A stretch of 58,226 bases of DNA. Origin: Jiangella asiatica (GTDB taxonomy: Bacteria > Actinomycetota > Actinomycetes > Jiangellales > Jiangellaceae). Shown one piece after another: positions 1 through 58,226 of this stretch; within the stretch, counting starts at the first letter, position 1, and each line of letters begins with the position of its first letter. The notes beneath the pieces were generated by a model that saw only the letters and a list, made by a program, of their open reading frames with translations, was not told where the DNA came from and did no database searches. Both the position numbers and the translations under genes were made by a program. Where the stretch lies: NCBI RefSeq assembly GCF_004349065.1, contig NZ_SMKZ01000043.1, positions 1-58,226 on the forward strand. Direction: 5' to 3'.

Positions 1-242
1 GGCCGGGCCCCGGTGGGGCGTGTTCGGCGTCGCGCCGCGCGACAGGCGCGTGGTGAGCAACTGGTGCCGCAGCAGGGCCCGTACGACGTCGTGACGAAGG
101 GCGTGCACAAACGTCCCCTACGCGCCGTCGGGTCGCTCCGAAACGCGGCCTGCCCGCGAGGTGATCAGGACGATTTCGCCGGTCCGCGCTTTTCATGGAA
201 GCTTGACGCCCCGCTGGCCCGATTGCCGGCGCCGTCCGGCGC
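1..242. other. Left window edge, no gene assigned
   Basis: Open frames cross this stretch, but none has a ribosome binding site or a recognisable motif. The forward frame starting near base 13 is arginine/alanine-rich and runs into the antisense of the next gene, as chance frames do in G+C-rich DNA. A downstream flank or the tail of an outside gene is possible. I see no feature here that I can support. Confidence 0.5.
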
Positions 243-1916
243 TCACCCGGCCGCCACCCGGCTGACGTCGTCGTGGAGTGCCCGGAGTCGCTGACCGCTC
301 AGCAGGAGGCAGGCGGGGTAGGTGTCGCCGACCGCGTGGGTGTCGAGTCGATCGCAGTACTCGGCGGTCCCACGCAGCACCTCGTCCAGCATTCCGGCCA
401 ACTGGGGATCGGCGTCGCGGCCGAAATCGCGAAGGTGCCGGCCGAGAGCGGCACACCGCATCGCGTGCCAGAAGCCGGTGATGTACAGCTCGAACACGCC
501 GAAACGCTCGACGAGGTCGTCGTAGAACTCCACGGTCAGGCCCGGATTCTCCGACTCGACCCGCGCCCGCAATCGTCGGACCAGCGCGACTGCGTCGTCC
601 TTCTCGGCCAGCAGCGAGCGGACGTTGGCAGGATCCGAGGCCAGCGCATCGAAGGCCACGGGGTCCCAGTCGCGCCGGCTGTTCTTCTCCTCACCGAGCC
701 AGAAGGCGTGCTCGACACTCACCGGGAACGTGCTGCTGTCGCTGAAGACGCAGCCGTGCGCGTACAGTGCCCCGGCCACCACGGGCCAACTCTGCCCGAG
801 GGTGGCGGTGAGCCACGTGACGCAGCGCTCGACGTCGCCACCTGGTGCGACCGCGTCGGCGTCCGCCAGCCACGCCCGGAAGATGTCCTCGTCCGTCGTC
901 GCCGCCTCCAGGGAGAGGGCGGCGAAGGCGTAGAGATTGAGGATGTTTGGCGTCTCGAAGCAGCTGTGCCCGTGCTGTGCCTCCCAGTCGACCCGGTTGA
1001 GCACGCCGGTGACACCGTTGGCCGCCGCGTGCCCGAACCGCCTTCGGGTGTCGTCGATGATGATCGCCGGCGCCACGCCCCAGCCGAAGTACTGGCCCAT
1101 CGAGTCGAACTCCACCCACTGCTCGCGGCCCTGGTCCGCGCTGATGCGCGGGTTGTGCGGGAACGTGGGGTAGTAGTCGTGCGGGGTGTTCTTCAGGCAG
1201 ACGACGATGTCGCCCGGCAGCGCCTTCCACGCGGCGGCCAGGTCGTTCTGCGTCCTGCGGTCGAAGACGAAGTCACGCACGACGAGGCGCTTGCCGTACT
1301 CGGCGGACGGCCCGTACATGCTCGTGATGATCCACTCGTACCACTCGGACGGCGACATCGCCGCGCACCGATCGCACGGGCAGTGATTGTGCGCGATGCT
1401 CACCCGGCTCTCCCCGGTGGCCGGCGACGTGATCATGCCGGTCAGGCCGGGAAGGTCCTGGTAGAGCTCCGTGTACTTGGTGCTCAGGAACTCGCCCCAG
1501 AACGGGTGGGTCGGGCACACGACGCCGTCGATCCGGAGTTCGGGCCGCAGCTCCAGGATGGCGTCGGGGAAAAAGATCTCTTTGTTGTTGAGATAGACGT
1601 CGATATCGCGCTCGGTCGCACGGCGAATCACCCAGCGGACATACTCGACGTCCTTGTACCGCCGCGACCGGCCACCGGGCATGTACTCGTAAAGCGCTCG
1701 AAACGAGCGTGCGTAACGGGCATGGACGTTGGTGTCGCCCTCACCGGACCCGAAGTATCGTCCGGGGTAGACGAGGCGTTCTGCGATGGAGATGTCGTTG
1801 AGGACGAAGGTGTTGAGGCCTGTACGGACCATGTAGTCCAGCGCCGCCAGCACCCGCGCCGGTTTCCACACGTTCTCTCGGCCGTTGAACTCCAGCGCCC
1901 GGACCTCGAATGTCAT
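243..1916 (-). CDS. GH67-like TIM-barrel protein, paralog A
   Basis: This is a 557-residue cytoplasmic protein with no signal peptide. It is a distant paralog of the divergent gene at 2318. Both share a beta-strand pattern ending in VYP (about residue 50), GVVCPTHP (about 132), a C-x-C-x2-C cluster (C179, C181, C184), LVVR (about 211), a K..P-x-DYY segment (about 242-249) and GQYFGWG (about 274). The K..D-Y..P..P then W.E...QY.G pattern recalls GH67 alpha-glucuronidases, so a uronosidase or related hydrolase is likely, but this is inference. The start at 1916 was chosen because similarity to the paralog begins there; an upstream extension to 2099 reads through the promoter region. A sigma70-like promoter with a 17-bp spacer lies about 120 bp upstream. 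No ribosome binding site is obvious. Confidence 0.72.
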   Translation of the reverse strand: MTFEVRALEFNGRENVWKPARVLAALDYMVRTGLNTFVLNDISIAERLVYPGRYFGSGEGDTNVHARYARSFRALYEYMPGGRSRRYKDVEYVRWVIRRATERDIDVYLNNKEIFFPDAILELRPELRIDGVVCPTHPFWGEFLSTKYTELYQDLPGLTGMITSPATGESRVSIAHNHCPCDRCAAMSPSEWYEWIITSMYGPSAEYGKRLVVRDFVFDRRTQNDLAAAWKALPGDIVVCLKNTPHDYYPTFPHNPRISADQGREQWVEFDSMGQYFGWGVAPAIIIDDTRRRFGHAAANGVTGVLNRVDWEAQHGHSCFETPNILNLYAFAALSLEAATTDEDIFRAWLADADAVAPGGDVERCVTWLTATLGQSWPVVAGALYAHGCVFSDSSTFPVSVEHAFWLGEEKNSRRDWDPVAFDALASDPANVRSLLAEKDDAVALVRRLRARVESENPGLTVEFYDDLVERFGVFELYITGFWHAMRCAALGRHLRDFGRDADPQLAGMLDEVLRGTAEYCDRLDTHAVGDTYPACLLLSGQRLRALHDDVSRVAAG

Positions 1917-2037
1917 CCTGAACCATCCATCTCGTCGTGTCGGCGGGCCGCGATTCGGACACCCAGGCGGAGTCGGCCCGGCCGCGCTCTCTTCGGATGC
2001 CGGACGTGGCTGTCCCAGGCGTGATGGTGTTGCGGTG

Positions 2038-2075
2038 TTTCTAACTCGTTGCACCATCGTTGTCAAAGGGCCCTT
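2038..2075 (-). promoter_or_regulatory. Promoter and palindrome for paralog A
   Basis: On the minus strand a perfect -35 (TTGACA, 2066-2061) is followed after exactly 17 bp by a TAGAAA -10 (2043-2038). A perfect 10-bp palindrome, AAGGGCCCTT (2066-2075), abuts and slightly overlaps the -35, where a repressor or activator could act. It would leave a leader of about 115 nt before the 1916 start. Promoter elements are seen in the sequence; activity and the cognate regulator are unknown. Confidence 0.55.
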
Positions 2076-2228
2076 GCTCATAACAGGAACCAGCTGCAAC
2101 CCATCATCGCAAAGGTTTGCAGGTGCGCAGGCTTACACGCCCTCAGCAGAGACTTGGCGACTCGGGCGGCCCGAATCGTTGCCGTTCGTTCGTCGACGAG
2201 TTTTCCCACGCGATGGTGGAGCGGTTGC

Positions 2229-2258
2229 TTGACCCTCGGTTCTGCAACATGATAGCAA
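2229..2258 (+). promoter_or_regulatory. Candidate promoter of the GH67-like operon
   Basis: TTGACC at 2229-2234 is followed after 17-18 bp by a weak -10 (ATAGCA or TAGCAA). It sits 60 bp before the ATG at 2318, in the otherwise empty 1917-2317 divergent region. Only the -35 is convincing, so this is a weak call. Confidence 0.3.
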
Positions 2259-2317
2259 TCGATGCCACAACTTGAGGCGGTGTTCCGCAGCCTTGGTAGC
2301 GCCGGAGGAGGTTCCAT

Positions 2318-3970
2318 ATGGGCAAGGCGTTCGAGAGGCTGACGCTCGAACTGACCGGGGATGCGATGTGGGACCCGGTCAAGGTCGACACGGCCCTCGC
2401 GACGGCGGAGCAGCTCGGCCTCGACGGCCTCGTCTTCCACGAGGCGGACATCCTGGCCAAGGTCGTCTACCCCTCGAACTTCGATTCGGGGACGTCGGAG
2501 TGGAAGGGAACCCGCCGCAGGGGCGTCTGGGCGATCGTCAACAACCGGGCGTACCTCGCCGACGTCGTGCGCAGGTGTGAGATCCGCGGCATCGCGTTCT
2601 TCCTCGAGACCAAGGAGCTCGGCTATCCGGACGAGTTCCTGGAAGACACCCCAGACGTCGTCGTGAACGGAGTGGTGTGCCCTACGCACCCGGCCTGGCC
2701 GGCGCTGCTCGAGCGTCGGTACGGCGAGGTCTGCGAGCTGTTGCCGGGCCTGGCGGGATTCATCGTCAGCGTCGGGACGCTGGAGGGGCGCGCGTCACTG
2801 ACCACTCGACGCTGCTCCTGTAGTCGATGCGCGACCACGAACGAGGTCGAGTGGTACCGCACCGTCGTCGGGGCCATCGAGGCCGTCACTACGCGGTTCG
2901 GCCGGCGCCTGGTCGTACGGGAGTTCAGCTACAACCCGCAGGATCAGGAGGCAGTCGTCGCCGGCTTGAGCCGCCTGCCGGCCACGGTGGAGTACATGGT
3001 CAAGCCGTACGCCCGCGACTACTACTTGCCGTGGCCGGACAACCCGGCCTTGGGTGCCGTCCCGGACCGTACGAAATGGCTCGAGTATGACGTCCACGGG
3101 CAGTACTTCGGCTGGGGCATCTTCCCTCTGCCGGTCGTGACGGACGAGCTGGCGCGCTTCCGCAGCGCAAGCGCCGCGGGCTGTTCCGTGGTCCAACTCC
3201 GGATCGACTGGGAACGCATCAACGCCCTGTGGGCCTTGGACACGTTCGGCCAGGTCAACCTCGCGACCGCTGTCCAGGCGGCGCGTGACACCGACGCCGA
3301 CGCCGACGCACTCCTCGCCGCGGCGCTCAGGACGACCGGCGTCGTGTCCGCGGACGTCGGCGCGCGCGAGTTGGAGCAGCTGGCTGCCCTCTGGCTGGAG
3401 CTGTACCCGATCGCGCTGCGCGTCCTGTACGTCGCCGGCAACGTCTACAACACCTCCAGCATGATTCCCAACGGCGTCGCGCAGGGCTGGTCGTACATGC
3501 ACATGCTGGGCGGCATGCGCGGCTGGGACGGCCCGCAGATCGGGTCGCTCGAGGTCGCCGATCCGCTGGTCGTGGCGGATCTCCTCGCGGAGAAGGCCGA
3601 CGCGCTCGCCGACTATGTGGCGTGGGATCGACGAATGCGCGAGTGGCAGGCCTCCGGAGCGTTACGGCTGCCGGACCCGTCCGGCGTCGGCGACGTGCTG
3701 GAATGGTCGTCGCTCTACGTCCGGGCCTTCGTCGCGTCTGCTGAGATCGTCGTGCTGGTGAAGGCGGCGGAGACGCGCGACCTAACCCAGGCGGAGGACG
3801 AGGCGCTGCGCAGGTCGGTCGAACGCCTCGCCGACGTGCGCACGACGACGCAGAAGCGTGACGCCCGCAACGGCTACCGGCACTACGCACGCCTCCTGGT
3901 CGATCCGGGCCACCTCACCCTCATGATCGACAAGGCCCGCAGCACGCTCGCGACGCACCTCGTGAACTGA
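2318..3970 (+). CDS. GH67-like TIM-barrel protein, paralog B
   Basis: A 550-residue cytoplasmic protein and first gene of a five-gene operon. A strong GGAGGAGG ribosome binding site precedes the ATG. It shares with paralog A the VYP segment (about 50), GVVCPTHP (118-125), C166-x-C168-x2-C171, LVVREF (198), K229...D234YY, a W-L-E256 segment and GQYFGWG (261-267). The K...D-Y..P..P and E....QY.G spacing resembles GH67 alpha-glucuronidases, which release glucuronic acid from oligosaccharides. Assignment to GH67 is inference; no catalytic pair can be proved by eye. The following binding protein, permeases and acid-sugar dehydratase fit intracellular processing of an imported uronate-bearing oligosaccharide. 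Confidence 0.75.
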   Translation: MGKAFERLTLELTGDAMWDPVKVDTALATAEQLGLDGLVFHEADILAKVVYPSNFDSGTSEWKGTRRRGVWAIVNNRAYLADVVRRCEIRGIAFFLETKELGYPDEFLEDTPDVVVNGVVCPTHPAWPALLERRYGEVCELLPGLAGFIVSVGTLEGRASLTTRRCSCSRCATTNEVEWYRTVVGAIEAVTTRFGRRLVVREFSYNPQDQEAVVAGLSRLPATVEYMVKPYARDYYLPWPDNPALGAVPDRTKWLEYDVHGQYFGWGIFPLPVVTDELARFRSASAAGCSVVQLRIDWERINALWALDTFGQVNLATAVQAARDTDADADALLAAALRTTGVVSADVGARELEQLAALWLELYPIALRVLYVAGNVYNTSSMIPNGVAQGWSYMHMLGGMRGWDGPQIGSLEVADPLVVADLLAEKADALADYVAWDRRMREWQASGALRLPDPSGVGDVLEWSSLYVRAFVASAEIVVLVKAAETRDLTQAEDEALRRSVERLADVRTTTQKRDARNGYRHYARLLVDPGHLTLMIDKARSTLATHLVN

Positions 3971-4058
3971 CGTTGGCGCCGCGGGGTGCGGCAACACCTG
4001 GTCGACGCAGAACCGCACCATCGGACAACGGCGTACCAACTCGCGGAGGAAGACTCCT

Positions 4059-5375
4059 ATGATCACACGTCGAAAGGCCCTTGCGCTCGTGTCGTCGATC
4101 GTCGGCGCGTCGTTGCTCAGCTCGTGCATCTCCGGCGACACCGGCGACGACGAGCCCGCCGGCCAGGCTTCGCCCGGAGACGGGGGCGGCAGCGACGAGC
4201 CGATCACCCTGCTGCTGCCCTCCGGCGCGTTCGAACGCACGACCATGCCGATGCTCGAGGACTTCACGGCCGAGACCGGGATCGAAGTCGAGCCGATCGC
4301 CATGCCGGCCGAGGACGCGCGGTCGCGACAGATCCTCGACCTCACCAACGGTACCGGCGAGCTCGACCTCGTTCTTCTCGACGGCATGACCTGGCTCACC
4401 CAGGTGAGTGAGCACCTCGTTCCGCTCGGGGACCCCGAGGCCGATACTGACGCGGATTATCTGCAGCCGCTGGTCGACATGTTCACGATCGACGGCGATC
4501 GCTTCGCCTCGCCGCTCGGCGTGAGCATCCGCCCGCTCATCTACCGGTCCGACCTGTTCGACGCCGCCGGGCTGGAGCCTCCGACGACGCCCGAGGCGAT
4601 GTACGACGCGGCGAAGGCGCTGACCGACGGCGACACGTACGGCTTCGTCGGTCCCTACGGCCGGGCCACCAGCCACGTCTCGGTCTGGACCGCTCTGGCC
4701 TACAACTTCGGGCTCGAGAACGTTCTGGACGAGAACAACGAGAAGGCCGCGTTCAACACCGACGCGGGCATCGAGGCCCTGGACCTCATGGCGCGCCTCT
4801 ACGCGGACGGGCTCATGCCTGTCGACTCGATCGAGATGCAGCACGACGGCGTCCTCGTGGCGATGCAGGAGGGCCGCGCCGCGATGACCGTCCTGCCCAC
4901 ATCGTTCTTCCTCAGCCTGAACGACCCGGAGGAGTCACCGCACGCGGGCAACTTCAAGATCGCGTCGATGCCCACGGGCCCTGGCGTCGACACCCCGCAG
5001 TCGCTCGCTACAGGCTGGGGTTTCGCCCTCTCCGAGTACAGCGACAACGCCGATAACGCCCGCGCCCTGCTGACGTACCTCGACGAACGGACGATCGACC
5101 CGGCGCCGGAAGCCGAGATCGACCAGCTCGTCCGGCCCGTCTCCGAACCGGGGTTCCAGCACGAGGGCACATTGAGCATCTTCCCGGACGGCCAGATCGA
5201 CCTGCTCCACGACAGCCTGCTCAATGCCCGGACGCTCCCGGAGACACCGATGTGGGACGAGATCCAGAACGCTATGGGCGAGGAGTTCCAGCGCGCGTAC
5301 CTCGGTGAGATCCCGGCCGAGGAGGCGATCGCGAACTCCGAGGAGAGGGTCAACACGATCCTCGCGGAATCCTGA
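4059..5375 (+). CDS. ABC sugar-binding lipoprotein (family 1)
   Basis: A 438-residue extracellular solute-binding protein. The N-terminus has a twin-arginine-like RR, a hydrophobic stretch and a lipobox LLSSC with the lipidated Cys at 23, followed by an acidic, glycine-rich linker. The body follows the family 1 sugar-binding pattern (LLLPSGAFE...ML..F...TGI.VE at the start of the mature domain, then VLLDGMTWL). GGAGGAAG lies just before the ATG. It follows paralog B by 88 bp and precedes two MalF/MalG-type permeases, so it is the receptor of that importer. The ligand is unknown; a mono- or oligosaccharide, perhaps carrying a uronic acid, is inferred from the neighbours. Confidence 0.92.
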   Translation: MITRRKALALVSSIVGASLLSSCISGDTGDDEPAGQASPGDGGGSDEPITLLLPSGAFERTTMPMLEDFTAETGIEVEPIAMPAEDARSRQILDLTNGTGELDLVLLDGMTWLTQVSEHLVPLGDPEADTDADYLQPLVDMFTIDGDRFASPLGVSIRPLIYRSDLFDAAGLEPPTTPEAMYDAAKALTDGDTYGFVGPYGRATSHVSVWTALAYNFGLENVLDENNEKAAFNTDAGIEALDLMARLYADGLMPVDSIEMQHDGVLVAMQEGRAAMTVLPTSFFLSLNDPEESPHAGNFKIASMPTGPGVDTPQSLATGWGFALSEYSDNADNARALLTYLDERTIDPAPEAEIDQLVRPVSEPGFQHEGTLSIFPDGQIDLLHDSLLNARTLPETPMWDEIQNAMGEEFQRAYLGEIPAEEAIANSEERVNTILAES

Positions 5376-5403
5376 CACCGACAAAGAACGGGGTCTACGC
5401 CGC

Positions 5404-6369
5404 ATGACTCGTACGCGCACCGGGGCCGGGACCAAACCCGGTGGCACGGCTACCGGCCCCGCGCCCGATCTTGGGCGACCGGCCGGGAACCGGAGGCCGT
5501 GGTGGCGTGGACGCAACGCTCTCGGCTATGCGTTCATCGTCGGTCCGGTCGCGTTCATGGTCGTGGTTCTGCTCATTCCTATCGCCAACAATGCGTGGAT
5601 CAGCTTGCACGAGTGGAGTCTCGTCGGTGACGAGGCGCCGCGGTTCATCGGCCTGGACAACTACGTGGAGATCCTCCAGACGCCCCGATGGCGGAACACT
5701 TTGCTGCGCACCGGCCTCTACGTCGTCCTGACGGTGTCGGCCCAAGTCCTGCTGGGGTTCCTCATCGCGCTACTGCTGCACCGGCATTTCCCGAACGCCA
5801 AGGTCGCCCGCATGCTGCTACTGATGCCGATGATGATCTCAGAGGTCGTCGTCGGAAACATCTGGCGCCTGCTGCTCAATTTCAACGGCGGTCTGTTCAA
5901 CTGGTTCCTGGGGCTGGTGGGAATTGACCCGGTGTTCTGGCTCGGGCCCGGGCGCGCGTTCTGGAGCGTCGTCGCCGTCGACATCTGGCAGAACACCCCG
6001 TTCGTCACCCTGGTGCTGTTCGCCGCGATGCAGACCCTGCCGTCGGAACTGCTCGAAGCGGCCTCCATTGACGGGGCGAGGCGCTGGCAGCAGGTCCGGT
6101 CGGTGATCATGCCGATGATCCAGCCCGCATTCCTACTGGTGCTGATGTTCCAGACGATGTTCGCGATCCGGTCCTTCAGCACCATCTGGCTGCTCACCGA
6201 GGGCGGTCCGGGCAATGAGACGTCGCTGCTGGCCATCGATGTCTTCCGGGCCGCGCTGCAGAGCTACGACGTCGGGCTCGGCGCCGCGCTGTCGTGGTGC
6301 CTGCTGCTCCTGAGCCTCGGAATCACGATCCTCTACATCAGGTGGTTGAAGCGTGACCCACTCGTCTGA
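5404..6369 (+). CDS. ABC sugar permease, MalF type
   Basis: A 321-residue membrane protein with six predicted membrane spans after a charged N-terminal tail of about 40 residues. The permease signature for contact with the ATPase (EAASIDGA...I.P) is near residue 218. The start at 5404 is chosen because longer frames would overlap the binding-protein gene by 150 bp; only a weak G-rich ribosome binding site is visible. The gene overlaps the next permease by 17 bp. No ATPase gene lies in the operon, so a shared MsiK-like ATPase encoded elsewhere is expected, as known for actinobacterial sugar importers. Confidence 0.92.
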   Translation: MTRTRTGAGTKPGGTATGPAPDLGRPAGNRRPWWRGRNALGYAFIVGPVAFMVVVLLIPIANNAWISLHEWSLVGDEAPRFIGLDNYVEILQTPRWRNTLLRTGLYVVLTVSAQVLLGFLIALLLHRHFPNAKVARMLLLMPMMISEVVVGNIWRLLLNFNGGLFNWFLGLVGIDPVFWLGPGRAFWSVVAVDIWQNTPFVTLVLFAAMQTLPSELLEAASIDGARRWQQVRSVIMPMIQPAFLLVLMFQTMFAIRSFSTIWLLTEGGPGNETSLLAIDVFRAALQSYDVGLGAALSWCLLLLSLGITILYIRWLKRDPLV

Positions 6370-7210
6370 CACAACGCGAAGGCGACGGCTGAACGTCGGC
6401 AGGATCTGGGCCTTCGTCGTGCTGGCGGCGCTGATCTTCATCGCCGTGTTCCCGATCCTCTGGCTCGTCCTGACCAGCGTGATGCCGAGCAACCTCATTA
6501 TGCGGTCCGACCCCACTCTCTTCTTCACGCCGACGCTGGAGCACTTCCGGGAGATCTTCGGGTCGGGTCGCGAGGCCATCACGACGTACCTGGTGAACTC
6601 GATCATCGTCACGCTTGTCTCCACGATCTGTGCGGTTTTTCTCGCCGTGCTGGCCGCCTACGGCATCGCACGCATCCGGCCACGCGGGCACGCACAGCTC
6701 AGCCTGCTGATCCTGACGTCGCGCATGCTCCCGCCCGTCGGTCTCGTGGTGCCGCTGTACCTCATCGCTTCGCAGAGCGGTCTGCTGGACACTCACCTCG
6801 CGCTGATCCTTCCCTACATCGCGATCAACATCCCCCTCGCCACCTGGATGCTCCAAGGCTTCTTCATGGACCTGCCGAAGGAGCTCGAGGAGGCGGCGAT
6901 GATCGACGGCTGCGGACAGGTCGCGGCCTTCTTCCGAGTCATGCTGCCCTTGGCCGGCCCGGGAATCGCGGCCGTCAGCGTCTTCTGCTTCGTACTGGCC
7001 TGGAACGACATGGTCCTGGCGTTGCCGCTCACACTGCGCGAGGCGGTGACCCTCCCACCGTTCATGTCCCAGGTCCGCCAGGAGGAGGGCGTGGCGTGGG
7101 GACAACTGGGCGCGACGACGGTCGTGGTCATGGCACCCGTCGTGACCTTCACGCTGGCCGTGCAACGTTGGATCGTCTCCGGGCTGACGGCTGGCGCCGC
7201 GAAAGGATGA
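6353..7210 (+). CDS. ABC sugar permease, MalG type
   Basis: A 285-residue inner-membrane permease starting with GTG inside the end of the previous permease gene, so translation is probably coupled. Six membrane spans are predicted. The EAAMIDGC...LPLAGPG loop lies at about residue 180, the usual place for the MalG ATPase-contact motif. It forms the heterodimeric channel with the preceding protein. Its stop overlaps the start of the enolase-superfamily gene in an ATGA. Confidence 0.93.
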   Translation: MTHSSDTTRRRRLNVGRIWAFVVLAALIFIAVFPILWLVLTSVMPSNLIMRSDPTLFFTPTLEHFREIFGSGREAITTYLVNSIIVTLVSTICAVFLAVLAAYGIARIRPRGHAQLSLLILTSRMLPPVGLVVPLYLIASQSGLLDTHLALILPYIAINIPLATWMLQGFFMDLPKELEEAAMIDGCGQVAAFFRVMLPLAGPGIAAVSVFCFVLAWNDMVLALPLTLREAVTLPPFMSQVRQEEGVAWGQLGATTVVVMAPVVTFTLAVQRWIVSGLTAGAAKG

Positions 7211-8373
7211 TCGTGAACCACACCATCGTCGACGTCCGGGCGTATCACCTCTCCCACCGGTTCCGGCTACCCCCGCGGCCGCAGAGCCGAGGCAGCGCGG
7301 TCAAGCGGGACATGGTTCTCGTGAAGCTGACATCGAGCGAGGGCGTCGTCGGCTACGGCGAGTCCTACCACGGGCACGCGCCGACCACGGTCGCCGACTT
7401 CGTCAACACGACGCTCCGCGAGGCCGTGCTGGGAGAGGACGTGCATGACGTCGAGGGCATCTCATTCAAGGTGTACATGCGCTACCTCATCGGCGCGGGC
7501 CTGGGTGCTGCCGTGCTCCATGCCTTGAGCGGCCTGGACATGGCTCTGTGGGACGTGCGCGGCAAGGCGCTGGGCGTGCCGGCGTACACCCTCCTCGGAG
7601 GTCGCCGACGAGAGTTCCGCGCCTACGCCGGAGGCCTGAACCTCGGATTCCAGCCCCCGGAAGAACTGATCGACGAGATCGAGCGGCTCCGGGAGTCGCA
7701 CGGATTCACCGCCGTGAAGCTGCGGCTCGGCGACACCGTGGAGAACGACCTTCTGCGCGTCGAGCGGGTTCGCGAGCACTTCGGCGGCGACCTGGAGATC
7801 ATGGGCGATGCCAACCTCGGCTACACGTACTCGGAGGTCTACCGGCTGCTGCCGGGCCTGGCCGACAACGCAGTGACCTGGCTGGAGGAACCACTCACCC
7901 GCGACAACATCGACGGCTATGCCGACATGCGCCGGCGAAGCGGGGTGCCCATCGCGGCCGGTGAGAACCTGTACGGACGGCTCGAGCTCAAGCACTGGCT
8001 GGGCCGGCGGGCCCTGGACGTGGTCCAGTCCGACTGCAGCAAGACCGGCGGCGTCACCGAGCTCAAGAAGATCGGCGACCTAGCCGCGACCCACCAACTG
8101 CGTTTCGCCCCGCACACCTCACACACCCGCCTCAACCACGCCGCCACACTGCACGTGATGTCGGCGCTGCCGTCGTCCTACGTCTACGAGGCCGACGCGA
8201 GCCACGACAACCAGTTCCACGAGGAGCTGATCACAGCCGAGCTCGATGTCGTCGGCGGGCTGGTGCGCCCGCCGTCCAAGCCGGGGCTCGGCGTGACCGT
8301 GAACGAGGACCTCCTCGACCGCTTCGCCGGCATCGGCGGAGCGGCGTACGCCGTGGACCGGCGGCCCCGCTGA
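7207..8373 (+). CDS. Enolase-superfamily acid-sugar dehydratase-like enzyme
   Basis: A 388-residue mandelate racemase/muconate lactonizing enzyme family protein. Visible active-site elements are K171-x-R173 at the end of the second barrel strand, metal ligands D201, E227 and E253, N203 in the DAN motif, and H303 in FAPH with the partner Asp in QSD (about 276). The family abstracts the alpha proton of a carboxylate. Members near sugar importers usually dehydrate aldonates or uronic-acid-derived sugars. The second Lys of the usual KxK is Arg, so base chemistry may be one-sided. ATG 7207 is chosen because it overlaps the permease stop (ATGA) with GAAAGG upstream. It is the last gene of the operon. 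Confidence 0.88.
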   Translation: MIVNHTIVDVRAYHLSHRFRLPPRPQSRGSAVKRDMVLVKLTSSEGVVGYGESYHGHAPTTVADFVNTTLREAVLGEDVHDVEGISFKVYMRYLIGAGLGAAVLHALSGLDMALWDVRGKALGVPAYTLLGGRRREFRAYAGGLNLGFQPPEELIDEIERLRESHGFTAVKLRLGDTVENDLLRVERVREHFGGDLEIMGDANLGYTYSEVYRLLPGLADNAVTWLEEPLTRDNIDGYADMRRRSGVPIAAGENLYGRLELKHWLGRRALDVVQSDCSKTGGVTELKKIGDLAATHQLRFAPHTSHTRLNHAATLHVMSALPSSYVYEADASHDNQFHEELITAELDVVGGLVRPPSKPGLGVTVNEDLLDRFAGIGGAAYAVDRRPR

Positions 8374-8729
8374 GCGAACCCATCGCAAGGCGTGCGGCCC
8401 CGTCGTCTCGTCACGACTACTCCAGCTACCGTTCGACTGATTCGATGATCGCCCGGCTCGTCGGAGCACACCGGCCGACTGGATCAGGTCGGTCAGATGG
8501 GCCCGGTGTGCGCTCACCGCGTCCGGCGCGGGCCTCCAGAATCTCGCCGCGAATCCGGCGATGCGTTCGCGATGCGTTCGCGACGCCTAGCGGCGAGATC
8601 GACGACCCAGTCGACGTCCGCCGCCGTCCGAGCCAGCAGACGTACGGCGGCCAGCCACGGGCTGGGCTGCGCTGTCGACCGGCAGCGACCGCGGCGGGCA
8701 CGGGGGCTCGCCGTCGGTGATCTGCCGAT
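8374..8729. other. Non-coding or decayed stretch
   Basis: This lies between the end of the dehydratase operon and the broken isomerase gene. It has no frame with a ribosome binding site or a recognisable domain. Short protein-like fragments appear on both strands, and a perfect 11-bp tandem repeat lies at 8560-8581. Debris of the upstream half of the broken gene is plausible. Confidence 0.4.
8560..8581. repeat. Tandem 11-bp repeat
   Basis: GATGCGTTCGC occurs twice back to back (8560-8570 and 8571-8581). It fits replication slippage in a degenerating region rather than a regulatory array, since only two copies exist. Confidence 0.7.
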
Positions 8730-9100
8730 GTGGTGCTCATGCCGAGCGTCGTCGACGTGGCCGAAGTCAACCGGATCTCGCGGCGCCTCCTGGCCAACGC
8801 CGCGGCCGCGATCGCCGGCATGGTGACCGCCGCCGCACCGCCCGGTGACGAGGACAAGCCGCTGGTTGTGGCCCATGCGTTCGCGCCGGTGATCGACAAC
8901 GTGCACCTCAAGGACGTGGCCGCGGGACGTTCGCGCTGGTCGGGGAAGGCGAGCTCGACTTCGCACCGCTCGTCGACGCGCTGACCTCGTCCGGGTACGA
9001 CGGCGCCTGGTGCATCGACGAGGAGAGCGGCGCGGACCTGCGGCACGGCCTGACCGGCTAGTACCGCGCCGTGCTGGAACTTCTCGCGGCTCATCAGTGA
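8730..9100 (+). pseudogene. Broken sugar-phosphate isomerase/epimerase remnant
   Basis: The forward frame from about 8730 reads into PVIDNVHLKDVAAG, a typical late-strand motif of xylose-isomerase-like TIM barrels. A frameshift near 8927 then moves the continuation to another frame, which reads VGEGELDFAPLVDAL, SGYDGAWCIDEES and DLRHGLTG, the classical end of this family. A TAG at 9059 interrupts the tail, which would continue as YRAVLELLAAHQ to the stop at 9098. The N-terminal two thirds is not recognisable. The family acts on keto-sugars or on myo-inosose-type and hydroxypyruvate-type substrates. It is distinct from the intact isomerase at 11779-12609. Confidence 0.75.
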
Positions 9101-9124
9101 CGGCAGGAGCCGGGTGCAGCCACT

Positions 9125-9170
9125 GTTGTCATCCGCATGACAACGCGTCGCCGTCCGGGCCGACGCGTTG
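9125..9170. terminator. Two overlapping hairpins at operon end
   Basis: Two perfect inverted repeats overlap. GTTGTCAT / ATGACAAC (9125-9132 and 9137-9144) has a 4-nt loop. CAACGCGTCG / CGACGCGTTG (9141-9150 and 9161-9170) has a 10-nt loop. They share bases 9141-9144, so only one can form fully at a time. The second lies 13 bp beyond the stop of the 17-gene minus-strand operon and would act as its terminator. No T-run follows, which is common in actinomycetes. Confidence 0.65.
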
Positions 9171-9183
9171 CCACACGATGGGT

Positions 9184-9855
9184 TCACACAGGCGACGCCC
9201 GGTCCCGGAGCCGACGCACCATGAGCTGCGGACTGGCGAGGACGGGAACCCTCACCGATCCACGGCTTTCGATCAGATCGGCGGCAGGGGCCATGCTCGC
9301 CTGACCCAGGACGATGACGTCGACGCCGGTCATGGCCTCTGCCTCATCAGCGATCAGCTCATCGTGCCCGGACCGGTCACCTGCCCGTAGCGCCGCGAAG
9401 GCGTCCTCCCGTAGTCGCGGAGCCAGGGCGATTTCCGCGCCGAGTCGGGTTGAAACGACAGAGAACAGTTCGGTCTGCTGGCGCAGGCCCACAGCGACTG
9501 TGCCGATCAAGCCGATTCGCTCGCCCAGTCCGATGGCGGTCTCGACCAGGACCTCGTCGATGCTCAGTACCGGCAAGGCTGGGCGGCGCGCGGCGATTTG
9601 CGCAGTGGCCGCGGAGTAAGCGTTGCACGTCACGACGACGGCGTCGGTGCCGGCAGCGACGGCCAGCTCCACCAGATCGGCAAGGCGCTCAACGCAGAAG
9701 TCATCGACGCCGCCGCGTTGCTGGGCCAGCGGCAGCAAAGACTCGTCGAGAAGGTGGGTCGGCACCACACCCGCAGCCTCCCCGAAGTAGCGAGCGGTGG
9801 ACTCCATCGCTGGGACGACGGCGTGGATGAGTGTCACTCTCAGGTTCTCGGTCAT
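9184..9855 (-). CDS. Asp/Glu/hydantoin racemase family protein
   Basis: A 223-residue cytoplasmic protein of the aspartate/glutamate/hydantoin racemase fold. The first catalytic Cys is in VVTCNAY (C77), and GERIGLIGT, typical of the second domain, is near 110. At the place of the second Cys it has VIVLGQASM with Gln185, a variant common in a sub-branch whose chemistry is not classical two-base racemization. Its ATG overlaps the stop of the aldolase gene (ATGA), so it is the last gene of the long operon. It could act as an isomerase or decarboxylase of a malonate- or maleate-type acid; the substrate is unknown. Confidence 0.85.
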   Translation of the reverse strand: MTENLRVTLIHAVVPAMESTARYFGEAAGVVPTHLLDESLLPLAQQRGGVDDFCVERLADLVELAVAAGTDAVVVTCNAYSAATAQIAARRPALPVLSIDEVLVETAIGLGERIGLIGTVAVGLRQQTELFSVVSTRLGAEIALAPRLREDAFAALRAGDRSGHDELIADEAEAMTGVDVIVLGQASMAPAADLIESRGSVRVPVLASPQLMVRRLRDRASPV

Positions 9856-10514
9856 GAGGGGACGTCCTTTCCGGCGAGGTCAGCTTCGCCGTCGCGCAGC
9901 AGAGCGGCGCGAGCGGCCATGGGCACCGGACAATGGCTGCGCTCCCCGAGCAACAGGGCAAGCCGCGCGGTCTCCTCGAGCTCCTCGGCTCCGGCACAGG
10001 CTGCCTCGATGGTCTCGTCGGCGAAAATCGAACCGTGGTTCGCGAGCAGCAGGGCTCGATGCCCGGTGATCGCTCGTTCGACCTCCTCGACGAGCGCCGG
10101 CGAACCCGGCGCATGGAACCCGATCCGGCGAACGATCCCGAGCCGGATCAGCGAATACGCCGTCAGCGGTGGCAGCGCATCGTCGCCTGGCAGACCCTGG
10201 AGCATCGACCAGGCGACGGCTGCGGTCGAGTGCAGGTGGACCACCGCCCCGGCGTCGGTACGCCGCCGATACACCGCCGCGTGCAGAACCGCCTCCTTGG
10301 ACGGGCGGGGCCCAGCCAGGTGCTGGCCGTCCATTCGGACCAGTGAGAGACCATCTGGTTCGAGCCGGCCCAGCCGTGAGTTCGTCGGCGTCACGACCAC
10401 GCCCCGGGAGGTCACGACGCTCAGGTTGCCCGAGGTGCCCGGTGTCAGACCCAGATCGTGCAGCATCCGGCCAGTGGCGACCAACGCCTGCCGGGCCGAG
10501 TCCTCGTCGATCAC
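9852..10514 (-). CDS. otnC: OtnC-like class II aldolase/decarboxylase
   Basis: A 220-residue class II aldolase/adducin-domain enzyme. Zn ligands H93 and H95 (VVHLHS) and H160 (LLANHGS), and the catalytic Glu74 (PSKEA), are all visible, as is the phosphate-binding segment SGNLS at 28-32. Next to an OtnK-type kinase this family decarboxylates 3-oxo-tetronate 4-phosphate to dihydroxyacetone phosphate. The GTG start at 10514 is preceded by GGAGG and overlaps the kinase stop (GTGA). The pairing with OtnK supports the call; the true stereochemistry of the substrate cannot be read from sequence. Confidence 0.85.
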   Translation of the reverse strand: MIDEDSARQALVATGRMLHDLGLTPGTSGNLSVVTSRGVVVTPTNSRLGRLEPDGLSLVRMDGQHLAGPRPSKEAVLHAAVYRRRTDAGAVVHLHSTAAVAWSMLQGLPGDDALPPLTAYSLIRLGIVRRIGFHAPGSPALVEEVERAITGHRALLLANHGSIFADETIEAACAGAEELEETARLALLLGERSHCPVPMAARAALLRDGEADLAGKDVPS

Positions 10515-11782
10515 GAGATTTCCTCCAGCGCGGCGGCGAAGAAGTTTTCGTAGCCGAAGTTGCCCGACTTGAGTACGACACCGACGCGCCGCCCCGTCGG
10601 CGTCAGGCCGAAGGCAGCCGGCACGCCGGGCTGTACCTCGGCGCCGATGTCGAGGGCCCGCGTTCCGAGCGCCTGCACCACCGCTCCTGACGTCTCCCCG
10701 CCGGCGACGACGAACCGGCTGAAGCCGTCGTGCAGAAGGGCCGCGGCCAGCTCGCCGAAGGCGGCCTCGACCTCGGCGCTGTCCACATTCACCGTCGAGT
10801 GCTCGCCGCCGGCCTGCGGAGTCGAATAGACGAGGAGCGGCTCGGCTGGTTGCGAGCGAACCCACGCAAGGGCCTCTGCGACGGCCGCAGGTCGGCCGGC
10901 CTTCATCGCCAGGGCCAGTGGGAACGACCTCGCGGACTGGCGGAACACGGCCACCTGCGCAGCCGTAGCCGCCGAGCAGCTGCCGGCGAGCGCGACGGCT
11001 CGGCCCGGGTCCGCACATTCGACCGCCGGGGCGCGGCGGGAGTCGGGAGCTTCCGGGTTGTCGCGGACCGCCAGCAGCTGTCTGAGAATTTCAGCGGCAA
11101 GGGCCGACGCGCCGGTCGAGAGCGGCAACGGAGCGCACGCCTGGCCGAGCACGGCCAGGTCGTCGTCGGACACCGCGTCCAGGACGACATAGGTCGCCCC
11201 CGACGCAGCCGACACCTCGAGCTCCCGCTGCACCGCATCCGGCCCTTCGTGCACGGTGTCGATCGGCACGACCGCTGCGCGCCCCCTCGATTGCCGACCG
11301 ATCAGCGTCCGCAGATCCGATTCGCGCATCGGATTGATCGGGTGGTTCCTCATCGCGCTCTCGGCGAGCGGAACGCCGTGGACGAACAGGGTGCCGTGCA
11401 CGACGGTCCGGCCGTGCTCCGGGAGCGAGGGTGCAAGAACCGTGTAGGCGACGCCGAGCTCCCGCATGAGCGCGTCGGCGACCGGGCCGATGTTGCCGCG
11501 TGCGGTCGAGTCGAATGTCGCTGCGTACTTGAGGTAGAGCCGCTCGCATCCAGCGGCGCGCAGCCATCGGGCCGCGCGCAATGATTGCTCGATCGCCTCC
11601 TTCGGAGCAATGGATCGGGACTTCAGCGCGACGACCACTGCGTCCGCGTCCGTCGCTGTGCTCCGATCGGGCACGCCGACGTGCAGGGCCACGGTCGCGC
11701 CGTCGCGAACCAGTCGGCCAGCCAGGTCGACCGATCCGGTCAGGTCGTCGGCGATGCAGCCGAGAGCATGCGTCGCCCTCAT
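10511..11782 (-). CDS. otnK: OtnK-like four-carbon acid sugar kinase
   Basis: A 423-residue kinase of the former DUF1537 family. The N-terminal acid-sugar-binding domain opens with the hallmark ADDLTG (residues 11-16), and KYAATFDSTARGN is near 104. The C-terminal nucleotide-binding domain carries VAGGETSGAVV near 370. The family phosphorylates 3-oxo-tetronates (OtnK) or D-threonate/D-erythronate (DtnK/DenK). No PdxA2-like dehydrogenase is present and an OtnC is the next gene, so the OtnK reaction is more likely. It overlaps both neighbours by 4 bp. Confidence 0.88.
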   Translation of the reverse strand: MRATHALGCIADDLTGSVDLAGRLVRDGATVALHVGVPDRSTATDADAVVVALKSRSIAPKEAIEQSLRAARWLRAAGCERLYLKYAATFDSTARGNIGPVADALMRELGVAYTVLAPSLPEHGRTVVHGTLFVHGVPLAESAMRNHPINPMRESDLRTLIGRQSRGRAAVVPIDTVHEGPDAVQRELEVSAASGATYVVLDAVSDDDLAVLGQACAPLPLSTGASALAAEILRQLLAVRDNPEAPDSRRAPAVECADPGRAVALAGSCSAATAAQVAVFRQSARSFPLALAMKAGRPAAVAEALAWVRSQPAEPLLVYSTPQAGGEHSTVNVDSAEVEAAFGELAAALLHDGFSRFVVAGGETSGAVVQALGTRALDIGAEVQPGVPAAFGLTPTGRRVGVVLKSGNFGYENFFAAALEEIS

Positions 11783-12609
11783 GCCCGACCAGCCATGCTG
11801 CGCAGGAAGCGCAGCGCCCGCTCCGCCGCCACCGGGCTCGACGGCTTCTGCTCGATCTCGACCGACAACCAGCCCTGGTAGCCGAGGGCGCCGAGCACAC
11901 CCAGCACCTCCGGCCAGGGCACCAGCCCGCTGCCCGGCCAGCGCCGGTGCGAGTCCCCCACCTGCACATGCGCGAGGCGCCCCGCCAAGTGCGCCGCGAC
12001 CAGCGGCCCACCCAGGCTGCCTTCCTCCCCCATCATGTGGAAGGTGTCGACCTCCAGGGCCAGAGCCGAGCTGGGGAACCCGGCGGCGAAGTCCAGCACT
12101 TCCTCGACGGTGTTCAGCAGGTCGGTGGCCATTCGAGACTGCGGCTCCAGCAGGAAGGTTACGCCGGTGCCCGCGACATGCTCGACCAGGACATTCACAG
12201 TCTCGTGCAAGCGTTCGAGCGCGAGATCCCGGCTCCCCGCCGCCTTCGAGCCCCCACGGATGCTGCCGATCGCCACCGTCGCACCATGCTCCGCGGCGAA
12301 GTCGGCGATGCGCTTCAGTCTCTCGACCGTGGCCCGGCGGTTGTTCTCGTTCGACGCGGTCAACACCAGCCCGTCCGCCGCGGCCGGCCCGGTCGACACG
12401 CTGACGAGATCCAGTCCATGGTCGGCGAGCACCCGGGCGAAGTCGCTGGTGTCGAACCCGCGCGGGTCGCGCACCTGAACCTCGACGCCGCCGTAACCAA
12501 GCTCGGCCAAGGCGGCACAGACCCCACCGGCCGGGCCGGTCCAGGCGATCGGCATAACATCGACGTCAGGGCTGGCGATCGCATAGCACAAGCGGTCCAC
12601 GACGCTCAT
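11779..12609 (-). CDS. TIM-barrel sugar isomerase/epimerase, possible OtnI role
   Basis: A 276-residue xylose-isomerase-like TIM barrel. Metal and substrate elements seen are LEPQSR (about 147), LEVDTFHMM (about 178), HVQVGDSHRR (about 205) and SVEIEQKP near the C-terminus. ATG 12609 is chosen because it overlaps the MaoC stop and the preceding residues are not conserved in character. Members next to OtnK and OtnC (OtnI, a hydroxypyruvate-isomerase relative) interconvert 2-oxo- and 3-oxo-tetronates, which fits here. Other hydroxy-keto substrates remain possible. Confidence 0.8.
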   Translation of the reverse strand: MSVVDRLCYAIASPDVDVMPIAWTGPAGGVCAALAELGYGGVEVQVRDPRGFDTSDFARVLADHGLDLVSVSTGPAAADGLVLTASNENNRRATVERLKRIADFAAEHGATVAIGSIRGGSKAAGSRDLALERLHETVNVLVEHVAGTGVTFLLEPQSRMATDLLNTVEEVLDFAAGFPSSALALEVDTFHMMGEEGSLGGPLVAAHLAGRLAHVQVGDSHRRWPGSGLVPWPEVLGVLGALGYQGWLSVEIEQKPSSPVAAERALRFLRSMAGRA

Positions 12610-13061
12610 GCCTCGGCTCCTCGTACCGGGACGAGCGTGGTGTGCAGGCCGCACTGAACCACCTCGCCGTGCTGGTTCACCACCGCCAGCTCCTCGACGA
12701 CGACCCCGCGCGAGGGGTTCGTGCGGCTGCGCCGTGTCGACGTCACCCGGCATCGGACGTGGATGGTGTCACCGATGAAGATCGGTTCGAGGAACCTCCA
12801 CTCGTCCCAGCCCAGCGATGCCAGCCGAGCACCTTCCGCGGAACTCGCCCGCCAGGTGAGGCCCTGAGCGAAAGCCAGGCCCAGCAGGCCGTGCGCGATC
12901 CGCCGGCCGTGGATGCTGGCCGCGGCGTGAACCTCGTTCGTGTGGATCGCGGCGTAGTCGCCCGTAAGGCCGGCGAAGGCCACAATGTCGTGCTCAGTGA
13001 CAGTCCGTCCGGGGGTCGTGAACTCGTCGCCGACCGCAAGGTCCTCGAGGTAGTCCGTCAT
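12606..13061 (-). CDS. MaoC-family (R)-hydratase-like enzyme
   Basis: A 151-residue single hot-dog-domain protein. The hydratase 2 motif reads GLTGDYAAIH, with catalytic Asp35 and His40 kept, while the usual Asn-Pro before His is Ala-Ala. The family hydrates or dehydrates enoyl/3-hydroxyacyl-CoA thioesters or acts as a mesaconyl- or itaconyl-CoA-type hydratase. It overlaps both neighbours by 4 bp. With a CoA-transferase pair, a crotonase and an acyl-CoA dehydrogenase in the same operon, it probably handles a CoA ester of the imported acid. The start at 13061 matches the common beginning of the family. Confidence 0.87.
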   Translation of the reverse strand: MTDYLEDLAVGDEFTTPGRTVTEHDIVAFAGLTGDYAAIHTNEVHAAASIHGRRIAHGLLGLAFAQGLTWRASSAEGARLASLGWDEWRFLEPIFIGDTIHVRCRVTSTRRSRTNPSRGVVVEELAVVNQHGEVVQCGLHTTLVPVRGAEA

Positions 13062-13894
13062 GTGCTCTCCAGTTCGAGATCCAGCAGGGCTGCGGGATTG
13101 GTCGCCGCCATCCGATGGACGTCCTTCTCCGAAAGACCGCACTCGCGCAGCGCGCCGATGAACCGGCCGAAGCCGTCCACCGGGCGGCCGTTGTGCGCCT
13201 GGCCGAGATCGGACGTGAGCACGTTCGATGCGACGCCGACCTCGCCGATGCGCTCGGCGAGCTCGTGCACGGGAACCCGCCCGGGCTTGTCCGTGGTGTC
13301 GACAGCACAGCGCTCCATCAGCGCACCGACGGCCGCCAGCTCACGCTGAACGTCGACCGGCATCGCCACCTGGGCGGCGTCAGGGTGGTTGACCAGGACG
13401 CGGGTGACTCCGGCCGAGACCGCCTCCCCGACCAGCCGCACCGTCTCGGACACCGACAGATGACCGGTGGCGAGGATGGCGTCGTGGGCCGCCACCAGGT
13501 CGAGGATCCGCCGGACGTCCTGCGTGATCCGGCCCAGACCGTCCACGACCCTCAGGCCGCCCGAGCCGCCGGCGCGACGCCGATGGCTGGCCGCGTCCTC
13601 CGTGGGCATCCACACGCACCGCCCGCCGATCTCGAGGGCCACCCGTACTGCGGCTGGGTTCAACCCGCCCACCGGCTCGTTGAGCACAACGCCACCGAAG
13701 ACCCGCACCCCGTCGACCGCGTCGTCGGCGATCCGGGCCCGGTCAGCCGTCGGCAGAACGTGACACTTGAGCAGGATCGCTGCCATACCCGCGCCGGCAG
13801 CGTCGCGGGCTACGCCGAGGTCGTCGGCGTAGCGCGCCCTGACATCCGGGGAACTGTGCACATGCAGGTCGATCAGCCCCGCGACACCGCTCAC
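13058..13894 (-). CDS. DUF6282-type metal-dependent hydrolase-like protein
   Basis: A 278-residue amidohydrolase-like TIM barrel. Metal-site elements are LIDLHVHSSPD near the N-terminus (HxH), KCH near residue 52, ATGHLS (about 150), NHPD and TSDLGQ near 230. The layout matches the DUF6282 group, whose function is not established to my knowledge. The GTG start at 13894 overlaps the preceding gene (GTGA) and places the HxH close to the N-terminus, as expected. Within the operon it could open a lactone or ring. That role is inference. Confidence 0.75.
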   Translation of the reverse strand: MSGVAGLIDLHVHSSPDVRARYADDLGVARDAAGAGMAAILLKCHVLPTADRARIADDAVDGVRVFGGVVLNEPVGGLNPAAVRVALEIGGRCVWMPTEDAASHRRRAGGSGGLRVVDGLGRITQDVRRILDLVAAHDAILATGHLSVSETVRLVGEAVSAGVTRVLVNHPDAAQVAMPVDVQRELAAVGALMERCAVDTTDKPGRVPVHELAERIGEVGVASNVLTSDLGQAHNGRPVDGFGRFIGALRECGLSEKDVHRMAATNPAALLDLELEST

Positions 13895-14979
13895 AGCGCC
13901 ACCGGCCGTCCGACAGCCGCCGACTCGTAGACGGCCAGCGCCGCCGCGAGTGGCTGGAGGTTGTCCGCAGCCTCGTTCACGGCGGGCACCCCAGCGAGCA
14001 AGGACTGCGCGAAGTGCCGTTGGCACGACTCGAAGCTGCGCTGGTAGGCCTCGGCCGGCGGCAGCCCGCGGCGCGCGTCAGCGACCGACGTGCCGGAAGC
14101 GGTCGTCACCGACAACTGATCACCGGCGAAGGGGTCGAGCTCCAGCGTGCCGGCGTCACCCTCCAACACGAAGGGCTCGACGTTCCCGCGGATCAGACGG
14201 CGGTCCGTCCGGGTGACGGAGCCCCAGCTGATGTCGACGAGCGACCGCGCCCCTGAGACGTGCTCCAACTGGATCACCGCCCGGTCCTCGCCAACGACGA
14301 GTGGGCTGGTCCGATCGACAACCGCGTAGACGGAGCGGACCGGCCCCAGAAGCATGCGCAGCACGTCGATCAGGTGAATGCCCCACTCGAAGACGATGAG
14401 ACGTTCCATGGTGCGCGTGTACGGCTGGCGGACGAGCAACGAAGGAAGCCCGCCGTCGGGTGACGGGAGGACCAGGTCGCGGTGGCACGTGAAGGACGCG
14501 AACCGCGGCGAGCCCACCACCCCTTCTGCCAGGATTCGCGCCGCCTCCTGGTACCAGTCCCTCCACCGCCAGTTCTCGTTGACCACACAACGGACTCCCG
14601 CCTCTTCGCAGATGTGGATGACCTGCCGCGCCTCGGCAACCGTCGGGGTGAACGGCTTCTGGCAGAGCACGTGGAGGCCGCGGCGCGCCACGGCCGCCAC
14701 GTGCTCCACATGCAGTTCCGGAGGCGTGGCGACGTCGACGAAGTCAGCGCAGTCCCCGACGGCCGCCAAGGCGTCGTCGAGGCTCGCTGAGGCCACGGCT
14801 CCGGTCAGCCCGATCTCGTCGATGAGGCGCTGCGCCCGGTCCGGTTCCCGGTCGACAACGCCGACGATCCGCACCTCGTCGACGGCGCGCCAAGCCAGCG
14901 CTTGATGCGGTGCGATGCTGCCGGCGCCGAACATGATGCCCCGCAGCGGTTCCCCGGTCAGCCCCACTTGGTGCCCCAC
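13891..14979 (-). CDS. Gfo/Idh/MocA-family NAD(P) dehydrogenase
   Basis: A protein of about 362 residues with a Rossmann domain beginning IMFGAGSIAPHQ, a VVDREP segment after the second strand, and VATPPELH and CQKPFTPT (the EKP-like motif with Gln for Glu), the usual Gfo/Idh/MocA order. The family oxidizes or reduces hydroxyl groups on cyclic sugars and acid sugars. The start is either GTG 14979, inside the flavoprotein 3' end (22-bp overlap), or GTG 14967. It may replace the NAD-dependent dehydrogenase (OtnD/LtnD) that usually feeds OtnI/OtnK. Confidence 0.85.
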   Translation of the reverse strand: MGHQVGLTGEPLRGIMFGAGSIAPHQALAWRAVDEVRIVGVVDREPDRAQRLIDEIGLTGAVASASLDDALAAVGDCADFVDVATPPELHVEHVAAVARRGLHVLCQKPFTPTVAEARQVIHICEEAGVRCVVNENWRWRDWYQEAARILAEGVVGSPRFASFTCHRDLVLPSPDGGLPSLLVRQPYTRTMERLIVFEWGIHLIDVLRMLLGPVRSVYAVVDRTSPLVVGEDRAVIQLEHVSGARSLVDISWGSVTRTDRRLIRGNVEPFVLEGDAGTLELDPFAGDQLSVTTASGTSVADARRGLPPAEAYQRSFESCQRHFAQSLLAGVPAVNEAADNLQPLAAALAVYESAAVGRPVAL

Positions 14980-16679
14980 ATGTCAGCCCGCCGTGGCTTC
15001 CACTCGGGGTCGACCCGCAACCGCTGAACGGTCATCGTGTCGTCCTCGAAACCCACGAGCAGGGCGTCGAGCCAGCTGGCGTCGTCCCGGAACTCGTGAT
15101 CGACCCGATAGTGCCCGCCCCGGCTCTCCGTGCGCGTCAGCGCGGCGAGCCCGACGGCACGAGCGGTTGCGGTTGCATTGCGCAACTCCAAGGCGCGCAC
15201 CGCCTGCAGCGGGTCCGAGGCACCCAGCTTGGGCAGCGCGTCCGCCTCGATCTCGTCCAGAGTTTGCAACACCCGTTTCAGGCCGGCGGGGGTCCTTTCG
15301 ACCAGCAGTTCCTCCCACATCACCCGAGCCAGCCCGGCCATCGCCGGACCGGGCGCGACAGTGCCGGATCGGAGCCGGTCGACAACGGAGACGATCTCGT
15401 CCAGCGGCGCCAAGTCGGCCGCTGGGGGCGATCCGCGCCGCTTGGCCGCCAGCCGTCCGGCGCGAATACCGAACACCTGGGAGGAGACCAGCATCATCCC
15501 GCCGAGCCGGTCCGCCCCATGGGCACCGGCCGCGGCCTCGCCGATCGCGAACAGCCCCGGCACGCGAGACTCTCCGTTGACATCGACCCGGACCCCGCCG
15601 TTCGAGCAGTGGTGGAACAGCCCAACGTCGACAGAACCGCGGTCCCAATGCACGCCGCGGTACCGGTACCACTCACCTACGTCGGAGAACGGCCCGTTCT
15701 TCTCATCGGTGACCACCACGTCGACGTGTACGCCACCCGAGGCCGTCCCACGGCCTGCCCGGATCTCCCGGTGCATGGCGACATCGATGTAACGGGAGAT
15801 CTCGTCCCGCGTGCTGAAGGGCGTGTGTCGGCGCCGCTCGTCCTGTGCCTCCTCGACGGTGCGGCCGGACGGCAGGTATCGGTGGACGAACTCCTCGCCG
15901 TCGACGTTGGTCAACTGTGGTTGGTGGCGCCATAGCCAGCTCCCGACCAGGTTGGTGTTCGGACTAGTGGTGCCGACGAAAATCTGGTGGAACTCCATGT
16001 TCATCAGCTCCGCGCCGGCGTGTAGCGCCAGTGCATAGGCGTCGCCGGTCACGCATGATGGGTGGAAGCTGTGGGTGAACAACCGGCCCATGCCGCCGGC
16101 GGCGATGATCACGGACGAACACCGGATGTGCACGACCTTGCCACTCTTCTCGTCCACTGCAACCGCCCCGGCCACCTCGCCCGCCGGCGATGTGAGGACC
16201 CGCACTACAGCGAGGCGTTCCCGGACGTCGACAGTACTGCGCCGTACCAGCGACTCCAGCACGATCTTGATCGGCACGCCGTGCGTCTTCACCCCGTAGC
16301 CGTGGGCAAAGGTCGGCACCATGCCCCACTCGTCGAGGTCGTGCCGTGCGGCGGCCGCCTCCTCGACGACGACCCTGGCGATCTCGCGGTCGGCCATGCC
16401 CAACCCGGCCTGGAGGATGTCGCCGAAGACCTGCCCCTGACGGGTCTGGGCGCCGTCCCACTCTCCACTCCACGCGTCGTCGTAGCCGATCAGCCGCATG
16501 AGACCGATCTCGGAGAAGCCCGCTGCCGTGGCTCCGGCGCCCCGCGTCCCAATGGCACCGAACCGGCCCTTGACGGCCACGACCACCCTGGCACCAGCAC
16601 GGTGTGCTTCGAGGGCGGTGCGCATTCCCGCGCCGCCCGCACCGACGACGAGGACGTCGGTCTCGATCGTGTCAACCAT
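14958..16679 (-). CDS. Fumarate reductase/succinate dehydrogenase-like flavoprotein
   Basis: A 573-residue FAD protein. It has DVLVVGAGGAGM at residue 8 (dinucleotide fold), GTRGAGATAAG where succinate dehydrogenase carries its covalent-FAD His region, an MEFHQ substrate segment, NGGVRVD and VPGLFAIGEAAAGAHGADRLGG near residue 385, then VFGIRAG. The start at 16679 has GAGAGG upstream. No iron-sulfur or membrane-anchor subunit lies nearby, and the flavin-linking His appears absent, so it resembles soluble relatives that desaturate or reduce other acids. A role in a redox step of the imported acid is inferred. Confidence 0.85.
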   Translation of the reverse strand: MVDTIETDVLVVGAGGAGMRTALEAHRAGARVVVAVKGRFGAIGTRGAGATAAGFSEIGLMRLIGYDDAWSGEWDGAQTRQGQVFGDILQAGLGMADREIARVVVEEAAAARHDLDEWGMVPTFAHGYGVKTHGVPIKIVLESLVRRSTVDVRERLAVVRVLTSPAGEVAGAVAVDEKSGKVVHIRCSSVIIAAGGMGRLFTHSFHPSCVTGDAYALALHAGAELMNMEFHQIFVGTTSPNTNLVGSWLWRHQPQLTNVDGEEFVHRYLPSGRTVEEAQDERRRHTPFSTRDEISRYIDVAMHREIRAGRGTASGGVHVDVVVTDEKNGPFSDVGEWYRYRGVHWDRGSVDVGLFHHCSNGGVRVDVNGESRVPGLFAIGEAAAGAHGADRLGGMMLVSSQVFGIRAGRLAAKRRGSPPAADLAPLDEIVSVVDRLRSGTVAPGPAMAGLARVMWEELLVERTPAGLKRVLQTLDEIEADALPKLGASDPLQAVRALELRNATATARAVGLAALTRTESRGGHYRVDHEFRDDASWLDALLVGFEDDTMTVQRLRVDPEWKPRRADMWGTKWG

Positions 16680-16714
16680 GGAAACCTCTCTGCGGAAACG
16701 GGCCGCCGACACGC

Positions 16715-17701
16715 TCACGTTGGAGCCGCGGTGAACTTGTGCAGTGTGGGACGCCGTGGCGCGTGGCCTCGGAAGAACGTCACGTAGGTCTCGGCCACAT
16801 ACAGGTCGCCGGCCCCGTCGACGGCGATTCCGTGCGGCGCGAACCAGGTGTCCCGCTCGCCCTCGCCCTGGGGGGTGAACTCCGAGAGCAGCCGGCCGTC
16901 GGCGTCCCGGATCGAGATGCGGCCCGCCGGCGCCTCGGGTTCGATGGAGCGTTCGGTGCCTTCCGCCCGGTTGACCCGGCCGAGCTCGGCCACCGCATAG
17001 ACCCCGCCTGCGATCCTCAGCACGTTCGCAGGACGCCGGCAGTCGGCCCACTCGTCTAAGTAGCCGCCGGCCGGGTCGAAGACCTGCACCCGGTCGTTCT
17101 CACGGTCGGCGACGAGGATCCGGTCCGCGTCGACCAGCAGGCCGTGGGGCAAGGAGAACTCGCCAGGGCCGGAGCCGGGCTCGCCCCACGAAGCCAGCCG
17201 CAGCCCGTCGGCGGTGAACCGGTGCACGCGTGCATTGCCGTAACCGTCGGTGACGAGCAGCTCGTCCGGGCCGTCGAACGCTAGGGCGGTGGGATAGCAG
17301 AACGGCGGCCCGGCCCGGCGGACGGACGTGGAGTCACCCCGGACGTAGCCTGTGAAGTCCGGTGTGACCTCGGCCTCGATGGTCATCAGGTGAGTGCCGC
17401 CCTTGGTGTACTTGCGCACCGAGTGCGAGTAGTCGTCGACTAGGAACACCGCGTCCTCGTAGGGGCTGACCGTGAGGCCGTGCGGCCGGATGAACGCGCC
17501 CACGCCCCACCGGTCGAGCTCCCGGCCCGTGCGGTCCAGCCGCACCACCGCGGCGTCCTCGCGGCCGTACACGTACACGACTCCGTCGGTATCCACGGCC
17601 ACGTCCGCGATCTCGCGGAAGCCGAGGCCGTCTCCGACGGCGGTCCAGGCCGGGTCGCGGACGTAGTGCGGAACCCTCGGTGCGTCGGGCACTGCGCTCA
17701 T
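16715..17701 (-). CDS. NHL-repeat beta-propeller protein
   Basis: A 328-residue protein without a signal peptide. Repeated blades end in patterns such as RPHGLTVSPYEDAVFLVDD, LPHGLLVDADRILVADRENDRVQVFD and APHGIAVDGAGDLYVAET, typical of NHL propellers related to peptidyl-hydroxyglycine amidating lyase or SMP-30-type lactonases. A lactonase or lyase role would fit an acid-sugar or CoA-ester pathway, but the catalytic residues are not evident. ATG 17701 overlaps the CoA-transferase stop (ATGA). It lies 35 bp ahead of the flavoprotein. Confidence 0.78.
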   Translation of the reverse strand: MSAVPDAPRVPHYVRDPAWTAVGDGLGFREIADVAVDTDGVVYVYGREDAAVVRLDRTGRELDRWGVGAFIRPHGLTVSPYEDAVFLVDDYSHSVRKYTKGGTHLMTIEAEVTPDFTGYVRGDSTSVRRAGPPFCYPTALAFDGPDELLVTDGYGNARVHRFTADGLRLASWGEPGSGPGEFSLPHGLLVDADRILVADRENDRVQVFDPAGGYLDEWADCRRPANVLRIAGGVYAVAELGRVNRAEGTERSIEPEAPAGRISIRDADGRLLSEFTPQGEGERDTWFAPHGIAVDGAGDLYVAETYVTFFRGHAPRRPTLHKFTAAPT

Positions 17702-18882
17702 GCGATCACTCCCTGGTCTCGCCAGCGCGCGAGATCCGGTCGGTGGATGCCGAGATCGGTCAGCACTTCGTCGGTGTGCTCGCCGGGCAGTGGTGGCATT
17801 CGGGTGACCTCCGACGGCGTTCCGGACAACCGCAACGGCTGGCCGACCATCGCCACCTCGCCGATCTCCGGATGCTCGCCGGTGACGATCAGCTCGTTGT
17901 GCCGCACCTGTGGGTCGGCGGCTACCTGCGCGTAGTCGTACACGGGGGCACTGATGATGCCGTGCGCGTCGAAGATCGCCAGCCAATCGGCGGTGCTCCG
18001 GGCTGCGAGCGCGGCCTGCAGGAGGTCCGCGAGCTCTGCTTCGTGCGTGGCCCGCGCCTCGTCCGAGGTGAACCGCGGGTCCTCGGCGAGCTCCGGCCGG
18101 CCGACCGCCTCGGCCAGTTCCTTCATAGGGTTCTTCGTCTTTGCGAACACCGTCACGATCTGCAGAGCGCCGTCGGCGGTCTGGTAGGCCCGCATCAACG
18201 GGTCGAATCGCTGGACGAGCGCTTCACCGGTATTGAGGTACGTCGTCATGCCCTCGGTGTTGCCGCTGACGGCCGCGTCCAGCAGGCTAAGGTCCACGCG
18301 TTGGCCCCGCCCCGTCCGCAGCCTCGCCACCAGGGCCACGAGGACTCCCTGGGCCAGGATCATCCCGCCGAGGTAGTCCATGACGGACACCCGCGCACCC
18401 GTGGGCGGCTGCCCGGGGTCGCCGTTCGCGCTCATGAACCCGGACATCGCCTGAGCAGCACGGTCCTGTCCGCCACGGTGCGCGTATGGCCCGGTCTGTC
18501 CGTAGCCCGAGCCGGCAGCGTAGATCACGTCCGGACGGCACTCTCGCGCGCTCCGGTAGTCGATGCCGAGACGCTCCGCGACGCCGGGCCGGAAGTTCTG
18601 CACGACGACGTCGGCGCCCGCCATCAGCGCACGTGCGATCCGTCCCCCTTCCGCCGTCGTCAGATCCACGCACACGCTGCGTTTGTTCCGGTTGCGCGAG
18701 ATGTAGCGGGTGCTCATGCCGTGGTGTAGGGGGTGGCCCATGCCCTTGCCGCGACCGGGCTCGCCGCCGGGCGGCTCCACCTTCACGACATCGGCGCCGA
18801 AATCTCCGAGCACCTGCGTCGCGGCGGGGCCGAACATCCAGATCGAGAAGTCGACCACCCTGATCCCGCCGAGCGCGGTCAC
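17698..18882 (-). CDS. CaiB/BaiF family III CoA-transferase, copy 1
   Basis: A 394-residue class III CoA-transferase. It has the N-terminal GPAATQVLGDFGADVVKVE, SRNRNKRSV, NFRPGVAERLG and GGQDRAAQAMSG, where Asp140 is the expected catalytic aspartate forming the aspartyl-CoA anhydride. It starts with GTG overlapping the stop of the second copy. The family moves CoA between carboxylic acids. The equal length and aligned catalytic residue with the next gene indicate tandem duplication, and the two may form a heterodimer or use different acids. Confidence 0.9.
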   Translation of the reverse strand: MTALGGIRVVDFSIWMFGPAATQVLGDFGADVVKVEPPGGEPGRGKGMGHPLHHGMSTRYISRNRNKRSVCVDLTTAEGGRIARALMAGADVVVQNFRPGVAERLGIDYRSARECRPDVIYAAGSGYGQTGPYAHRGGQDRAAQAMSGFMSANGDPGQPPTGARVSVMDYLGGMILAQGVLVALVARLRTGRGQRVDLSLLDAAVSGNTEGMTTYLNTGEALVQRFDPLMRAYQTADGALQIVTVFAKTKNPMKELAEAVGRPELAEDPRFTSDEARATHEAELADLLQAALAARSTADWLAIFDAHGIISAPVYDYAQVAADPQVRHNELIVTGEHPEIGEVAMVGQPLRLSGTPSEVTRMPPLPGEHTDEVLTDLGIHRPDLARWRDQGVIA

Positions 18883-20063
18883 CGGACCGCTCCGGAGTCC
18901 CGCAGCTCCCGGATCCCGGCGTCGTCGAAACCGGCGGCGCGGAGGATGTCGTCGGTGTGCTCGCCGACGGTAGGTGGAAACCGGTCGATCGACGCCGGAG
19001 TCGCGCTGAGCTTGATCGGCTGCCCGACCAGCGCAGCGGTGTGCCCGGCGCCGTCGGCGACCTCCTGGATCATGTCGTTCTCCGCCACCTGCGGGTCCGC
19101 CGCCAGGTCCGCGTAGTCGTAGACGGGCGAGCAGATCACGTCGTGCTCTCGCAGTCGGGCCAGCCAGTGGCCGGTGGGGCGGGTGCGGAACGCTTCCTCG
19201 AGCAGGTCGACGAGCTCCCGCCCGTGCCGGGCCTGGTCCTGCTTCGTCGCGAATCGCTCGTCGCCGCTGAGGTCATCGATGCCGAGGATCCGGCACAGCA
19301 GCCCGAGCGGATTGTCGTCGCGCACGAAGACCATGACCAACTGCAGGAGACCGTCGGCGGTGCGGTAGATGGACATCAGCGGGTCGTGAATCTGACCCAC
19401 CGGCTCGCGTGTGTTGAGGTGGGTCGTGAACGACTCGATGTTCGAGAAGATCGCTGCGTCGAACAACGACAGGTCCACCCGTTGGCCCACACCGGTCGCG
19501 TGCCGGGCGATCAGCGCAAGCAGAATGCCTTGCACCATCACCATGCCGCCGAAGGAGTCCATGATCGACGTCCGGGCGGGGAACGGCTTCGTTCCGGGGT
19601 CGCCGTTGCCGAACACGAACCCCGACATCGCCTGCGCCACCCGGTCCTGCCCGCCGAGCGCCGCATAGGGGCCGGTCCGGCCGTATCCGGATCCGGCGAC
19701 GTAGATCACCCGAGGGTTTCGGCTCCGCAATGTCTCGTAGTCCAGACCCAGCCGCTCGGCCACGCCGGGGCGGAAATTCTGGACGACCACATCGGCGTCC
19801 TGGACGAGTCTCAGCAGTACGTCCTGCCCCGCCTCGCTGCGCAAATCGATCGCGATACTGCGTTTGTTCCGGTTGCGGGAGAGGAACCGCGTGCTGAAGC
19901 CGCGCCACCGCGGGTGCGTCTCGTTGCCTCGTCCGGGCTCCCCGGACGGCGCCTCGACCTTGATCACGTCGGCGCCGAAATCCCCCAGGACCTGCGTGCA
20001 GATCGGCCCGAACATCCAGATCGAGAGGTCGAGGACGCGGATTCCGTCGAGCGGGCGGTTCAT
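18879..20063 (-). CDS. CaiB/BaiF family III CoA-transferase, copy 2
   Basis: Also 394 residues, with the same architecture as copy 1: GPICTQVLGDFGADVIKVE, SRNRNKRSI, NFRPGVAERLG and GGQDRVAQAMSG, again with Asp at position 140. AGGAAGGAA precedes the ATG. It is the first of the pair in transcription order and follows the crotonase by 24 bp. Both copies keep all visible motifs, so neither looks decayed. It probably activates the carboxylate brought in by TctABC; the CoA donor is unknown. Confidence 0.9.
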   Translation of the reverse strand: MNRPLDGIRVLDLSIWMFGPICTQVLGDFGADVIKVEAPSGEPGRGNETHPRWRGFSTRFLSRNRNKRSIAIDLRSEAGQDVLLRLVQDADVVVQNFRPGVAERLGLDYETLRSRNPRVIYVAGSGYGRTGPYAALGGQDRVAQAMSGFVFGNGDPGTKPFPARTSIMDSFGGMVMVQGILLALIARHATGVGQRVDLSLFDAAIFSNIESFTTHLNTREPVGQIHDPLMSIYRTADGLLQLVMVFVRDDNPLGLLCRILGIDDLSGDERFATKQDQARHGRELVDLLEEAFRTRPTGHWLARLREHDVICSPVYDYADLAADPQVAENDMIQEVADGAGHTAALVGQPIKLSATPASIDRFPPTVGEHTDDILRAAGFDDAGIRELRDSGAVR

Positions 20064-20087
20064 CGTCTGTTCCTTCCTGCCATGACG

Positions 20088-20906
20088 TCAGCGGCCGGTG
20101 AACCGTGGTGGGCGCTTCTCCGCATAGGCCGCAATGCCTTCCGCCCGGTCGGCCGAGGCGTCGACGCGCCGCTTGACCGGGTCGTAGAGGTGCCATGCCA
20201 GCGGCGGGTAGTTGAGCGGCATGTCCATGCCCCGGACCGCCAACTCCTTCGCCGCCTGCACGGCCAGCGGGGCGTTTCGCGCCAACCGATCGGCGAACTC
20301 CGCAGTGGCCCCTGAGAGCTCGGTGGCCACTACGGCCCGGTTGGCCAGTCCGATCTCGTACGCCCGGCGACCGTCGATGGACTGCCCCAGCAGAAGCATC
20401 TCCATGGCCAGGTTCTGCGGCACCTTGCGCGGCAGCGTGAAGTGGCTCGACCCGGCCGGCCAGCCGCGGGTCACCTCCGGCAGTCCGAATGAGGCGTCCT
20501 CGGCGGCGACGATGAAGTCGCAGTTCAGCGCCAGCTCGAACCCGCCGCCGAGGCAGTAGCCACGGACGCTGGCGACGATCGGCTTCCACACCCCCTGAGG
20601 GAGGTCGCCGGAGTTCATGTTCGACAGATGCCCGAACGGGTCCCGCCGTCCCGCCCGGCGGCGGTCCTCATAGGAGGCGAAGTCCGCAGCGGCCGTGGCC
20701 TCCTCCTTCAGGTCCCAGCCGGCGCAGAATGCGCGGTCGCCGGCTCCCTGGACCACGATCACCCACACGTCGTCGTCGCCGTCGGCCTCGCGGACCGCTG
20801 AGACCAGCTCGGTCTGGGTCCGCGGCCGGATGGCGTTCATGACCTCAGGCCGGTCGATCGTGAGCCACAGCACGTGGCCCTCGGCCTTTCGTTGGATGTC
20901 GGTCAC
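20088..20906 (-). CDS. Enoyl-CoA hydratase/isomerase (crotonase) family
   Basis: A 272-residue crotonase. The oxyanion-hole segments (CAGWDLKEE at 61 and YCLGGGFELAL at 118) and both acidic residues of true hydratases are present (Glu124 and Glu144 in GLPEV). The GTG at 20906 is preferred because GAGAGGGG lies at the right distance. An upstream ATG at 20936 adds 10 residues but has no ribosome binding site. With both Glu kept, hydration of an enoyl-CoA is the most likely reaction. It is placed between the transporter genes and the CoA-transferases. Confidence 0.9.
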   Translation of the reverse strand: MTDIQRKAEGHVLWLTIDRPEVMNAIRPRTQTELVSAVREADGDDDVWVIVVQGAGDRAFCAGWDLKEEATAAADFASYEDRRRAGRRDPFGHLSNMNSGDLPQGVWKPIVASVRGYCLGGGFELALNCDFIVAAEDASFGLPEVTRGWPAGSSHFTLPRKVPQNLAMEMLLLGQSIDGRRAYEIGLANRAVVATELSGATAEFADRLARNAPLAVQAAKELAVRGMDMPLNYPPLAWHLYDPVKRRVDASADRAEGIAAYAEKRPPRFTGR

Positions 20907-20963
20907 CGGGGCACCCCTCTCATTCGGTTCTGTCATGTGGGTCGACGCCTGTGTTCGGGCCGG

Positions 20964-22460
20964 TCAATCCACGTCCTCCAGGACGGCGGACTTGCGTTCG
21001 GGGTTGCGGACGTACACCCACACGCCGCGCACGATGAGTACAATCGCCGCGATCATCAGGACGGCCGAGATTGGCCGGGTGAAGAAGATCGTGTACGCAC
21101 CGTGCGACGTGGCCAGGGACTGGCGCAGCGACGACTCCACCAGCTGGGCCAGGACAGCTGCCAGCACCAAAGGGGCCAATGGGATCTCGAGTTTGCGCAT
21201 GAGGTATCCGACGACGCCGAAGATGAGCATGACCCAGACGTCGAACATCGAGTTGCGGACGCTGTAGGCGCCGATGATCGAGAAGACGACGATCAGCCCG
21301 GCGAGTGCCGGGAACGGAATTTTCGCGAGCCTGGCCCAGATGCCCACTAGGGGAAGGTTGAGGATCAGCAGAACGACGTTCCCGATGTACATGCTGGCGA
21401 TCAGGGCCCACAGGATGTCGGGGTGCTCGGTGAACATCCTCGGACCCGGCTGGATGCCATAGATCATGAACGCGCCGAGCAGGACCGCCATGGTGGCACC
21501 GGACGGGATTCCCAAGGCGAACAGCGGCACGAAGCCGCCACTCACCGCCGCGTTGTTGGCCCCTTCCGCAGCCGCGACTCCGGCGATCTCGCCCTTGCCG
21601 AAGTTCTTCCCTCGCTTCGAGACCCTGCGCTCGACGTCGTAGGCGATCATCGTGCTGACGACCGGGGTGCAACCCGGCAGCAGGCCGAGGAAAAAGCCGG
21701 TGACCGACGACCGCAGGGCCGGTGCAGCCGACTCCTTGAGGTCGTGGCGCGTCGGCAGCCATCGGGTGACCGCCATCTCGTAGATCCGTTTGACGTCCTT
21801 CTCGACGTTGAACAACACCTCGCCGACGGCGAACAGGCCGATGATGATCGCGACATAGTTCAGGCCGGCAGACACCGCGTCGATCCCGAACGTCAACCGC
21901 GTGCCGCCGGAGTAGGCGTCCACGCCGATGAGCGCCACCAGCATGCCCAAGGCGGCACTGGCGACACCTTTCAGCAGCGTCCGCCCCGACAGCGTGATCA
22001 CCAGACTGAACGCCACCATCAACAGGGCGAAGTACTCGGGTGGCCCGAATTCGAGCGCCCACCGGGCGAGTGCCGGCGCGAAGACCGACAGCCCGACCAG
22101 CGAGATACTGCCGGCGACGAAGGACGATATCGCCGCCACAGCCAGCGCCGGCCCGGCGCGGCCCTTCTTGGCCAGCTCGTACCCGTCCAAGGCCGTGATG
22201 ACCGACGTCGCCTCGCCCGGGATGTTGGCCACGATGGCCGTGGTCGACCCGCCGTACATGGCGCCGTAGTAGATCGCCGCCATCATGATGATCGCGCCGG
22301 CCGGTGGGACCACCGTGGTCAAGGGGATGAGAACGGCGATCCCAGCGGTCGGGCCGATGCCCGGCAGGACGCCGATGAGCGTGCCGAGGATCGCACCGAT
22401 CACCGCGTACAGCAGGTTCTCTGGCGAGAGCGCGGCCTGGAAACCGTCCAGCAGCTCCAT
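20964..22460 (-). CDS. tctA: Tripartite tricarboxylate transporter large permease
   Basis: A 498-residue multi-span membrane protein with the TctA signatures GVLPGIGPTAGIAVLIP near residue 30, YYGAMYGGSTTAIVANIPGE near 64 and a second GLLPGCTPVVS repeat near 265. It forms the channel of a secondary tripartite carboxylate importer with TctB and the periplasm-type receptor TctC. A GGGGGG site precedes the ATG. Four bases separate it from TctB. Substrates of this family range from citrate to aromatic acids, so specificity cannot be read here. Confidence 0.95.
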   Translation of the reverse strand: MELLDGFQAALSPENLLYAVIGAILGTLIGVLPGIGPTAGIAVLIPLTTVVPPAGAIIMMAAIYYGAMYGGSTTAIVANIPGEATSVITALDGYELAKKGRAGPALAVAAISSFVAGSISLVGLSVFAPALARWALEFGPPEYFALLMVAFSLVITLSGRTLLKGVASAALGMLVALIGVDAYSGGTRLTFGIDAVSAGLNYVAIIIGLFAVGEVLFNVEKDVKRIYEMAVTRWLPTRHDLKESAAPALRSSVTGFFLGLLPGCTPVVSTMIAYDVERRVSKRGKNFGKGEIAGVAAAEGANNAAVSGGFVPLFALGIPSGATMAVLLGAFMIYGIQPGPRMFTEHPDILWALIASMYIGNVVLLILNLPLVGIWARLAKIPFPALAGLIVVFSIIGAYSVRNSMFDVWVMLIFGVVGYLMRKLEIPLAPLVLAAVLAQLVESSLRQSLATSHGAYTIFFTRPISAVLMIAAIVLIVRGVWVYVRNPERKSAVLEDVD

Positions 22461-22463
22461 GGC

Positions 22464-23009
22464 CTACCCCCCGACCAACGAGGCGATGAGGTTGTCGACC
22501 GGCCCGGCGGGCAGCTGGACGTCCAGAAGAGCGACGAACACCAGCGAGCCGGCCACGCCGGAGGCCAGCCCCCACGCCACCGCGCGCAGGATCGAACCCC
22601 GGTCCAGCGCCCATTCGACTCCGGCCACGAACACGGCTGTCGCCACCGCCATGCCGAATCCAACCAGCACCTGGGCGTAGGCGACGAAGGCCGCCGTGGC
22701 AAGACCCACCCGCCTCCAGCCCTTGGCCGTCGGCCAGTCCAGGACGCCTCCGGCCCCCTTGTACCGCAGCGCGGCGACGATCAGTCCGAGACCGCAGACG
22801 ACCAGAGCCGCGGACAGGAAGACAGGTACCGTGCGCGGGTCCAGCCGCTCGGAGAGCCCGGGCCGGCTCCTGACAGCCTGGCTCAACACCAGGGTCCCGA
22901 TGACGGCGAGCCCCGCGCCCGCGGCGATGTCCGCCGTCCGTCTGGCGATGACGTTCCGCGGCTCTGCGCTGTCGTCCGGCACGGTCTCGGCCTGGTCGTC
23001 CACGCTCAC
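22464..23009 (-). CDS. tctB: Tripartite tricarboxylate transporter small permease
   Basis: A 181-residue membrane protein with four predicted spans after a polar N-terminal tail, typical of TctB. It starts with GTG overlapping the stop of tctC. RLDPRTVPVF near residue 56 fits the semi-conserved TctB motif. It works with TctA as the membrane part of the importer. Confidence 0.9.
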   Translation of the reverse strand: MSVDDQAETVPDDSAEPRNVIARRTADIAAGAGLAVIGTLVLSQAVRSRPGLSERLDPRTVPVFLSAALVVCGLGLIVAALRYKGAGGVLDWPTAKGWRRVGLATAAFVAYAQVLVGFGMAVATAVFVAGVEWALDRGSILRAVAWGLASGVAGSLVFVALLDVQLPAGPVDNLIASLVGG

Positions 23010-23995
23010 TGCTCCAGCGCCTCTTCGACCAGCGGCGTGTAGATCGCCGTCTCCTCCGCGATCCGCTCCGCCGCATCGTCGGCGCCGAGCGTGAACGTCA
23101 ACCCCGCCTGCTCCTCGATGGCGGCCTTGACCGACTCGTCGTTCGCCGCCGCCAGCACGGCCTCCTCGAGCTTCGCGACGATCTCGTCGGGGGTGTCGGC
23201 GGCAACACCGAGGCCGCGCTCCGTGTACTGCACGAGCTCGACGCCTTGCTCTGTGAAGGTCGGCACATCCGGGTAGTAGAAGTAGCTGTCCTCGGACGAG
23301 ATCGCCAGCATGGTCCCCTCGTCCTTGTACGCGGCGAAGTCGCCGGCATCGGTGACGATGGCGTCGACCTGACCCCCCAGAAACGCCGTGATCTGCGCCG
23401 AGCCGCCTTCGAACGACACGTACTCGAACGAGGTGTCGGTCAGTTCCTGCAGCCGCAGCGTCAGCAGGTTGGAAGCGGTGAACGAGCCCGTGCCGCCGAT
23501 GGTCAGCGTGCCGGGGTTCGCCCGCGCCGCCGCCAGGAGCTCGTCGAGGCTGGTGTACGGGCTGTCCGGCGGCACGACCAGGCCCAGGGCGGAACCCTGG
23601 ACGATGGCGACGGTCTTTATGTCGTCCGCCGTGTACAGGGCGTCAGGAAGCAGCGGCTGGACGATGTTCTGCGGGAGACTGGAGACCGTGATCATGTAGC
23701 CGTCGGCCGAAGCGTCCGCGATGGCCTTCCAGCCCACCGCGCCGCCGGCACCCTCCATGTACTCGATGTTCACGTTCTGCCCAAGCAGTTCCTGCAGGAT
23801 CGGCTGCTGGAGCCGAGCCAGCCGGTCGTTGCCGCCGCCGGGAGCGAACCCGATGAGATAGGTGATCGGCTCAGCCGGCCAGTTCGAGCTGCTGATCGCA
23901 CCGTCGCCGCCGTCCGCACCCGAGTCAGTGCTGGCGCATGCGGTCAGCAACGCGCTCCCGATGAGTAAAACCGCGAGTCCTCTGATGAGTCGCAT
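23006..23995 (-). CDS. tctC: TctC solute-binding lipoprotein
   Basis: A 329-residue receptor of the tripartite tricarboxylate family. Signal peptide with lipobox LLTAC (Cys20), then an Asp/Gly linker, PITYLIGFAPGGGNDRLAR (the typical first ligand loop), GGTGSFTASN and FEGGSAQITAFLGGQVDA. AGAAAGAGGAA lies before the ATG, a strong site. A 70-bp gap to the aldo/keto reductase gene could hold an internal promoter, though none is clear. It binds the carboxylate outside the membrane and delivers it to TctAB. Confidence 0.95.
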   Translation of the reverse strand: MRLIRGLAVLLIGSALLTACASTDSGADGGDGAISSSNWPAEPITYLIGFAPGGGNDRLARLQQPILQELLGQNVNIEYMEGAGGAVGWKAIADASADGYMITVSSLPQNIVQPLLPDALYTADDIKTVAIVQGSALGLVVPPDSPYTSLDELLAAARANPGTLTIGGTGSFTASNLLTLRLQELTDTSFEYVSFEGGSAQITAFLGGQVDAIVTDAGDFAAYKDEGTMLAISSEDSYFYYPDVPTFTEQGVELVQYTERGLGVAADTPDEIVAKLEEAVLAAANDESVKAAIEEQAGLTFTLGADDAAERIAEETAIYTPLVEEALEQ

Positions 23996-24065
23996 GGTTC
24001 CTCTTTCTTCCGATGCTCGAAGCCATCGGCCGGCGGGTCGCTACGATGAGCGCCCGGCGATCCGA

Positions 24066-24878
24066 TCAATCGAAGTGGTAGGTCCCTGCGCGCCCGTCCA
24101 GCCGCACCATCTGCTCATCGGTCAGCTCGACGTGGTCGACGTCGATGTTCTGCGCGATCCGGTCGCGCGCCGACGAGCGGAAGAGGATCGACCAGGAACG
24201 CCGCAGATGCCATCGGACGATGACCTGCGCCGGTGTTGCGCCCGTCTCCGACGCCACCGCCAGCAGCACGGCATCGTCCAGTCTGGCCCGCCGGAGCGGC
24301 GTGTAGGCGCTGATCAGCACGTCACGCACAGCGAGCTCTCGGGCCACGTCGGCGTCGTACAGGAAGGGGTTCCACCGGATCTGGTTCACCACCGGCGGAA
24401 CACCTGTGGCGGTGGCGATCTGGTCGATCTGTCCGACCGCGAAGTTGCTCACTCCTATGTCCGCGACCAGCCCCGCGTCACGGAGCTGGATCATCGCCTC
24501 CCAGGACGGCACTAGCCCAGGGCCCTCCACCGGCCAGTGCATGAGCCACAGGTCGAGCCTTTCAATCTGCAGCTGCTGGAGTGTGCGCTCCAACGCTTCG
24601 CGCTCGCGGCCGATGCAACGCAGAGGCAGCTTCGACGTGAGGAACAGCTCGCCCCGCGGAACCCCGGACCGGGCCAGGGCGAGCCCGAGGTCGCCCTCGT
24701 TCTCGTACGAGGTAGCGGTGTCGAAATGCCGTATCCCGGCGTCGACGGCCCACCCGATCGCCTGCTGGCCGGACTCACCGTGCAGCTGGTATGTGCCGAA
24801 ACCGAGCAAGGGCAGACTCCGGCCGGAACTCAAAGTGGCCGTCAGCTCGGCGGCCGAGGAGGTAGGTGCCGGTGTCAT
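24066..24878 (-). CDS. Aldo/keto reductase
   Basis: A 270-residue (beta/alpha)8 NADPH-dependent oxidoreductase. The full catalytic tetrad is visible: D53, Y58 (HFDTATSYENEG), K83 (LTSKLP) and H114 (WLMHWPVEG). Its length and the GVSNF segment near 147 match the AKR5-like group. The ATG overlaps the stop of the acyl-CoA dehydrogenase gene. It could reduce a keto group of a pathway intermediate or of a toxic aldehyde; no substrate can be assigned. Confidence 0.93.
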   Translation of the reverse strand: MTPAPTSSAAELTATLSSGRSLPLLGFGTYQLHGESGQQAIGWAVDAGIRHFDTATSYENEGDLGLALARSGVPRGELFLTSKLPLRCIGREREALERTLQQLQIERLDLWLMHWPVEGPGLVPSWEAMIQLRDAGLVADIGVSNFAVGQIDQIATATGVPPVVNQIRWNPFLYDADVARELAVRDVLISAYTPLRRARLDDAVLLAVASETGATPAQVIVRWHLRRSWSILFRSSARDRIAQNIDVDHVELTDEQMVRLDGRAGTYHFD

Positions 24879-26011
24879 GGCAGTACCGCCTTGGCGATGA
24901 TGTTGCGCTGGATCTCGCTGGTTCCTTCGTACAGCGTTCCGAGAATCGCGTCTCGCACGTATCGCTCGACCGGGTGATCACGCAAGTAGCCGTGGCCACC
25001 GAGGATTTGCACCGCCTCGCGGGTCACGTCCACAGCGGTCTCCGAGGCGACCAGCTTGGCCATGGATGCCAGCCGGCCCGTCTCGGCCCGAGAGGCGCCG
25101 GCGTCGAATGCCTCTGCGCTGGCGTACACGAGCCGGCGGGCCGCCTCGGTTCGTGTCGCCATGTCTGCGAGCTTCCACCGGATGCCCTGGAACTGCGCGA
25201 TCGGCCGGCCCGACTGGTACCGCTCCCGTGCGTACTCAGCCGCATACGACATCGCCGCGACGGCACAGCCGACCGAGGCGGCCGCCACCACCGGACGGTT
25301 GCGCTGGACAGCGTCCATCGCGGCGGCGAATCCGCCATCCTGATCGCCGACCATTCGGCGGGCCGGCACCCTCAGGCCGTCGAGCCGGATATCGCAGTTG
25401 GGCACGCCGCGGGCGCCCATCATGTCGTTGACACGTTCCACCTTCCAGCCCTGGTCGGCGGTGTCGACGACGAAGGCGCCGATTCCACCTCCGCTTTCGG
25501 CCTCGCTCGTCCGCGCGAAGACCAGGGCGAAGTCGGCCTGACTCCCCCAGGAGATGAAGCTCTTCAAACCGTCGATGACCCAGTCCCCTGCGTCGCGAAC
25601 CGCACGAGTGGTCATGCGAGACGGGTCGGAGCCGGCCTCCGGCTCAGTCATGCAGATGGCGGTGAGGTGGCGGCCCGTGGCGAGGTCCGGCAGGAGCTCC
25701 GCCTTCAGTACGTCACTACCGTGCCGGGCGACTGCACCGGCCAGCGTGCCGTTCTGGTTGGCCAGCTGGGCAGCTGCCATCGAGCCTGCGGCAGCGATCT
25801 CCTCCCGGGCGATCACCGCCGACATCACGTCGCCGCCGGGGCCGCCGTATTCCACGGGCACCGGCAACTGCACGAGGCCCATGTCGGCGAAGGTGTCCAC
25901 GAGACCGGACGGGATCGCGTCGCCGCGGTCGATGGCGTCGGCAATGGGGCCGACGTGTGCGGCCGCCATGCGCCGAACTGCACCCCTGAAGTCGCTGTGC
26001 TCGGAGGACAC
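24875..26011 (-). CDS. Acyl-CoA dehydrogenase
   Basis: A 378-residue FAD enzyme and first gene of the long operon. Motifs seen are AICMTEPEAGSDPSR (about 125), WVIDGLKSFIS (about 157), GRPIAQFQGIRWKLADM, QILGGHGYLRDHPVERYVRDA and TLYEGTSEIQRNII, which includes the catalytic Glu of YEGT. It introduces a double bond alpha-beta to a CoA thioester and passes electrons to an electron-transfer flavoprotein. It starts with GTG and has GGGAAGGGA about 11 bp upstream. With the crotonase and MaoC protein it forms a beta-oxidation-like module. Confidence 0.94.
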   Translation of the reverse strand: MSSEHSDFRGAVRRMAAAHVGPIADAIDRGDAIPSGLVDTFADMGLVQLPVPVEYGGPGGDVMSAVIAREEIAAAGSMAAAQLANQNGTLAGAVARHGSDVLKAELLPDLATGRHLTAICMTEPEAGSDPSRMTTRAVRDAGDWVIDGLKSFISWGSQADFALVFARTSEAESGGGIGAFVVDTADQGWKVERVNDMMGARGVPNCDIRLDGLRVPARRMVGDQDGGFAAAMDAVQRNRPVVAAASVGCAVAAMSYAAEYARERYQSGRPIAQFQGIRWKLADMATRTEAARRLVYASAEAFDAGASRAETGRLASMAKLVASETAVDVTREAVQILGGHGYLRDHPVERYVRDAILGTLYEGTSEIQRNIIAKAVLP

Positions 26012-26097
26012 CGCTGTTTCGTCCCTTCCCGATCCGGTCGTGACAGCCCGAAGGTAGGAAATTTCAGCGGGGTAAAATAGCGGCGCGATGACATTTC
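26012..26097 (-). promoter_or_regulatory. Upstream region of the 17-gene operon
   Basis: This A+T-richer stretch is the only non-coding DNA ahead of the long operon, so its main promoter should be here. On the minus strand a TATTTT block (26074-26079) may serve as -10, and a near-palindrome TGAAATGTCA lies about 10-20 bp further upstream. No consensus -35 is seen. The adjacent Crp/Fnr gene makes it a candidate target. Confidence 0.35.
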
Positions 26098-26115
26098 GCC
26101 GGGGTGAACCCCGGC
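26098..26115 (-). terminator. Hairpin after the crp-like gene
   Basis: GCCGGGG and CCCCGGC form a perfect 7-bp stem with a TGAA loop, beginning 5 bp after the regulator stop. No T-run follows. It probably ends crp transcription before the operon promoter, though an operator role cannot be excluded. Confidence 0.5.
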
Positions 26116-26120
26116 ACCCA

Positions 26121-26810
26121 TCAATCCGCCAGATCCATCATTTCCCGCAGTCCTGCCAGGTCGATCAGCTCGACGTGCCGTGAACGGATCCGGAGCAGTC
26201 CCTGGTCAGTGAGCTTCGCGAGTACGCCGGTGACCGTCTGCCGCGTGAGGTGACACAGCCGCCCGATCTGCTCATGGGTGAGCTTCACGACAGGCACGTC
26301 CTCGCTGGCCTCCGACGAGACGACAGCGAACCGTTCCAACGCAGCGACGACCCTGCGCTCGGCCGACGTGCCCATGAGCTGCGGCTTGCGCTCCGCCAGG
26401 GTCATGTTGCGGTAAAGCACCATGCTGAGCATGGCCCGGGTAACGCCCGGGTCCCGATCGAGCAGCCCCATGAACGGCTGGGCGGGGACAACCCAGATCA
26501 CGGTGTCCGCAAGCGCGGTGGCGTTGAACGTCCGCGGCTTGCCCAGCAGCAGATCGGCGAATCCAAATGCCTCGTCGTTGAAATGGACGACGTGGGTCAC
26601 CTCTCGGCCCGACGAGCTCGATCGGGCCAGCTCGACGCAGCCGCTTTTCACGGCGAACGCCGCCGTAGCCGGATCGCCCTGCAGGTAGATGGATTCGCGA
26701 CGCGCGGCACGCCGCTCGAAACCGACGTCCGCGAACGCCTTGGCGATGGTTGCCCGCCACTCGGCTTCAGTGGCCGATCCGTGCCTTGGGCCGGCCGTGC
26801 GAGTCAGCAT
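26121..26810 (-). CDS. Crp/Fnr-family transcription regulator
   Basis: A 229-residue regulator, or 243 if it starts at ATG 26852. The N-terminal effector domain has ESIYLQGDPATAAFAVKSG (cNMP-type barrel) and EAFGFADLLLGKP, followed by a long dimer helix and the C-terminal winged helix EQIGRLCHLTRQTVTGVLAKL. The Fnr cysteine cluster is absent, so it is not an oxygen-sensing Fnr. The 26810 start is preferred because a perfect CACAC-CCA-GTGTG inverted repeat would otherwise lie in the coding region. It lies upstream of and in line with the 17-gene operon and is its likely activator. Confidence 0.88.
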   Translation of the reverse strand: MLTRTAGPRHGSATEAEWRATIAKAFADVGFERRAARRESIYLQGDPATAAFAVKSGCVELARSSSSGREVTHVVHFNDEAFGFADLLLGKPRTFNATALADTVIWVVPAQPFMGLLDRDPGVTRAMLSMVLYRNMTLAERKPQLMGTSAERRVVAALERFAVVSSEASEDVPVVKLTHEQIGRLCHLTRQTVTGVLAKLTDQGLLRIRSRHVELIDLAGLREMMDLAD

Positions 26811-26827
26811 GCGTCCGTCCACCTCAC

Positions 26828-26840
26828 CACACCCAGTGTG
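26828..26840. promoter_or_regulatory. Inverted repeat at the crp start
   Basis: A perfect CACAC-CCA-GTGTG dyad lies 18-30 bp before the preferred start. Crp/Fnr proteins bind dyads with GTG half-sites, so this may be an autoregulatory site. The short 3-bp spacing is unlike the classical 6-bp CRP spacing. Confidence 0.4.
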
Positions 26841-26945
26841 ACCCGCGTTCACGATACGCCCGGCAATCCGATGACGTGCGTCATCGCTGAGCCGTCGAGG
26901 TCAGTTGCTTCGGCTGCCCGGGACAACGACGTCTCCCTCCGTCGC

Positions 26946-27953
26946 TCATATGGCCGACGACGGTGTCCGCGCCCGGCCGTCCTTGGCGATGAGCTCGGCC
27001 TCCATGACGATGTGCTGCGGCGTGGTCGGGCTGGCCAGCCGCTCGATCAGCAGCTCGGCGGCCTTCTGCCCGATGAGGTAGCCGGGCTGGCGGACCATGG
27101 AGAGGTGCGGATGTAGTTCCAGGGCCCATGGCAGCTCGTCGAAGCTGACCACGTTGACGTCGTCGGGGATGCTGACACCACGACTCTGCAGCGCTCGCAG
27201 CGTCCCGACGATCATGCGGTTGTTCGTGACCAGCAATGCGTCGGGCCGGTCGGCGAGGTCCATCAGGCGGTTGGTCGCCTCGTAGCCGCCGGACTCGCGG
27301 TAGTTGGAGTAGATCGCGAGCTCGGGGTCGACTGGGCGCCCGGCCTCGTGCAGCGCGCGCATGTAGCCGTCGAGGCGATCGCTGGCAGTCGCGTTGTCGC
27401 TCGGGCCCGTGATGCAGGCGATCCGGCGCGCCCCGCCGGCCAGCAGGTGCCGGGTGGCCATGGCCGCGGCCGCCCGGTTGTCGACGAGGACGGAGCCGGC
27501 GGCCTGCTCCAGCGGCATGTCGACGGCGACCACCGGGATCCCGCGGGCCACCAGGGCGCCGATGTCGGTGTTCTGCGCCGACGCCGGGCTGATGACGACT
27601 CCGGATGCGTTCTGGTCGGCGACGACGCGCAGGTACTCGCGCTCCTTGTCGATGTCGCGGTCGGCGTTGCACAGGATCACCGAGTAGCCCTTGAGACGGG
27701 CGGCGTCCTCCACGCCCCGGCACACGGCGGTGTAGAACGGGTTCTCGATGTCGGTGACGACGAGTGCGAGCACCTGGCTGACCTGCCGCCGCAGGCCGCG
27801 GGCCACCAGGTTGGGGCGGTAGTCGAGTTGCCGTACGGCGTCCAGCACGCGCTGGCGGGTGGCGGGGTCGACCTCCGCCGACCCCGTGAGGACGCGCGAG
27901 ACCGTCGCTGAGGACACGCCCGCCGCCCTCGAGACGTCCCGCATGGTCACCAT
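26946..27953 (-). CDS. LacI-family repressor for the ribose-type operon
   Basis: A 335-residue LacI regulator. It has the helix-turn-helix MRDVSRAAGVSSATVSRVLTG (residues 4-24), a hinge helix VARGLRRQVS, and a periplasmic-binding-like effector domain starting ALVVTDIENPFYTAV. It is encoded directly downstream of the ribose-type ABC operon on the same strand and probably represses it through the 14-bp palindrome at 33529-33542. The ligand is likely a pentose, nucleoside or related small molecule bound by the lipoprotein at 32497. A second in-frame ATG lies three codons later. Confidence 0.93.
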   Translation of the reverse strand: MVTMRDVSRAAGVSSATVSRVLTGSAEVDPATRQRVLDAVRQLDYRPNLVARGLRRQVSQVLALVVTDIENPFYTAVCRGVEDAARLKGYSVILCNADRDIDKEREYLRVVADQNASGVVISPASAQNTDIGALVARGIPVVAVDMPLEQAAGSVLVDNRAAAAMATRHLLAGGARRIACITGPSDNATASDRLDGYMRALHEAGRPVDPELAIYSNYRESGGYEATNRLMDLADRPDALLVTNNRMIVGTLRALQSRGVSIPDDVNVVSFDELPWALELHPHLSMVRQPGYLIGQKAAELLIERLASPTTPQHIVMEAELIAKDGRARTPSSAI

Positions 27954-27977
27954 GACTGCACCAGCTTCGGATCGGAT

Positions 27978-28000
27978 CGGCCGGCTCCGCGCGCCGGCCG
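27978..28000 (-). terminator. Terminator between GATase-like gene and lacI
   Basis: CGGCCGGC and GCCGGCCG form a perfect 8-bp stem with a 7-nt loop, 31 bp beyond the stop of the preceding gene. It should end or attenuate the ribose-type operon transcript before the regulator gene. No T-run follows. Confidence 0.55.
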
Positions 28001-28031
28001 GTGCGCTGTCCCTGCCCGGGCCACGGGAATT

Positions 28032-28787
28032 CTAGTTGGCCGTTGCATCTTTTCCGGCCAGCCAGGTTACGAGCTGCGACCAGAACCGCGCGTAGTGCGG
28101 CCAGGCCATGAAGGCCGGGCTGCCCCAGTGCGGTGAGCAGTCCGACGCGAACGCCGCGGTACGCCCGGCACCGTGCGCGCCGACAACGAGGAGCGGGTCG
28201 CCGTCCGCGCTGAGCAGCACGCCGTCACCGGCCCTGACCCGGTTGTAGCCGAGGAAGTACGGCCAGTCCGTGACGCCGTCGAGCACCGCGTGATCCCGCT
28301 CGACCACCGGAACGACACCCTCCGGCGCCTCCACGCGGTCATCATGGTGGGCGATGGTGACCGGCAGGGCCGCCGCCAGCGCCGTCGCCGCGTACCGCGC
28401 GCGGCCCTCGAACCCGGCGAACGACATGTACCCGCCGACCATCAACAGGCCACCGCCGCCGTGGATGTACTCGGTGAGCTCCCGGAGCCGGTTCGGACGG
28501 CGCTCGCCTTGGACGAAGACCGCACGCGGCAGCAGCAGCGAATCAGCCGGCAGGTCGCTGAGCACGACGACGTCGTACGCCGTCGCCAACTCGGCCGCGG
28601 TGTACGGGAACTCCTCGACCACCCGGTGGTTCGGCAGGTACGTGACGTCGTGGCCGGCCCTACCCAGCACCTCGATCAGCTGGTCGGCGCCCTCTTCGTA
28701 GCCGGCGGTCGTGTAGGCGCTGGCGCCCTTGGTGTGCACGGCGTAGGTGTTCCAGCTCTCGCCGGCCAGCAGCACTCGTACCGTCAT
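28032..28787 (-). CDS. GATase1-like (PF07090-type) protein
   Basis: A 251-residue cytoplasmic protein with a class I glutamine-amidotransferase-like fold. It opens VRVLLAGESWNTY and has VVLSDLPADSLL, GGGLLMVGGYMSFAGFEG, LPVTI...DDRVEAPEG and GYNRVRAGDGVLL, the layout of the PF07090 group often found beside sugar or amide catabolic genes. The position of the nucleophilic Cys is occupied by Tyr/Met in GGYMSF, so true glutaminase activity is doubtful. It overlaps the M20 gene by 4 bp. Its function is unknown. Confidence 0.78.
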   Translation of the reverse strand: MTVRVLLAGESWNTYAVHTKGASAYTTAGYEEGADQLIEVLGRAGHDVTYLPNHRVVEEFPYTAAELATAYDVVVLSDLPADSLLLPRAVFVQGERRPNRLRELTEYIHGGGGLLMVGGYMSFAGFEGRARYAATALAAALPVTIAHHDDRVEAPEGVVPVVERDHAVLDGVTDWPYFLGYNRVRAGDGVLLSADGDPLLVVGAHGAGRTAAFASDCSPHWGSPAFMAWPHYARFWSQLVTWLAGKDATAN

Positions 28788-30001
28788 GTCATCGGTTCCT
28801 CTCTCAGGGTGATGCCGGGGTTCGGCAGGAAGCGCTCCAGCGCCGCGGCATGCGCTGACACCTCGCGCAGTTCGACCGCCTCGTCGGCACGGTGCACGCG
28901 GCGGATGTCGCCGGGGCCGCAGATGAGCGTCGGCGTGCCCAGCACGCCGTCGAGAAGGCGCCCGTCGGACCCGGCGTGGAATCCGATGTGAGCCCTCGCG
29001 TTGCGGCCGAGCGACGTGTTGAGCGCGGCGACTGCGGGCAGCGACGGGTCGGTCTGGAACGGGCGCACGTCGTGCAGCTCACGCAGCTCGACGCCGGCCT
29101 GTGGATCCTGGCGGGCCCGCCACTTGACGACGATCTCGTCGACGTCAGCCACCAGCGTCGACGCGTCGGCCGGGTGGTAGGTGAAGCACACCTCCAGCAG
29201 GCATTCGGCGGCCACCGTCGTGGCGCCGGTGCCGCCGCCGATGCGGCCGATGTTCACTGAAGCGGGAGGGAGCAGCGGGTGCGAAGTCCGGTCCGGCCGG
29301 TCGACCCAGCTCATCAGCTCACCGGCCAGGTCGAGCGCGAGCTCCACCGCATTGAGCCCGAGGTGCTTGCTGTTGGCGTGCGCCTCGACCCCGGTCACGC
29401 GCAGCGCTAGCGCCCGGCTGCCCACCTGTGCCGTCGCCACCGCCAGCGACGTGGGCTCGCAGACGACGGCGAGGTCCGGCCGACGCCCAGCGCGGAGCAG
29501 CTCGTCGACGCAGGCCAGCGTGCCGGTGCCGCCGCCGGCCTCCTCGTCCGGGACCACCTGGACCTCGACCAGCCCGGTCAGATGTCCGGTGCCGGCCGCG
29601 CGCGCCGCGCCGGCGATCGCCGCGACCAGCCCGGCCTTCATGTCCGCCGAGCCCAGCCCGTTCAGCCAGCCGTCGACGATCCGTGGCTCCAGTGGCGGGA
29701 CCCGCCAGGCGCCGGCCGGCTCGACGGTGTCGACGTGACCGTTCAGCACGACGAACGGTCGCGCGCCGTCGGCTCCCCAGCTGCCGACGACGGCGTACAT
29801 GTCGGCCGCTGCCGTCGGCGACTCGAAGCCGTAGCCGTCACGCAGCCGGTCGCGGTCGACGGGGACCCGGCGCACCCGGCCGCCCGCCTCGATCATCAGA
29901 CGCTCCACCTCTTCCAGGGCCGGCCGCTCGCCCCCGGACGGGGAGCTGATGGCGACGAGGCGCTCGAGGGCCGATTTGATCCACTCGTCGTCCACGATCA
30001 C
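28784..30001 (-). CDS. M20-family metallo-amidohydrolase (ArgE/DapE-like)
   Basis: A 405-residue di-zinc hydrolase. The metal and catalytic motifs are NGHVDT (about 86), GLGSADMKAG (about 116), VPDEEAGG with the catalytic Glu-Glu pair (about 150), CEPT (about 180) and FHAGSDGR near 350. No signal peptide is seen, so it acts in the cytoplasm on an imported N-acyl amino acid, dipeptide or carbamoyl compound. The GTG start overlaps the permease stop. Its place in a ribose-type ABC operon suggests the imported ligand contains an amide bond. Confidence 0.9.
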   Translation of the reverse strand: MIVDDEWIKSALERLVAISSPSGGERPALEEVERLMIEAGGRVRRVPVDRDRLRDGYGFESPTAAADMYAVVGSWGADGARPFVVLNGHVDTVEPAGAWRVPPLEPRIVDGWLNGLGSADMKAGLVAAIAGAARAAGTGHLTGLVEVQVVPDEEAGGGTGTLACVDELLRAGRRPDLAVVCEPTSLAVATAQVGSRALALRVTGVEAHANSKHLGLNAVELALDLAGELMSWVDRPDRTSHPLLPPASVNIGRIGGGTGATTVAAECLLEVCFTYHPADASTLVADVDEIVVKWRARQDPQAGVELRELHDVRPFQTDPSLPAVAALNTSLGRNARAHIGFHAGSDGRLLDGVLGTPTLICGPGDIRRVHRADEAVELREVSAHAAALERFLPNPGITLREEPMT

Positions 30002-30999
30002 TTGCGCGTCCTGTTGCGCAACCGGTCAAGCAGCACGGCGAGGATGATGATCACCCCGGAGAGGATCTGGATGACGAACGAGTTCACACCGAGCAGGTTG
30101 AGCCCGTTCTGCAGCACCGCCAGGATCAGCGCGCCGAAGAACGTGCCGAAGACGCTGCCGCGGCCGCCGAACAGACTGGCGCCGCCGATGATCACCGCCG
30201 CGATCGCGTCCAGCTCCAATCCCTGCGCCGACGTCGGCAGCCCGGCGCCGAGCCGTCCCAGCAGCACGACGGCGGCCAGCCCGCACAGCGCCCCACTGAC
30301 CACGAAGACGAAGAACTTGGTGCGAGCGACGGCGACGCCGGCGATGTGCGACGACGTCTCGTTGCCGCCGACGGCGTACACGTGCCTGCCGGCGACGGAC
30401 TTTGCCAGCACGATCGCGACGACCGCGAAGACGACCGCGGTCACGATCAGCGCCACGGGGATCCGGCCGACGGTCCCGAACCCGAGGTAGCGCGCGTCGT
30501 CCTGCACCCCAGAGATCGGATACCCGTCGGTGTACGTCAGCGCGGCGCCGCGGACCACGGTCATCATGCCCAGCGTCACGATGAACGCGTTGATCTTCGC
30601 CCAGGCGACCAGGGCACCGTTCACCGCGCCGATCAGGGCGCCGAGAGCGACCACGCCGGCCACCGTGAGAACGCCGCCCACGCCGTGCGTGGCGCTCAAA
30701 CTGGCTCCGACGACCGCGCAGAGCGCGACCGTCGACCCGACCGACAGGTCGATGTTGGCCGAGATGATCACAAGGGTCATACCGCACGCGACGATGATCA
30801 GCACCGCCGCCTGCCGGCCCACGTTGAGCAGGTTGCTGGTGGTCAGGAACTGCGGTTCGAGGATCGCGAAGACAGTGACGATGATCAGCAGCGCGACCAG
30901 CGCCGTCCCGCCGAACGCGTCGCTCTTGCTCAGTACTGTCCGGAGTCCGGACCGACGCGCGGTGTCCTGGTCGCTGGTGCGTGTGGCTGTGGCGGTCAT
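29998..30999 (-). CDS. Ribose-type ABC permease
   Basis: A 333-residue RbsC-family membrane protein with about ten predicted spans. LLNVGRQAAVLIIVACGMTLVIISANIDLSVGS (residues about 58-90) is the family's hallmark region, and AAVIIGGASLFGGRGS near 265 is the other. The ATG overlaps the ATPase stop. It forms a homodimeric channel with the ATPase at 30996 and the receptor at 32497. Confidence 0.94.
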   Translation of the reverse strand: MTATATRTSDQDTARRSGLRTVLSKSDAFGGTALVALLIIVTVFAILEPQFLTTSNLLNVGRQAAVLIIVACGMTLVIISANIDLSVGSTVALCAVVGASLSATHGVGGVLTVAGVVALGALIGAVNGALVAWAKINAFIVTLGMMTVVRGAALTYTDGYPISGVQDDARYLGFGTVGRIPVALIVTAVVFAVVAIVLAKSVAGRHVYAVGGNETSSHIAGVAVARTKFFVFVVSGALCGLAAVVLLGRLGAGLPTSAQGLELDAIAAVIIGGASLFGGRGSVFGTFFGALILAVLQNGLNLLGVNSFVIQILSGVIIILAVLLDRLRNRTRK

Positions 31000-32483
31000 G
31001 CCGCTGCCACCATGGCGCGGAGGACGGCTTCACGGTTCATGTCTGATCCCTTCATCTCTGCCACCGACGCGCCCGCGCGCAGCACGACGACGCGGTCGGC
31101 CAGGCCGAGGATCTCGGTCAGGTCGGAGGAGACGACCAGGCAGGCACCGCCCGCTGCGGCGTAGTCGTCGAGCAGCTTGTAGAACTCGCCCCGGGCGCCG
31201 ACGTCGATGCCGACGGTGGGCTCGTCGATGAGCAGCAGCCGCGTGCTGCGCGCCAGCCAGCGGCCGAGCACGACCTTCTGCTGGTTGCCGCCGCTCAGGG
31301 TGCCGACGGGCACGCCGCGCGACGACGTCTTCACCTGCAGCGAGCGGATGGTCGCGTCGACGGTGGTGTTCTGGCGGCGGGTGGCGATCAGCCCGGCGCT
31401 CGCGAGCGGCCGCTCGTTGCCGAGCACCACGTTGTCGGAGACGCTCAGGTCGAGCACCAGGCCTTGACCCTTGCGGTCCTCGGTGACGAAGCCGATGCCG
31501 GCGGCGATCGAATGCCGGGGCGAGCGCGGCCGGAACGGCCGGCCGTCGAGCAGGATCTGGCCGCCGTCGACGGGGTCGAGCCCGAAGACGGCGCGCAGCA
31601 GTTCGGTGCGGCCGGAACCGACCAGGCCGGCGACACCGACGATCTCACCGGGCGACACGCTCACGCTCACGCCGCGCAGGTGCGGCGAGCGCAGGTCGCG
31701 CACGTCCAGCACGGTCTCGGCACCGATTCGCCGGGTGCGCGGGAAGCCGGAGTCGAGCGACCGGCCGATCATGTGCCGGACGACGGTCTGGACGTCCCAC
31801 CCGCTGCGCTCGTGCGCGACCACGGCGCCGTCGCGCAAGACGGTGACCTCGTCGCTCAGCGCGAGCGCATCCCCGAGGTCGTGGCTGATGTAGACGACGG
31901 CGATGCCCTGGTCGCGCAGGTCGCGGACGAGATCGAACAGCACCTCGCGTTCCGGCGGCGTCAGAGAGGTCGTCGGCTCGTCGAAGATGATCAAGCGGGC
32001 GTCGCGACCGATGGCGCGCGCGATCTCGATGGTCTGTTGGGCGGCCGGCCCGACATCGCCGACGAAGGCGCCGGGCGAGACGTCCAGCCGGACGCGGCCG
32101 AGCAGCTCGCGCGCCTTCGCCTCCCAGGTCCTGCGCCGGAAGCGGGCCCAGGCGCGTCCGAGGTGGCCCAGGAACAGGTTCTCGGCGACGGTGAGCTCGT
32201 CGACCAGCGTGCGGTGCTGGTGTACGACGGCGACACCCGCGGCCTCGGCGTCCGCCGGCGAGTGCAGCCTCACGCGCTGCCCATCGACGACGATGGCGCC
32301 CTCGTCCGGCTGGTAGATGCCGCTGATCATCTTGACGATGGTGGACTTGCCGGCGCCGTTCTCCCCGAGCAGGGCGTGCACCCTGCCCGGGAAGAAGGCG
32401 ATGCTGGCCTTGCGTGTCGCGGTGACGCCCGGGAACCGCTTCGTCACCTCCCGCAGTTCCAGCAGGGGTGTGGTTTCGGTCAT
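30996..32483 (-). CDS. Ribose-type ABC ATPase, two domains
   Basis: A 495-residue RbsA-family ATPase with two nucleotide-binding domains. Domain 1 has Walker A GENGAGKST (about 38) and LIIFDEPTTSLT. Domain 2 has the usual degenerate P-loop VGSGRTELLRAVFG (about 285), LSGGNQQKV and LLLIDEPTVGID. It powers the importer formed by the permease and the lipoprotein. The start is 13 bp beyond the receptor gene's stop. Unlike the two MalF/MalG systems in the window, this importer is complete. Confidence 0.95.
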   Translation of the reverse strand: MTETTPLLELREVTKRFPGVTATRKASIAFFPGRVHALLGENGAGKSTIVKMISGIYQPDEGAIVVDGQRVRLHSPADAEAAGVAVVHQHRTLVDELTVAENLFLGHLGRAWARFRRRTWEAKARELLGRVRLDVSPGAFVGDVGPAAQQTIEIARAIGRDARLIIFDEPTTSLTPPEREVLFDLVRDLRDQGIAVVYISHDLGDALALSDEVTVLRDGAVVAHERSGWDVQTVVRHMIGRSLDSGFPRTRRIGAETVLDVRDLRSPHLRGVSVSVSPGEIVGVAGLVGSGRTELLRAVFGLDPVDGGQILLDGRPFRPRSPRHSIAAGIGFVTEDRKGQGLVLDLSVSDNVVLGNERPLASAGLIATRRQNTTVDATIRSLQVKTSSRGVPVGTLSGGNQQKVVLGRWLARSTRLLLIDEPTVGIDVGARGEFYKLLDDYAAAGGACLVVSSDLTEILGLADRVVVLRAGASVAEMKGSDMNREAVLRAMVAAA

Positions 32484-32496
32484 GGTCGGCGCGTTC

Positions 32497-33438
32497 CTAC
32501 TGGGCGTACTCGGTGTGGTTGGTGTCGTCGACCAGCGTCACCGGCACCGGGATGTCCGCGTCGACGTCCTCGCCGTTCAGAACGGCCAGCGCGGTGCGGG
32601 TGACGGTACGGCCCATCTCGACCGGGTCCTGCGCGACGGTGGCCTTGAACGCGGAGTCGCCGGAGGCGATCTCGGCGATGCCCTCGCTACTGGCGTCGAA
32701 GCCGATGATGCTGATGGTGTCCTCGCGGCCAGCGGCGATCACCGCTTGCAGGGCTCCGAGCGCCATCTCGTCGTTGACGGCGAAGATGCCGGTCACGCCC
32801 GGGTGCGCCTGCAGCAGGTCCTCGGCCACCGCCTGTGCCTGCTCGCGCTCGGAGTCACCGCTCTGGCTGGCCACGACGGAGATGCCGGGCGCGACCTCGG
32901 CGAGCCGGTCGGTGAACCCCGTCTCGCGGTCGACGACGGAGGTGATGGCGGGGTTGTTGATGACCACGACCTCGCCGGCGCCGCCGAGCAGTTCGTTCAT
33001 CTTGTCGGCCGCGACGGCGCCGCCTTCGTGGTTGTCGGAGGCGATGTGCGCGATCTGACCCACGTCGGCGGTGATGGCGATGTCGACGGTGATCAGCGGG
33101 ATGCCCGCGTCGGTGACCATGCGGCCGGCTGCCTCGGCGGCGTCGGAGTCGATCGGGACCATGGTGACCAGGTCGACGCCGGAGGAGACGAAGTCCTCGA
33201 TCTCGGCGGTCTGCGCCGCGAGGTCGCCGTTCGGGTCCTGGAACCGATACTCGATCTCGCCGGCGGCCTCTTCGTCCATGCCGGTCTCGATGTCCTGGTA
33301 GAACTCGAAGCTGCGGCTGTACGTCGTGGCGCCCACGGTGTGGCCGGCGCCTTCGCCGCTGCCGCCCTCGCCGGCGGAGCAACCCACGAGCGCGAGCACG
33401 CTCACGCCGGCTCCGATGATCAGTGGTGCGAATCTCAT
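32497..33438 (-). CDS. Ribose-type ABC binding lipoprotein
   Basis: A 313-residue periplasmic-binding protein of the RbsB (type I) family. The signal peptide ends in lipobox LALVGC (Cys20), followed by a Gly/Glu-rich linker. The mature part has QDPNGDLAAQTAEIEDFVSSGVD and FAVNDEMALGALQA, as in RbsB. ATG 33438 is supported by GAGAGGAAG upstream; an earlier start would run through the operator. It leads a five-gene operon. The ligand is unknown; the M20 enzyme suggests something beyond a simple pentose. Confidence 0.93.
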   Translation of the reverse strand: MRFAPLIIGAGVSVLALVGCSAGEGGSGEGAGHTVGATTYSRSFEFYQDIETGMDEEAAGEIEYRFQDPNGDLAAQTAEIEDFVSSGVDLVTMVPIDSDAAEAAGRMVTDAGIPLITVDIAITADVGQIAHIASDNHEGGAVAADKMNELLGGAGEVVVINNPAITSVVDRETGFTDRLAEVAPGISVVASQSGDSEREQAQAVAEDLLQAHPGVTGIFAVNDEMALGALQAVIAAGREDTISIIGFDASSEGIAEIASGDSAFKATVAQDPVEMGRTVTRTALAVLNGEDVDADIPVPVTLVDDTNHTEYAQ

Positions 33439-33528
33439 GCTGTGCTTCCTCTCGGAAGTGGATCGGTCGTAGTCGGCTGCGGATGCACGGAGCGCCGTCG
33501 GCCCTCCCGACTCGGTCTCGAGCAAGCA

Positions 33529-33579
33529 TGTAATCGATTACACGGCCGAGGTTAGGTGCGCACACGCTCACATCGTCAA
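33529..33579 (-). promoter_or_regulatory. Promoter and LacI-type operator of the ribose-type operon
   Basis: On the minus strand TTGACG (33579-33574) and CCTAAC (33556-33551) are separated by 17 bp. Just downstream lies a perfect 14-bp palindrome, TGTAATCGATTACA (33529-33542), with the central CG typical of LacI-family operators. It would cover about +2 to +15 of the transcript and block initiation. The regulator at 26946 is the natural partner. Confidence 0.72.
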
Positions 33580-33735
33580 GAGGCTCGCGACGGCCGTTAC
33601 CGCTTCGTTATCTTGGTCCACCGCTCATCGGACCCGGGGTGTGGCGCTCGCGGGGAGGCGGGCGTGCAGACGCGGGTCCGGCCCGACCCGCTCCCCCGCG
33701 GCGGGCCAGACGGAGCCACTGAGCGGCCTTCCGCA

Positions 33736-33782
33736 TTGACACTTCCGGGCCCGCGTGCTTGTATGTGGGACCGGTCCACGAA
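33736..33782 (+). promoter_or_regulatory. Promoter with operator copy 1 for the glycosidase operon
   Basis: A perfect TTGACA (33736-33741) is followed after 17 bp by a weak TTGTAT (33759-33764). Immediately next is the 17-bp repeat TGGGACCGGTCCACGAA (33766-33782), whose core GGACCGGTCC is a perfect palindrome with central CG. The placement over the start site suggests repression. The rest of 33580-33735 shows no feature. Confidence 0.6.
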
Positions 33783-33907
33783 ATCGCCTTGGCGTATGCG
33801 GCACACACCGCCGGTCACCGATGTACGACGGGAGGCCACCCTGCTGATCATGGCCTTCATTCCGCCACAAGTCATCCACTTCCAAGAACTGTCATCATTT
33901 GCCCATA

Positions 33908-33924
33908 TGGGACCGGTCCACGAA
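33908..33924 (+). promoter_or_regulatory. Operator copy 2 for the glycosidase operon
   Basis: An exact second copy of the 17-bp element at 33766, located 142 bp downstream and ending 14 bp before the ATG at 33938. Two copies at this spacing could support looping by a tetrameric LacI protein, or mark a second promoter. The LacI regulator at 39198 in the same operon is the likely ligand-responsive factor. Confidence 0.6.
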
Positions 33925-33937
33925 GGGAATATCGAGA

Positions 33938-36019
33938 ATGCAGCGTGGCATCTACTTCGACGGGTGGTATCGCGGGCATCACTGTTATCACCCGAGCCTC
34001 CCGCAGCGGCGGCTGTCACAGGTGCGTGACCTCGAGCGCTACCGCGCGACCATGCTGGTCTGGTCCGCGATGGGCGGCGGTTCGATCTCGCTGCCGTACC
34101 TCGAGCAGGAGATCGACGGGCCGGTGTCGCCGCGCGACCGGTTCTACGGCGGCCTGACCGACCGCGAGTTCATCGCCGAGTGTGGCCAGCGCGGCATCGA
34201 CGTCTACGGGATCGTCTTCGAGGCGCAAGGCTGGGAGTTCGGCGTCGAGTTGAACGAGGACGAGACGGAGATCCTGGCTTTCAACGAGCTGCGCGGCACC
34301 GGCCGGCGCGCCACCCTCGGGCTGCGTGAGTTCACCCAGAACCGCTACCCCGGGCTGTGGCGGCCGTTCGAGGACTACTTCCCCGAGGGCCTGGTCAACA
34401 GCGCCGGCGAGAAAGTCACCGACCTCATCGAGGAGTGCGTCGCCCGCGGTCTGGACGGCACGCCGTACCACGCACGCTGGGTCGAGTCGCCGGATGCGGA
34501 CCAGGAGTGCTTCTACATGGACCGGAACAACCCGGTCTGGCGCGAGTACCTCAAAGCGATCATCCGGCTGCAGATCGACTCCGGTGTCCACGGCGTGCAG
34601 CTGGACGAGACGTCGACGCCGCTGGGCACCATGCAGTACGGCGCCTGTTTCACCCGTGACTGCGTCCTCGGGTTCCGCGAGCATCTGAAGTCCCTCGACG
34701 CAGACGCCCTGGCCCAGGCGACCGGCGGCGAGCACCTGGACCTGCAGACGTTCGACTATGCCGAGTACCTGCGCGCCCTCGGCGCGGACCCGCTGGTCAC
34801 CAAGGCCGACACCCCGCTGTTCCTGGCCTACTTCGACTACATGCGCAAGTCGGTCAACGAGACGTTCAACGAGCTGGCCGACTACGCCCGCGAGTACGCG
34901 CGGTCGCAGGGCCGCACCGTCAAGGTCAGCGGCAACATCTACAACATGTTCCCGTACTTCAACGGGATCATCGATCACGTCGACGTCGTCATCAGCGAGA
35001 CCCGCAACCTCACCTACAGGCAGCCCGAGTGGTACCGCAACTCCCTCGGTATGGCGCTCGGCCGCGAGTTGGTCGTCGTCGAGAACCCGTACGGCGGCGT
35101 CATCCAAAAGCTGGTCCGCGACCTCGACGAGGGTCACGGCCACGACGCCGCCCGGCTGCTGGCCTACGAGGCCGCGGCCATGGGCGCCAACATGACACTG
35201 CCCTACGGCGCGTGGATGGGCTCGATCGTCCAGGACAGCTTCTCGCTGCCGGACCGGCTCGCCACGGAGATCCAGTCCTACCTGGAGGAGATCGACGCCG
35301 TCACGTCGCAGCACTCCACCAACCCGATCGGCGTGCTGTACGACATCGCGGCCAACTGCGAGATCGCTCTGCGCCGCGAGATCTTCGCCGACAACCGCTT
35401 CAACATGACCGAGGACCCGGTCGCGGCGCCGTACTGGGAGCTGCTGCGCACGCTGTCCGAGCGGCGGCTGTGCTACGACGCGGTCCCGGCCAACGACAGC
35501 CTCGTGCCGGCCTGGAGGTTCACGGTCGCGGACCTGCGGCGCTACCGCGCGCTCGCCTTGGCCGGCTGCACCGCCCTGGAGCCGTGGGCGCACGGCGTCC
35601 TCGACGAGTACGTCGCCGCCGGCGGCCATGTGGTCGTCGTCGGGACCTCGAACTGGACCTCTGCGGCGCCCGGCGTCGCGCACGTGGACACGCCGGCGGC
35701 GGCCGCCGAGCTGCTCCGGCAGTACCAGCCGTTCACGGTCTCGACCGCCTTCTCGGTCGGGGTCAACACGCACCGGGTCGACGACGGCAGCCTCGTCCTC
35801 CACCTGGTCAACTACGAGCTCGACGAGGCGGTCGCCGAGCTGCGCCCCATCCGGGACCTGGAGGTGGAGCTCACCTCGCCGGCCGGCGAGGTGAGTTTCC
35901 GCTCCCCCGGCACGCCCGTCATCCGGCTGTGGCCGCAGCGCCTCGACGGCGACCGTGTCCGCGTCGTCCTGCCGGAGATCACCAGCCACGCGGTGCTGCA
36001 GGCCACTCTGGGCGCCTGA
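33938..36019 (+). CDS. Large glycoside-hydrolase-like TIM-barrel protein
   Basis: A 693-residue protein without a signal peptide. The N-terminal half reads as a TIM barrel, with YFDGWYRGHH at the start, IDSGVHGVQLDETSTPLG near 215 (acidic residues at a strand end, as in GH42-like and hypothetical GHL families) and SETRNLTYRQPEW near 353. The C-terminal third has RYRALALAGCTALE...DEYVAAGGHVVVVG, like the beta-galactosidase trimerization domain, then a beta domain with LVLHLVNYELDEAV and IRDLEVELTSPAG. The closest family I can offer is GH42/GHL-type. The start at 33938 lies after operator copy 2 and has GAAGGGAA upstream. It leads the operon. Confidence 0.72.
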   Translation: MQRGIYFDGWYRGHHCYHPSLPQRRLSQVRDLERYRATMLVWSAMGGGSISLPYLEQEIDGPVSPRDRFYGGLTDREFIAECGQRGIDVYGIVFEAQGWEFGVELNEDETEILAFNELRGTGRRATLGLREFTQNRYPGLWRPFEDYFPEGLVNSAGEKVTDLIEECVARGLDGTPYHARWVESPDADQECFYMDRNNPVWREYLKAIIRLQIDSGVHGVQLDETSTPLGTMQYGACFTRDCVLGFREHLKSLDADALAQATGGEHLDLQTFDYAEYLRALGADPLVTKADTPLFLAYFDYMRKSVNETFNELADYAREYARSQGRTVKVSGNIYNMFPYFNGIIDHVDVVISETRNLTYRQPEWYRNSLGMALGRELVVVENPYGGVIQKLVRDLDEGHGHDAARLLAYEAAAMGANMTLPYGAWMGSIVQDSFSLPDRLATEIQSYLEEIDAVTSQHSTNPIGVLYDIAANCEIALRREIFADNRFNMTEDPVAAPYWELLRTLSERRLCYDAVPANDSLVPAWRFTVADLRRYRALALAGCTALEPWAHGVLDEYVAAGGHVVVVGTSNWTSAAPGVAHVDTPAAAAELLRQYQPFTVSTAFSVGVNTHRVDDGSLVLHLVNYELDEAVAELRPIRDLEVELTSPAGEVSFRSPGTPVIRLWPQRLDGDRVRVVLPEITSHAVLQATLGA

Positions 36020-36050
36020 GCGCACCCCGACCAATGGAGGTCACAGAATC

Positions 36051-37340
36051 ATGAGCGTTCTCCCTCATCACCGACGGCACCTGGCCGTCGGTGCCGCCCT
36101 CACGGCCCTCGTCCTAACCGGTTGCGGCGCGCTCGGCGGCGCCAGCGACTCCGCCTCGAGCGGCGAGCTGTCCATGTGGACGGAGTGGTCCGGCGGCTAC
36201 CAGGCGTCGGCCGACGCACTGTTCGCCGAGTTCGAGGAGAAGAACCCGGACATCGCCGTGGCACACCGGGCGATCGGCAACGAGGACTTTTTCACCGCGG
36301 TGCGCACCGGGCTGTCCGGCAACACACCGCCCGACGTCATCCAGTTCGAGGGCTACCAGCAGACCCGCGACTTCGCCGGAGCCGGCCAGCTGCTCGACGT
36401 CACGGACATCTGGGAAGACGTCAAGGACCAGTACCTGCTCTCGGACAGCCTGGTCTCCGCCTGCGAGGTGGACGGCAAGGTCTACTGCCTGCCGTGGAGC
36501 CTCTCCACCGTCAACCAGGTCTTCTACGACCCCACGTTGCTGGAGCAGGCCGGAGTCGAACCCCCCACGACCATGGAGGAGCTCGTCGCCGCCGGCGAGA
36601 CGCTGAAGGACGCCGGGATCACTCCGATCGCGCTCGGCGCCAAGGACGGCTGGCCCGCCAACCACTGGTTCAACGTCTTCGTCGGCCACCGCTGCGGCTA
36701 CGACGTCGTCTACCAGGCGATCAACCAGGATGGCGCGGCGTGGACCGACGACTGCTTCGTCCAGGCCGCCACGGACCTGGAGAACCTGGCGAGCCAGGGG
36801 ATGTTCAACGAAGGAGTCGCCAGCTCCGACTACGACGCCATGACGGCGCTGTTCCTCTCCGGCCGCACGGCGATGATGAACACCGGCCAGTGGTTCGTCA
36901 GCTCCTGGACCGACTCCCCGCCGCCGTTCGACGTCGGCATCGTCCCGTTTCCGGCGTGGTCCGACGCGGCGTTCCCGAACGTCATCCAAGGCACCGTCGG
37001 CCACACCATCGGGATCTCCTCGCAGACCGACCACGAGGAGGACGCCAAGGCGCTGCTGCGCTACTTCACCACCCCCGAGGCCGGCCGGATCTGGGCCGAG
37101 GGCGGCAACCTGTCGCCGATCGACGGGGTCACCGATCAGTACGGCACCGACGCGATCAAGCAGGTCTTCGAGGCCTTCACCTCGGCCGAGGCGTTCCTGC
37201 CCTTCCTGGAGAACGAGCTGCCGCCGGCGGTCGGCGAGGACGCGCTGTACAACGGCGCCGCCGCCGTCGCGGCCGGGAACCTGACCGGTCAGGAGTGGAT
37301 GCAGCAGGTCCAGGCAGCGGCCGAAGCGGCCGCCGGCTAG
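36051..37340 (+). CDS. ABC sugar-binding lipoprotein (family 1)
   Basis: A 429-residue extracellular receptor. The signal peptide ends in lipobox VLTGC (Cys25), then a Ser/Gly linker and SMWTEWSGGYQASADALFAEFEEKNPDI, a typical family 1 opening. CLPWSLSTVNQVFYD and GRTAMMNTGQW are also typical of oligosaccharide receptors. TGGAGG lies 13 bp ahead of the ATG. It follows the glycosidase-like gene by 31 bp and precedes the permeases. It probably binds the substrate or product of that enzyme. Confidence 0.93.
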   Translation: MSVLPHHRRHLAVGAALTALVLTGCGALGGASDSASSGELSMWTEWSGGYQASADALFAEFEEKNPDIAVAHRAIGNEDFFTAVRTGLSGNTPPDVIQFEGYQQTRDFAGAGQLLDVTDIWEDVKDQYLLSDSLVSACEVDGKVYCLPWSLSTVNQVFYDPTLLEQAGVEPPTTMEELVAAGETLKDAGITPIALGAKDGWPANHWFNVFVGHRCGYDVVYQAINQDGAAWTDDCFVQAATDLENLASQGMFNEGVASSDYDAMTALFLSGRTAMMNTGQWFVSSWTDSPPPFDVGIVPFPAWSDAAFPNVIQGTVGHTIGISSQTDHEEDAKALLRYFTTPEAGRIWAEGGNLSPIDGVTDQYGTDAIKQVFEAFTSAEAFLPFLENELPPAVGEDALYNGAAAVAAGNLTGQEWMQQVQAAAEAAAG

Positions 37341-37393
37341 TCGACTCGACGCGGAAGCGCCACAGCGCGCTCCCGGCACGAAGGGCTCCTCGC

Positions 37394-38341
37394 ATGACCA
37401 CACACATCGACGTGCAGCCGGGCATCGCGCTCCAGCGTCCGGGCGCACGGCGTCCACCCCAGCGCCGCGACGGCCGCCTCGCCCTGGTCTTCCTCGCCCC
37501 GGCGCTCTTCTTCTACATCGGGTTTTTGATCATCCCGCTGATCGGCACGCTCTTCCTCAGCTTCACCGACTGGGAGGGCTTCACGTTCGACCAGCTCCGG
37601 ATGACGGGCCTGGACAACTACCGGCAGATGGCCGGCGACGACGTCTTCTGGGCCGCGGTACGCCACAACCTGATCCTGGTCGTGGCCGCCGCCGTGCTGA
37701 AGACGGTGATCGCGCTCGCCCTGGCGATCATCCTGGACAACAACGTGCGCTTCGCGAGGTTCTTCCAGACCGTCTACCTGATGCCGGCGGTGGTCAGCCT
37801 GGTGGTCACTGGCGTGGTGTTCTCGCTGGCGCTGAGCCCCACCCTGGGATTCGTCAACCCACTTCTCGACGCGATCGGCCTGAGCAGCCTGACCGGCGAC
37901 TGGCTCGGTGACACCGGCCGGGCCCTCCCGACGATCGTCGTGGTCGAGGTGTGGCACACGTTCGGCCTGCACATGACCATCCTGATCGCCAGTCTGGCCG
38001 GCATCCCCGGCGAGCTGCGCGAGTCGGCCCGGGTCGACGGAGCCACGACGTGGCAGGAGTACCGCCACATCGTCATCCCGATGCTGCGCCCCGCCATCGG
38101 CGTCGTGTTCCTGCTGGCCGGCATCGAGAGCTTCAAGATCTTCGCGACGATCTACGTGATGACCCGCGGCGGACCGTCGCACGCGACCGAAGTGCTGTCG
38201 ACCTGGGGCTTCTTCCAGGCCTTCTCGGCGAACAACGTCGGCTACGGCAGCGCGATCATGGTCGTGCTCCTGCTGCTCACGTTCGCGCTGTCGGTGCTGC
38301 AGGTCCGTTCGAACCGGAGGGCCCAGAATGACCTCGCCTAG
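37394..38341 (+). CDS. ABC sugar permease, MalF type
   Basis: A 315-residue membrane protein with six predicted spans. LDNYRQM near 75, and ESARVDGATTWQEYRHIVIPMLRP near 212 as the ATPase-contact loop. ATG 37394 is chosen because the frame remains open far upstream but there overlaps the binding-protein gene; the permease similarity starts near RRDGRLALVFLAP. It overlaps the next permease by 14 bp. No ATPase is encoded in the operon. Confidence 0.93.
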   Translation: MTTHIDVQPGIALQRPGARRPPQRRDGRLALVFLAPALFFYIGFLIIPLIGTLFLSFTDWEGFTFDQLRMTGLDNYRQMAGDDVFWAAVRHNLILVVAAAVLKTVIALALAIILDNNVRFARFFQTVYLMPAVVSLVVTGVVFSLALSPTLGFVNPLLDAIGLSSLTGDWLGDTGRALPTIVVVEVWHTFGLHMTILIASLAGIPGELRESARVDGATTWQEYRHIVIPMLRPAIGVVFLLAGIESFKIFATIYVMTRGGPSHATEVLSTWGFFQAFSANNVGYGSAIMVVLLLLTFALSVLQVRSNRRAQNDLA

Positions 38342-39197
38342 CCCGGCACCGACGAGCACGCCCACCGCACGCGGCTCCCGCCGCGCGGCCGGCCGGGTCG
38401 GAGGCGTCGTGACGTACGCGGTCCTGGCCCTGGTCGCCTTGACGACCATCTTCCCGGTGCTGTGGATGCTCTACAGCTCGATCAAGCCGACCCAGGACAT
38501 CCTGCGCGACGTGTTCGCCCCGCCGACCACGCTCTACTTCGGCAACTTCGACGCGGTGCTGCAGGACATGCTCATCTGGGTCAAGAACAGCGTCCTGGTG
38601 ACGGGAATCTCGCTCGCGATCATCCTGGTGGTCTCGGCGCTGGCCGCGTACGCGTTCTCGCAGCTGCGGTTCCGTGGCCGGGAGCTGTTGTTCGTGTTCA
38701 TGCTGGTCGGGCTGATGGTGCCGGCGCACGCGCTCGTGGTGGCCGGCTTCAAGTGGATCAGCGTGCTCGGCATCGGCGGTATCCTGGCGCTGATCCTGAC
38801 CTACGGCGGCTGGTCGTCGTTCGGCATCCTGGTGATGAGGAGCTTCTTCGACGCCGTCCCCAAGGAGATCATCGAGGCAGCCCGCATGGACGGCGCCAGC
38901 CACTGGAAGATCCTGACGAGAGTGCTGCTGCCGCTGGCGCGGCCGGGCATCGCGACCGTCACGATCTTCACGTTCCTGTGGGTATGGAACGACTTCGTGT
39001 ATCCACTGGTCTACCTCCAGCGAACCGAGGACCTCACCGTGCCCATCGGTATCCTGTCGTTCCAGAGCCGGCAGGGTGTGCAATGGGGACCGCAGATGGC
39101 GACCCTCGCGATTGCTACGATCATCCCTCTTGTCGCGTACCTGATCGCTCGGAGACAGTTCGTTCGCGGCATCATGCAGGGCGCCGTCAAGGGCTAG
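38328..39197 (+). CDS. ABC sugar permease, MalG type
   Basis: A 289-residue membrane protein with six predicted spans and the loop EAARMDGASHWKILTRVLLPLARPG near 185. It forms the channel with the preceding permease. It ends directly before the GTG of the LacI gene, so the regulator is cotranscribed and coupled. Confidence 0.94.
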   Translation: MTSPSPAPTSTPTARGSRRAAGRVGGVVTYAVLALVALTTIFPVLWMLYSSIKPTQDILRDVFAPPTTLYFGNFDAVLQDMLIWVKNSVLVTGISLAIILVVSALAAYAFSQLRFRGRELLFVFMLVGLMVPAHALVVAGFKWISVLGIGGILALILTYGGWSSFGILVMRSFFDAVPKEIIEAARMDGASHWKILTRVLLPLARPGIATVTIFTFLWVWNDFVYPLVYLQRTEDLTVPIGILSFQSRQGVQWGPQMATLAIATIIPLVAYLIARRQFVRGIMQGAVKG

Positions 39198-40295
39198 GTG
39201 CAGAGGATGGCGTCGACGAACCCAGATGACCGGACCGCGGGCAAGCCGGCAGGGACCCGCAGGCCGCCCACCATCCGCGACATCGCGCGGCTCGCGGACG
39301 TGTCCAAGTCGGCGGTGGCCCGGGCGCTCAACGGCGACGGCTACGTCAGCCCGGAACTGCGCGACCGCGTGCTCGAGGCGGCCCGCGCACTCGGCTACAA
39401 GCCGAACGTCATGGGCCGCAACCTGCGGCTGCAGCGCACTCATGCGATCGGGCTGATCATCGCCGACATCACGAACCCGTTCTACTCGTTCGTGGCCGAC
39501 GGCGTGCTGGAGGTCGCGCGCGAGTCCGGCTACCGTGTCGTGGTCCTGGCCAGCGACGAGGACCCGGCACTGGAGCGGCAGTGCCTCGACCTGCTGATGG
39601 AGTCGCGGGCCGACGGCATCGTCGCGGTGCCCACCGGCGCGAACACCCGGGCCTGGCAGCAAGTAGCCGATGTCGGAGCGAAGGTCGTGCTCATCGACCG
39701 CGACGTCCCCGGGCTCGACGACGTCGACATCGTCCGCGTCGACAACGTCGACGGCGCCCGGACCGCCGTGCGGCACCTGGTCGAGCTCGGCCACACCCGC
39801 ATCGCAACGCTGGTCGGCCCGACGCAGATCAGCACCGCCCGCGAGCGGCTCGAGGGCTACCGGCTCGCGCTGCACGACGCCGGCATCGCCTACGACCCGC
39901 GGCTGGTCGTCTCGAACTCGTACAAGCGCGAGCACGGAACCGAAGCCGCCCTCGAACTTCTCCGGCAACCCGACCCGCCAACCGCGATCCTGGCGACCAA
40001 CAACCTGCTCGGCGAGGCCACGCTGCTCGCCGCCGACCAGCTGGGGCTGGCGATCCCGCAGGACATCTCCGTCGTCATGTTCGACGACGTGCCCTGGGCC
40101 GAGCTCACCCGGCCCAAGCTGACGACGGTGTCGCAGCCGACACGCCAGATAGGCCGGCTGGCCTGTCGCCAACTGGTCGAGCAGATCGAGGCAGCCCGGA
40201 CCGGCGTCCCCGCTGCCGGCCCGGCCGACCACGACACCGCGCTACCGACCGAGCTGCTGGTCCGCGACAGCACCGCCCCACCGAGCCCACGGTAG
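39198..40295 (+). CDS. LacI-family regulator of the glycosidase operon
   Basis: A 365-residue LacI protein. After a polar leader of about 25 residues comes the helix-turn-helix TIRDIARLADVSKSAVARALNGDG, then the hinge and the effector domain starting GLIIADITNPFYSF. GTG 39198 abuts the permease stop and has AAGGG upstream; ATG 39207 is an alternative. It is cotranscribed with the genes it presumably controls through the paired GGACCGGTCC sites, giving autoregulation. The effector is probably the sugar released by the glycosidase-like enzyme. Confidence 0.93.
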   Translation: MQRMASTNPDDRTAGKPAGTRRPPTIRDIARLADVSKSAVARALNGDGYVSPELRDRVLEAARALGYKPNVMGRNLRLQRTHAIGLIIADITNPFYSFVADGVLEVARESGYRVVVLASDEDPALERQCLDLLMESRADGIVAVPTGANTRAWQQVADVGAKVVLIDRDVPGLDDVDIVRVDNVDGARTAVRHLVELGHTRIATLVGPTQISTARERLEGYRLALHDAGIAYDPRLVVSNSYKREHGTEAALELLRQPDPPTAILATNNLLGEATLLAADQLGLAIPQDISVVMFDDVPWAELTRPKLTTVSQPTRQIGRLACRQLVEQIEAARTGVPAAGPADHDTALPTELLVRDSTAPPSPR

Positions 40296-40337
40296 CCGCC
40301 GCTCCCGCCTGCCCTACGAGACACGATTGAGAGTGAC

Positions 40338-41015
40338 GTGAAGCGATCCGACGTCGACGCCGCCATAGACGGTGCCCGCAGTCTCGCCGCCAACTCGGGC
40401 ATCGCTCTGCCCGGCTTCACCGCCTGGAGCCGGGACGAGTGGCACGCGAACGCTTCCCGGGCCCGATCGGCGCTCGAGCGCGGCCTGGGCTGGGACGTCA
40501 CCGACTTCGGTCGCGGCGACTTCGACCGCGTCGGCCTGGTGCTGTGCACACTGCGCAACGGCACGCTCGCCGATCGCGACCGCGCCGTCGGGCAGACGTA
40601 CGCCGAGAAGTTCCTGGTCGCCCAGGACGGCCAGGAGACGCCCATGCACCTGCACCGCCGCAAGACCGAGGACATCATCAACCGCGGCGGCGCGGCGCTG
40701 GTCGTCGAGCTGCGGCCCGAGCAGGGCGACACCGACGCCGTCGTGACCCTGGTCGACGGGTTCGAGCGGTCGGTCCGCGCGGGCGAGCCGGTACGGCTGG
40801 ATCCAGGACAGAGCATCCAGGTGCGGGCCGGCGTCTACCACCGATTCTGGGCCGACGGCGGCGTGGTGCTGGCCGGCGAGGTCTCATCGGTCAACGACGA
40901 CGTTCACGACAACCTCTTCCTCGACCCGTCGCCGCGCTACCCCACGCTGGACGAGGACGCGCCCGCCAGGTACCTGCTGGTCAGCGAGTACCCAGCGGTC
41001 CTGATGGCAAGCTGA
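40338..41015 (+). CDS. D-lyxose isomerase-like cupin
   Basis: A 225-residue cupin of the D-lyxose/D-mannose isomerase family. Metal ligands H104, H106, E111 (PMHLHRRKTEDIINRGG) and H168 (GVYHRF) match those of known D-lyxose isomerases (two His, one Glu and a later His). The enzyme interconverts an aldose such as D-lyxose or D-mannose with the ketose. It starts with GTG after GAGAG, 42 bp past the regulator, and closes the operon. It implies that the imported glycoside yields mannose, lyxose or a similar sugar. Confidence 0.88.
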   Translation: MKRSDVDAAIDGARSLAANSGIALPGFTAWSRDEWHANASRARSALERGLGWDVTDFGRGDFDRVGLVLCTLRNGTLADRDRAVGQTYAEKFLVAQDGQETPMHLHRRKTEDIINRGGAALVVELRPEQGDTDAVVTLVDGFERSVRAGEPVRLDPGQSIQVRAGVYHRFWADGGVVLAGEVSSVNDDVHDNLFLDPSPRYPTLDEDAPARYLLVSEYPAVLMAS

Positions 41016-41451
41016 GCGGCTCTAGCCCACTGAACGGTCCTGGCGCCTGCGCTGTCATCGCCCATCGCGTCCAGCAGATTCGCGCGTCGGCGAGGTCGGC
41101 GATGGCCCGGCGCCGATCGCGCGCGTTCAGCCGTTCGCCTGCGTTCAGCCGATCGGTCATCCCCACCTCGCTCGCGACGGGCTCGGCCCTGATCGTCCAT
41201 GGCGACGATGCGGTCGTGGCCGCCGCGTCCGGCCAGGAGAACGCGGTCTCGGCGGACGGGCAGCGGGCCCAGCGCGTCGATGCCGTCGGCCTGGCAGCGA
41301 TCGACCGCCGGTAATCTCCTCGGCCTCTTCGCCGCGCCGCCCGACCAGTCCGTTCCACCAGCGCGTCGTCGATGCGCTCGATGGCGCGACCAACCTCCTC
41401 GCCGGGGCCGGCTTCGACGCCACGATCACGTGGCACACGTTCGGGTCACGG
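41016..41451. other. Gene debris between convergent units
   Basis: No intact gene is visible. One forward frame near 41360-41440 reads VVDALDGATNLLAGAGFDATITWHTFG, which looks like real protein sequence without an upstream gene. Minus-strand fragments near 41050-41150 read NARDRRRAIADLADA, followed in another frame by LLDAMGDDSAGA. The repeated GCGTTCAGCCG near 41127-41151 also suggests decay. No clear terminator hairpin was found. Confidence 0.45.
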
Positions 41452-43995
41452 TCACGCCCCGCCGCGTGCGGGGAGGTCGCGCTGGCCGGACGAGGCGGCC
41501 TGGAGTGCCTGCGTCGGGGTCAGCCGCTCGCCCTCGCGGTTGGCCGCCTCGAAGCCGGCTCGGCCGAGGTGTCGTACGAGCGAGCGACGCAGGTCGTCGT
41601 CGGGCGCCTGAGTGGGGCGCATGTGGGTGCTGGCCGAGTCGCGAGCGGTGTGGGCGGCGCCGAGCAGCACCGCTGCAGGTCGCCAGCGACCTTGGTCGGC
41701 GAGGACAGCGGCCAAGCTCTCGAGCGCTCTCACGAGGACGAATGATTGGCCGGCCACCGCGATGGCGTCGACGCTCGCGGCAAGGTGCTGCTCCGCGGCG
41801 CCGAGGTCGCCGCGCTCGTAGGCTCGCGCGCCGAGCACGTACAGCGCTCGCCCGGTGCAGCGCTGGTCACCGAGCCGGCGAAGCGTCGGCAGGCAGCCCG
41901 CCATCAGGTCGGTGGCGCGGTCGTGGTTGCCTCGGAGCCATTCGAGCTGCCCGAATCCCACGGCCGCGTGTGCCTCGTCGCCCTCGCTGCCGGCCGCTCC
42001 GGCCAGCGCCCGGCTCTCGGACAGCCACGCCTCCACCTCGTCGTCGGCGATGCCCGCGTACATCGCCCGCTGCGCCATGATGAACAGCGCGTTGGCCGCG
42101 TACATCTGGTCGCCCACGCTGCGGAACAACGCCACGCTCCGCCGCCCCCAGTCGAGCGCTTCCGGCAGGTTGTGGGACGCCTGCGCGAGGCCTTGCATGA
42201 TGAGAGCGGCCTCCCACGGGTGATCCTCCCCGAGAAAGGCCAGGGCATCGTTCAACGCGGGCAGCACCAGCTCTCCTTGGACCCAGATCGCGCCCATCCC
42301 TACCGCGCGCGCGGCCCGTGCACGGGTGAGGTCGTCCAGGTCCACGGCGAGGTCCGCGGCCTGGTCCGCCAGGTCGAACGCGGCTCGAGCGTCCGTGGGT
42401 TGCAGGAGCGCGCTTGCTGCGGCGACTCCCGCGACGACCTGACGGGTGGCGGGCGGATGGCCGAGAGCCCGCGCCCGCTGGACCCACTCCTGAGCCTCAC
42501 GGCGCTGTCCGCTGATGTCCCAGAACCGCTCCAACGCGGCGATCCATCGCCAGGCGGACTCGATGTCGCCGTCGACGATGCAGCGGTCCAGCGCGGCACG
42601 CAGATTCGGCTGCTCGGTGGTCAATCGGTCGAGCCAGGCGCGCTGCTCCGTGGTCCGGAGCCGCTCGGCCGCGTCTTCGGCGAAGGCGAGGTAGTGGGTG
42701 GCGTGCCGTTGCCTGGTGACGGCCTCGCTGGCGGACGCGGTCAGACGTTCGGCCGCGTACAACCGGATCGTCTCCAGCAGCCGGTAACGGCGTGCATCGC
42801 GACCCAGGGCGCTCACCAGAGACTTGTCGACCAACGCCGGTAGCAGCGTGATCACGGCCGCAGCACTGGGGGCGTCCACCCAGCACACGACCGCGACGGC
42901 CGCGTAGTCGAAGTCAGCGGGAAACACCCCGAGCCGGTCGAACAGTGCCCTTTCGTCGTGGTCCAGCAGCCGGTAACTCCAGTCGATCGCACCACGCAGC
43001 GTCTGCTGCCGCGGCAGGGCGGTACGGGTACCGGCGGAGAGGAGCTCGAAGCGCTCGTCGAGGTGCTCCACCAGCGCCGCCGGGTCGAAGCTGCGCACGC
43101 GGGAGGCGGCCAGCTCGATCGCGAGCGGCAGCCCATCGAGCCTCTGACACAGCGCGGCGACGCTGGCGGCGTTGGCGTCGGTGAGGGCGAACCCGGGTGC
43201 GGCCGTAGCGGCACGGTCGGCGAACAACCGCACGGCTGCGTAGGTTCCCGCGGTGCCGGCTGAGCGCGCGGCCGGCGGGTCGGGCACCGGCAGCGGGTGC
43301 ACCTGGTAGGTAACCTCACCGGGCACACCGAGCGGTTCGCGACTGGTGGCGATCACGCGAAGGCGGCTGCCCGCGGTGAGGAGGTCGCTGACGATCTCGG
43401 CGGCCTCCGCGATGACGTGTTCACAGTTGTCCACCACCAACAGGCAGCGCATCGCGCCGGCCGTTTCGCGCAGGACGTCACGCAGCGGCCATCCCGGCTG
43501 CGGCACGACACCCAACGCTCGCGCCACCGTGTCGCCCACCAGCTCCGGCCCGACCGGCGCCAAGTCGGCGAGCCGCACACCGTCGGGCGTGGAAGCCGCC
43601 TGCTGTGAGGCGACATGAAGAGCGAGCCGGGTCTTGCCCACGCCGGCCGGCCCGATGAGTGTCACCAGGCGATGGGCGCCGGCAAGCACGGTGAGCTCGG
43701 CCAGTTCATCCGCCCGCCCGACAAGACTGGTGAGCGGGGCGGGCAGCGTGACATCGAGGACGGCGCTGCGGCGCAATTCCACGCCGATCTCCCCGAGGGC
43801 CGCCCGGTCGGTGACACCGAACTTGCGCATGAGAGCGGCGACGTGGCTCTCCACGGTCCGCACCGAGATGTGGAGCCGCTCGGCGATCGCGCGGTTGCGG
43901 AGACGTTCGGACACCGCCGACAGCACCTCGGCCTCACGCTCGGTGACGCCGTTGCGAGCCAGCTGCTCGGCGAGGCCGCCGTCCTGACGTGCCAT
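41452..43995 (-). CDS. LuxR-HTH STAND ATPase regulator
   Basis: An 847-residue cytoplasmic regulator. A LuxR/GerE helix-turn-helix is at the N-terminus (residues 16-70: TEREAEVL...RAIAERLHISVRTVESHV). A STAND-type ATPase follows with Walker A GPAGVGKT (115-122), Walker B CLLVVDNCEHV (about 188) and ATSREPLGVPGE, then about 450 residues of helical repeats of TPR type. In most LAL regulators the HTH is C-terminal, so the order is reversed. It is divergent from the monooxygenase-OsmC operon and likely controls it. An inverted repeat lies between them. Confidence 0.88.
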   Translation of the reverse strand: MARQDGGLAEQLARNGVTEREAEVLSAVSERLRNRAIAERLHISVRTVESHVAALMRKFGVTDRAALGEIGVELRRSAVLDVTLPAPLTSLVGRADELAELTVLAGAHRLVTLIGPAGVGKTRLALHVASQQAASTPDGVRLADLAPVGPELVGDTVARALGVVPQPGWPLRDVLRETAGAMRCLLVVDNCEHVIAEAAEIVSDLLTAGSRLRVIATSREPLGVPGEVTYQVHPLPVPDPPAARSAGTAGTYAAVRLFADRAATAAPGFALTDANAASVAALCQRLDGLPLAIELAASRVRSFDPAALVEHLDERFELLSAGTRTALPRQQTLRGAIDWSYRLLDHDERALFDRLGVFPADFDYAAVAVVCWVDAPSAAAVITLLPALVDKSLVSALGRDARRYRLLETIRLYAAERLTASASEAVTRQRHATHYLAFAEDAAERLRTTEQRAWLDRLTTEQPNLRAALDRCIVDGDIESAWRWIAALERFWDISGQRREAQEWVQRARALGHPPATRQVVAGVAAASALLQPTDARAAFDLADQAADLAVDLDDLTRARAARAVGMGAIWVQGELVLPALNDALAFLGEDHPWEAALIMQGLAQASHNLPEALDWGRRSVALFRSVGDQMYAANALFIMAQRAMYAGIADDEVEAWLSESRALAGAAGSEGDEAHAAVGFGQLEWLRGNHDRATDLMAGCLPTLRRLGDQRCTGRALYVLGARAYERGDLGAAEQHLAASVDAIAVAGQSFVLVRALESLAAVLADQGRWRPAAVLLGAAHTARDSASTHMRPTQAPDDDLRRSLVRHLGRAGFEAANREGERLTPTQALQAASSGQRDLPARGGA

Positions 43996-44006
43996 CTACG
44001 CATTGT

Positions 44007-44037
44007 GCGTCAGCTCGGCGTTCTCCGGTACTGACGC
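44007..44037. promoter_or_regulatory. Inverted repeat in the divergent promoter
   Basis: GCGTCAG (44007-44013) and CTGACGC (44031-44037) are perfect 7-bp arms separated by 17 bp, 12 bp upstream of the regulator start. This is a plausible dimer operator shared by the regulator and the monooxygenase operon. The rest of 43996-44160 shows no strong promoter. Confidence 0.45.
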
Positions 44038-44160
44038 GGCGTCCGTGGAAAGACCCGTGGATCGCACGGATGAGTTCCCGCCCGGCACCCCAGAGGCTGG
44101 GTGAGACGAGCCGCAGCCGCCAGCAGCCGCCGACGGCGCCACCGAAAGGGCCTCACCGCC

Positions 44161-45354
44161 ATGCCGATCTACCGTCACCGCCACGATGTGGTCGTCGTCG
44201 GCGCGCGTGCCGCCGGTGCGGCCGTCGGACTCCTGCTCGCTCGGCTCGGCCACGACGTAGTGGTCGTCGACCGCGCCGTCTTCCCAGCGGACACACTGTC
44301 GACGCATCAGCTCGCCCGAACGGGCGTACTGGCGCTGCATCGGTGGGGCCTGCTCCCGGACGTGCTGGCCACAGGGGCGCCGGCGATCCGCCAGGTCACC
44401 TTCACCGCGGCAGCCGAGTCCGTCACCCGATCCGTCAAAGACAAGGCGGGCGTGGACCTCCTGGTCGCGCCGCGACGCTACATCCTGGACAGCCTCCTGG
44501 CAGACGCGGCGGCAGCCGCGGGCGCCCACGTGCGGCTCGGGGTGAACATCGACGGCGTGCGCCTGGACACCTCGGGACGCGCCGTCGGAGTGTATGGGCA
44601 CGACCGCACCGGCGCTGCGCTCGAGATCGACGCACGGTTCGTGATCGGCGCGGACGGATTGGGGTCCCGGCTGGCGCGGTCGGTCGGTGCGCGCCTGGTC
44701 GAGCGCCGCCACCACGCCGGCGCGGCGCAGTACGCGTACTTCGACGGCCTGCCGTGGACCGGCATCGAGCTCGTCGCCGCCGACCGCGCCCTTGCCGGCG
44801 TCTTCCCGACCCACGACGGGCAGGCCTGTGTCTGGGTGTGTACACCGACGACGGAAGCCCGGGCCTCACGCCGTCGGTCATCCGCCCACGCCGACGCTTA
44901 CACCGCGCTACTGAGCCGGGCCGCGCCCGAGCTCGCGGTGCGACTTCGCGATGGTCGCCGCACCTCGCCCGTGACCGGCATGCTCCGTATGCCCAACATG
45001 GTGCGCCAGACGTACGGGCCGGGCTGGGCACTCGTCGGAGACGCCGCCGTCCACCGGGACGCCGTCACGGGCTACGGGATGAGCGACGCCTACCGGGACG
45101 CCGAACTGCTCGCCGCCGCCTTGCACGACGCCCTTTCCGAAGACCTGGACGAGCAGGTCGCCCTAGCCGGCTACCAGGCAGAACGCGACCTTGCCTTCCG
45201 CGACGTCTTCGAACTGACCTGCGCGCTGGCCACCTACCCACCGGTTCCGGAGTTCGTCGAGATGCAGAAGCAGCTCGGCCGGGCGATCGACGCCCAATCG
45301 GCCGACATGGCCGCACGCCCCGTTCCCGGCGAGCGGAAGCTCGCCCGGATCTGA
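44161..45354 (+). CDS. FAD-dependent monooxygenase/oxidoreductase
   Basis: A 397-residue flavoprotein of the aromatic hydroxylase/geranylgeranyl-reductase type. FAD-binding VVVVGARAAGAAVGLLLARLGHDVVVVDR is at residues about 9-37, VIGADGLGSRLAR near 161 and GPGWALVGDAAVHRDAVTGYGMSDAYRDA near 288, where the GD motif binds the ribityl part. GAAAGGG lies before ATG 44161. It heads an operon with an OsmC protein and a small ORF, controlled by the divergent LuxR-STAND regulator. The substrate is unknown. Confidence 0.9.
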   Translation: MPIYRHRHDVVVVGARAAGAAVGLLLARLGHDVVVVDRAVFPADTLSTHQLARTGVLALHRWGLLPDVLATGAPAIRQVTFTAAAESVTRSVKDKAGVDLLVAPRRYILDSLLADAAAAAGAHVRLGVNIDGVRLDTSGRAVGVYGHDRTGAALEIDARFVIGADGLGSRLARSVGARLVERRHHAGAAQYAYFDGLPWTGIELVAADRALAGVFPTHDGQACVWVCTPTTEARASRRRSSAHADAYTALLSRAAPELAVRLRDGRRTSPVTGMLRMPNMVRQTYGPGWALVGDAAVHRDAVTGYGMSDAYRDAELLAAALHDALSEDLDEQVALAGYQAERDLAFRDVFELTCALATYPPVPEFVEMQKQLGRAIDAQSADMAARPVPGERKLARI

Positions 45355-45428
45355 AGCGCTCGCCGTCGAGTGCGAGCCACCCGTCCGCACCGCGCACCCG
45401 CGTAGTGCTCGATCGAAGGAGAACAACC

Positions 45429-45998
45429 ATGACCACCGACGTCAACGGCTCCGTCCGCAACGGAGTCGACACCGCCGCCCTGTTCGCCACGCTCGACGCG
45501 GTCAAGGCCGCACCCCCGGCGGCCGCCTTCCAGTTCCGAGCCGAGAACCAGTGGGTCTCGGGCACGCACAGCCGCGGCACCATCAACGGGTTCTTCGGCG
45601 CCGGCGAGGAACGCGCCCACGAGCGCACCTTCCAGTTCGACGCCGACCACCCCGCCGTGCTCGTCGGACAGGACAACGGGCCCACACCGGCGGAGTTCGT
45701 CCTGCACGCCCTGGCCGCCTGCCTCACCGCGGGCCTGGCCAACATCGCCGCCGCCCGCGGAATCCGGCTCACAGAGGTGCGCTCCACGGTGACCGGCGAC
45801 ATCGACCTCAACGGCATCCTCGGGCTCGACCCCAGGGTCCGCAACGGCTACCAGCGCATCGCCGTCCGGTTCACCGTCAAAGGTGACGCGCCCGCGGCGA
45901 AGCTGCGCGAACTCGTCGAGCAGTCCCGCGCCCGGTCTGCCGTCTACGACGTCCTCACCGGCCAGGTTCCGGTCGACATCGAGGTCACCACCGACTAG
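45429..45998 (+). CDS. OsmC-family peroxiredoxin-like protein
   Basis: A 189-residue OsmC/Ohr-fold protein. TPAEFVLHALAACLTAGLANIAAARGI near 95-120 is the central helix with the first Cys. The second catalytic Cys of Ohr/OsmC, expected near residue 160, is absent (SRARSAVYDVLT), so classical two-Cys peroxidase activity is doubtful. A strong GAAGGAGAA precedes the ATG; the frame remains open upstream but is not conserved. It is cotranscribed with the FAD monooxygenase. Confidence 0.9.
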   Translation: MTTDVNGSVRNGVDTAALFATLDAVKAAPPAAAFQFRAENQWVSGTHSRGTINGFFGAGEERAHERTFQFDADHPAVLVGQDNGPTPAEFVLHALAACLTAGLANIAAARGIRLTEVRSTVTGDIDLNGILGLDPRVRNGYQRIAVRFTVKGDAPAAKLRELVEQSRARSAVYDVLTGQVPVDIEVTTD

Positions 45999-46070
45999 CC
46001 CGAACCGGCCGCGGTCCCGGCTGACCCTCCCAGGTACCGCACCGAACAGCACCACCTGGAAGAAGGAATC

Positions 46071-46262
46071 ATGAACACACTGTACGCGGTGACGGTCGAA
46101 CACAAGCTGCGGATCCAGCAGTGGAACACACCGCAGCGGCGCCATCTCGCTTCCGCACTCGCGGCCCGTACACCGTGGCGCCGCCGGTTCATGCGGCGCC
46201 TGCGGCTGCTCGCCACCCAGCCGGCCAGCAGCCTTCCGGCACCGGCGCCGGAACGACCCTGA
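46071..46262 (+). CDS. Small Arg/Ala-rich protein of unknown function
   Basis: A 63-residue basic peptide starting MNTLYAVTVEHKLRIQQWN and ending in a Pro/Ala tail; the middle holds several Arg clusters (RRRFMRRLRLL). An excellent GAAGAAGGAA site precedes the ATG, and a very strong terminator starts 20 bp after the stop, which supports it as the real last gene of the monooxygenase-OsmC operon. There is no membrane segment or cysteine. Function unknown. Confidence 0.65.
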   Translation: MNTLYAVTVEHKLRIQQWNTPQRRHLASALAARTPWRRRFMRRLRLLATQPASSLPAPAPERP

Positions 46263-46282
46263 CGCCGAACCGACCCTGCGTC

Positions 46283-46314
46283 CGCGCCGGGGGCGACTCG
46301 TCGCCCCCGGCGCG
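46283..46314 (+). terminator. Strong intrinsic-type terminator
   Basis: CGCGCCGGGGGCGA and TCGCCCCCGGCGCG form a perfect 14-bp stem with a CTCG loop. It is the strongest hairpin I found in the window. It ends the monooxygenase-OsmC operon and could also end the minus-strand toxin remnant. It is not followed by a T-run. Confidence 0.85.
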
Positions 46315-46335
46315 CGTGGTCGTGCGCTTCCCCAG

Positions 46336-46752
46336 CTACTCTCCAATCGCGTGCGGCCGGTACTCGGCGGCGGCCACGACGCCGCCGATCGCATGCCGCA
46401 CCGCACTGCGCCGCAGTCGCGATGCCGGGCCGGCATCGAGCCAGGCGATGACGGCCTCGACGGCGACTACGGGGACGAGTTGGGCTGCCCATCGCGAGAT
46501 CGATAACAACGACGGCGGTCGCAGCGATGGCGGCTCGATCTCGGCATATGGGAACGCGCTATCGCGGCCGCAAGGCGCGCACCGGACTCGACGGTGAAGC
46601 CGGCGACGTTCGCGACCAGGTATTCGGTCACCTCGTTGAGGATCTCTCGACTCACGCGATGGCGATGATCTCCTCATGAGCCGCATAGAGCAGATAGTCA
46701 CGCAGGACGCGGAGTACAGGACGTTGGCGTCGACCAGTACGACCCGGACCAT
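46336..46752 (-). pseudogene. Decayed PIN-domain toxin (VapC-like)
   Basis: It begins MVRVVLVDANVLYS, the classical PIN start with the first metal-binding Asp. The sequence then shifts frame: RVLRDYLLYAAHEEIIAIA is in a second frame, and SREILNEVTEYLVANVAGFTVESGARLAAAI in a third, with a TGA in between. The C-terminal part, which should carry the other acidic residues of the nuclease, is unrecognisable. It lies 24 bp after the antitoxin remnant. The intact protein would have been an RNase toxin. It is now almost certainly inactive. Confidence 0.8.
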
Positions 46753-46776
46753 GCCGGGCAGGTCGATCCCCTTCGG

Positions 46777-47160
46777 TCACTCCGTGAGGCCCAGCTCATC
46801 CTGAAGATTGGCAAGATCCTCCAGGGCTGCCTGACGCCGGGGACGCTCGGCATCGAGGAACGCCCGGATCGAGGAGACCCGGATGCGGTGATGAGCACCG
46901 ACTTTTGCGGAAGTCGAGGACGCCCTGGTCCATCAGCTTGCGAACCTGCGGCCGCGACATCCCCAGCAGCTCCGCCGCCTCGCTTGGGGTGACCTCAGCG
47001 TGCCCACGTGTGACCAGCCCTGCTGACCGCGAGCACGCGGGTCGACGACGCGCGCGAGCAGTTCGGCTGTCTCCCGCGAGAGCGACACCTGCACTTCCTC
47101 GCCGCCGGCATCCAGAGCACGATGCACAGCCTCGACATCTCGAGCGAGCATCTCAGTCAT
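46777..47160 (-). pseudogene. Decayed HTH antitoxin (VapB-like)
   Basis: It starts MTEMLARDVEAVHRALDAGGEEVQVSLSRETAELLARVV, then shifts frame after RGQQ. The new frame reads GHAEVTPSEAAELLGMSRPQVRKLMDQGVLDFRK (an excisionase-type helix-turn-helix) and shifts again after FRK to VGAHHRIRVSSIRAFLDAERPRRQAALEDLANLQDELGLTE and the stop. The order is a beta-rich dimerization segment followed by the HTH, as in antitoxins paired with PIN toxins. Two frameshifts make it a pseudogene, and its partner toxin downstream is also broken. Confidence 0.8.
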
Positions 47161-47599
47161 CGCCGCTACCCATCTGCTCCAACTGCACTATCCGCAACAA
47201 CTATGCGCGTTCCGCGCCACGTGGCCAGGCATCACTATCGGCAGGCATCGCCGTCATCGATGGGAGGTGACACGCCCTTCTCTCGCACGGTTCTGCCGCC
47301 GAGGTCATGCCTGGCGACGGGAAGGCGGAGCGGCCGACGGACGCCGGGCCCAGCCACACACTCCGTGATCGCCCGCGCACGGATCTGGCGACCTCTTCGG
47401 TGTGAACAACGAACCTACACGCCGACGGCCGAAGTGGACTCGCATCACCGCAGCTCAAAAGCACGACATGACCCGCCCTCACCCCGTCTGACCCAGCCTT
47501 GCAGGCAAGATCGTCACGAATCACACACGATCATGACACCCGCGCGACGCCGAGATCGGGTCGCGTATGTTGCCGTAGGCGGCTGCCGAGGGGTCGCCC
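47161..47599. other. Non-coding stretch
   Basis: Nothing recognisable was found in about 440 bp between the antitoxin remnant and the next gene. Chance frames exist on both strands without ribosome binding sites. Weak inverted repeats only. Confidence 0.5.
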
Positions 47600-48469
47600 T
47601 CATTCCGCGGGTAGCGCGACGGCACCGTCAGCGGGTCCGAGATCAACCAGAATTGCATCGCAGTCATCGGTGCTCGCCACGGCGACCCGGTACTCGCCGC
47701 CGCCGCGGTCCTCGAGCACGACGGCCGGTATGACGTCGGCGACGCAAGCCTCGCCGAGCTCGTCCTGCAGCCGGTCCCGACCGGCTTGGTCGAGGTGGAC
47801 TTCAACGTCGGTCGGCGTCTCAACGACCGCAGGGATCTGGCCAACGGCCTCGTCAGGTGCGTTGGCGCCCCAAGCGAACAAGAAGATGCCAACACCGGCG
47901 ACCACGCTCAGGCCTGCTACCCATCGGGCGCCGGCGTTGAACCGTTGGCGCATCAAGCGGTAGGCAGCCATCCGTACGACGGTGTCGGCGATGCCATTGA
48001 GACGAGCAACTTCCAGGTCCTTGGCCCGGTAGACCGCCTTTTTGGTCTCGTTCTGAGGATCGTTCTGGTGTTCCCTGAACGCCTCCTGCTGCTCGTTGAC
48101 CGCCCGCGTCAACTGCTCACCGAGGCCAGCAACGCCGCCATCACCGATCGCCGCCACCAGGGCGGTGTCCTGCGAGATGTCGCGAGTGAGATCAGGATCC
48201 GTCGGCATGTTGTAGACCGACAGGTTCACTCCCTCGCCGAGCACGCTCGCACATACGGCGGCAGCGCTGATCACTGCGGCGATCGCCACAACCAAACCCA
48301 CCGCCACCGCGAGGAGCCGCGCCCCGGTCGCTTCGCCGATGTTGCTCAGCGACAGTCCGGCGATGAGCACGGCCCCCACAGCTGCCAGCGAGGTGAGAAA
48401 CCACTTGAGAGTGTCGCGGAGGCGTTCCGCGGCCTTGGTGTAGACCTCACTGGTCGACTCGGTGCTCAC
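47600..48469 (-). CDS. Membrane protein of unknown function
   Basis: A 289-residue protein. Two membrane segments (about residues 22-42 and 50-76) are followed by a polar, Glu/Gln-rich helical region (about 95-165) and a third span near 182-202 (WVAGLSVVAGVGIFLFAWG). The C-terminal part of about 85 residues is acidic and contains two Cys (ACVADV and DDCDA). I do not recognise the family. The GTG start overlaps the stop of the upstream gene (GTGA), so the two are coupled. It sits among mobile-element remnants, which hints at acquired or rapidly evolving genes. Confidence 0.75.
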   Translation of the reverse strand: MSTESTSEVYTKAAERLRDTLKWFLTSLAAVGAVLIAGLSLSNIGEATGARLLAVAVGLVVAIAAVISAAAVCASVLGEGVNLSVYNMPTDPDLTRDISQDTALVAAIGDGGVAGLGEQLTRAVNEQQEAFREHQNDPQNETKKAVYRAKDLEVARLNGIADTVVRMAAYRLMRQRFNAGARWVAGLSVVAGVGIFLFAWGANAPDEAVGQIPAVVETPTDVEVHLDQAGRDRLQDELGEACVADVIPAVVLEDRGGGEYRVAVASTDDCDAILVDLGPADGAVALPAE

Positions 48470-48864
48470 AGCTCCCCGCTGATGGCGTCGGGCCGCACGA
48501 CGACCTCACTCGACCCATCGCTCAGTAGAGCTCGGACGATGTCCTCGCTCACGATGCGTACGCCAGGAGCCGCCTCCGCGGCGTCGGACGGCTCGAACCG
48601 CAAGGTAAGCGAGTCCGTCGCGAGGACATCGCGGGGATCGATCGGGTCGATGACCACGACGGCGGCAATGTGGCCTCCTGGGATGGTGGGTGGGTCGAGT
48701 GGCACCGTGCTGGAAGTCACGTCGCCACCACTCGGCCCAGCGCCGCCGGTACCTGCACCGGTTGGCACGGCGACGACCATCACCGTACTGCCGTCGGCCA
48801 GGTTGAAGATCTGCGTGTTCCCCACAGCCAGGAGAACAACCTGGATCGGAGCAGAACTAGCCAT
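48466..48864 (-). CDS. Hypothetical soluble partner of the membrane protein
   Basis: A 132-residue protein with no membrane span. It starts SSAPIQVVLLAVGNTQIFNLADGSTVMVVAVP, then a Gly/Ser/Thr-rich linker and a beta-rich second half with ISG near the end. ATG 48864 is preferred because GGGGGG lies just before it; longer starts up to 49008 lack a good site. It overlaps the next gene by 4 bp. Function unknown. Confidence 0.6.
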   Translation of the reverse strand: MASSAPIQVVLLAVGNTQIFNLADGSTVMVVAVPTGAGTGGAGPSGGDVTSSTVPLDPPTIPGGHIAAVVVIDPIDPRDVLATDSLTLRFEPSDAAEAAPGVRIVSEDIVRALLSDGSSEVVVRPDAISGEL

Positions 48865-49115
48865 CGAGACGCCCCCCACTTTCATGCCTCCCACAGGCTC
48901 TTCGCTCGGGAAGCTGCCAAGAGACCCGGCACACATCCCACCACCGCAATCCAATGGTGTCGACCCCCGGAGACGAGCCAGTACGGAGTATTTGCATTGA
49001 CTCGTCATGTGCCGGCGGCGTGCTGGGCACGGCCCATTCCATATGACGTCGCGCGAGAGATAGTCAAGACCCGTGGATCGGCCTGTCCGGCGACTTGCTG
49101 ATCGTGCCTGATTCG

Positions 49116-49316
49116 TCAGTTCAGTTGATCAAGTTGAGTGTCCGTGGGCGGCGAAGACGGTCCCCGGCCGCGCATCTTGTGGCCGGCGACCGATCCGGTG
49201 ACCGGGTGGCGGGTCTTGACGCCCCAGGTCTGGGCGGGATCGAACGGGATCAGGACCTGCGCGCGGCCGCGCCGGTCGACCGCGACCGTGGCCCGGAACC
49301 GCTGCTGCTTGCTCAC
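49116..49316 (-). CDS. DUF1905-like small protein, probably truncated
   Basis: A 66-residue protein. FRATVAVDRRGRAQVLIPFDPAQTWGVKTRHPVTGSVAGHKMRG matches the first half of a DUF1905 domain (wG then a G-tvnG pattern), but the tail is a low-complexity polar sequence and the usual second half is missing, so it is shortened or frameshifted. The GTG start lies 4 bp past the merB stop, so it is coupled to merB. A role in mercury resistance is not implied by the family. Confidence 0.55.
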   Translation of the reverse strand: MSKQQRFRATVAVDRRGRAQVLIPFDPAQTWGVKTRHPVTGSVAGHKMRGRGPSSPPTDTQLDQLN

Positions 49317-49320
49317 GGGT

Positions 49321-50343
49321 TCATCGTCGCACCGCGCCGTTGCCCGTGAGGATGGCGCCGAACAGTGTGGTAGCGAGATCCTCCGCTTCGGGCTGGGTGA
49401 GGACCTGCCCGGGAATGCTCGAGTGGGCCGATGCCCAGTCGTCCGCGGTGGCCCTGCTGGTGAAGAGGTTCAGGTAGTCACAGCAGCAGTCTGCGGACGG
49501 GCCGCCGCCGGCGCCGGCACCGACGAACGCCACGGCGCTACGGGGGTCCCAGGTTGCCCGTCCGTCGATGCTCGTAACGGTGATCGGATCTCCGCTGACC
49601 GGGTCGGTGGTGTCGATACGTACGTCCTCGCCCAGCATTCCCGATATCCCCAGAGCGTCGATGCCGCACATGGCGTGGACCTCGATGCGGTTGCCGATCT
49701 GGACGCGGTGCCGGGTCGGCCTGGCAGAGAACGGATAGGCGACCACGATCGCGCCCTGCGCGTCGAGCCGGATGGTGTCGCTGTCGTGCAGCCTGCGCAG
49801 CACATCTGCGACCGCGCGAAGGCTCGCTCCGGTTTCGCGGTGCAGGTCGTCGATGGAAGGAGGTAAGCCGTTGGCAGCAAAGCTACGCAAGATGGCCTGG
49901 TGCATGGCTCGTTCGAGGGGCTCGACGGGGACCGCTCGGGCCCGCCACGTGCTCAGGTCGGCCGCAGCGGAGTCCCGTTCTGTGGCGCCGCACCGATCGG
50001 CCAGTTCGGGCTGTTCGCGGCCGGTGGCCCGGGCCAGGGCCGCCCGCAACTGGTCGGCTGATGGGGCGGGCACGATCTGGTTGTTCTCGTCTCGATACAG
50101 CCGGCAGGCGATACCGCACTCGCAGGACTCACCCTGAGCGAACGGGTCGACGCCGTTGATAAGCAGGGTTGGCGAGCCCGCCATGCCCAGGGTAGCTGCT
50201 TCGGCTTCAGTGCTGACCTCGTGCGTGCTCGCGGGGATCTCGGTGACCTCGCGCAGTCGCTGGAGCATCGGCGACAGGTTGGGACAGTCGGGAACGTGGA
50301 TGACCTCGATGGTCACGCCGGGCTGTTCGTTCGAGCCGGTCAC
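49321..50343 (-). CDS. merB: MerB organomercurial lyase with N-terminal thioredoxin-like domain
   Basis: A 340-residue enzyme. Residues 11-105 form a thioredoxin-like domain (VIHVPDCPNL with Cys20, GSPTLLING cis-Pro segment, CECGIAC). Residues about 140-335 form MerB: a winged-helix-like N-part, then HAMCGIDALG with catalytic Cys226 and Asp229, the DCCCDY segment (286-288) for the second catalytic Cys, and FTSRATADDWASAH. MerB cleaves carbon-mercury bonds by protonolysis and leaves Hg(II). No merA reductase is in the window. The GTG start overlaps the merR stop. Typical MerB is about 210 residues, so the extra domain is a fusion. Confidence 0.93.
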   Translation of the reverse strand: MTGSNEQPGVTIEVIHVPDCPNLSPMLQRLREVTEIPASTHEVSTEAEAATLGMAGSPTLLINGVDPFAQGESCECGIACRLYRDENNQIVPAPSADQLRAALARATGREQPELADRCGATERDSAAADLSTWRARAVPVEPLERAMHQAILRSFAANGLPPSIDDLHRETGASLRAVADVLRRLHDSDTIRLDAQGAIVVAYPFSARPTRHRVQIGNRIEVHAMCGIDALGISGMLGEDVRIDTTDPVSGDPITVTSIDGRATWDPRSAVAFVGAGAGGGPSADCCCDYLNLFTSRATADDWASAHSSIPGQVLTQPEAEDLATTLFGAILTGNGAVRR

Positions 50344-50759
50344 CTTGGACTCCCGGTGGTCGATGAGGGTGGGTTCGCGATCGCTTCGAGCAACGCACAG
50401 GCCCGGTCGGCGGTGGGGCGCTCACAGGTGGCGATCAAATCGGTAAGGGAGTCGTGCATCCGCTGCAGGTCCGCGATCCGCGCCTCGAGGTCGGCTCGAC
50501 GGGACTCGGCCAGCTCCCGGGCGGCGTCACAGCTGTCGGGTCCTCCGGCGTTGAGGTGCAGCAGTTCCTCGACCTCCTCCAGGGTGAAGCCGAGCTCTTG
50601 GGCCCGCTTGATGAACCGCAGCAACTCGACCGCAACGGGCGGGTAGTCGCGGTACCCGCCGGGTGTCCGCGGTGGCGGCCGCAGCAGGCCACGTCGCTCG
50701 TAGTAGCGCAGCGTCTCGGGATTCACGCTGGCACGTTCGGCCAGCTCGCTGGATCGCAT
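50340..50759 (-). CDS. merR: MerR mercury-responsive regulator
   Basis: A 139-residue MerR protein. The winged helix starts MRSSELAERASVNPETLRYYERRGLL and has RTPGGYRDYP. Three cysteines at 77, 112 and 121 have exactly the 35 and 9 spacing of the Hg(II)-binding triad of Tn501 MerR (82, 117, 126), which identifies it as a mercury sensor. ATG 50759 lies only 7 nt after the -10, so the transcript is probably leaderless or nearly so. It is cotranscribed with merB. Confidence 0.93.
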   Translation of the reverse strand: MRSSELAERASVNPETLRYYERRGLLRPPPRTPGGYRDYPPVAVELLRFIKRAQELGFTLEEVEELLHLNAGGPDSCDAARELAESRRADLEARIADLQRMHDSLTDLIATCERPTADRACALLEAIANPPSSTTGSPR

Positions 50760-50765
50760 GACCCA

Positions 50766-50797
50766 ATCCTGGACCCCGGACCTAGGTACGGAGTCAA
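50766..50797 (-). promoter_or_regulatory. mer promoter-operator
   Basis: On the minus strand a -35 TTGACT (50797-50792) and -10 CAGGAT (50771-50766) are separated by 20 bp, the over-long spacing typical of MerR-activated promoters. A dyad, GACtCCGtACCT followed by AGGTcCGGgGTC (50772-50795; lower case mismatched), fills the spacer. It is the expected MerR operator, where Hg-MerR would untwist the DNA. Confidence 0.85.
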
Positions 50798-50856
50798 GAC
50801 CTTTGGCCCGCCCCGGCGGGCCGCGAGGAAGGAACGGAGCCGATCATCATGTTTGA

Positions 50857-52646
50857 TCACCCTGGTCCGTTGGCAGATGGACCTGCGCGACGGTGCGCAA
50901 AGCTGCGCTCGAACTCGGTTCTGTCGTTCGCCGTCGATGGTGAAGTCGGGGTGCTCGATGGTGTCGCGGTAGCGGGTGGCGGCTTCCGACGCTGAGGCCG
51001 AACAGGTGGCAGATGCGGCGGATGTCGCCGCCGGCGGCGTGGATCTCGCTGAGGATGCGGTCCTCGCGCAGCGCTTGTGACCGGATCGTGGTGCGCAGCC
51101 ATGGGTAGCGGGCGCTGACGGGCAGGAGCCTTGGGCGCGGTGCGCTGGTTGACGAGCAGGTGCGGATTCGGGGTGTTCGGCCAGGTACGGGCGCGGTGGT
51201 CCAGCCATGCGGCCAGGCGGACTCGGACGGGTGCGGCCAGCGGGAGGGAGCGGCCGTTGAGGGTGAGACGGCCGTCGACGATGTCGGTGAGCTGCAGGTC
51301 GGCGACTTGCTTGGCGGTCAGGGGCATGGAACGCGACGAACGCGACGGCGAGAGCGACGGCGGGCACGGGAGAGTTCAACTCCTGCCGGATGAGCGAGGT
51401 GTCCAGCGACAGCGGAAGGTTCCTCGCGACGGGCGTGGTCGGCATGCCGCGCATCGGGTTGGCGAAGATCAGCTTGCGGGCCTTGAGGGCTTTGAACAGC
51501 GAGCGCAGCCCGTACTCGGCCCAGTTGCGTTGGGAGCCGTTCTCGGGCAGCGCGGTGCGGATCTGGGCTGGGGTGATCTCGGCCAGGGACTGGTGACCGG
51601 CGTCGGCCCAGGCTTGCAGGATCGGTGCGATACCCATCACGTGAATCCGCACGGTCAACGGGTCGCGAGCTCGGTGCCGAGGCGCGGTGGTGGCCCCGTC
51701 GAGCATGACCCGCAGCCACATCTCGAGCTGCTGCCTCATGACGGCCGGGAGAGCGTCGGTCGTGGTGGTGAAGTAGTTCTCGATCCGTGTCGGCCGGTCG
51801 TCGATGAGCAAGCCGGCGGCGTCGAGCACGTCGAGGGTGGAGACGATGTTGCCGTCGTAACGCGGCAGTTGGAGCACGTCGCTGGCGTGGATCATCGCGG
51901 TGGGAGTTTCGCGCAGCGTCTGCAGCAGCCGCAGGGAGCGGATCACGTCGTTGCGTTGCCGCTTGCTCCACCCGAACCGCTCGGCGTGCTCGCGCACGAT
52001 TCCGGCGCAGTATCGGGTGAGCTCGCTGTCCTCGACGAGCGCGCGCTGGCGGACGAGCTCAGGGTCGGGGTCGACGTCGATGAGCGTTGGCTGCATCCAC
52101 TGGGAGGGATCGAATCGGGTCTTGGGCGGGCCGCCCACTCCGCGGTGCTCGGGCTCCAGCCGGCGAGTGCGGCGGCGGTGGAAGTGCATGTTCGCGAAGA
52201 ACAGCTGCTGGCCGTGCCGGTTCGCTGCCTGCAGGTCGAGGGCGCGGCCGGGTTCTTGCAGCATCCGGGCCTGCTCCAGGCACAGCCGGCAGGCGCGTTG
52301 CTCACCGATGCGGGTAGTGCGGCCGCAGTAGTCGCAGACGCCTTCCGGGTAGTGGGTGATCCACCAGCGGCAGGACCAGCACATCCAGTTGTGCCGCCGA
52401 TACACACCCCACGCCAGGCAGCCCTTGCAGACGCCGCGCCGTTGGGGACTGCCCGGATGACAGCGCGGGCACAGTCCCTGGCTGAAGTAGTCGGCTGAGC
52501 CACACCGGGTGCACGGCGGCGGGGTGAACGGGCCGCCGGGCAGGCAGCCGTAGCAGTAGTCGACCCCACGCGACAAGGTTCGTCTGACAGCCGGTGCACT
52601 TCGGCGGCGGGCGCAGCGGGGCCTGCGGCCCCGGAGCCGGGCTCAT
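50857..52646 (-). pseudogene. Broken integrase-like gene with zinc ribbons
   Basis: It starts MSPAPGPQAPLRPPPKCTGCQTNLVAWG, then shifts frame near 52565 to VDYCYGCLPGGPFTPPPCTRCGSADYFSQGLC; several further CxxC pairs follow (KGCLAWG, CWSC, CDYCGR, CRLC), so zinc ribbons are likely. The middle part reads like the core-binding domain of a tyrosine-recombinase-like protein. After AVAFVAFHA the frame shifts, and MPLTAKQVADLQLTDIVDGRLTLNGR continues in another frame, then LREDRILSEIHAAGGDIRRICHLFGLSV in a third, and AATRYRDTIEHPDF in the first. At least four frameshifts. It marks an old mobile element beside the mer genes. Confidence 0.82.
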
Positions 52647-52903
52647 AGCGGCGGTTCGGAGCGTGGGTTGCCGAACCCGGGCGGCGCGCTTGCACCTTCC
52701 CAGGCTCCGGCGTGAGCAGGTCTAAGGGGGAACGCCTTGCTCAGCGGCTACCTCGCCTGCGTCCGTGCCGAGGTGGCTCAGCGCGCCCCGGTTGCGCTGC
52801 GGGGCCAGGGCGATGCGTTTCGGGTGCGGACAGGCCCGCCGCGCGCCCTCGCCAGACCCTCCCGTCCCCCTGTCAGCTGCCCGTTCTCCGGGCGCGGGCA
52901 CGC
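52647..52903. other. Non-coding stretch upstream of integrase remnant
   Basis: A perfect 7-bp inverted repeat, GGTTCGG / CCGAACC (52653-52659 and 52671-52677), lies just before the integrase remnant and may be part of an att-like or promoter site. A weak 5-bp GCCCG/CGGGC hairpin (52879-52893) follows the ABC permease stop. Nothing else is recognisable. Confidence 0.4.
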
Positions 52904-53812
52904 TCACCCGGCCGCCGTCCGCTGCCGCGGATCGACCGCGTCACGCAACCCGTCACCGACGAAGTTCACGGCCAGGACCGTGAGAGCGACGGCGATGCCA
53001 GGCGGCAGCCACAGCCACGGCATCGTCTCGACAATTGTGAGATTCTGCGCATCGTTGAGCATGTTGCCCCAGCTGGACTGAGGTGGTGGAACGCCGAGAC
53101 CGAGGAAGGACAGGGCCGCCTCCAGCAGCACCGCCGACGCGACGGTCACAGTACCGACGACGACCACGGGCGGTAGCGCGGCGGGGATGATGTGCTGGCG
53201 GATCAGCCACCAGCGACTGGCGCCGACGGACTTGGCCGCCTGGAGGTACTCCCGCTCTCGCAAAGACAACGTGACGGCTCGCACGACGCGGGCCGAGGTC
53301 GGCCACTCGAACGCGGCGATCGCCAGCACCAGGACGGTCACGCTGGGGCCGATGACACCGGCCAACACGACGATGACCACCAGCGACGGGAACGCCAGCA
53401 CTATGTCGGCGGAGCGCATGACCGCCATGTCGATCCAGCCGCCCACGAGCCCGGCCAGCGCACCGAGAACCGTACCGAGCGCGATGGCCAGAACGGATGC
53501 AAGCAACCCGACGAACAGCGAGATCCGCCCGGCATGGAGCAGGCGCGCGAAGACGTCGCGGCCGGCGGAGTCAGTGCCGAGCCAGTGCTCCGCGGACGGC
53601 GGTTGGCGGAACTGGGTCAGATCGACCGCCGTCGGACTGTGCCGGGCGATCCACGGAGCGAGCAACGCCGCGAGCGCCACGAGGATCAGCACGGCCGCTC
53701 CGATGACGGCCAGCTTGTTCCGCTGGAACCGCCGCCACGCCAGCTGCCGGGGCGACCGGTGGACCGTGGCTCTGGATGTCGCCACGGGTGGCGCCTGCGC
53801 TTCGACGGTCAT
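52904..53812 (-). CDS. Peptide/opine-type ABC permease, DppC type
   Basis: A 302-residue membrane protein. N-terminal RFQRNKLAVIGAAVLILVALAALLAPWIA is the typical DppC first span, HWLGTDSAGRDVFARLLHAGRISL is the family signature, and LQAAKSVGASRWWLIRQHIIPAALP near 195 is the ATPase-contact loop. It overlaps the DppB-type gene by 4 bp. It is the last gene of the minus-strand unit. Confidence 0.95.
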   Translation of the reverse strand: MTVEAQAPPVATSRATVHRSPRQLAWRRFQRNKLAVIGAAVLILVALAALLAPWIARHSPTAVDLTQFRQPPSAEHWLGTDSAGRDVFARLLHAGRISLFVGLLASVLAIALGTVLGALAGLVGGWIDMAVMRSADIVLAFPSLVVIVVLAGVIGPSVTVLVLAIAAFEWPTSARVVRAVTLSLREREYLQAAKSVGASRWWLIRQHIIPAALPPVVVVGTVTVASAVLLEAALSFLGLGVPPPQSSWGNMLNDAQNLTIVETMPWLWLPPGIAVALTVLAVNFVGDGLRDAVDPRQRTAAG

Positions 53813-54768
53813 GTCAGCCTCACTCTCGGGTCGACGACGGCATAGAGGAGGTCGGCGGCCAAATTGCAGATCAGGACCAGCACCGCGACGTAGAGCGCGA
53901 AGCCGATGATCACCGGGTAGTCCTGCCGGCCGATCGAGCTGACTGCCAGCTGTCCCATTCCCGGCCAGGCGAACACTTGCTCCAACACGACGGCGCCGGC
54001 CAGCAGGTGCGGGATCCGCAGCGCGACGACCGTCACCAGGGGGATGAGCGCGTTCGGGAGCGCGTGCCGGCTGAGCACGCGCAGCGTCGTCGCGCCCTTC
54101 GCCTCCGCGGTGCGGACGTAGTCGGCATCGAGCTCGTCGATCAGGCCGCTGCGGACGTACCGGACGAACGGTCCGGCGATCGTGAGCGACAGGATCAGAG
54201 CGGGCAGGATCAGGTGGCGCACCGCATCGAGCACACCGGCCTGGCCCGGCGTGCTCATGCCTGCCGATGGCAGTACACCGAGCTTGAGGGTGAGGACGTA
54301 GACGGCGGCGATGCCGAGGAAGAAGCTCGGGATGGAGATCGTGGTGACGCTCAGCGCTGCGATCATGTAGTCGACGGCGGTGTTACGCCGCACGGCCGCC
54401 AGCATGCCTAGCGGCACGGCGATCACCAGCGCTATGAGTAGGGCTGTCCCCATGAGCTCCACGGTCGGCGGGAGGCGCTCGGCCAGGACGCCCAGCACCG
54501 GCCGGTCGCTGACGTAGGAGTATCCGAGATCGCCGGTGAGCGCGTGGCGCAACCAGGCCAGGTACTGGACCGGAACTGGCTGGTCCAGGCCCAGCTCGCG
54601 ACGCTTGGCCTCGACGAACTGCTGGCCGCCGTCGAGCGTGTCCTCCGGGTTGACCATCATGCTCACCGGATCACCGGGCGCGGCCCGCACCAGGACGAAG
54701 ATGCCGATGCTGATCAGTAGGAAGACGGCAGCGCTGATCCCCAGGCGCCGCGCGACGAAGGCGGCCAT
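53809..54768 (-). CDS. Peptide/opine-type ABC permease, DppB type
   Basis: A 319-residue membrane protein with the DppB N-terminus (VARRLGISAAVFLLISIGIFVLVRAAPGDP), YLAWLRHALTGDLGYSY, and VRTAEAKGATTLRVLSRHALPNALIPL near 220. One base separates it from the binding-protein gene. Together with the DppC-type protein it forms the channel. Confidence 0.95.
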   Translation of the reverse strand: MAAFVARRLGISAAVFLLISIGIFVLVRAAPGDPVSMMVNPEDTLDGGQQFVEAKRRELGLDQPVPVQYLAWLRHALTGDLGYSYVSDRPVLGVLAERLPPTVELMGTALLIALVIAVPLGMLAAVRRNTAVDYMIAALSVTTISIPSFFLGIAAVYVLTLKLGVLPSAGMSTPGQAGVLDAVRHLILPALILSLTIAGPFVRYVRSGLIDELDADYVRTAEAKGATTLRVLSRHALPNALIPLVTVVALRIPHLLAGAVVLEQVFAWPGMGQLAVSSIGRQDYPVIIGFALYVAVLVLICNLAADLLYAVVDPRVRLT

Positions 54769-54769
54769 C

Positions 54770-56395
54770 TCAGTCGGCCATCCGCCATTGCGCCGCGTTC
54801 CACATCGAGGACCTGCTCAGGTCCCCGCCGGGGACGAAGCCCTCGAACCTGGTGTTGTGGGCCCAGAGGATCTCCGTCTCGTACAGCCAGATCTGCGATA
54901 CCTGCTCGTTCTCGATGCGCGACGCCTCCTGATACAGAGCCGTGCGCCCGGACTCGTCCTCGAGTCGGTTCGCCTCGGCCATGACGGCGTCGAGCTCCTC
55001 GCTGCAGAAGCGGCCGTTGTTCGCGCCCGCCGGCTGTTTGGTGGCGCAGCTGACGATTGGGATCACATTCGCCGGGTCGCTGTAGTTGCCGCCCCCGTAC
55101 AGGGTCATGTCGAAGTCGTCGGGGTCGGCGGACTGGATCCGGGCTAGGTTCTCCGCCGGCGGGACCGGGGAGAGCCGGACGTCGATGCCCACCGCCGACA
55201 GGTTCTCCTGGACGATGGTGGCGGTGGTGTCCCTGTCGCGGGTCCCGGGAGCATAGCTGAGCGTGACCGGCCGAGAGCTGTCCCAACCGGCTTCCTGGAG
55301 CAGTTGTCGTGCCAGGTCGGGGTCGTACGGGTACGGGTTCAGGTCGTCGGCCACGGCCTCGCCCTTGAACGGGCTGTTCACCACCGTTCCGTGACCGCCG
55401 AGGACGGTGTCGACGATGCCCTGCCGGTCGATGGCGTAGAGCATCGCCTGCCGCACTCGTGGGTCCTGGAAGCGCGGCTGCTCCACATTCACGGCGAGCC
55501 TGGTGAATCCCGGGTCCTCGGCCGACGTCACAGCGACGTTCTCCATGCGCTCGACCGACGCCAGGTCCGTGGAGGAGATCTGGACCAGATCGATCTCGCC
55601 GGAACCGAGCTGGGCGGTCGCCACGTCTTGGGTGAGCGTCCGAAGGTACAACGTGTCGACCGAGACGTCCTCGTAGTAGTGCGGGTTCGCGGTCAGCTCG
55701 ACATATTGGTCGGTCTCGTAGCTGACGTACTCGTAGGGACCGCTGCTCACCGTCGGACTGGAGAAGTAGCCGTCGTCGGCCACCTGCTCCACCGGGATGT
55801 CGCCGAGTACGTGCTCCGGGATGATCAGGGTCGTCCCGATCAGCGACAGCAGGCCCATACTGGGCTCTGACGCCGTGACGACGAACGTACGGTCGTCGGG
55901 CGCGGAGAACCCGCTCGCCACCTCGGAGCTGCCGCTCGCCAGTGCGTCGACCCCTTCGACGGCGGCGAAGTTGGGCGCCACGCTCGCCCCGGCCGCGGGA
56001 TTGGCCACCAGGTTGAACGTGAACAGGATGTCACGTGAGGTCAACGGCTCCCCATCGCTCCATTCCAGTCCCTCGCGCAGGGTGAAGGTGAACGTCTTCC
56101 CGTCATCGGAGATGCTGAAGTCTTCGGCGAGCCGAGGCGCCAGCTTGTTGTCCGCGTCCCAGGCCACCAGCGAGTCGAAGATCAACGTGCTGGGGACGTA
56201 GTCGCCGCCCGCCACCTGGGCGAGCGGCCCGAAGTTCGGTGTCGGCTTCTGGTACAGGTACACGTTGAGCGCGCTTGTCGCGTCGCCGCCGGAGTCGTCG
56301 CTGCTGGTGGGGTCGCTCACACAGCCCGCGGCGACCAGAACAACCGTGGCGACGATTCCAGCCAATGGCGCCGAGCGCCGGACGAACTTTCGCAT
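54770..56395 (-). CDS. Family 5 ABC binding lipoprotein, DppA type
   Basis: A 541-residue extracellular receptor. Signal peptide with lipobox LVAAGC (Cys25), then a Ser/Asp linker, DYVPSTLIFDSLVAWDADNKLAPRLAEDFSISDDGKTFTFTLREGLEWSDGEPLTSRDI, the classical family 5 opening, and DPRVRQAMLYAIDRQGIVDTV near 310. AAGGAG lies before ATG 56395; an upstream ATG at 56425 is less likely. It binds peptides, opines or glycans. The adjacent sialidase-like gene suggests a glycan-related ligand. Confidence 0.93.
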   Translation of the reverse strand: MRKFVRRSAPLAGIVATVVLVAAGCVSDPTSSDDSGGDATSALNVYLYQKPTPNFGPLAQVAGGDYVPSTLIFDSLVAWDADNKLAPRLAEDFSISDDGKTFTFTLREGLEWSDGEPLTSRDILFTFNLVANPAAGASVAPNFAAVEGVDALASGSSEVASGFSAPDDRTFVVTASEPSMGLLSLIGTTLIIPEHVLGDIPVEQVADDGYFSSPTVSSGPYEYVSYETDQYVELTANPHYYEDVSVDTLYLRTLTQDVATAQLGSGEIDLVQISSTDLASVERMENVAVTSAEDPGFTRLAVNVEQPRFQDPRVRQAMLYAIDRQGIVDTVLGGHGTVVNSPFKGEAVADDLNPYPYDPDLARQLLQEAGWDSSRPVTLSYAPGTRDRDTTATIVQENLSAVGIDVRLSPVPPAENLARIQSADPDDFDMTLYGGGNYSDPANVIPIVSCATKQPAGANNGRFCSEELDAVMAEANRLEDESGRTALYQEASRIENEQVSQIWLYETEILWAHNTRFEGFVPGGDLSRSSMWNAAQWRMAD

Positions 56396-56672
56396 CACCG
56401 AAAGCTCCTTCCCGTCGAATCGCATGGAGAGCTGACAATGCCCGGCGACCCAGACAGCTGTGTCGCATCACGGGGCGTCGGATGCACGAGCCACCCGGGG
56501 CGCTGGCGGCAGCGATTCACGAATCGGAAAACGGAATCTCGTGCCATGCCACGCAATACTCGGGTTGCCGCGCACGTGATGTCAACCCTTCGGCGGATGA
56601 TCGGCCGCCACTGGGGAATAACATGGAACACTTTGCTATGTCTTGCCGAAGGAGGTCTCCGGCTGATGGAAT
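56396..56672. promoter_or_regulatory. Divergent promoter region
   Basis: Shared by the binding-protein operon and the sialidase-like gene. It contains ATGGAACAC (56623-56631), the reverse complement of GTGTTCCAT at 57885-57893 in the next promoter region, so one regulator may act at both. No consensus -35/-10 pair is clear on either strand. Confidence 0.4.
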
Positions 56673-57806
56673 ATGGCCATGACAAGAGCCGGAGAATTCG
56701 TCGAGCCGGTCGACGTGAGCCACGTCGTCCTGTCCGGCGACGGGTCCAGCGCCGCGTACCCACGGTTGGAAGTTCTCGCCGACGGCCGACTGGCCGCGGG
56801 GTTCGCCGAGAACGTCAACCCCGACTACTTCGCGGGCGGCGACTGGGTCGTCAAGACGTCCGCCGACCACGGCCGGACCTGGGAGCTGTGCGACGACGAC
56901 ACCGTGCCGTTCGCCTGGCCTGCGTCGTCCACGCGGGAGCGGCACGACCGCGCCACGCGTGTGCTCCCGGACGGCACTTGGTGGGCGGCCGGAGTGGTCG
57001 GCTGGCAGCTGTGGCCCGAAGAGCAGCGTGAACGTGCTGTCGCCGAACACCGGTTCGTCACGCCGACGACACCCGCGCCCGGGCACATCGGGGTCGGAAC
57101 CAACACCATGTTCATCCAGAGATCTTGGGACCGCGGTCTCACGTGGACTCGGCGTGAGATCGACCTGCCGCCGGCCGGCTGGACTCTCGGACTGCCGCGC
57201 GATGTGACTTTGGCCGACGGCACCGTGCTGCTGCCGTTGCGGCAGCGCTCATGGGACGGTGGCCACGGCCGCTTCCTTGCGGCACGGATCACGCCTGGCC
57301 AGCCGGACCTCGTCCGGATCTTCCCGGTACCGCGGGACATCGATGGGCTCACCGGCAGCGAAGCGGCGGTGGCTCATGTGGGTGATGATCGCGTCGTCAT
57401 GCTGATGCGGGCGGACAGCACGCGTGGCGGTGACGGGCGCCTGCTCTCGAGCTGGTCCGACGATGGCGGGCGCACCTGGACGTTTCCGGTCGTCACCGAG
57501 GTCTGGGGCCGCCCGCCGCACCTGCTCGTCCTGGCCGATGGTCGCCTACTCGCCACCTACGGTCACCAGCGTGCGCCGTTCGGCGTGATGGCCGTGGTCA
57601 GCGAGGACGGCGGGGAGACCTGGTCGACCGAGCAGACCGTCCTCGTCGCGGAGCTCGGCAGCGACCGGGCCGGCAGCACCCGTCGAGTGGCTGGCTACCA
57701 CCCCATGACCGTCGAGTTGACCGACGGCGCCCTGTTCACGTGCTACTACGTCCTGGGCGGACCCCACGGCAAAGCCTGCGGTGTGCGCTGGCGGCTCCCG
57801 TGGTGA
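56673..57806 (+). CDS. Sialidase-like BNR-repeat protein
   Basis: A 377-residue six-bladed propeller-type protein without a signal peptide. Asp-box-like repeats are seen: SADHGRTW (about 63), SWDRGLTW (about 150), SWSDDGGRTW (about 263) and SEDGGETW (about 313). YPRLEVLADGRLAAGF near 29 is the usual first strand of exo-sialidase-like proteins. The Arg triad cannot be confirmed, so other glycan or ester activities are possible. GGAGG lies 17 bp ahead of ATG 56673, which is long; ATG 56679 is an alternative. Confidence 0.78.
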   Translation: MAMTRAGEFVEPVDVSHVVLSGDGSSAAYPRLEVLADGRLAAGFAENVNPDYFAGGDWVVKTSADHGRTWELCDDDTVPFAWPASSTRERHDRATRVLPDGTWWAAGVVGWQLWPEEQRERAVAEHRFVTPTTPAPGHIGVGTNTMFIQRSWDRGLTWTRREIDLPPAGWTLGLPRDVTLADGTVLLPLRQRSWDGGHGRFLAARITPGQPDLVRIFPVPRDIDGLTGSEAAVAHVGDDRVVMLMRADSTRGGDGRLLSSWSDDGGRTWTFPVVTEVWGRPPHLLVLADGRLLATYGHQRAPFGVMAVVSEDGGETWSTEQTVLVAELGSDRAGSTRRVAGYHPMTVELTDGALFTCYYVLGGPHGKACGVRWRLPW

Positions 57807-58086
57807 GCCCAGGCGATGGCCGACGGAGCGCTCGGCGATATCACTCCACCTGCCCACCCCACGTCGGCGAACATCGTGGCAACGTGTTCCATATGACGTC
57901 TCTGTCGATGTCGGATCAACAACCGGTCTCCGCGTTTTCCGGCGCAGCCGCCGGACCGCTCCACAACTCATGGCATCGCGTTCCATATCGAAGTCGTAGA
58001 ATTCCTCGCCAATGTCGAGACGGCGTTGATCGATTCGTCACCCCCCGCCGGGATCGTCCGGTCCGGGCCGGGAAAGGAGTGCTCTG
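57807..58086. promoter_or_regulatory. Intergenic region with TTCCATAT motifs
   Basis: About 280 bp between the sialidase-like gene and the ABC ATPase gene. TTCCATAT occurs at 57887-57894 and 57981-57988. The second copy continues CGAA, one mismatch from the full palindrome TTCCATATGGAA. The first continues GACGTC and is shared as a 14-bp block with 49037-49050. A regulator of the ABC operon may bind here. Confidence 0.4.
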
Positions 58087-58226
58087 ATGACCGAGAGCAC
58101 CGAGCCGTTGCTGGTCATCGACGACCTGGCGGTGGAGTTCCGTACCGACGAGGGCGTGGTCCGGGCCGTGGACGGTGCCGCGTTCAGCGTCGGCACGGGC
58201 GAGATCGTCGGCGTGGTCGGGGAGTC
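58087..58226 (+). CDS. ABC transporter ATPase, DppD type (partial)
   Basis: The gene is cut by the window end; about 46 residues are visible. LLVIDDLAVEFRTDEGVVRAVDGAAFSVGTGEIVGVVGES is the start of a DppD/OppD ATPase and stops just at the Walker A motif. AAAGGAG lies 7 bp before the ATG. It probably powers the DppBC-type permeases encoded on the other strand, with the sialidase-like gene lying between. Confidence 0.9.
   Translation, partial: MTESTEPLLVIDDLAVEFRTDEGVVRAVDGAAFSVGTGEIVGVVGE

Follow-up and report, generated by a model that had tools for sequence, protein, structure and literature searches.

A 17-gene operon of Jiangella asiatica that combines carboxylate import, CoA chemistry and a predicted tetronate module

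Results

Gene content and layout of the operon

The window (the whole stretch of DNA analyzed, 58,226 nucleotides of Jiangella asiatica contig NZ_SMKZ01000043.1) harbors on its minus strand 17 genes that run from position 26011 to 9184, all in the same orientation, and a Pfam family match was obtained for every one of the 17 proteins, bearing out the original prediction of a 17-gene operon read in one direction. The families listed in that prediction covered 16 of the 17 genes, the aldo/keto reductase having been omitted. With the starts chosen here, nine of the 16 gene junctions are 4-bp overlaps and seven are gaps of 3-70 bp, while choosing GTG for the flavoprotein (16718) and the DUF6282 protein (13894) raises the overlaps to 11; the ten overlaps originally counted were therefore close, as the count is 9 or 11 depending on the starts. 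The G+C content, measured in 2-kb blocks, was 0.667-0.709 for the operon, compared to 0.659-0.725 for the whole window.

Directly upstream and on the same strand lies a gene encoding a Crp/Fnr-type regulator, a candidate regulator of the operon, and the 109-bp gap ahead of the first operon gene contains two direct repeats that constitute a candidate operator. A search of Rfam gave no match at gathering scores, and scans for promoters and terminators gave a result not above chance. The features are as follows:

26121..26852, minus strand: Crp/Fnr-type regulator (PF00027, PF13545)
26058..26108, minus strand: two 19-base direct repeats (26058-26076, 26090-26108; 79% identical), candidate operator
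24875..26011, minus strand: acyl-CoA dehydrogenase, 378 aa, first gene (PF00441/PF02770/PF02771)
24066..24878, minus strand: aldo/keto reductase, 270 aa (PF00248)
23006..23995, minus strand: TctC solute-binding protein (PF03401; solved TctC/Bug relatives)
22464..23009, minus strand: TctB small permease subunit (PF07331, 50.1 bits, cut-off 29.1)
20964..22460, minus strand: TctA large permease subunit (PF01970, 514.7 bits)
20088..20936, minus strand: crotonase (enoyl-CoA hydratase/isomerase; PF00378, 172.5 bits)
18879..20063, minus strand: class III CoA-transferase CaiB-1, 394 aa (PF02515, 380.4 bits)
17698..18882, minus strand: class III CoA-transferase CaiB-2, 394 aa (PF02515, 385.7 bits)
16715..17701, minus strand: NHL six-bladed propeller, PAL-like (PF01436)
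14958..16679 (alternative GTG start 16718), minus strand: fumarate-reductase/aspartate-oxidase-like flavoprotein, 573 aa (PF00890, FAD_binding_2; PF02910, Succ_DH_flav_C)
13891..14934 (alternative starts 14967, 14979), minus strand: Gfo/Idh/MocA dehydrogenase (PF01408)
13058..13861 (alternative start 13894), minus strand: DUF6282 protein (PF19799, 222.3 bits, cut-off 26.8)
12606..13061, minus strand: MaoC-type hydratase, 151 aa (PF01575, 74.5 bits)
11779..12609, minus strand: xylose-isomerase-like TIM barrel isomerase/epimerase (PF01261)
10511..11782, minus strand: predicted OtnK, 3-oxo-tetronate 4-kinase (NF043035, 444.8 bits, above cut-off 350)
9852..10514, minus strand: OtnC-like class II aldolase / 3-oxo-tetronate-4-phosphate decarboxylase (NF043034, 209.4 bits, under cut-off 250; Pfam Aldolase_II)
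9184..9855, minus strand: Asp/Glu-racemase-type protein (PF01177, 57.1 bits)

Importer and CoA-chemistry genes

The tripartite tricarboxylate transporter (TTT) is complete, its TctC, TctB and TctA genes being adjacent and each scoring above its Pfam cut-off, and a lipobox (LLTAC) can be read in the TctC sequence. CaiB-1 and CaiB-2 are 55% identical to each other, both lie above the PF02515 cut-off of 23.3, and both harbor an Asp aligned to the catalytic Asp of E. coli Frc, which we take to be Asp169. The top NCBIfam model for the acyl-CoA dehydrogenase was acryloyl-CoA reductase (323 bits, under the cut-off of 640), and the sequence contains a YEGTSEIQR stretch that presumably holds the usual catalytic Glu. 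The aldo/keto reductase was 2,5-didehydrogluconate reductase-like and the top NCBIfam model for the crotonase was DpgD, both scores being under cut-off.

The flavoprotein and the PAL-like propeller

The top NCBIfam model for the flavoprotein, scanned as a 697-aa open frame, was TfrA, at 225.6 bits and under its cut-off of 718. When family members were aligned to E. coli FrdA and NadB, the HPTG and TE motifs and the FAD-linking His were found to be replaced in all eight of them (the operon's own protein included); E. coli NadB likewise has no FAD-linking His. We assume that HPTG and TE (H232, T244 and E245 of FrdA) are substrate-site residues and that the His is the FAD link. The flavoprotein retains just half of the fumarate-binding residues, an observation that is new here. 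It differs from FrdA, SdhA and L-aspartate oxidase in these motifs, and no gene for an iron-sulfur partner accompanies it in the operon; it constitutes a separate subfamily, whose close members among the matches listed came from jgi, lgn and MAG sources.

A single genome, its own, carried the flavoprotein both among 60 relatives and among 22 genomes of the family, of which 12 belong to the genus (E ≤ 1e-60), and the operon is rare, as the flavoprotein was found in 1 of 393 sampled class genomes (E ≤ 1e-80, best three candidates per genome scored); these samples overlap, and each counts the own genome. A genome-contig profile search using the flavoprotein alignment yielded no relative above 47% identity among the matches listed, and relatives at no fewer than 80 loci lie mostly in other gene contexts.

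In its six-bladed fold the propeller is similar to peptidylglycine amidating lyase (PAL), with 24% identity over the structural alignment and with its lactonase match scoring about 7 Z units less than its PAL match. This likeness is new here and was not remarked in the original prediction. Six residues of the propeller (R47, H74, Y154, H186, R200 and H290) are unchanged in 14 of 14 aligned sequences, its own included, and the three invariant His could bind a metal. The catalytic pair of human PAL is Tyr651/Arg703, as given in part of PMC10303134, and in an approximate alignment Arg200 may lie at, and Tyr154 near, the sites of this Tyr/Arg pair: the match ends at residue 201, position 707 of chain 5wm0, such that R200 would correspond to 706 if ungapped, and Tyr154 was paired with the catalytic Tyr by position. 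Unlike PAL, the propeller has no signal peptide visible by eye and no copper hydroxylase partner, and is encoded within a CoA operon; since no Pfam domain of the copper hydroxylase (PHM) was found among the 17 operon proteins, we term it PAL-like and not PAL. In the phylum sample it was found in 2 of 396 genomes at 1e-60, the second protein being 42% identical.

The tetronate module

In addition to exceeding the cut-off of its curated model, OtnK has solved relatives (5dmh, 3dqq and 1yzy). The adjacent protein is 40% identical to E. coli YgbL and has E74, H93, H95 and H160 in common with it, presumably class II aldolase metal-site residues; we name it OtnC-like because its NF043034 score is under cut-off. 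The isomerase had been labeled OtnI-like, a label corrected here: it scored 43.6 bits with the OtnI model (cut-off 325) and was closest to IolO, a 5-keto-L-gluconate epimerase, at 160.6 bits (cut-off 300), reaching neither. In an alignment, its E155, D188, Q216 and E251 match the same residues of E. coli YgbM, which we take to be metal ligands of the OtnI type, and TM0416 has a His where the isomerase has the Gln. The racemase-type protein has a single TCN cysteine, with LGQAS in place of the second, a site that we placed by motif. A relative of this protein (30%) adjoins OtnK in another genus of Jiangellaceae, its plasmid relatives were in mixed contexts in the two records examined (of 43), and the comparison with solved structures was uninformative (best E 0.031). 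The DUF6282 protein carries DLHVHSSPD near its start, which we read as an amidohydrolase-like motif.

This module resembles the D-erythronate/L-threonate pathway (OtnI, OtnK, OtnC) in having an OtnK above the model cut-off, an adjacent OtnC-like protein and a TIM-barrel isomerase with YgbM-type residues. It differs in that the isomerase is nearer to IolO, that a CoA module, a TTT importer and racemase-type and DUF6282 genes are added, and that the operon has no LtnD- or DenD-type dehydrogenase. The Gfo dehydrogenase recalls the D-apiose/isoapionate clusters (OiaK, OiaX): among its best 20 matches the closest plasmid relatives were 32-35% identical, and a four-carbon acid sugar kinase and OiaX lay near the Gfo relative in all three plasmid records examined (of 252), loci that we take to be linked to apiose. 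Those clusters use an ABC importer and OiaX, whereas the kinase of the operon is OtnK and not OiaK (92.3 bits, compared to the OiaK cut-off of 700). The bacterial D-erythronate/L-threonate pathway is described, in part of PMC12540250, as ending in dihydroxyacetone phosphate.

Conservation of the gene combination

Relatives of the propeller, the flavoprotein and OtnK appear to lie together on two further contigs, of 9,740 and 18,125 bases, matching in exact size and source tag; shared location here means equal size and tag, and it was compared for these three proteins. Contigs under 5 kb gave four size coincidences, compared to about 2.0 expected, none of which was counted: three differ in source tag, and the fourth, at 2,827 bases, pairs propeller P0090 with flavoprotein P0213, both tagged jgi.

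A Chloroflexota contig carries a CaiB-CaiB-crotonase-flavoprotein set with Opp importer genes in place of TctCBA, and in a SAR202 MAG the flavoprotein (44%) and Gfo are grouped with three crotonases and a pair of CaiB genes; no OtnK match was found in the Chloroflexota and SAR202 stretches examined. Since the CaiB proteins of the aligned Chloroflexota loci share just about 28-31% identity with CaiB-1, and the catalytic Asp is missing from one of them, we limit the claim to family-level co-occurrence. CaiB, crotonase or MaoC lay near flavoprotein relatives in 6 of 9 cases at 38% identity or more, compared to 11 of the 74 more distant ones (Fisher p 0.002), and in 5 of 6 compared to 9 of 41 for loci of at least 15 kb (p 0.006), where the 38% line was set post hoc, after the data were seen, three extra Chloroflexota loci were included since they are close relatives, and L094 and L095 are one longer locus.

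Elsewhere in the class, four further OtnK-OtnC loci were found; in the 13-19 kb examined at each, none showed a match to Tct, CaiB, the crotonase, the acyl-CoA dehydrogenase or the flavoprotein, and one had a weak MaoC match (31%). The conservation of the neighborhood in another genome, on which the original prediction had staked a single pathway, was thus found within limits, with the size-matched contigs and the Chloroflexota set speaking for it and these four loci against it. Taken together, the sequence comparisons indicate that the gene combination is not confined to one genome by accident. The flanking genes at 28032-28787 (1e-60) and 7096-8373 (1e-120) occurred in the own genome only among the 12 of the genus; with both flanks genome-specific there is no empty site to compare, and the whole region looks accessory.

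Discussion

We give about an even chance to the operon encoding a single pathway that breaks down a carboxylic acid bearing a four-carbon acid-sugar unit. What the analysis shows is the gene set, the match of OtnK to its curated model, the residue patterns and the equal contig sizes for relatives of OtnK, the propeller and the flavoprotein; every reaction and the substrate are inferred. TctCBA would import the carboxylate, the CaiB pair would place CoA on one or both carboxyls, the acyl-CoA dehydrogenase and the flavoprotein would desaturate the product, and the crotonase and MaoC would add water. The PAL-like propeller would then split the resulting hemiketal- or hemiaminal-type carbon to give an oxo-tetronate, which the isomerase would convert to 3-oxo-tetronate, to be phosphorylated by OtnK and decarboxylated by OtnC to dihydroxyacetone phosphate. 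The order proposed originally (import, CoA activation, desaturation, hydration, cleavage, tetronate branch) is plausible, its steps upstream of OtnK being conjectural. Within this single pathway, the assignment of the propeller as the cleavage enzyme is tentative and rather doubtful. Also rather doubtful is an undescribed route for breaking C-O or C-N bonds of carboxylated polyhydroxy compounds, in which an intracellular PAL-like propeller, a flavoprotein dehydrogenase and CoA hydratases would achieve oxidative dealkylation with neither oxygenase nor copper, releasing a tetronate for OtnK/OtnC.

The importer, CoA-transferase, acyl-CoA dehydrogenase and enoyl-CoA hydratase logic is similar to 3,3'-thiodipropionate catabolism in Variovorax paradoxus TBEA6, whose CoA-transferase we take to be of class III. 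In the portion of PMC6370202 on which we draw, a TTT or TRAP importer is hypothesized, the CoA-transferase is succinyl-CoA-dependent, acyl-CoA dehydrogenases are suspected, two enoyl-CoA hydratases are needed to cleave the heteroatom-bridged dicarboxylate, and the FAD protein Fox is reassigned to 2-hydroxy acids. The bond there is C-S, and the same portion makes no mention of a tetronate kinase, a PAL-like propeller or a Gfo gene.

A possible but rather unlikely alternative is that the operon joins two pathways, induced together as their acids co-occur, for example in decaying plant matter. One would degrade a dicarboxylate through CoA chemistry, using TctCBA, the acyl-CoA dehydrogenase, both CaiB proteins, the crotonase, the flavoprotein and MaoC; the other would salvage tetronate by means of Gfo, the isomerase, OtnK, OtnC and the racemase-type protein. 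The four OtnK-OtnC loci found without the CoA core (one with the weak MaoC match) make two co-inherited pathways possible, and the Chloroflexota and SAR202 stretches show the converse, a CoA core with no OtnK match. Against this stand the two further contig sizes that the propeller, flavoprotein and OtnK relatives have in common at different divergence, and the location of MaoC inside the tetronate half, between the DUF6282 and isomerase genes with a 4-bp overlap on each side.

We consider it improbable that release is hydrolytic, with DUF6282 acting as a metal-dependent hydrolase that cuts an ester, amide or lactone, Gfo oxidizing the acid sugar for OtnK, the CaiB, dehydrogenase and hydratase enzymes degrading the acyl half, and the NHL protein serving as a lactonase. 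The literature search found no paper on the DUF6282 family and sequence comparison no solved structural relative at E ≤ 0.1, making the hydrolase role a guess, and the lactonase match of the propeller falls well below that to PAL.

Degradation of a succinate-type acid, as for itaconate, methylsuccinate or benzylsuccinate, with the tetronate genes serving a side product, would account for the class III CoA-transferase pair, acyl-CoA dehydrogenase and hydratases, and the sequence matches of CaiB-1 include chains of a benzylsuccinate CoA-transferase (9fn0), but it is very improbable given that the 17 genes include neither an HpcH-type lyase (the presumed type of the itaconate lyase) nor an MmgE/PrpD gene, that MaoC scored 73.8 against RipB/Ich (cut-off 340) and CaiB-1 194 against mesaconate CoA-transferase (cut-off 700), and that the H232/T244/E245 site is gone from the flavoprotein. 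According to part of PMC12290011, the lyase and the MmgE/PrpD gene are both present in the itaconate cluster. Three further candidates were rejected: ascorbate breakdown via oxalyl-threonate (the 17 include no oxalyl-CoA decarboxylase, and the score for formyl-CoA transferase is under cut-off), C-glycoside deglycosylation (partner subunit absent among the 17) and free apionate (kinase not OiaK).

The enzyme families are known, and our literature search found no description of their combination in one operon and no paper linking class III CoA-transferase chemistry with four-carbon acid-sugar catabolism. If the operon does encode one pathway, it would join these two chemistries, and would provide a testable intracellular role for the PAL-like propeller, DUF6282 and a little-known flavoprotein subfamily. 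SAR202 has many CaiB/BaiF paralogues, and the part of PMC5395668 cited here centers its hypothesis on Baeyer-Villiger monooxygenases, mentioning neither a flavoprotein of the operon type nor OtnK; the SAR202 MAG has the flavoprotein, Gfo, crotonases and CaiB as in the operon. As SAR202 and further Chloroflexota combine a related CaiB-crotonase-flavoprotein core with other importers, the dealkylation chemistry conjectured above may also be directed at dissolved organic matter of the refractory kind. If the operon is one pathway, this core makes it relevant to the way in which organic matter that is refractory and carboxyl-rich comes under attack.

Organization of the operon and its surroundings

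All 17 genes of the predicted one-direction operon were recovered on the minus strand of the window, from 26011 to 9184. The 4-bp overlaps between its genes were also observed, though with the starts that we chose they occur at 9 of the 16 junctions and not at the ten originally counted, the remaining junctions being gaps of 3, 23, 24, 27, 29, 35 and 70 bp, of which the 35-bp one separates the propeller and flavoprotein genes. Because the longest of these gaps (70 bp) separates the aldo/keto reductase gene from tctC, the first two genes, encoding the acyl-CoA dehydrogenase and the aldo/keto reductase, are the least certain members of the operon.

Genes of the operon, in order, and of its flanks
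26011 to 9184, minus strand, genes 1-9: acyl-CoA dehydrogenase, aldo/keto reductase, TctC, TctB, TctA, crotonase, two class III CoA-transferases, NHL propeller
Same operon, minus strand, genes 10-14: fumarate-reductase-like flavoprotein, Gfo/Idh/MocA dehydrogenase, DUF6282 protein, MaoC hydratase, TIM-barrel isomerase
Same operon, minus strand, genes 15-17: OtnK, OtnC-like protein, Asp/Glu-racemase-type protein
26946-33525, minus strand: LacI regulator, GATase1-like protein, M20 peptidase, ABC permease and ATPase, sugar-binding-type protein
4059-8373, plus strand: convergent ABC importer set, its last gene of the enolase superfamily (mandelate racemase type)

Upstream of the operon, on the same strand, lie genes for a Crp/Fnr-type and a LacI-type regulator, followed by a set that includes sugar ABC genes. 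The gap that separates the Crp gene from the first gene of the operon contains two 19-base direct repeats (window 26058-26108; start-to-start spacing 32 bases). A pattern built from both, searched at up to 3 mismatches across the organism's whole 7.03-Mb genome, matched each repeat with 0 mismatches and 3 further sites with 3 mismatches each, and the reversed-pattern control gave 4 matches; the repeats are a candidate operator and nothing more. ARAGORN called a tRNA-Leu (cag) at 26732-26821 on the plus strand, within the start region of the oppositely oriented Crp-type gene; this call is probably false, since at gathering scores Rfam finds no tRNA anywhere in the window. Long open frames run on both strands at 33899-36034 (706 aa on the plus strand, 672 aa on the minus), neither with a Pfam match. 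Among the 11 congeners searched, the GATase1-like neighbour gene was absent at E <= 1e-60 and the enolase-superfamily gene of the ABC importer set at E <= 1e-120. Taken together, the region has the appearance of an accessory catabolic block.

Family assignments

OtnK is the sole tetronate gene above its curated equivalog cut-off (444.8 versus 350 bits). The OtnC-like protein scores under its own (209.4 versus 250 bits), is 40% identical to E. coli YgbL and has E74, H93, H95 and H160 in common with it. The isomerase falls far below the OtnI model (43.6 versus a cut-off of 325 bits) and lies nearer to IolO, still below the cut-off (160.6 versus 300 bits). Its best solved relative is TM0416, which carries His at the third metal position; the isomerase, like YgbM, has Gln there.

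The two CaiB proteins of the operon are 55% identical to each other and both retain the Asp that aligns with that of E. coli Frc, and the pair may have two carboxyl groups as its targets or assemble into a heteromer. A lipobox was read by eye at the start of TctC.

The two halves of the operon in other genomes

The operon is rare in the genome sets, the flavoprotein occurring in 1 of 393 genomes of the class. As to whether the neighbourhood recurs elsewhere, on which the single-pathway prediction had been staked, the answer is partial: relatives of the propeller, flavoprotein and OtnK probably occur together on two further contigs, as judged from an exact match in the size of the relatives' contigs. 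A size of 9,740 bases and the source tag lgn are common to propeller P0002 (76% identity to the window protein), flavoprotein P0122 (79%) and OtnK P0243 (61%); 18,125 bases and the tag jgi to P0006 (54%, propeller), P0124 (67%, flavoprotein) and P0283 (48%, OtnK); and 5,313 bases (jgi) to propeller P0005 and flavoprotein P0123. For the relatives listed with a contig size (118, 119 and 119), exact coincidences at sizes of at least 5 kb numbered 3, 2 and 2, against approximately 0.13, 0.08 and 0.07 expected, and those under 5 kb numbered 2, 0 and 2, against approximately 0.66, 0.65 and 0.68.

The CoA core also occurs without a visible tetronate half, at Chloroflexota and SAR202 loci. Chloroflexota contig G821 carries, on one strand and in this order, Opp permeases, two CaiB genes, a crotonase, the flavoprotein (53%) and a family-5 binding protein; in a SAR202 MAG the flavoprotein (44%), followed by Gfo/Idh/MocA, faces two CaiB genes and three crotonases in tandem (locus L006, 12257-19325); and the order in G933, also Chloroflexota, is binding protein, CaiB, flavoprotein (45%), MaoC, MaoC. 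These gene orders suggest that CaiB and this flavoprotein can be combined with different importers and hydratases. At locus L095 (2723-3931, minus strand) one CaiB of the Chloroflexota pair lacks the catalytic Asp, as in the BbsE subunit of benzylsuccinate CoA-transferase. In Chloroflexi RBG_16_60_22 an aconitase X gene (L007, 8579-9859, minus strand) is transcribed divergently from the relative of the flavoprotein, and in an Arachidicoccus MAG a distant flavoprotein relative (32%) is closely followed, on the same strand, by a gene for an NHL protein (31%; L032, 10001-12146, plus strand).

As for the tetronate half, G016, from another genus of the same family, has adjacent genes for a 2-hydroxyacid dehydrogenase, an isomerase (26%), a racemase-type protein (30%), OtnK and OtnC, with a 47-residue DUF6282 match (E 4e-4) at the contig end. 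Because it adjoins OtnK, OtnC and the isomerase there, the racemase-type protein is tied to the tetronate genes. In another genus of the family, the tetronate cluster (L107, 8130-12950, minus strand) has a gene for a family-11 binding protein in addition to those for a racemase-type protein and a 2-hydroxyacid dehydrogenase. The remaining three OtnK loci of the class each have OtnC, one has a YgbM-like gene, and none has CoA genes except for one weak MaoC match (31%, L106). On plasmid loci L110, L114 and L115, DUF6282 genes are accompanied by genes of the aldolase/citrate-lyase family and by TRAP or TTT genes; two of these loci also carry dihydroorotate-dehydrogenase genes.

Discussion

In the best-supported reading, which combines the curated match of OtnK with family assignments for the rest, a carboxylate would be imported, receive CoA by transfer, be desaturated and then hydrated, and be cleaved to release oxo-tetronate, which OtnK and then OtnC would convert to dihydroxyacetone phosphate. 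Alternatively, free tetronate could be oxidised by the Gfo protein or the aldo/keto reductase. None of the known types of tetronate dehydrogenase is among the operon genes, which fits the formation of oxo-tetronate by cleavage.

A precedent for such cleavage, in which a heteroatom-bridged dicarboxylate is cut using CoA, a dehydrogenase and hydratases, is the catabolism of thiodipropionate; there, growth on the substrate was lost when two enoyl-CoA hydratases were deleted, and the complete route is still given as a hypothesis (PMC6370202).

Among the open-licence papers listed in full-text searches on combinations of OtnK, DUF1537, CaiB and the TTT importer, on a shared gene cluster, and on NHL with a flavoprotein and a CoA-transferase, none appears to describe this operon, and none was found on DUF6282. 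Every family in the operon is already known, and its general design, a carboxylate importer with a CoA-transferase cassette and a sugar-acid module, belongs to a known type; its greatest novelty lies in a possible intracellular cleavage like that of peptidylglycine amidating lyase, to which the propeller is likened.
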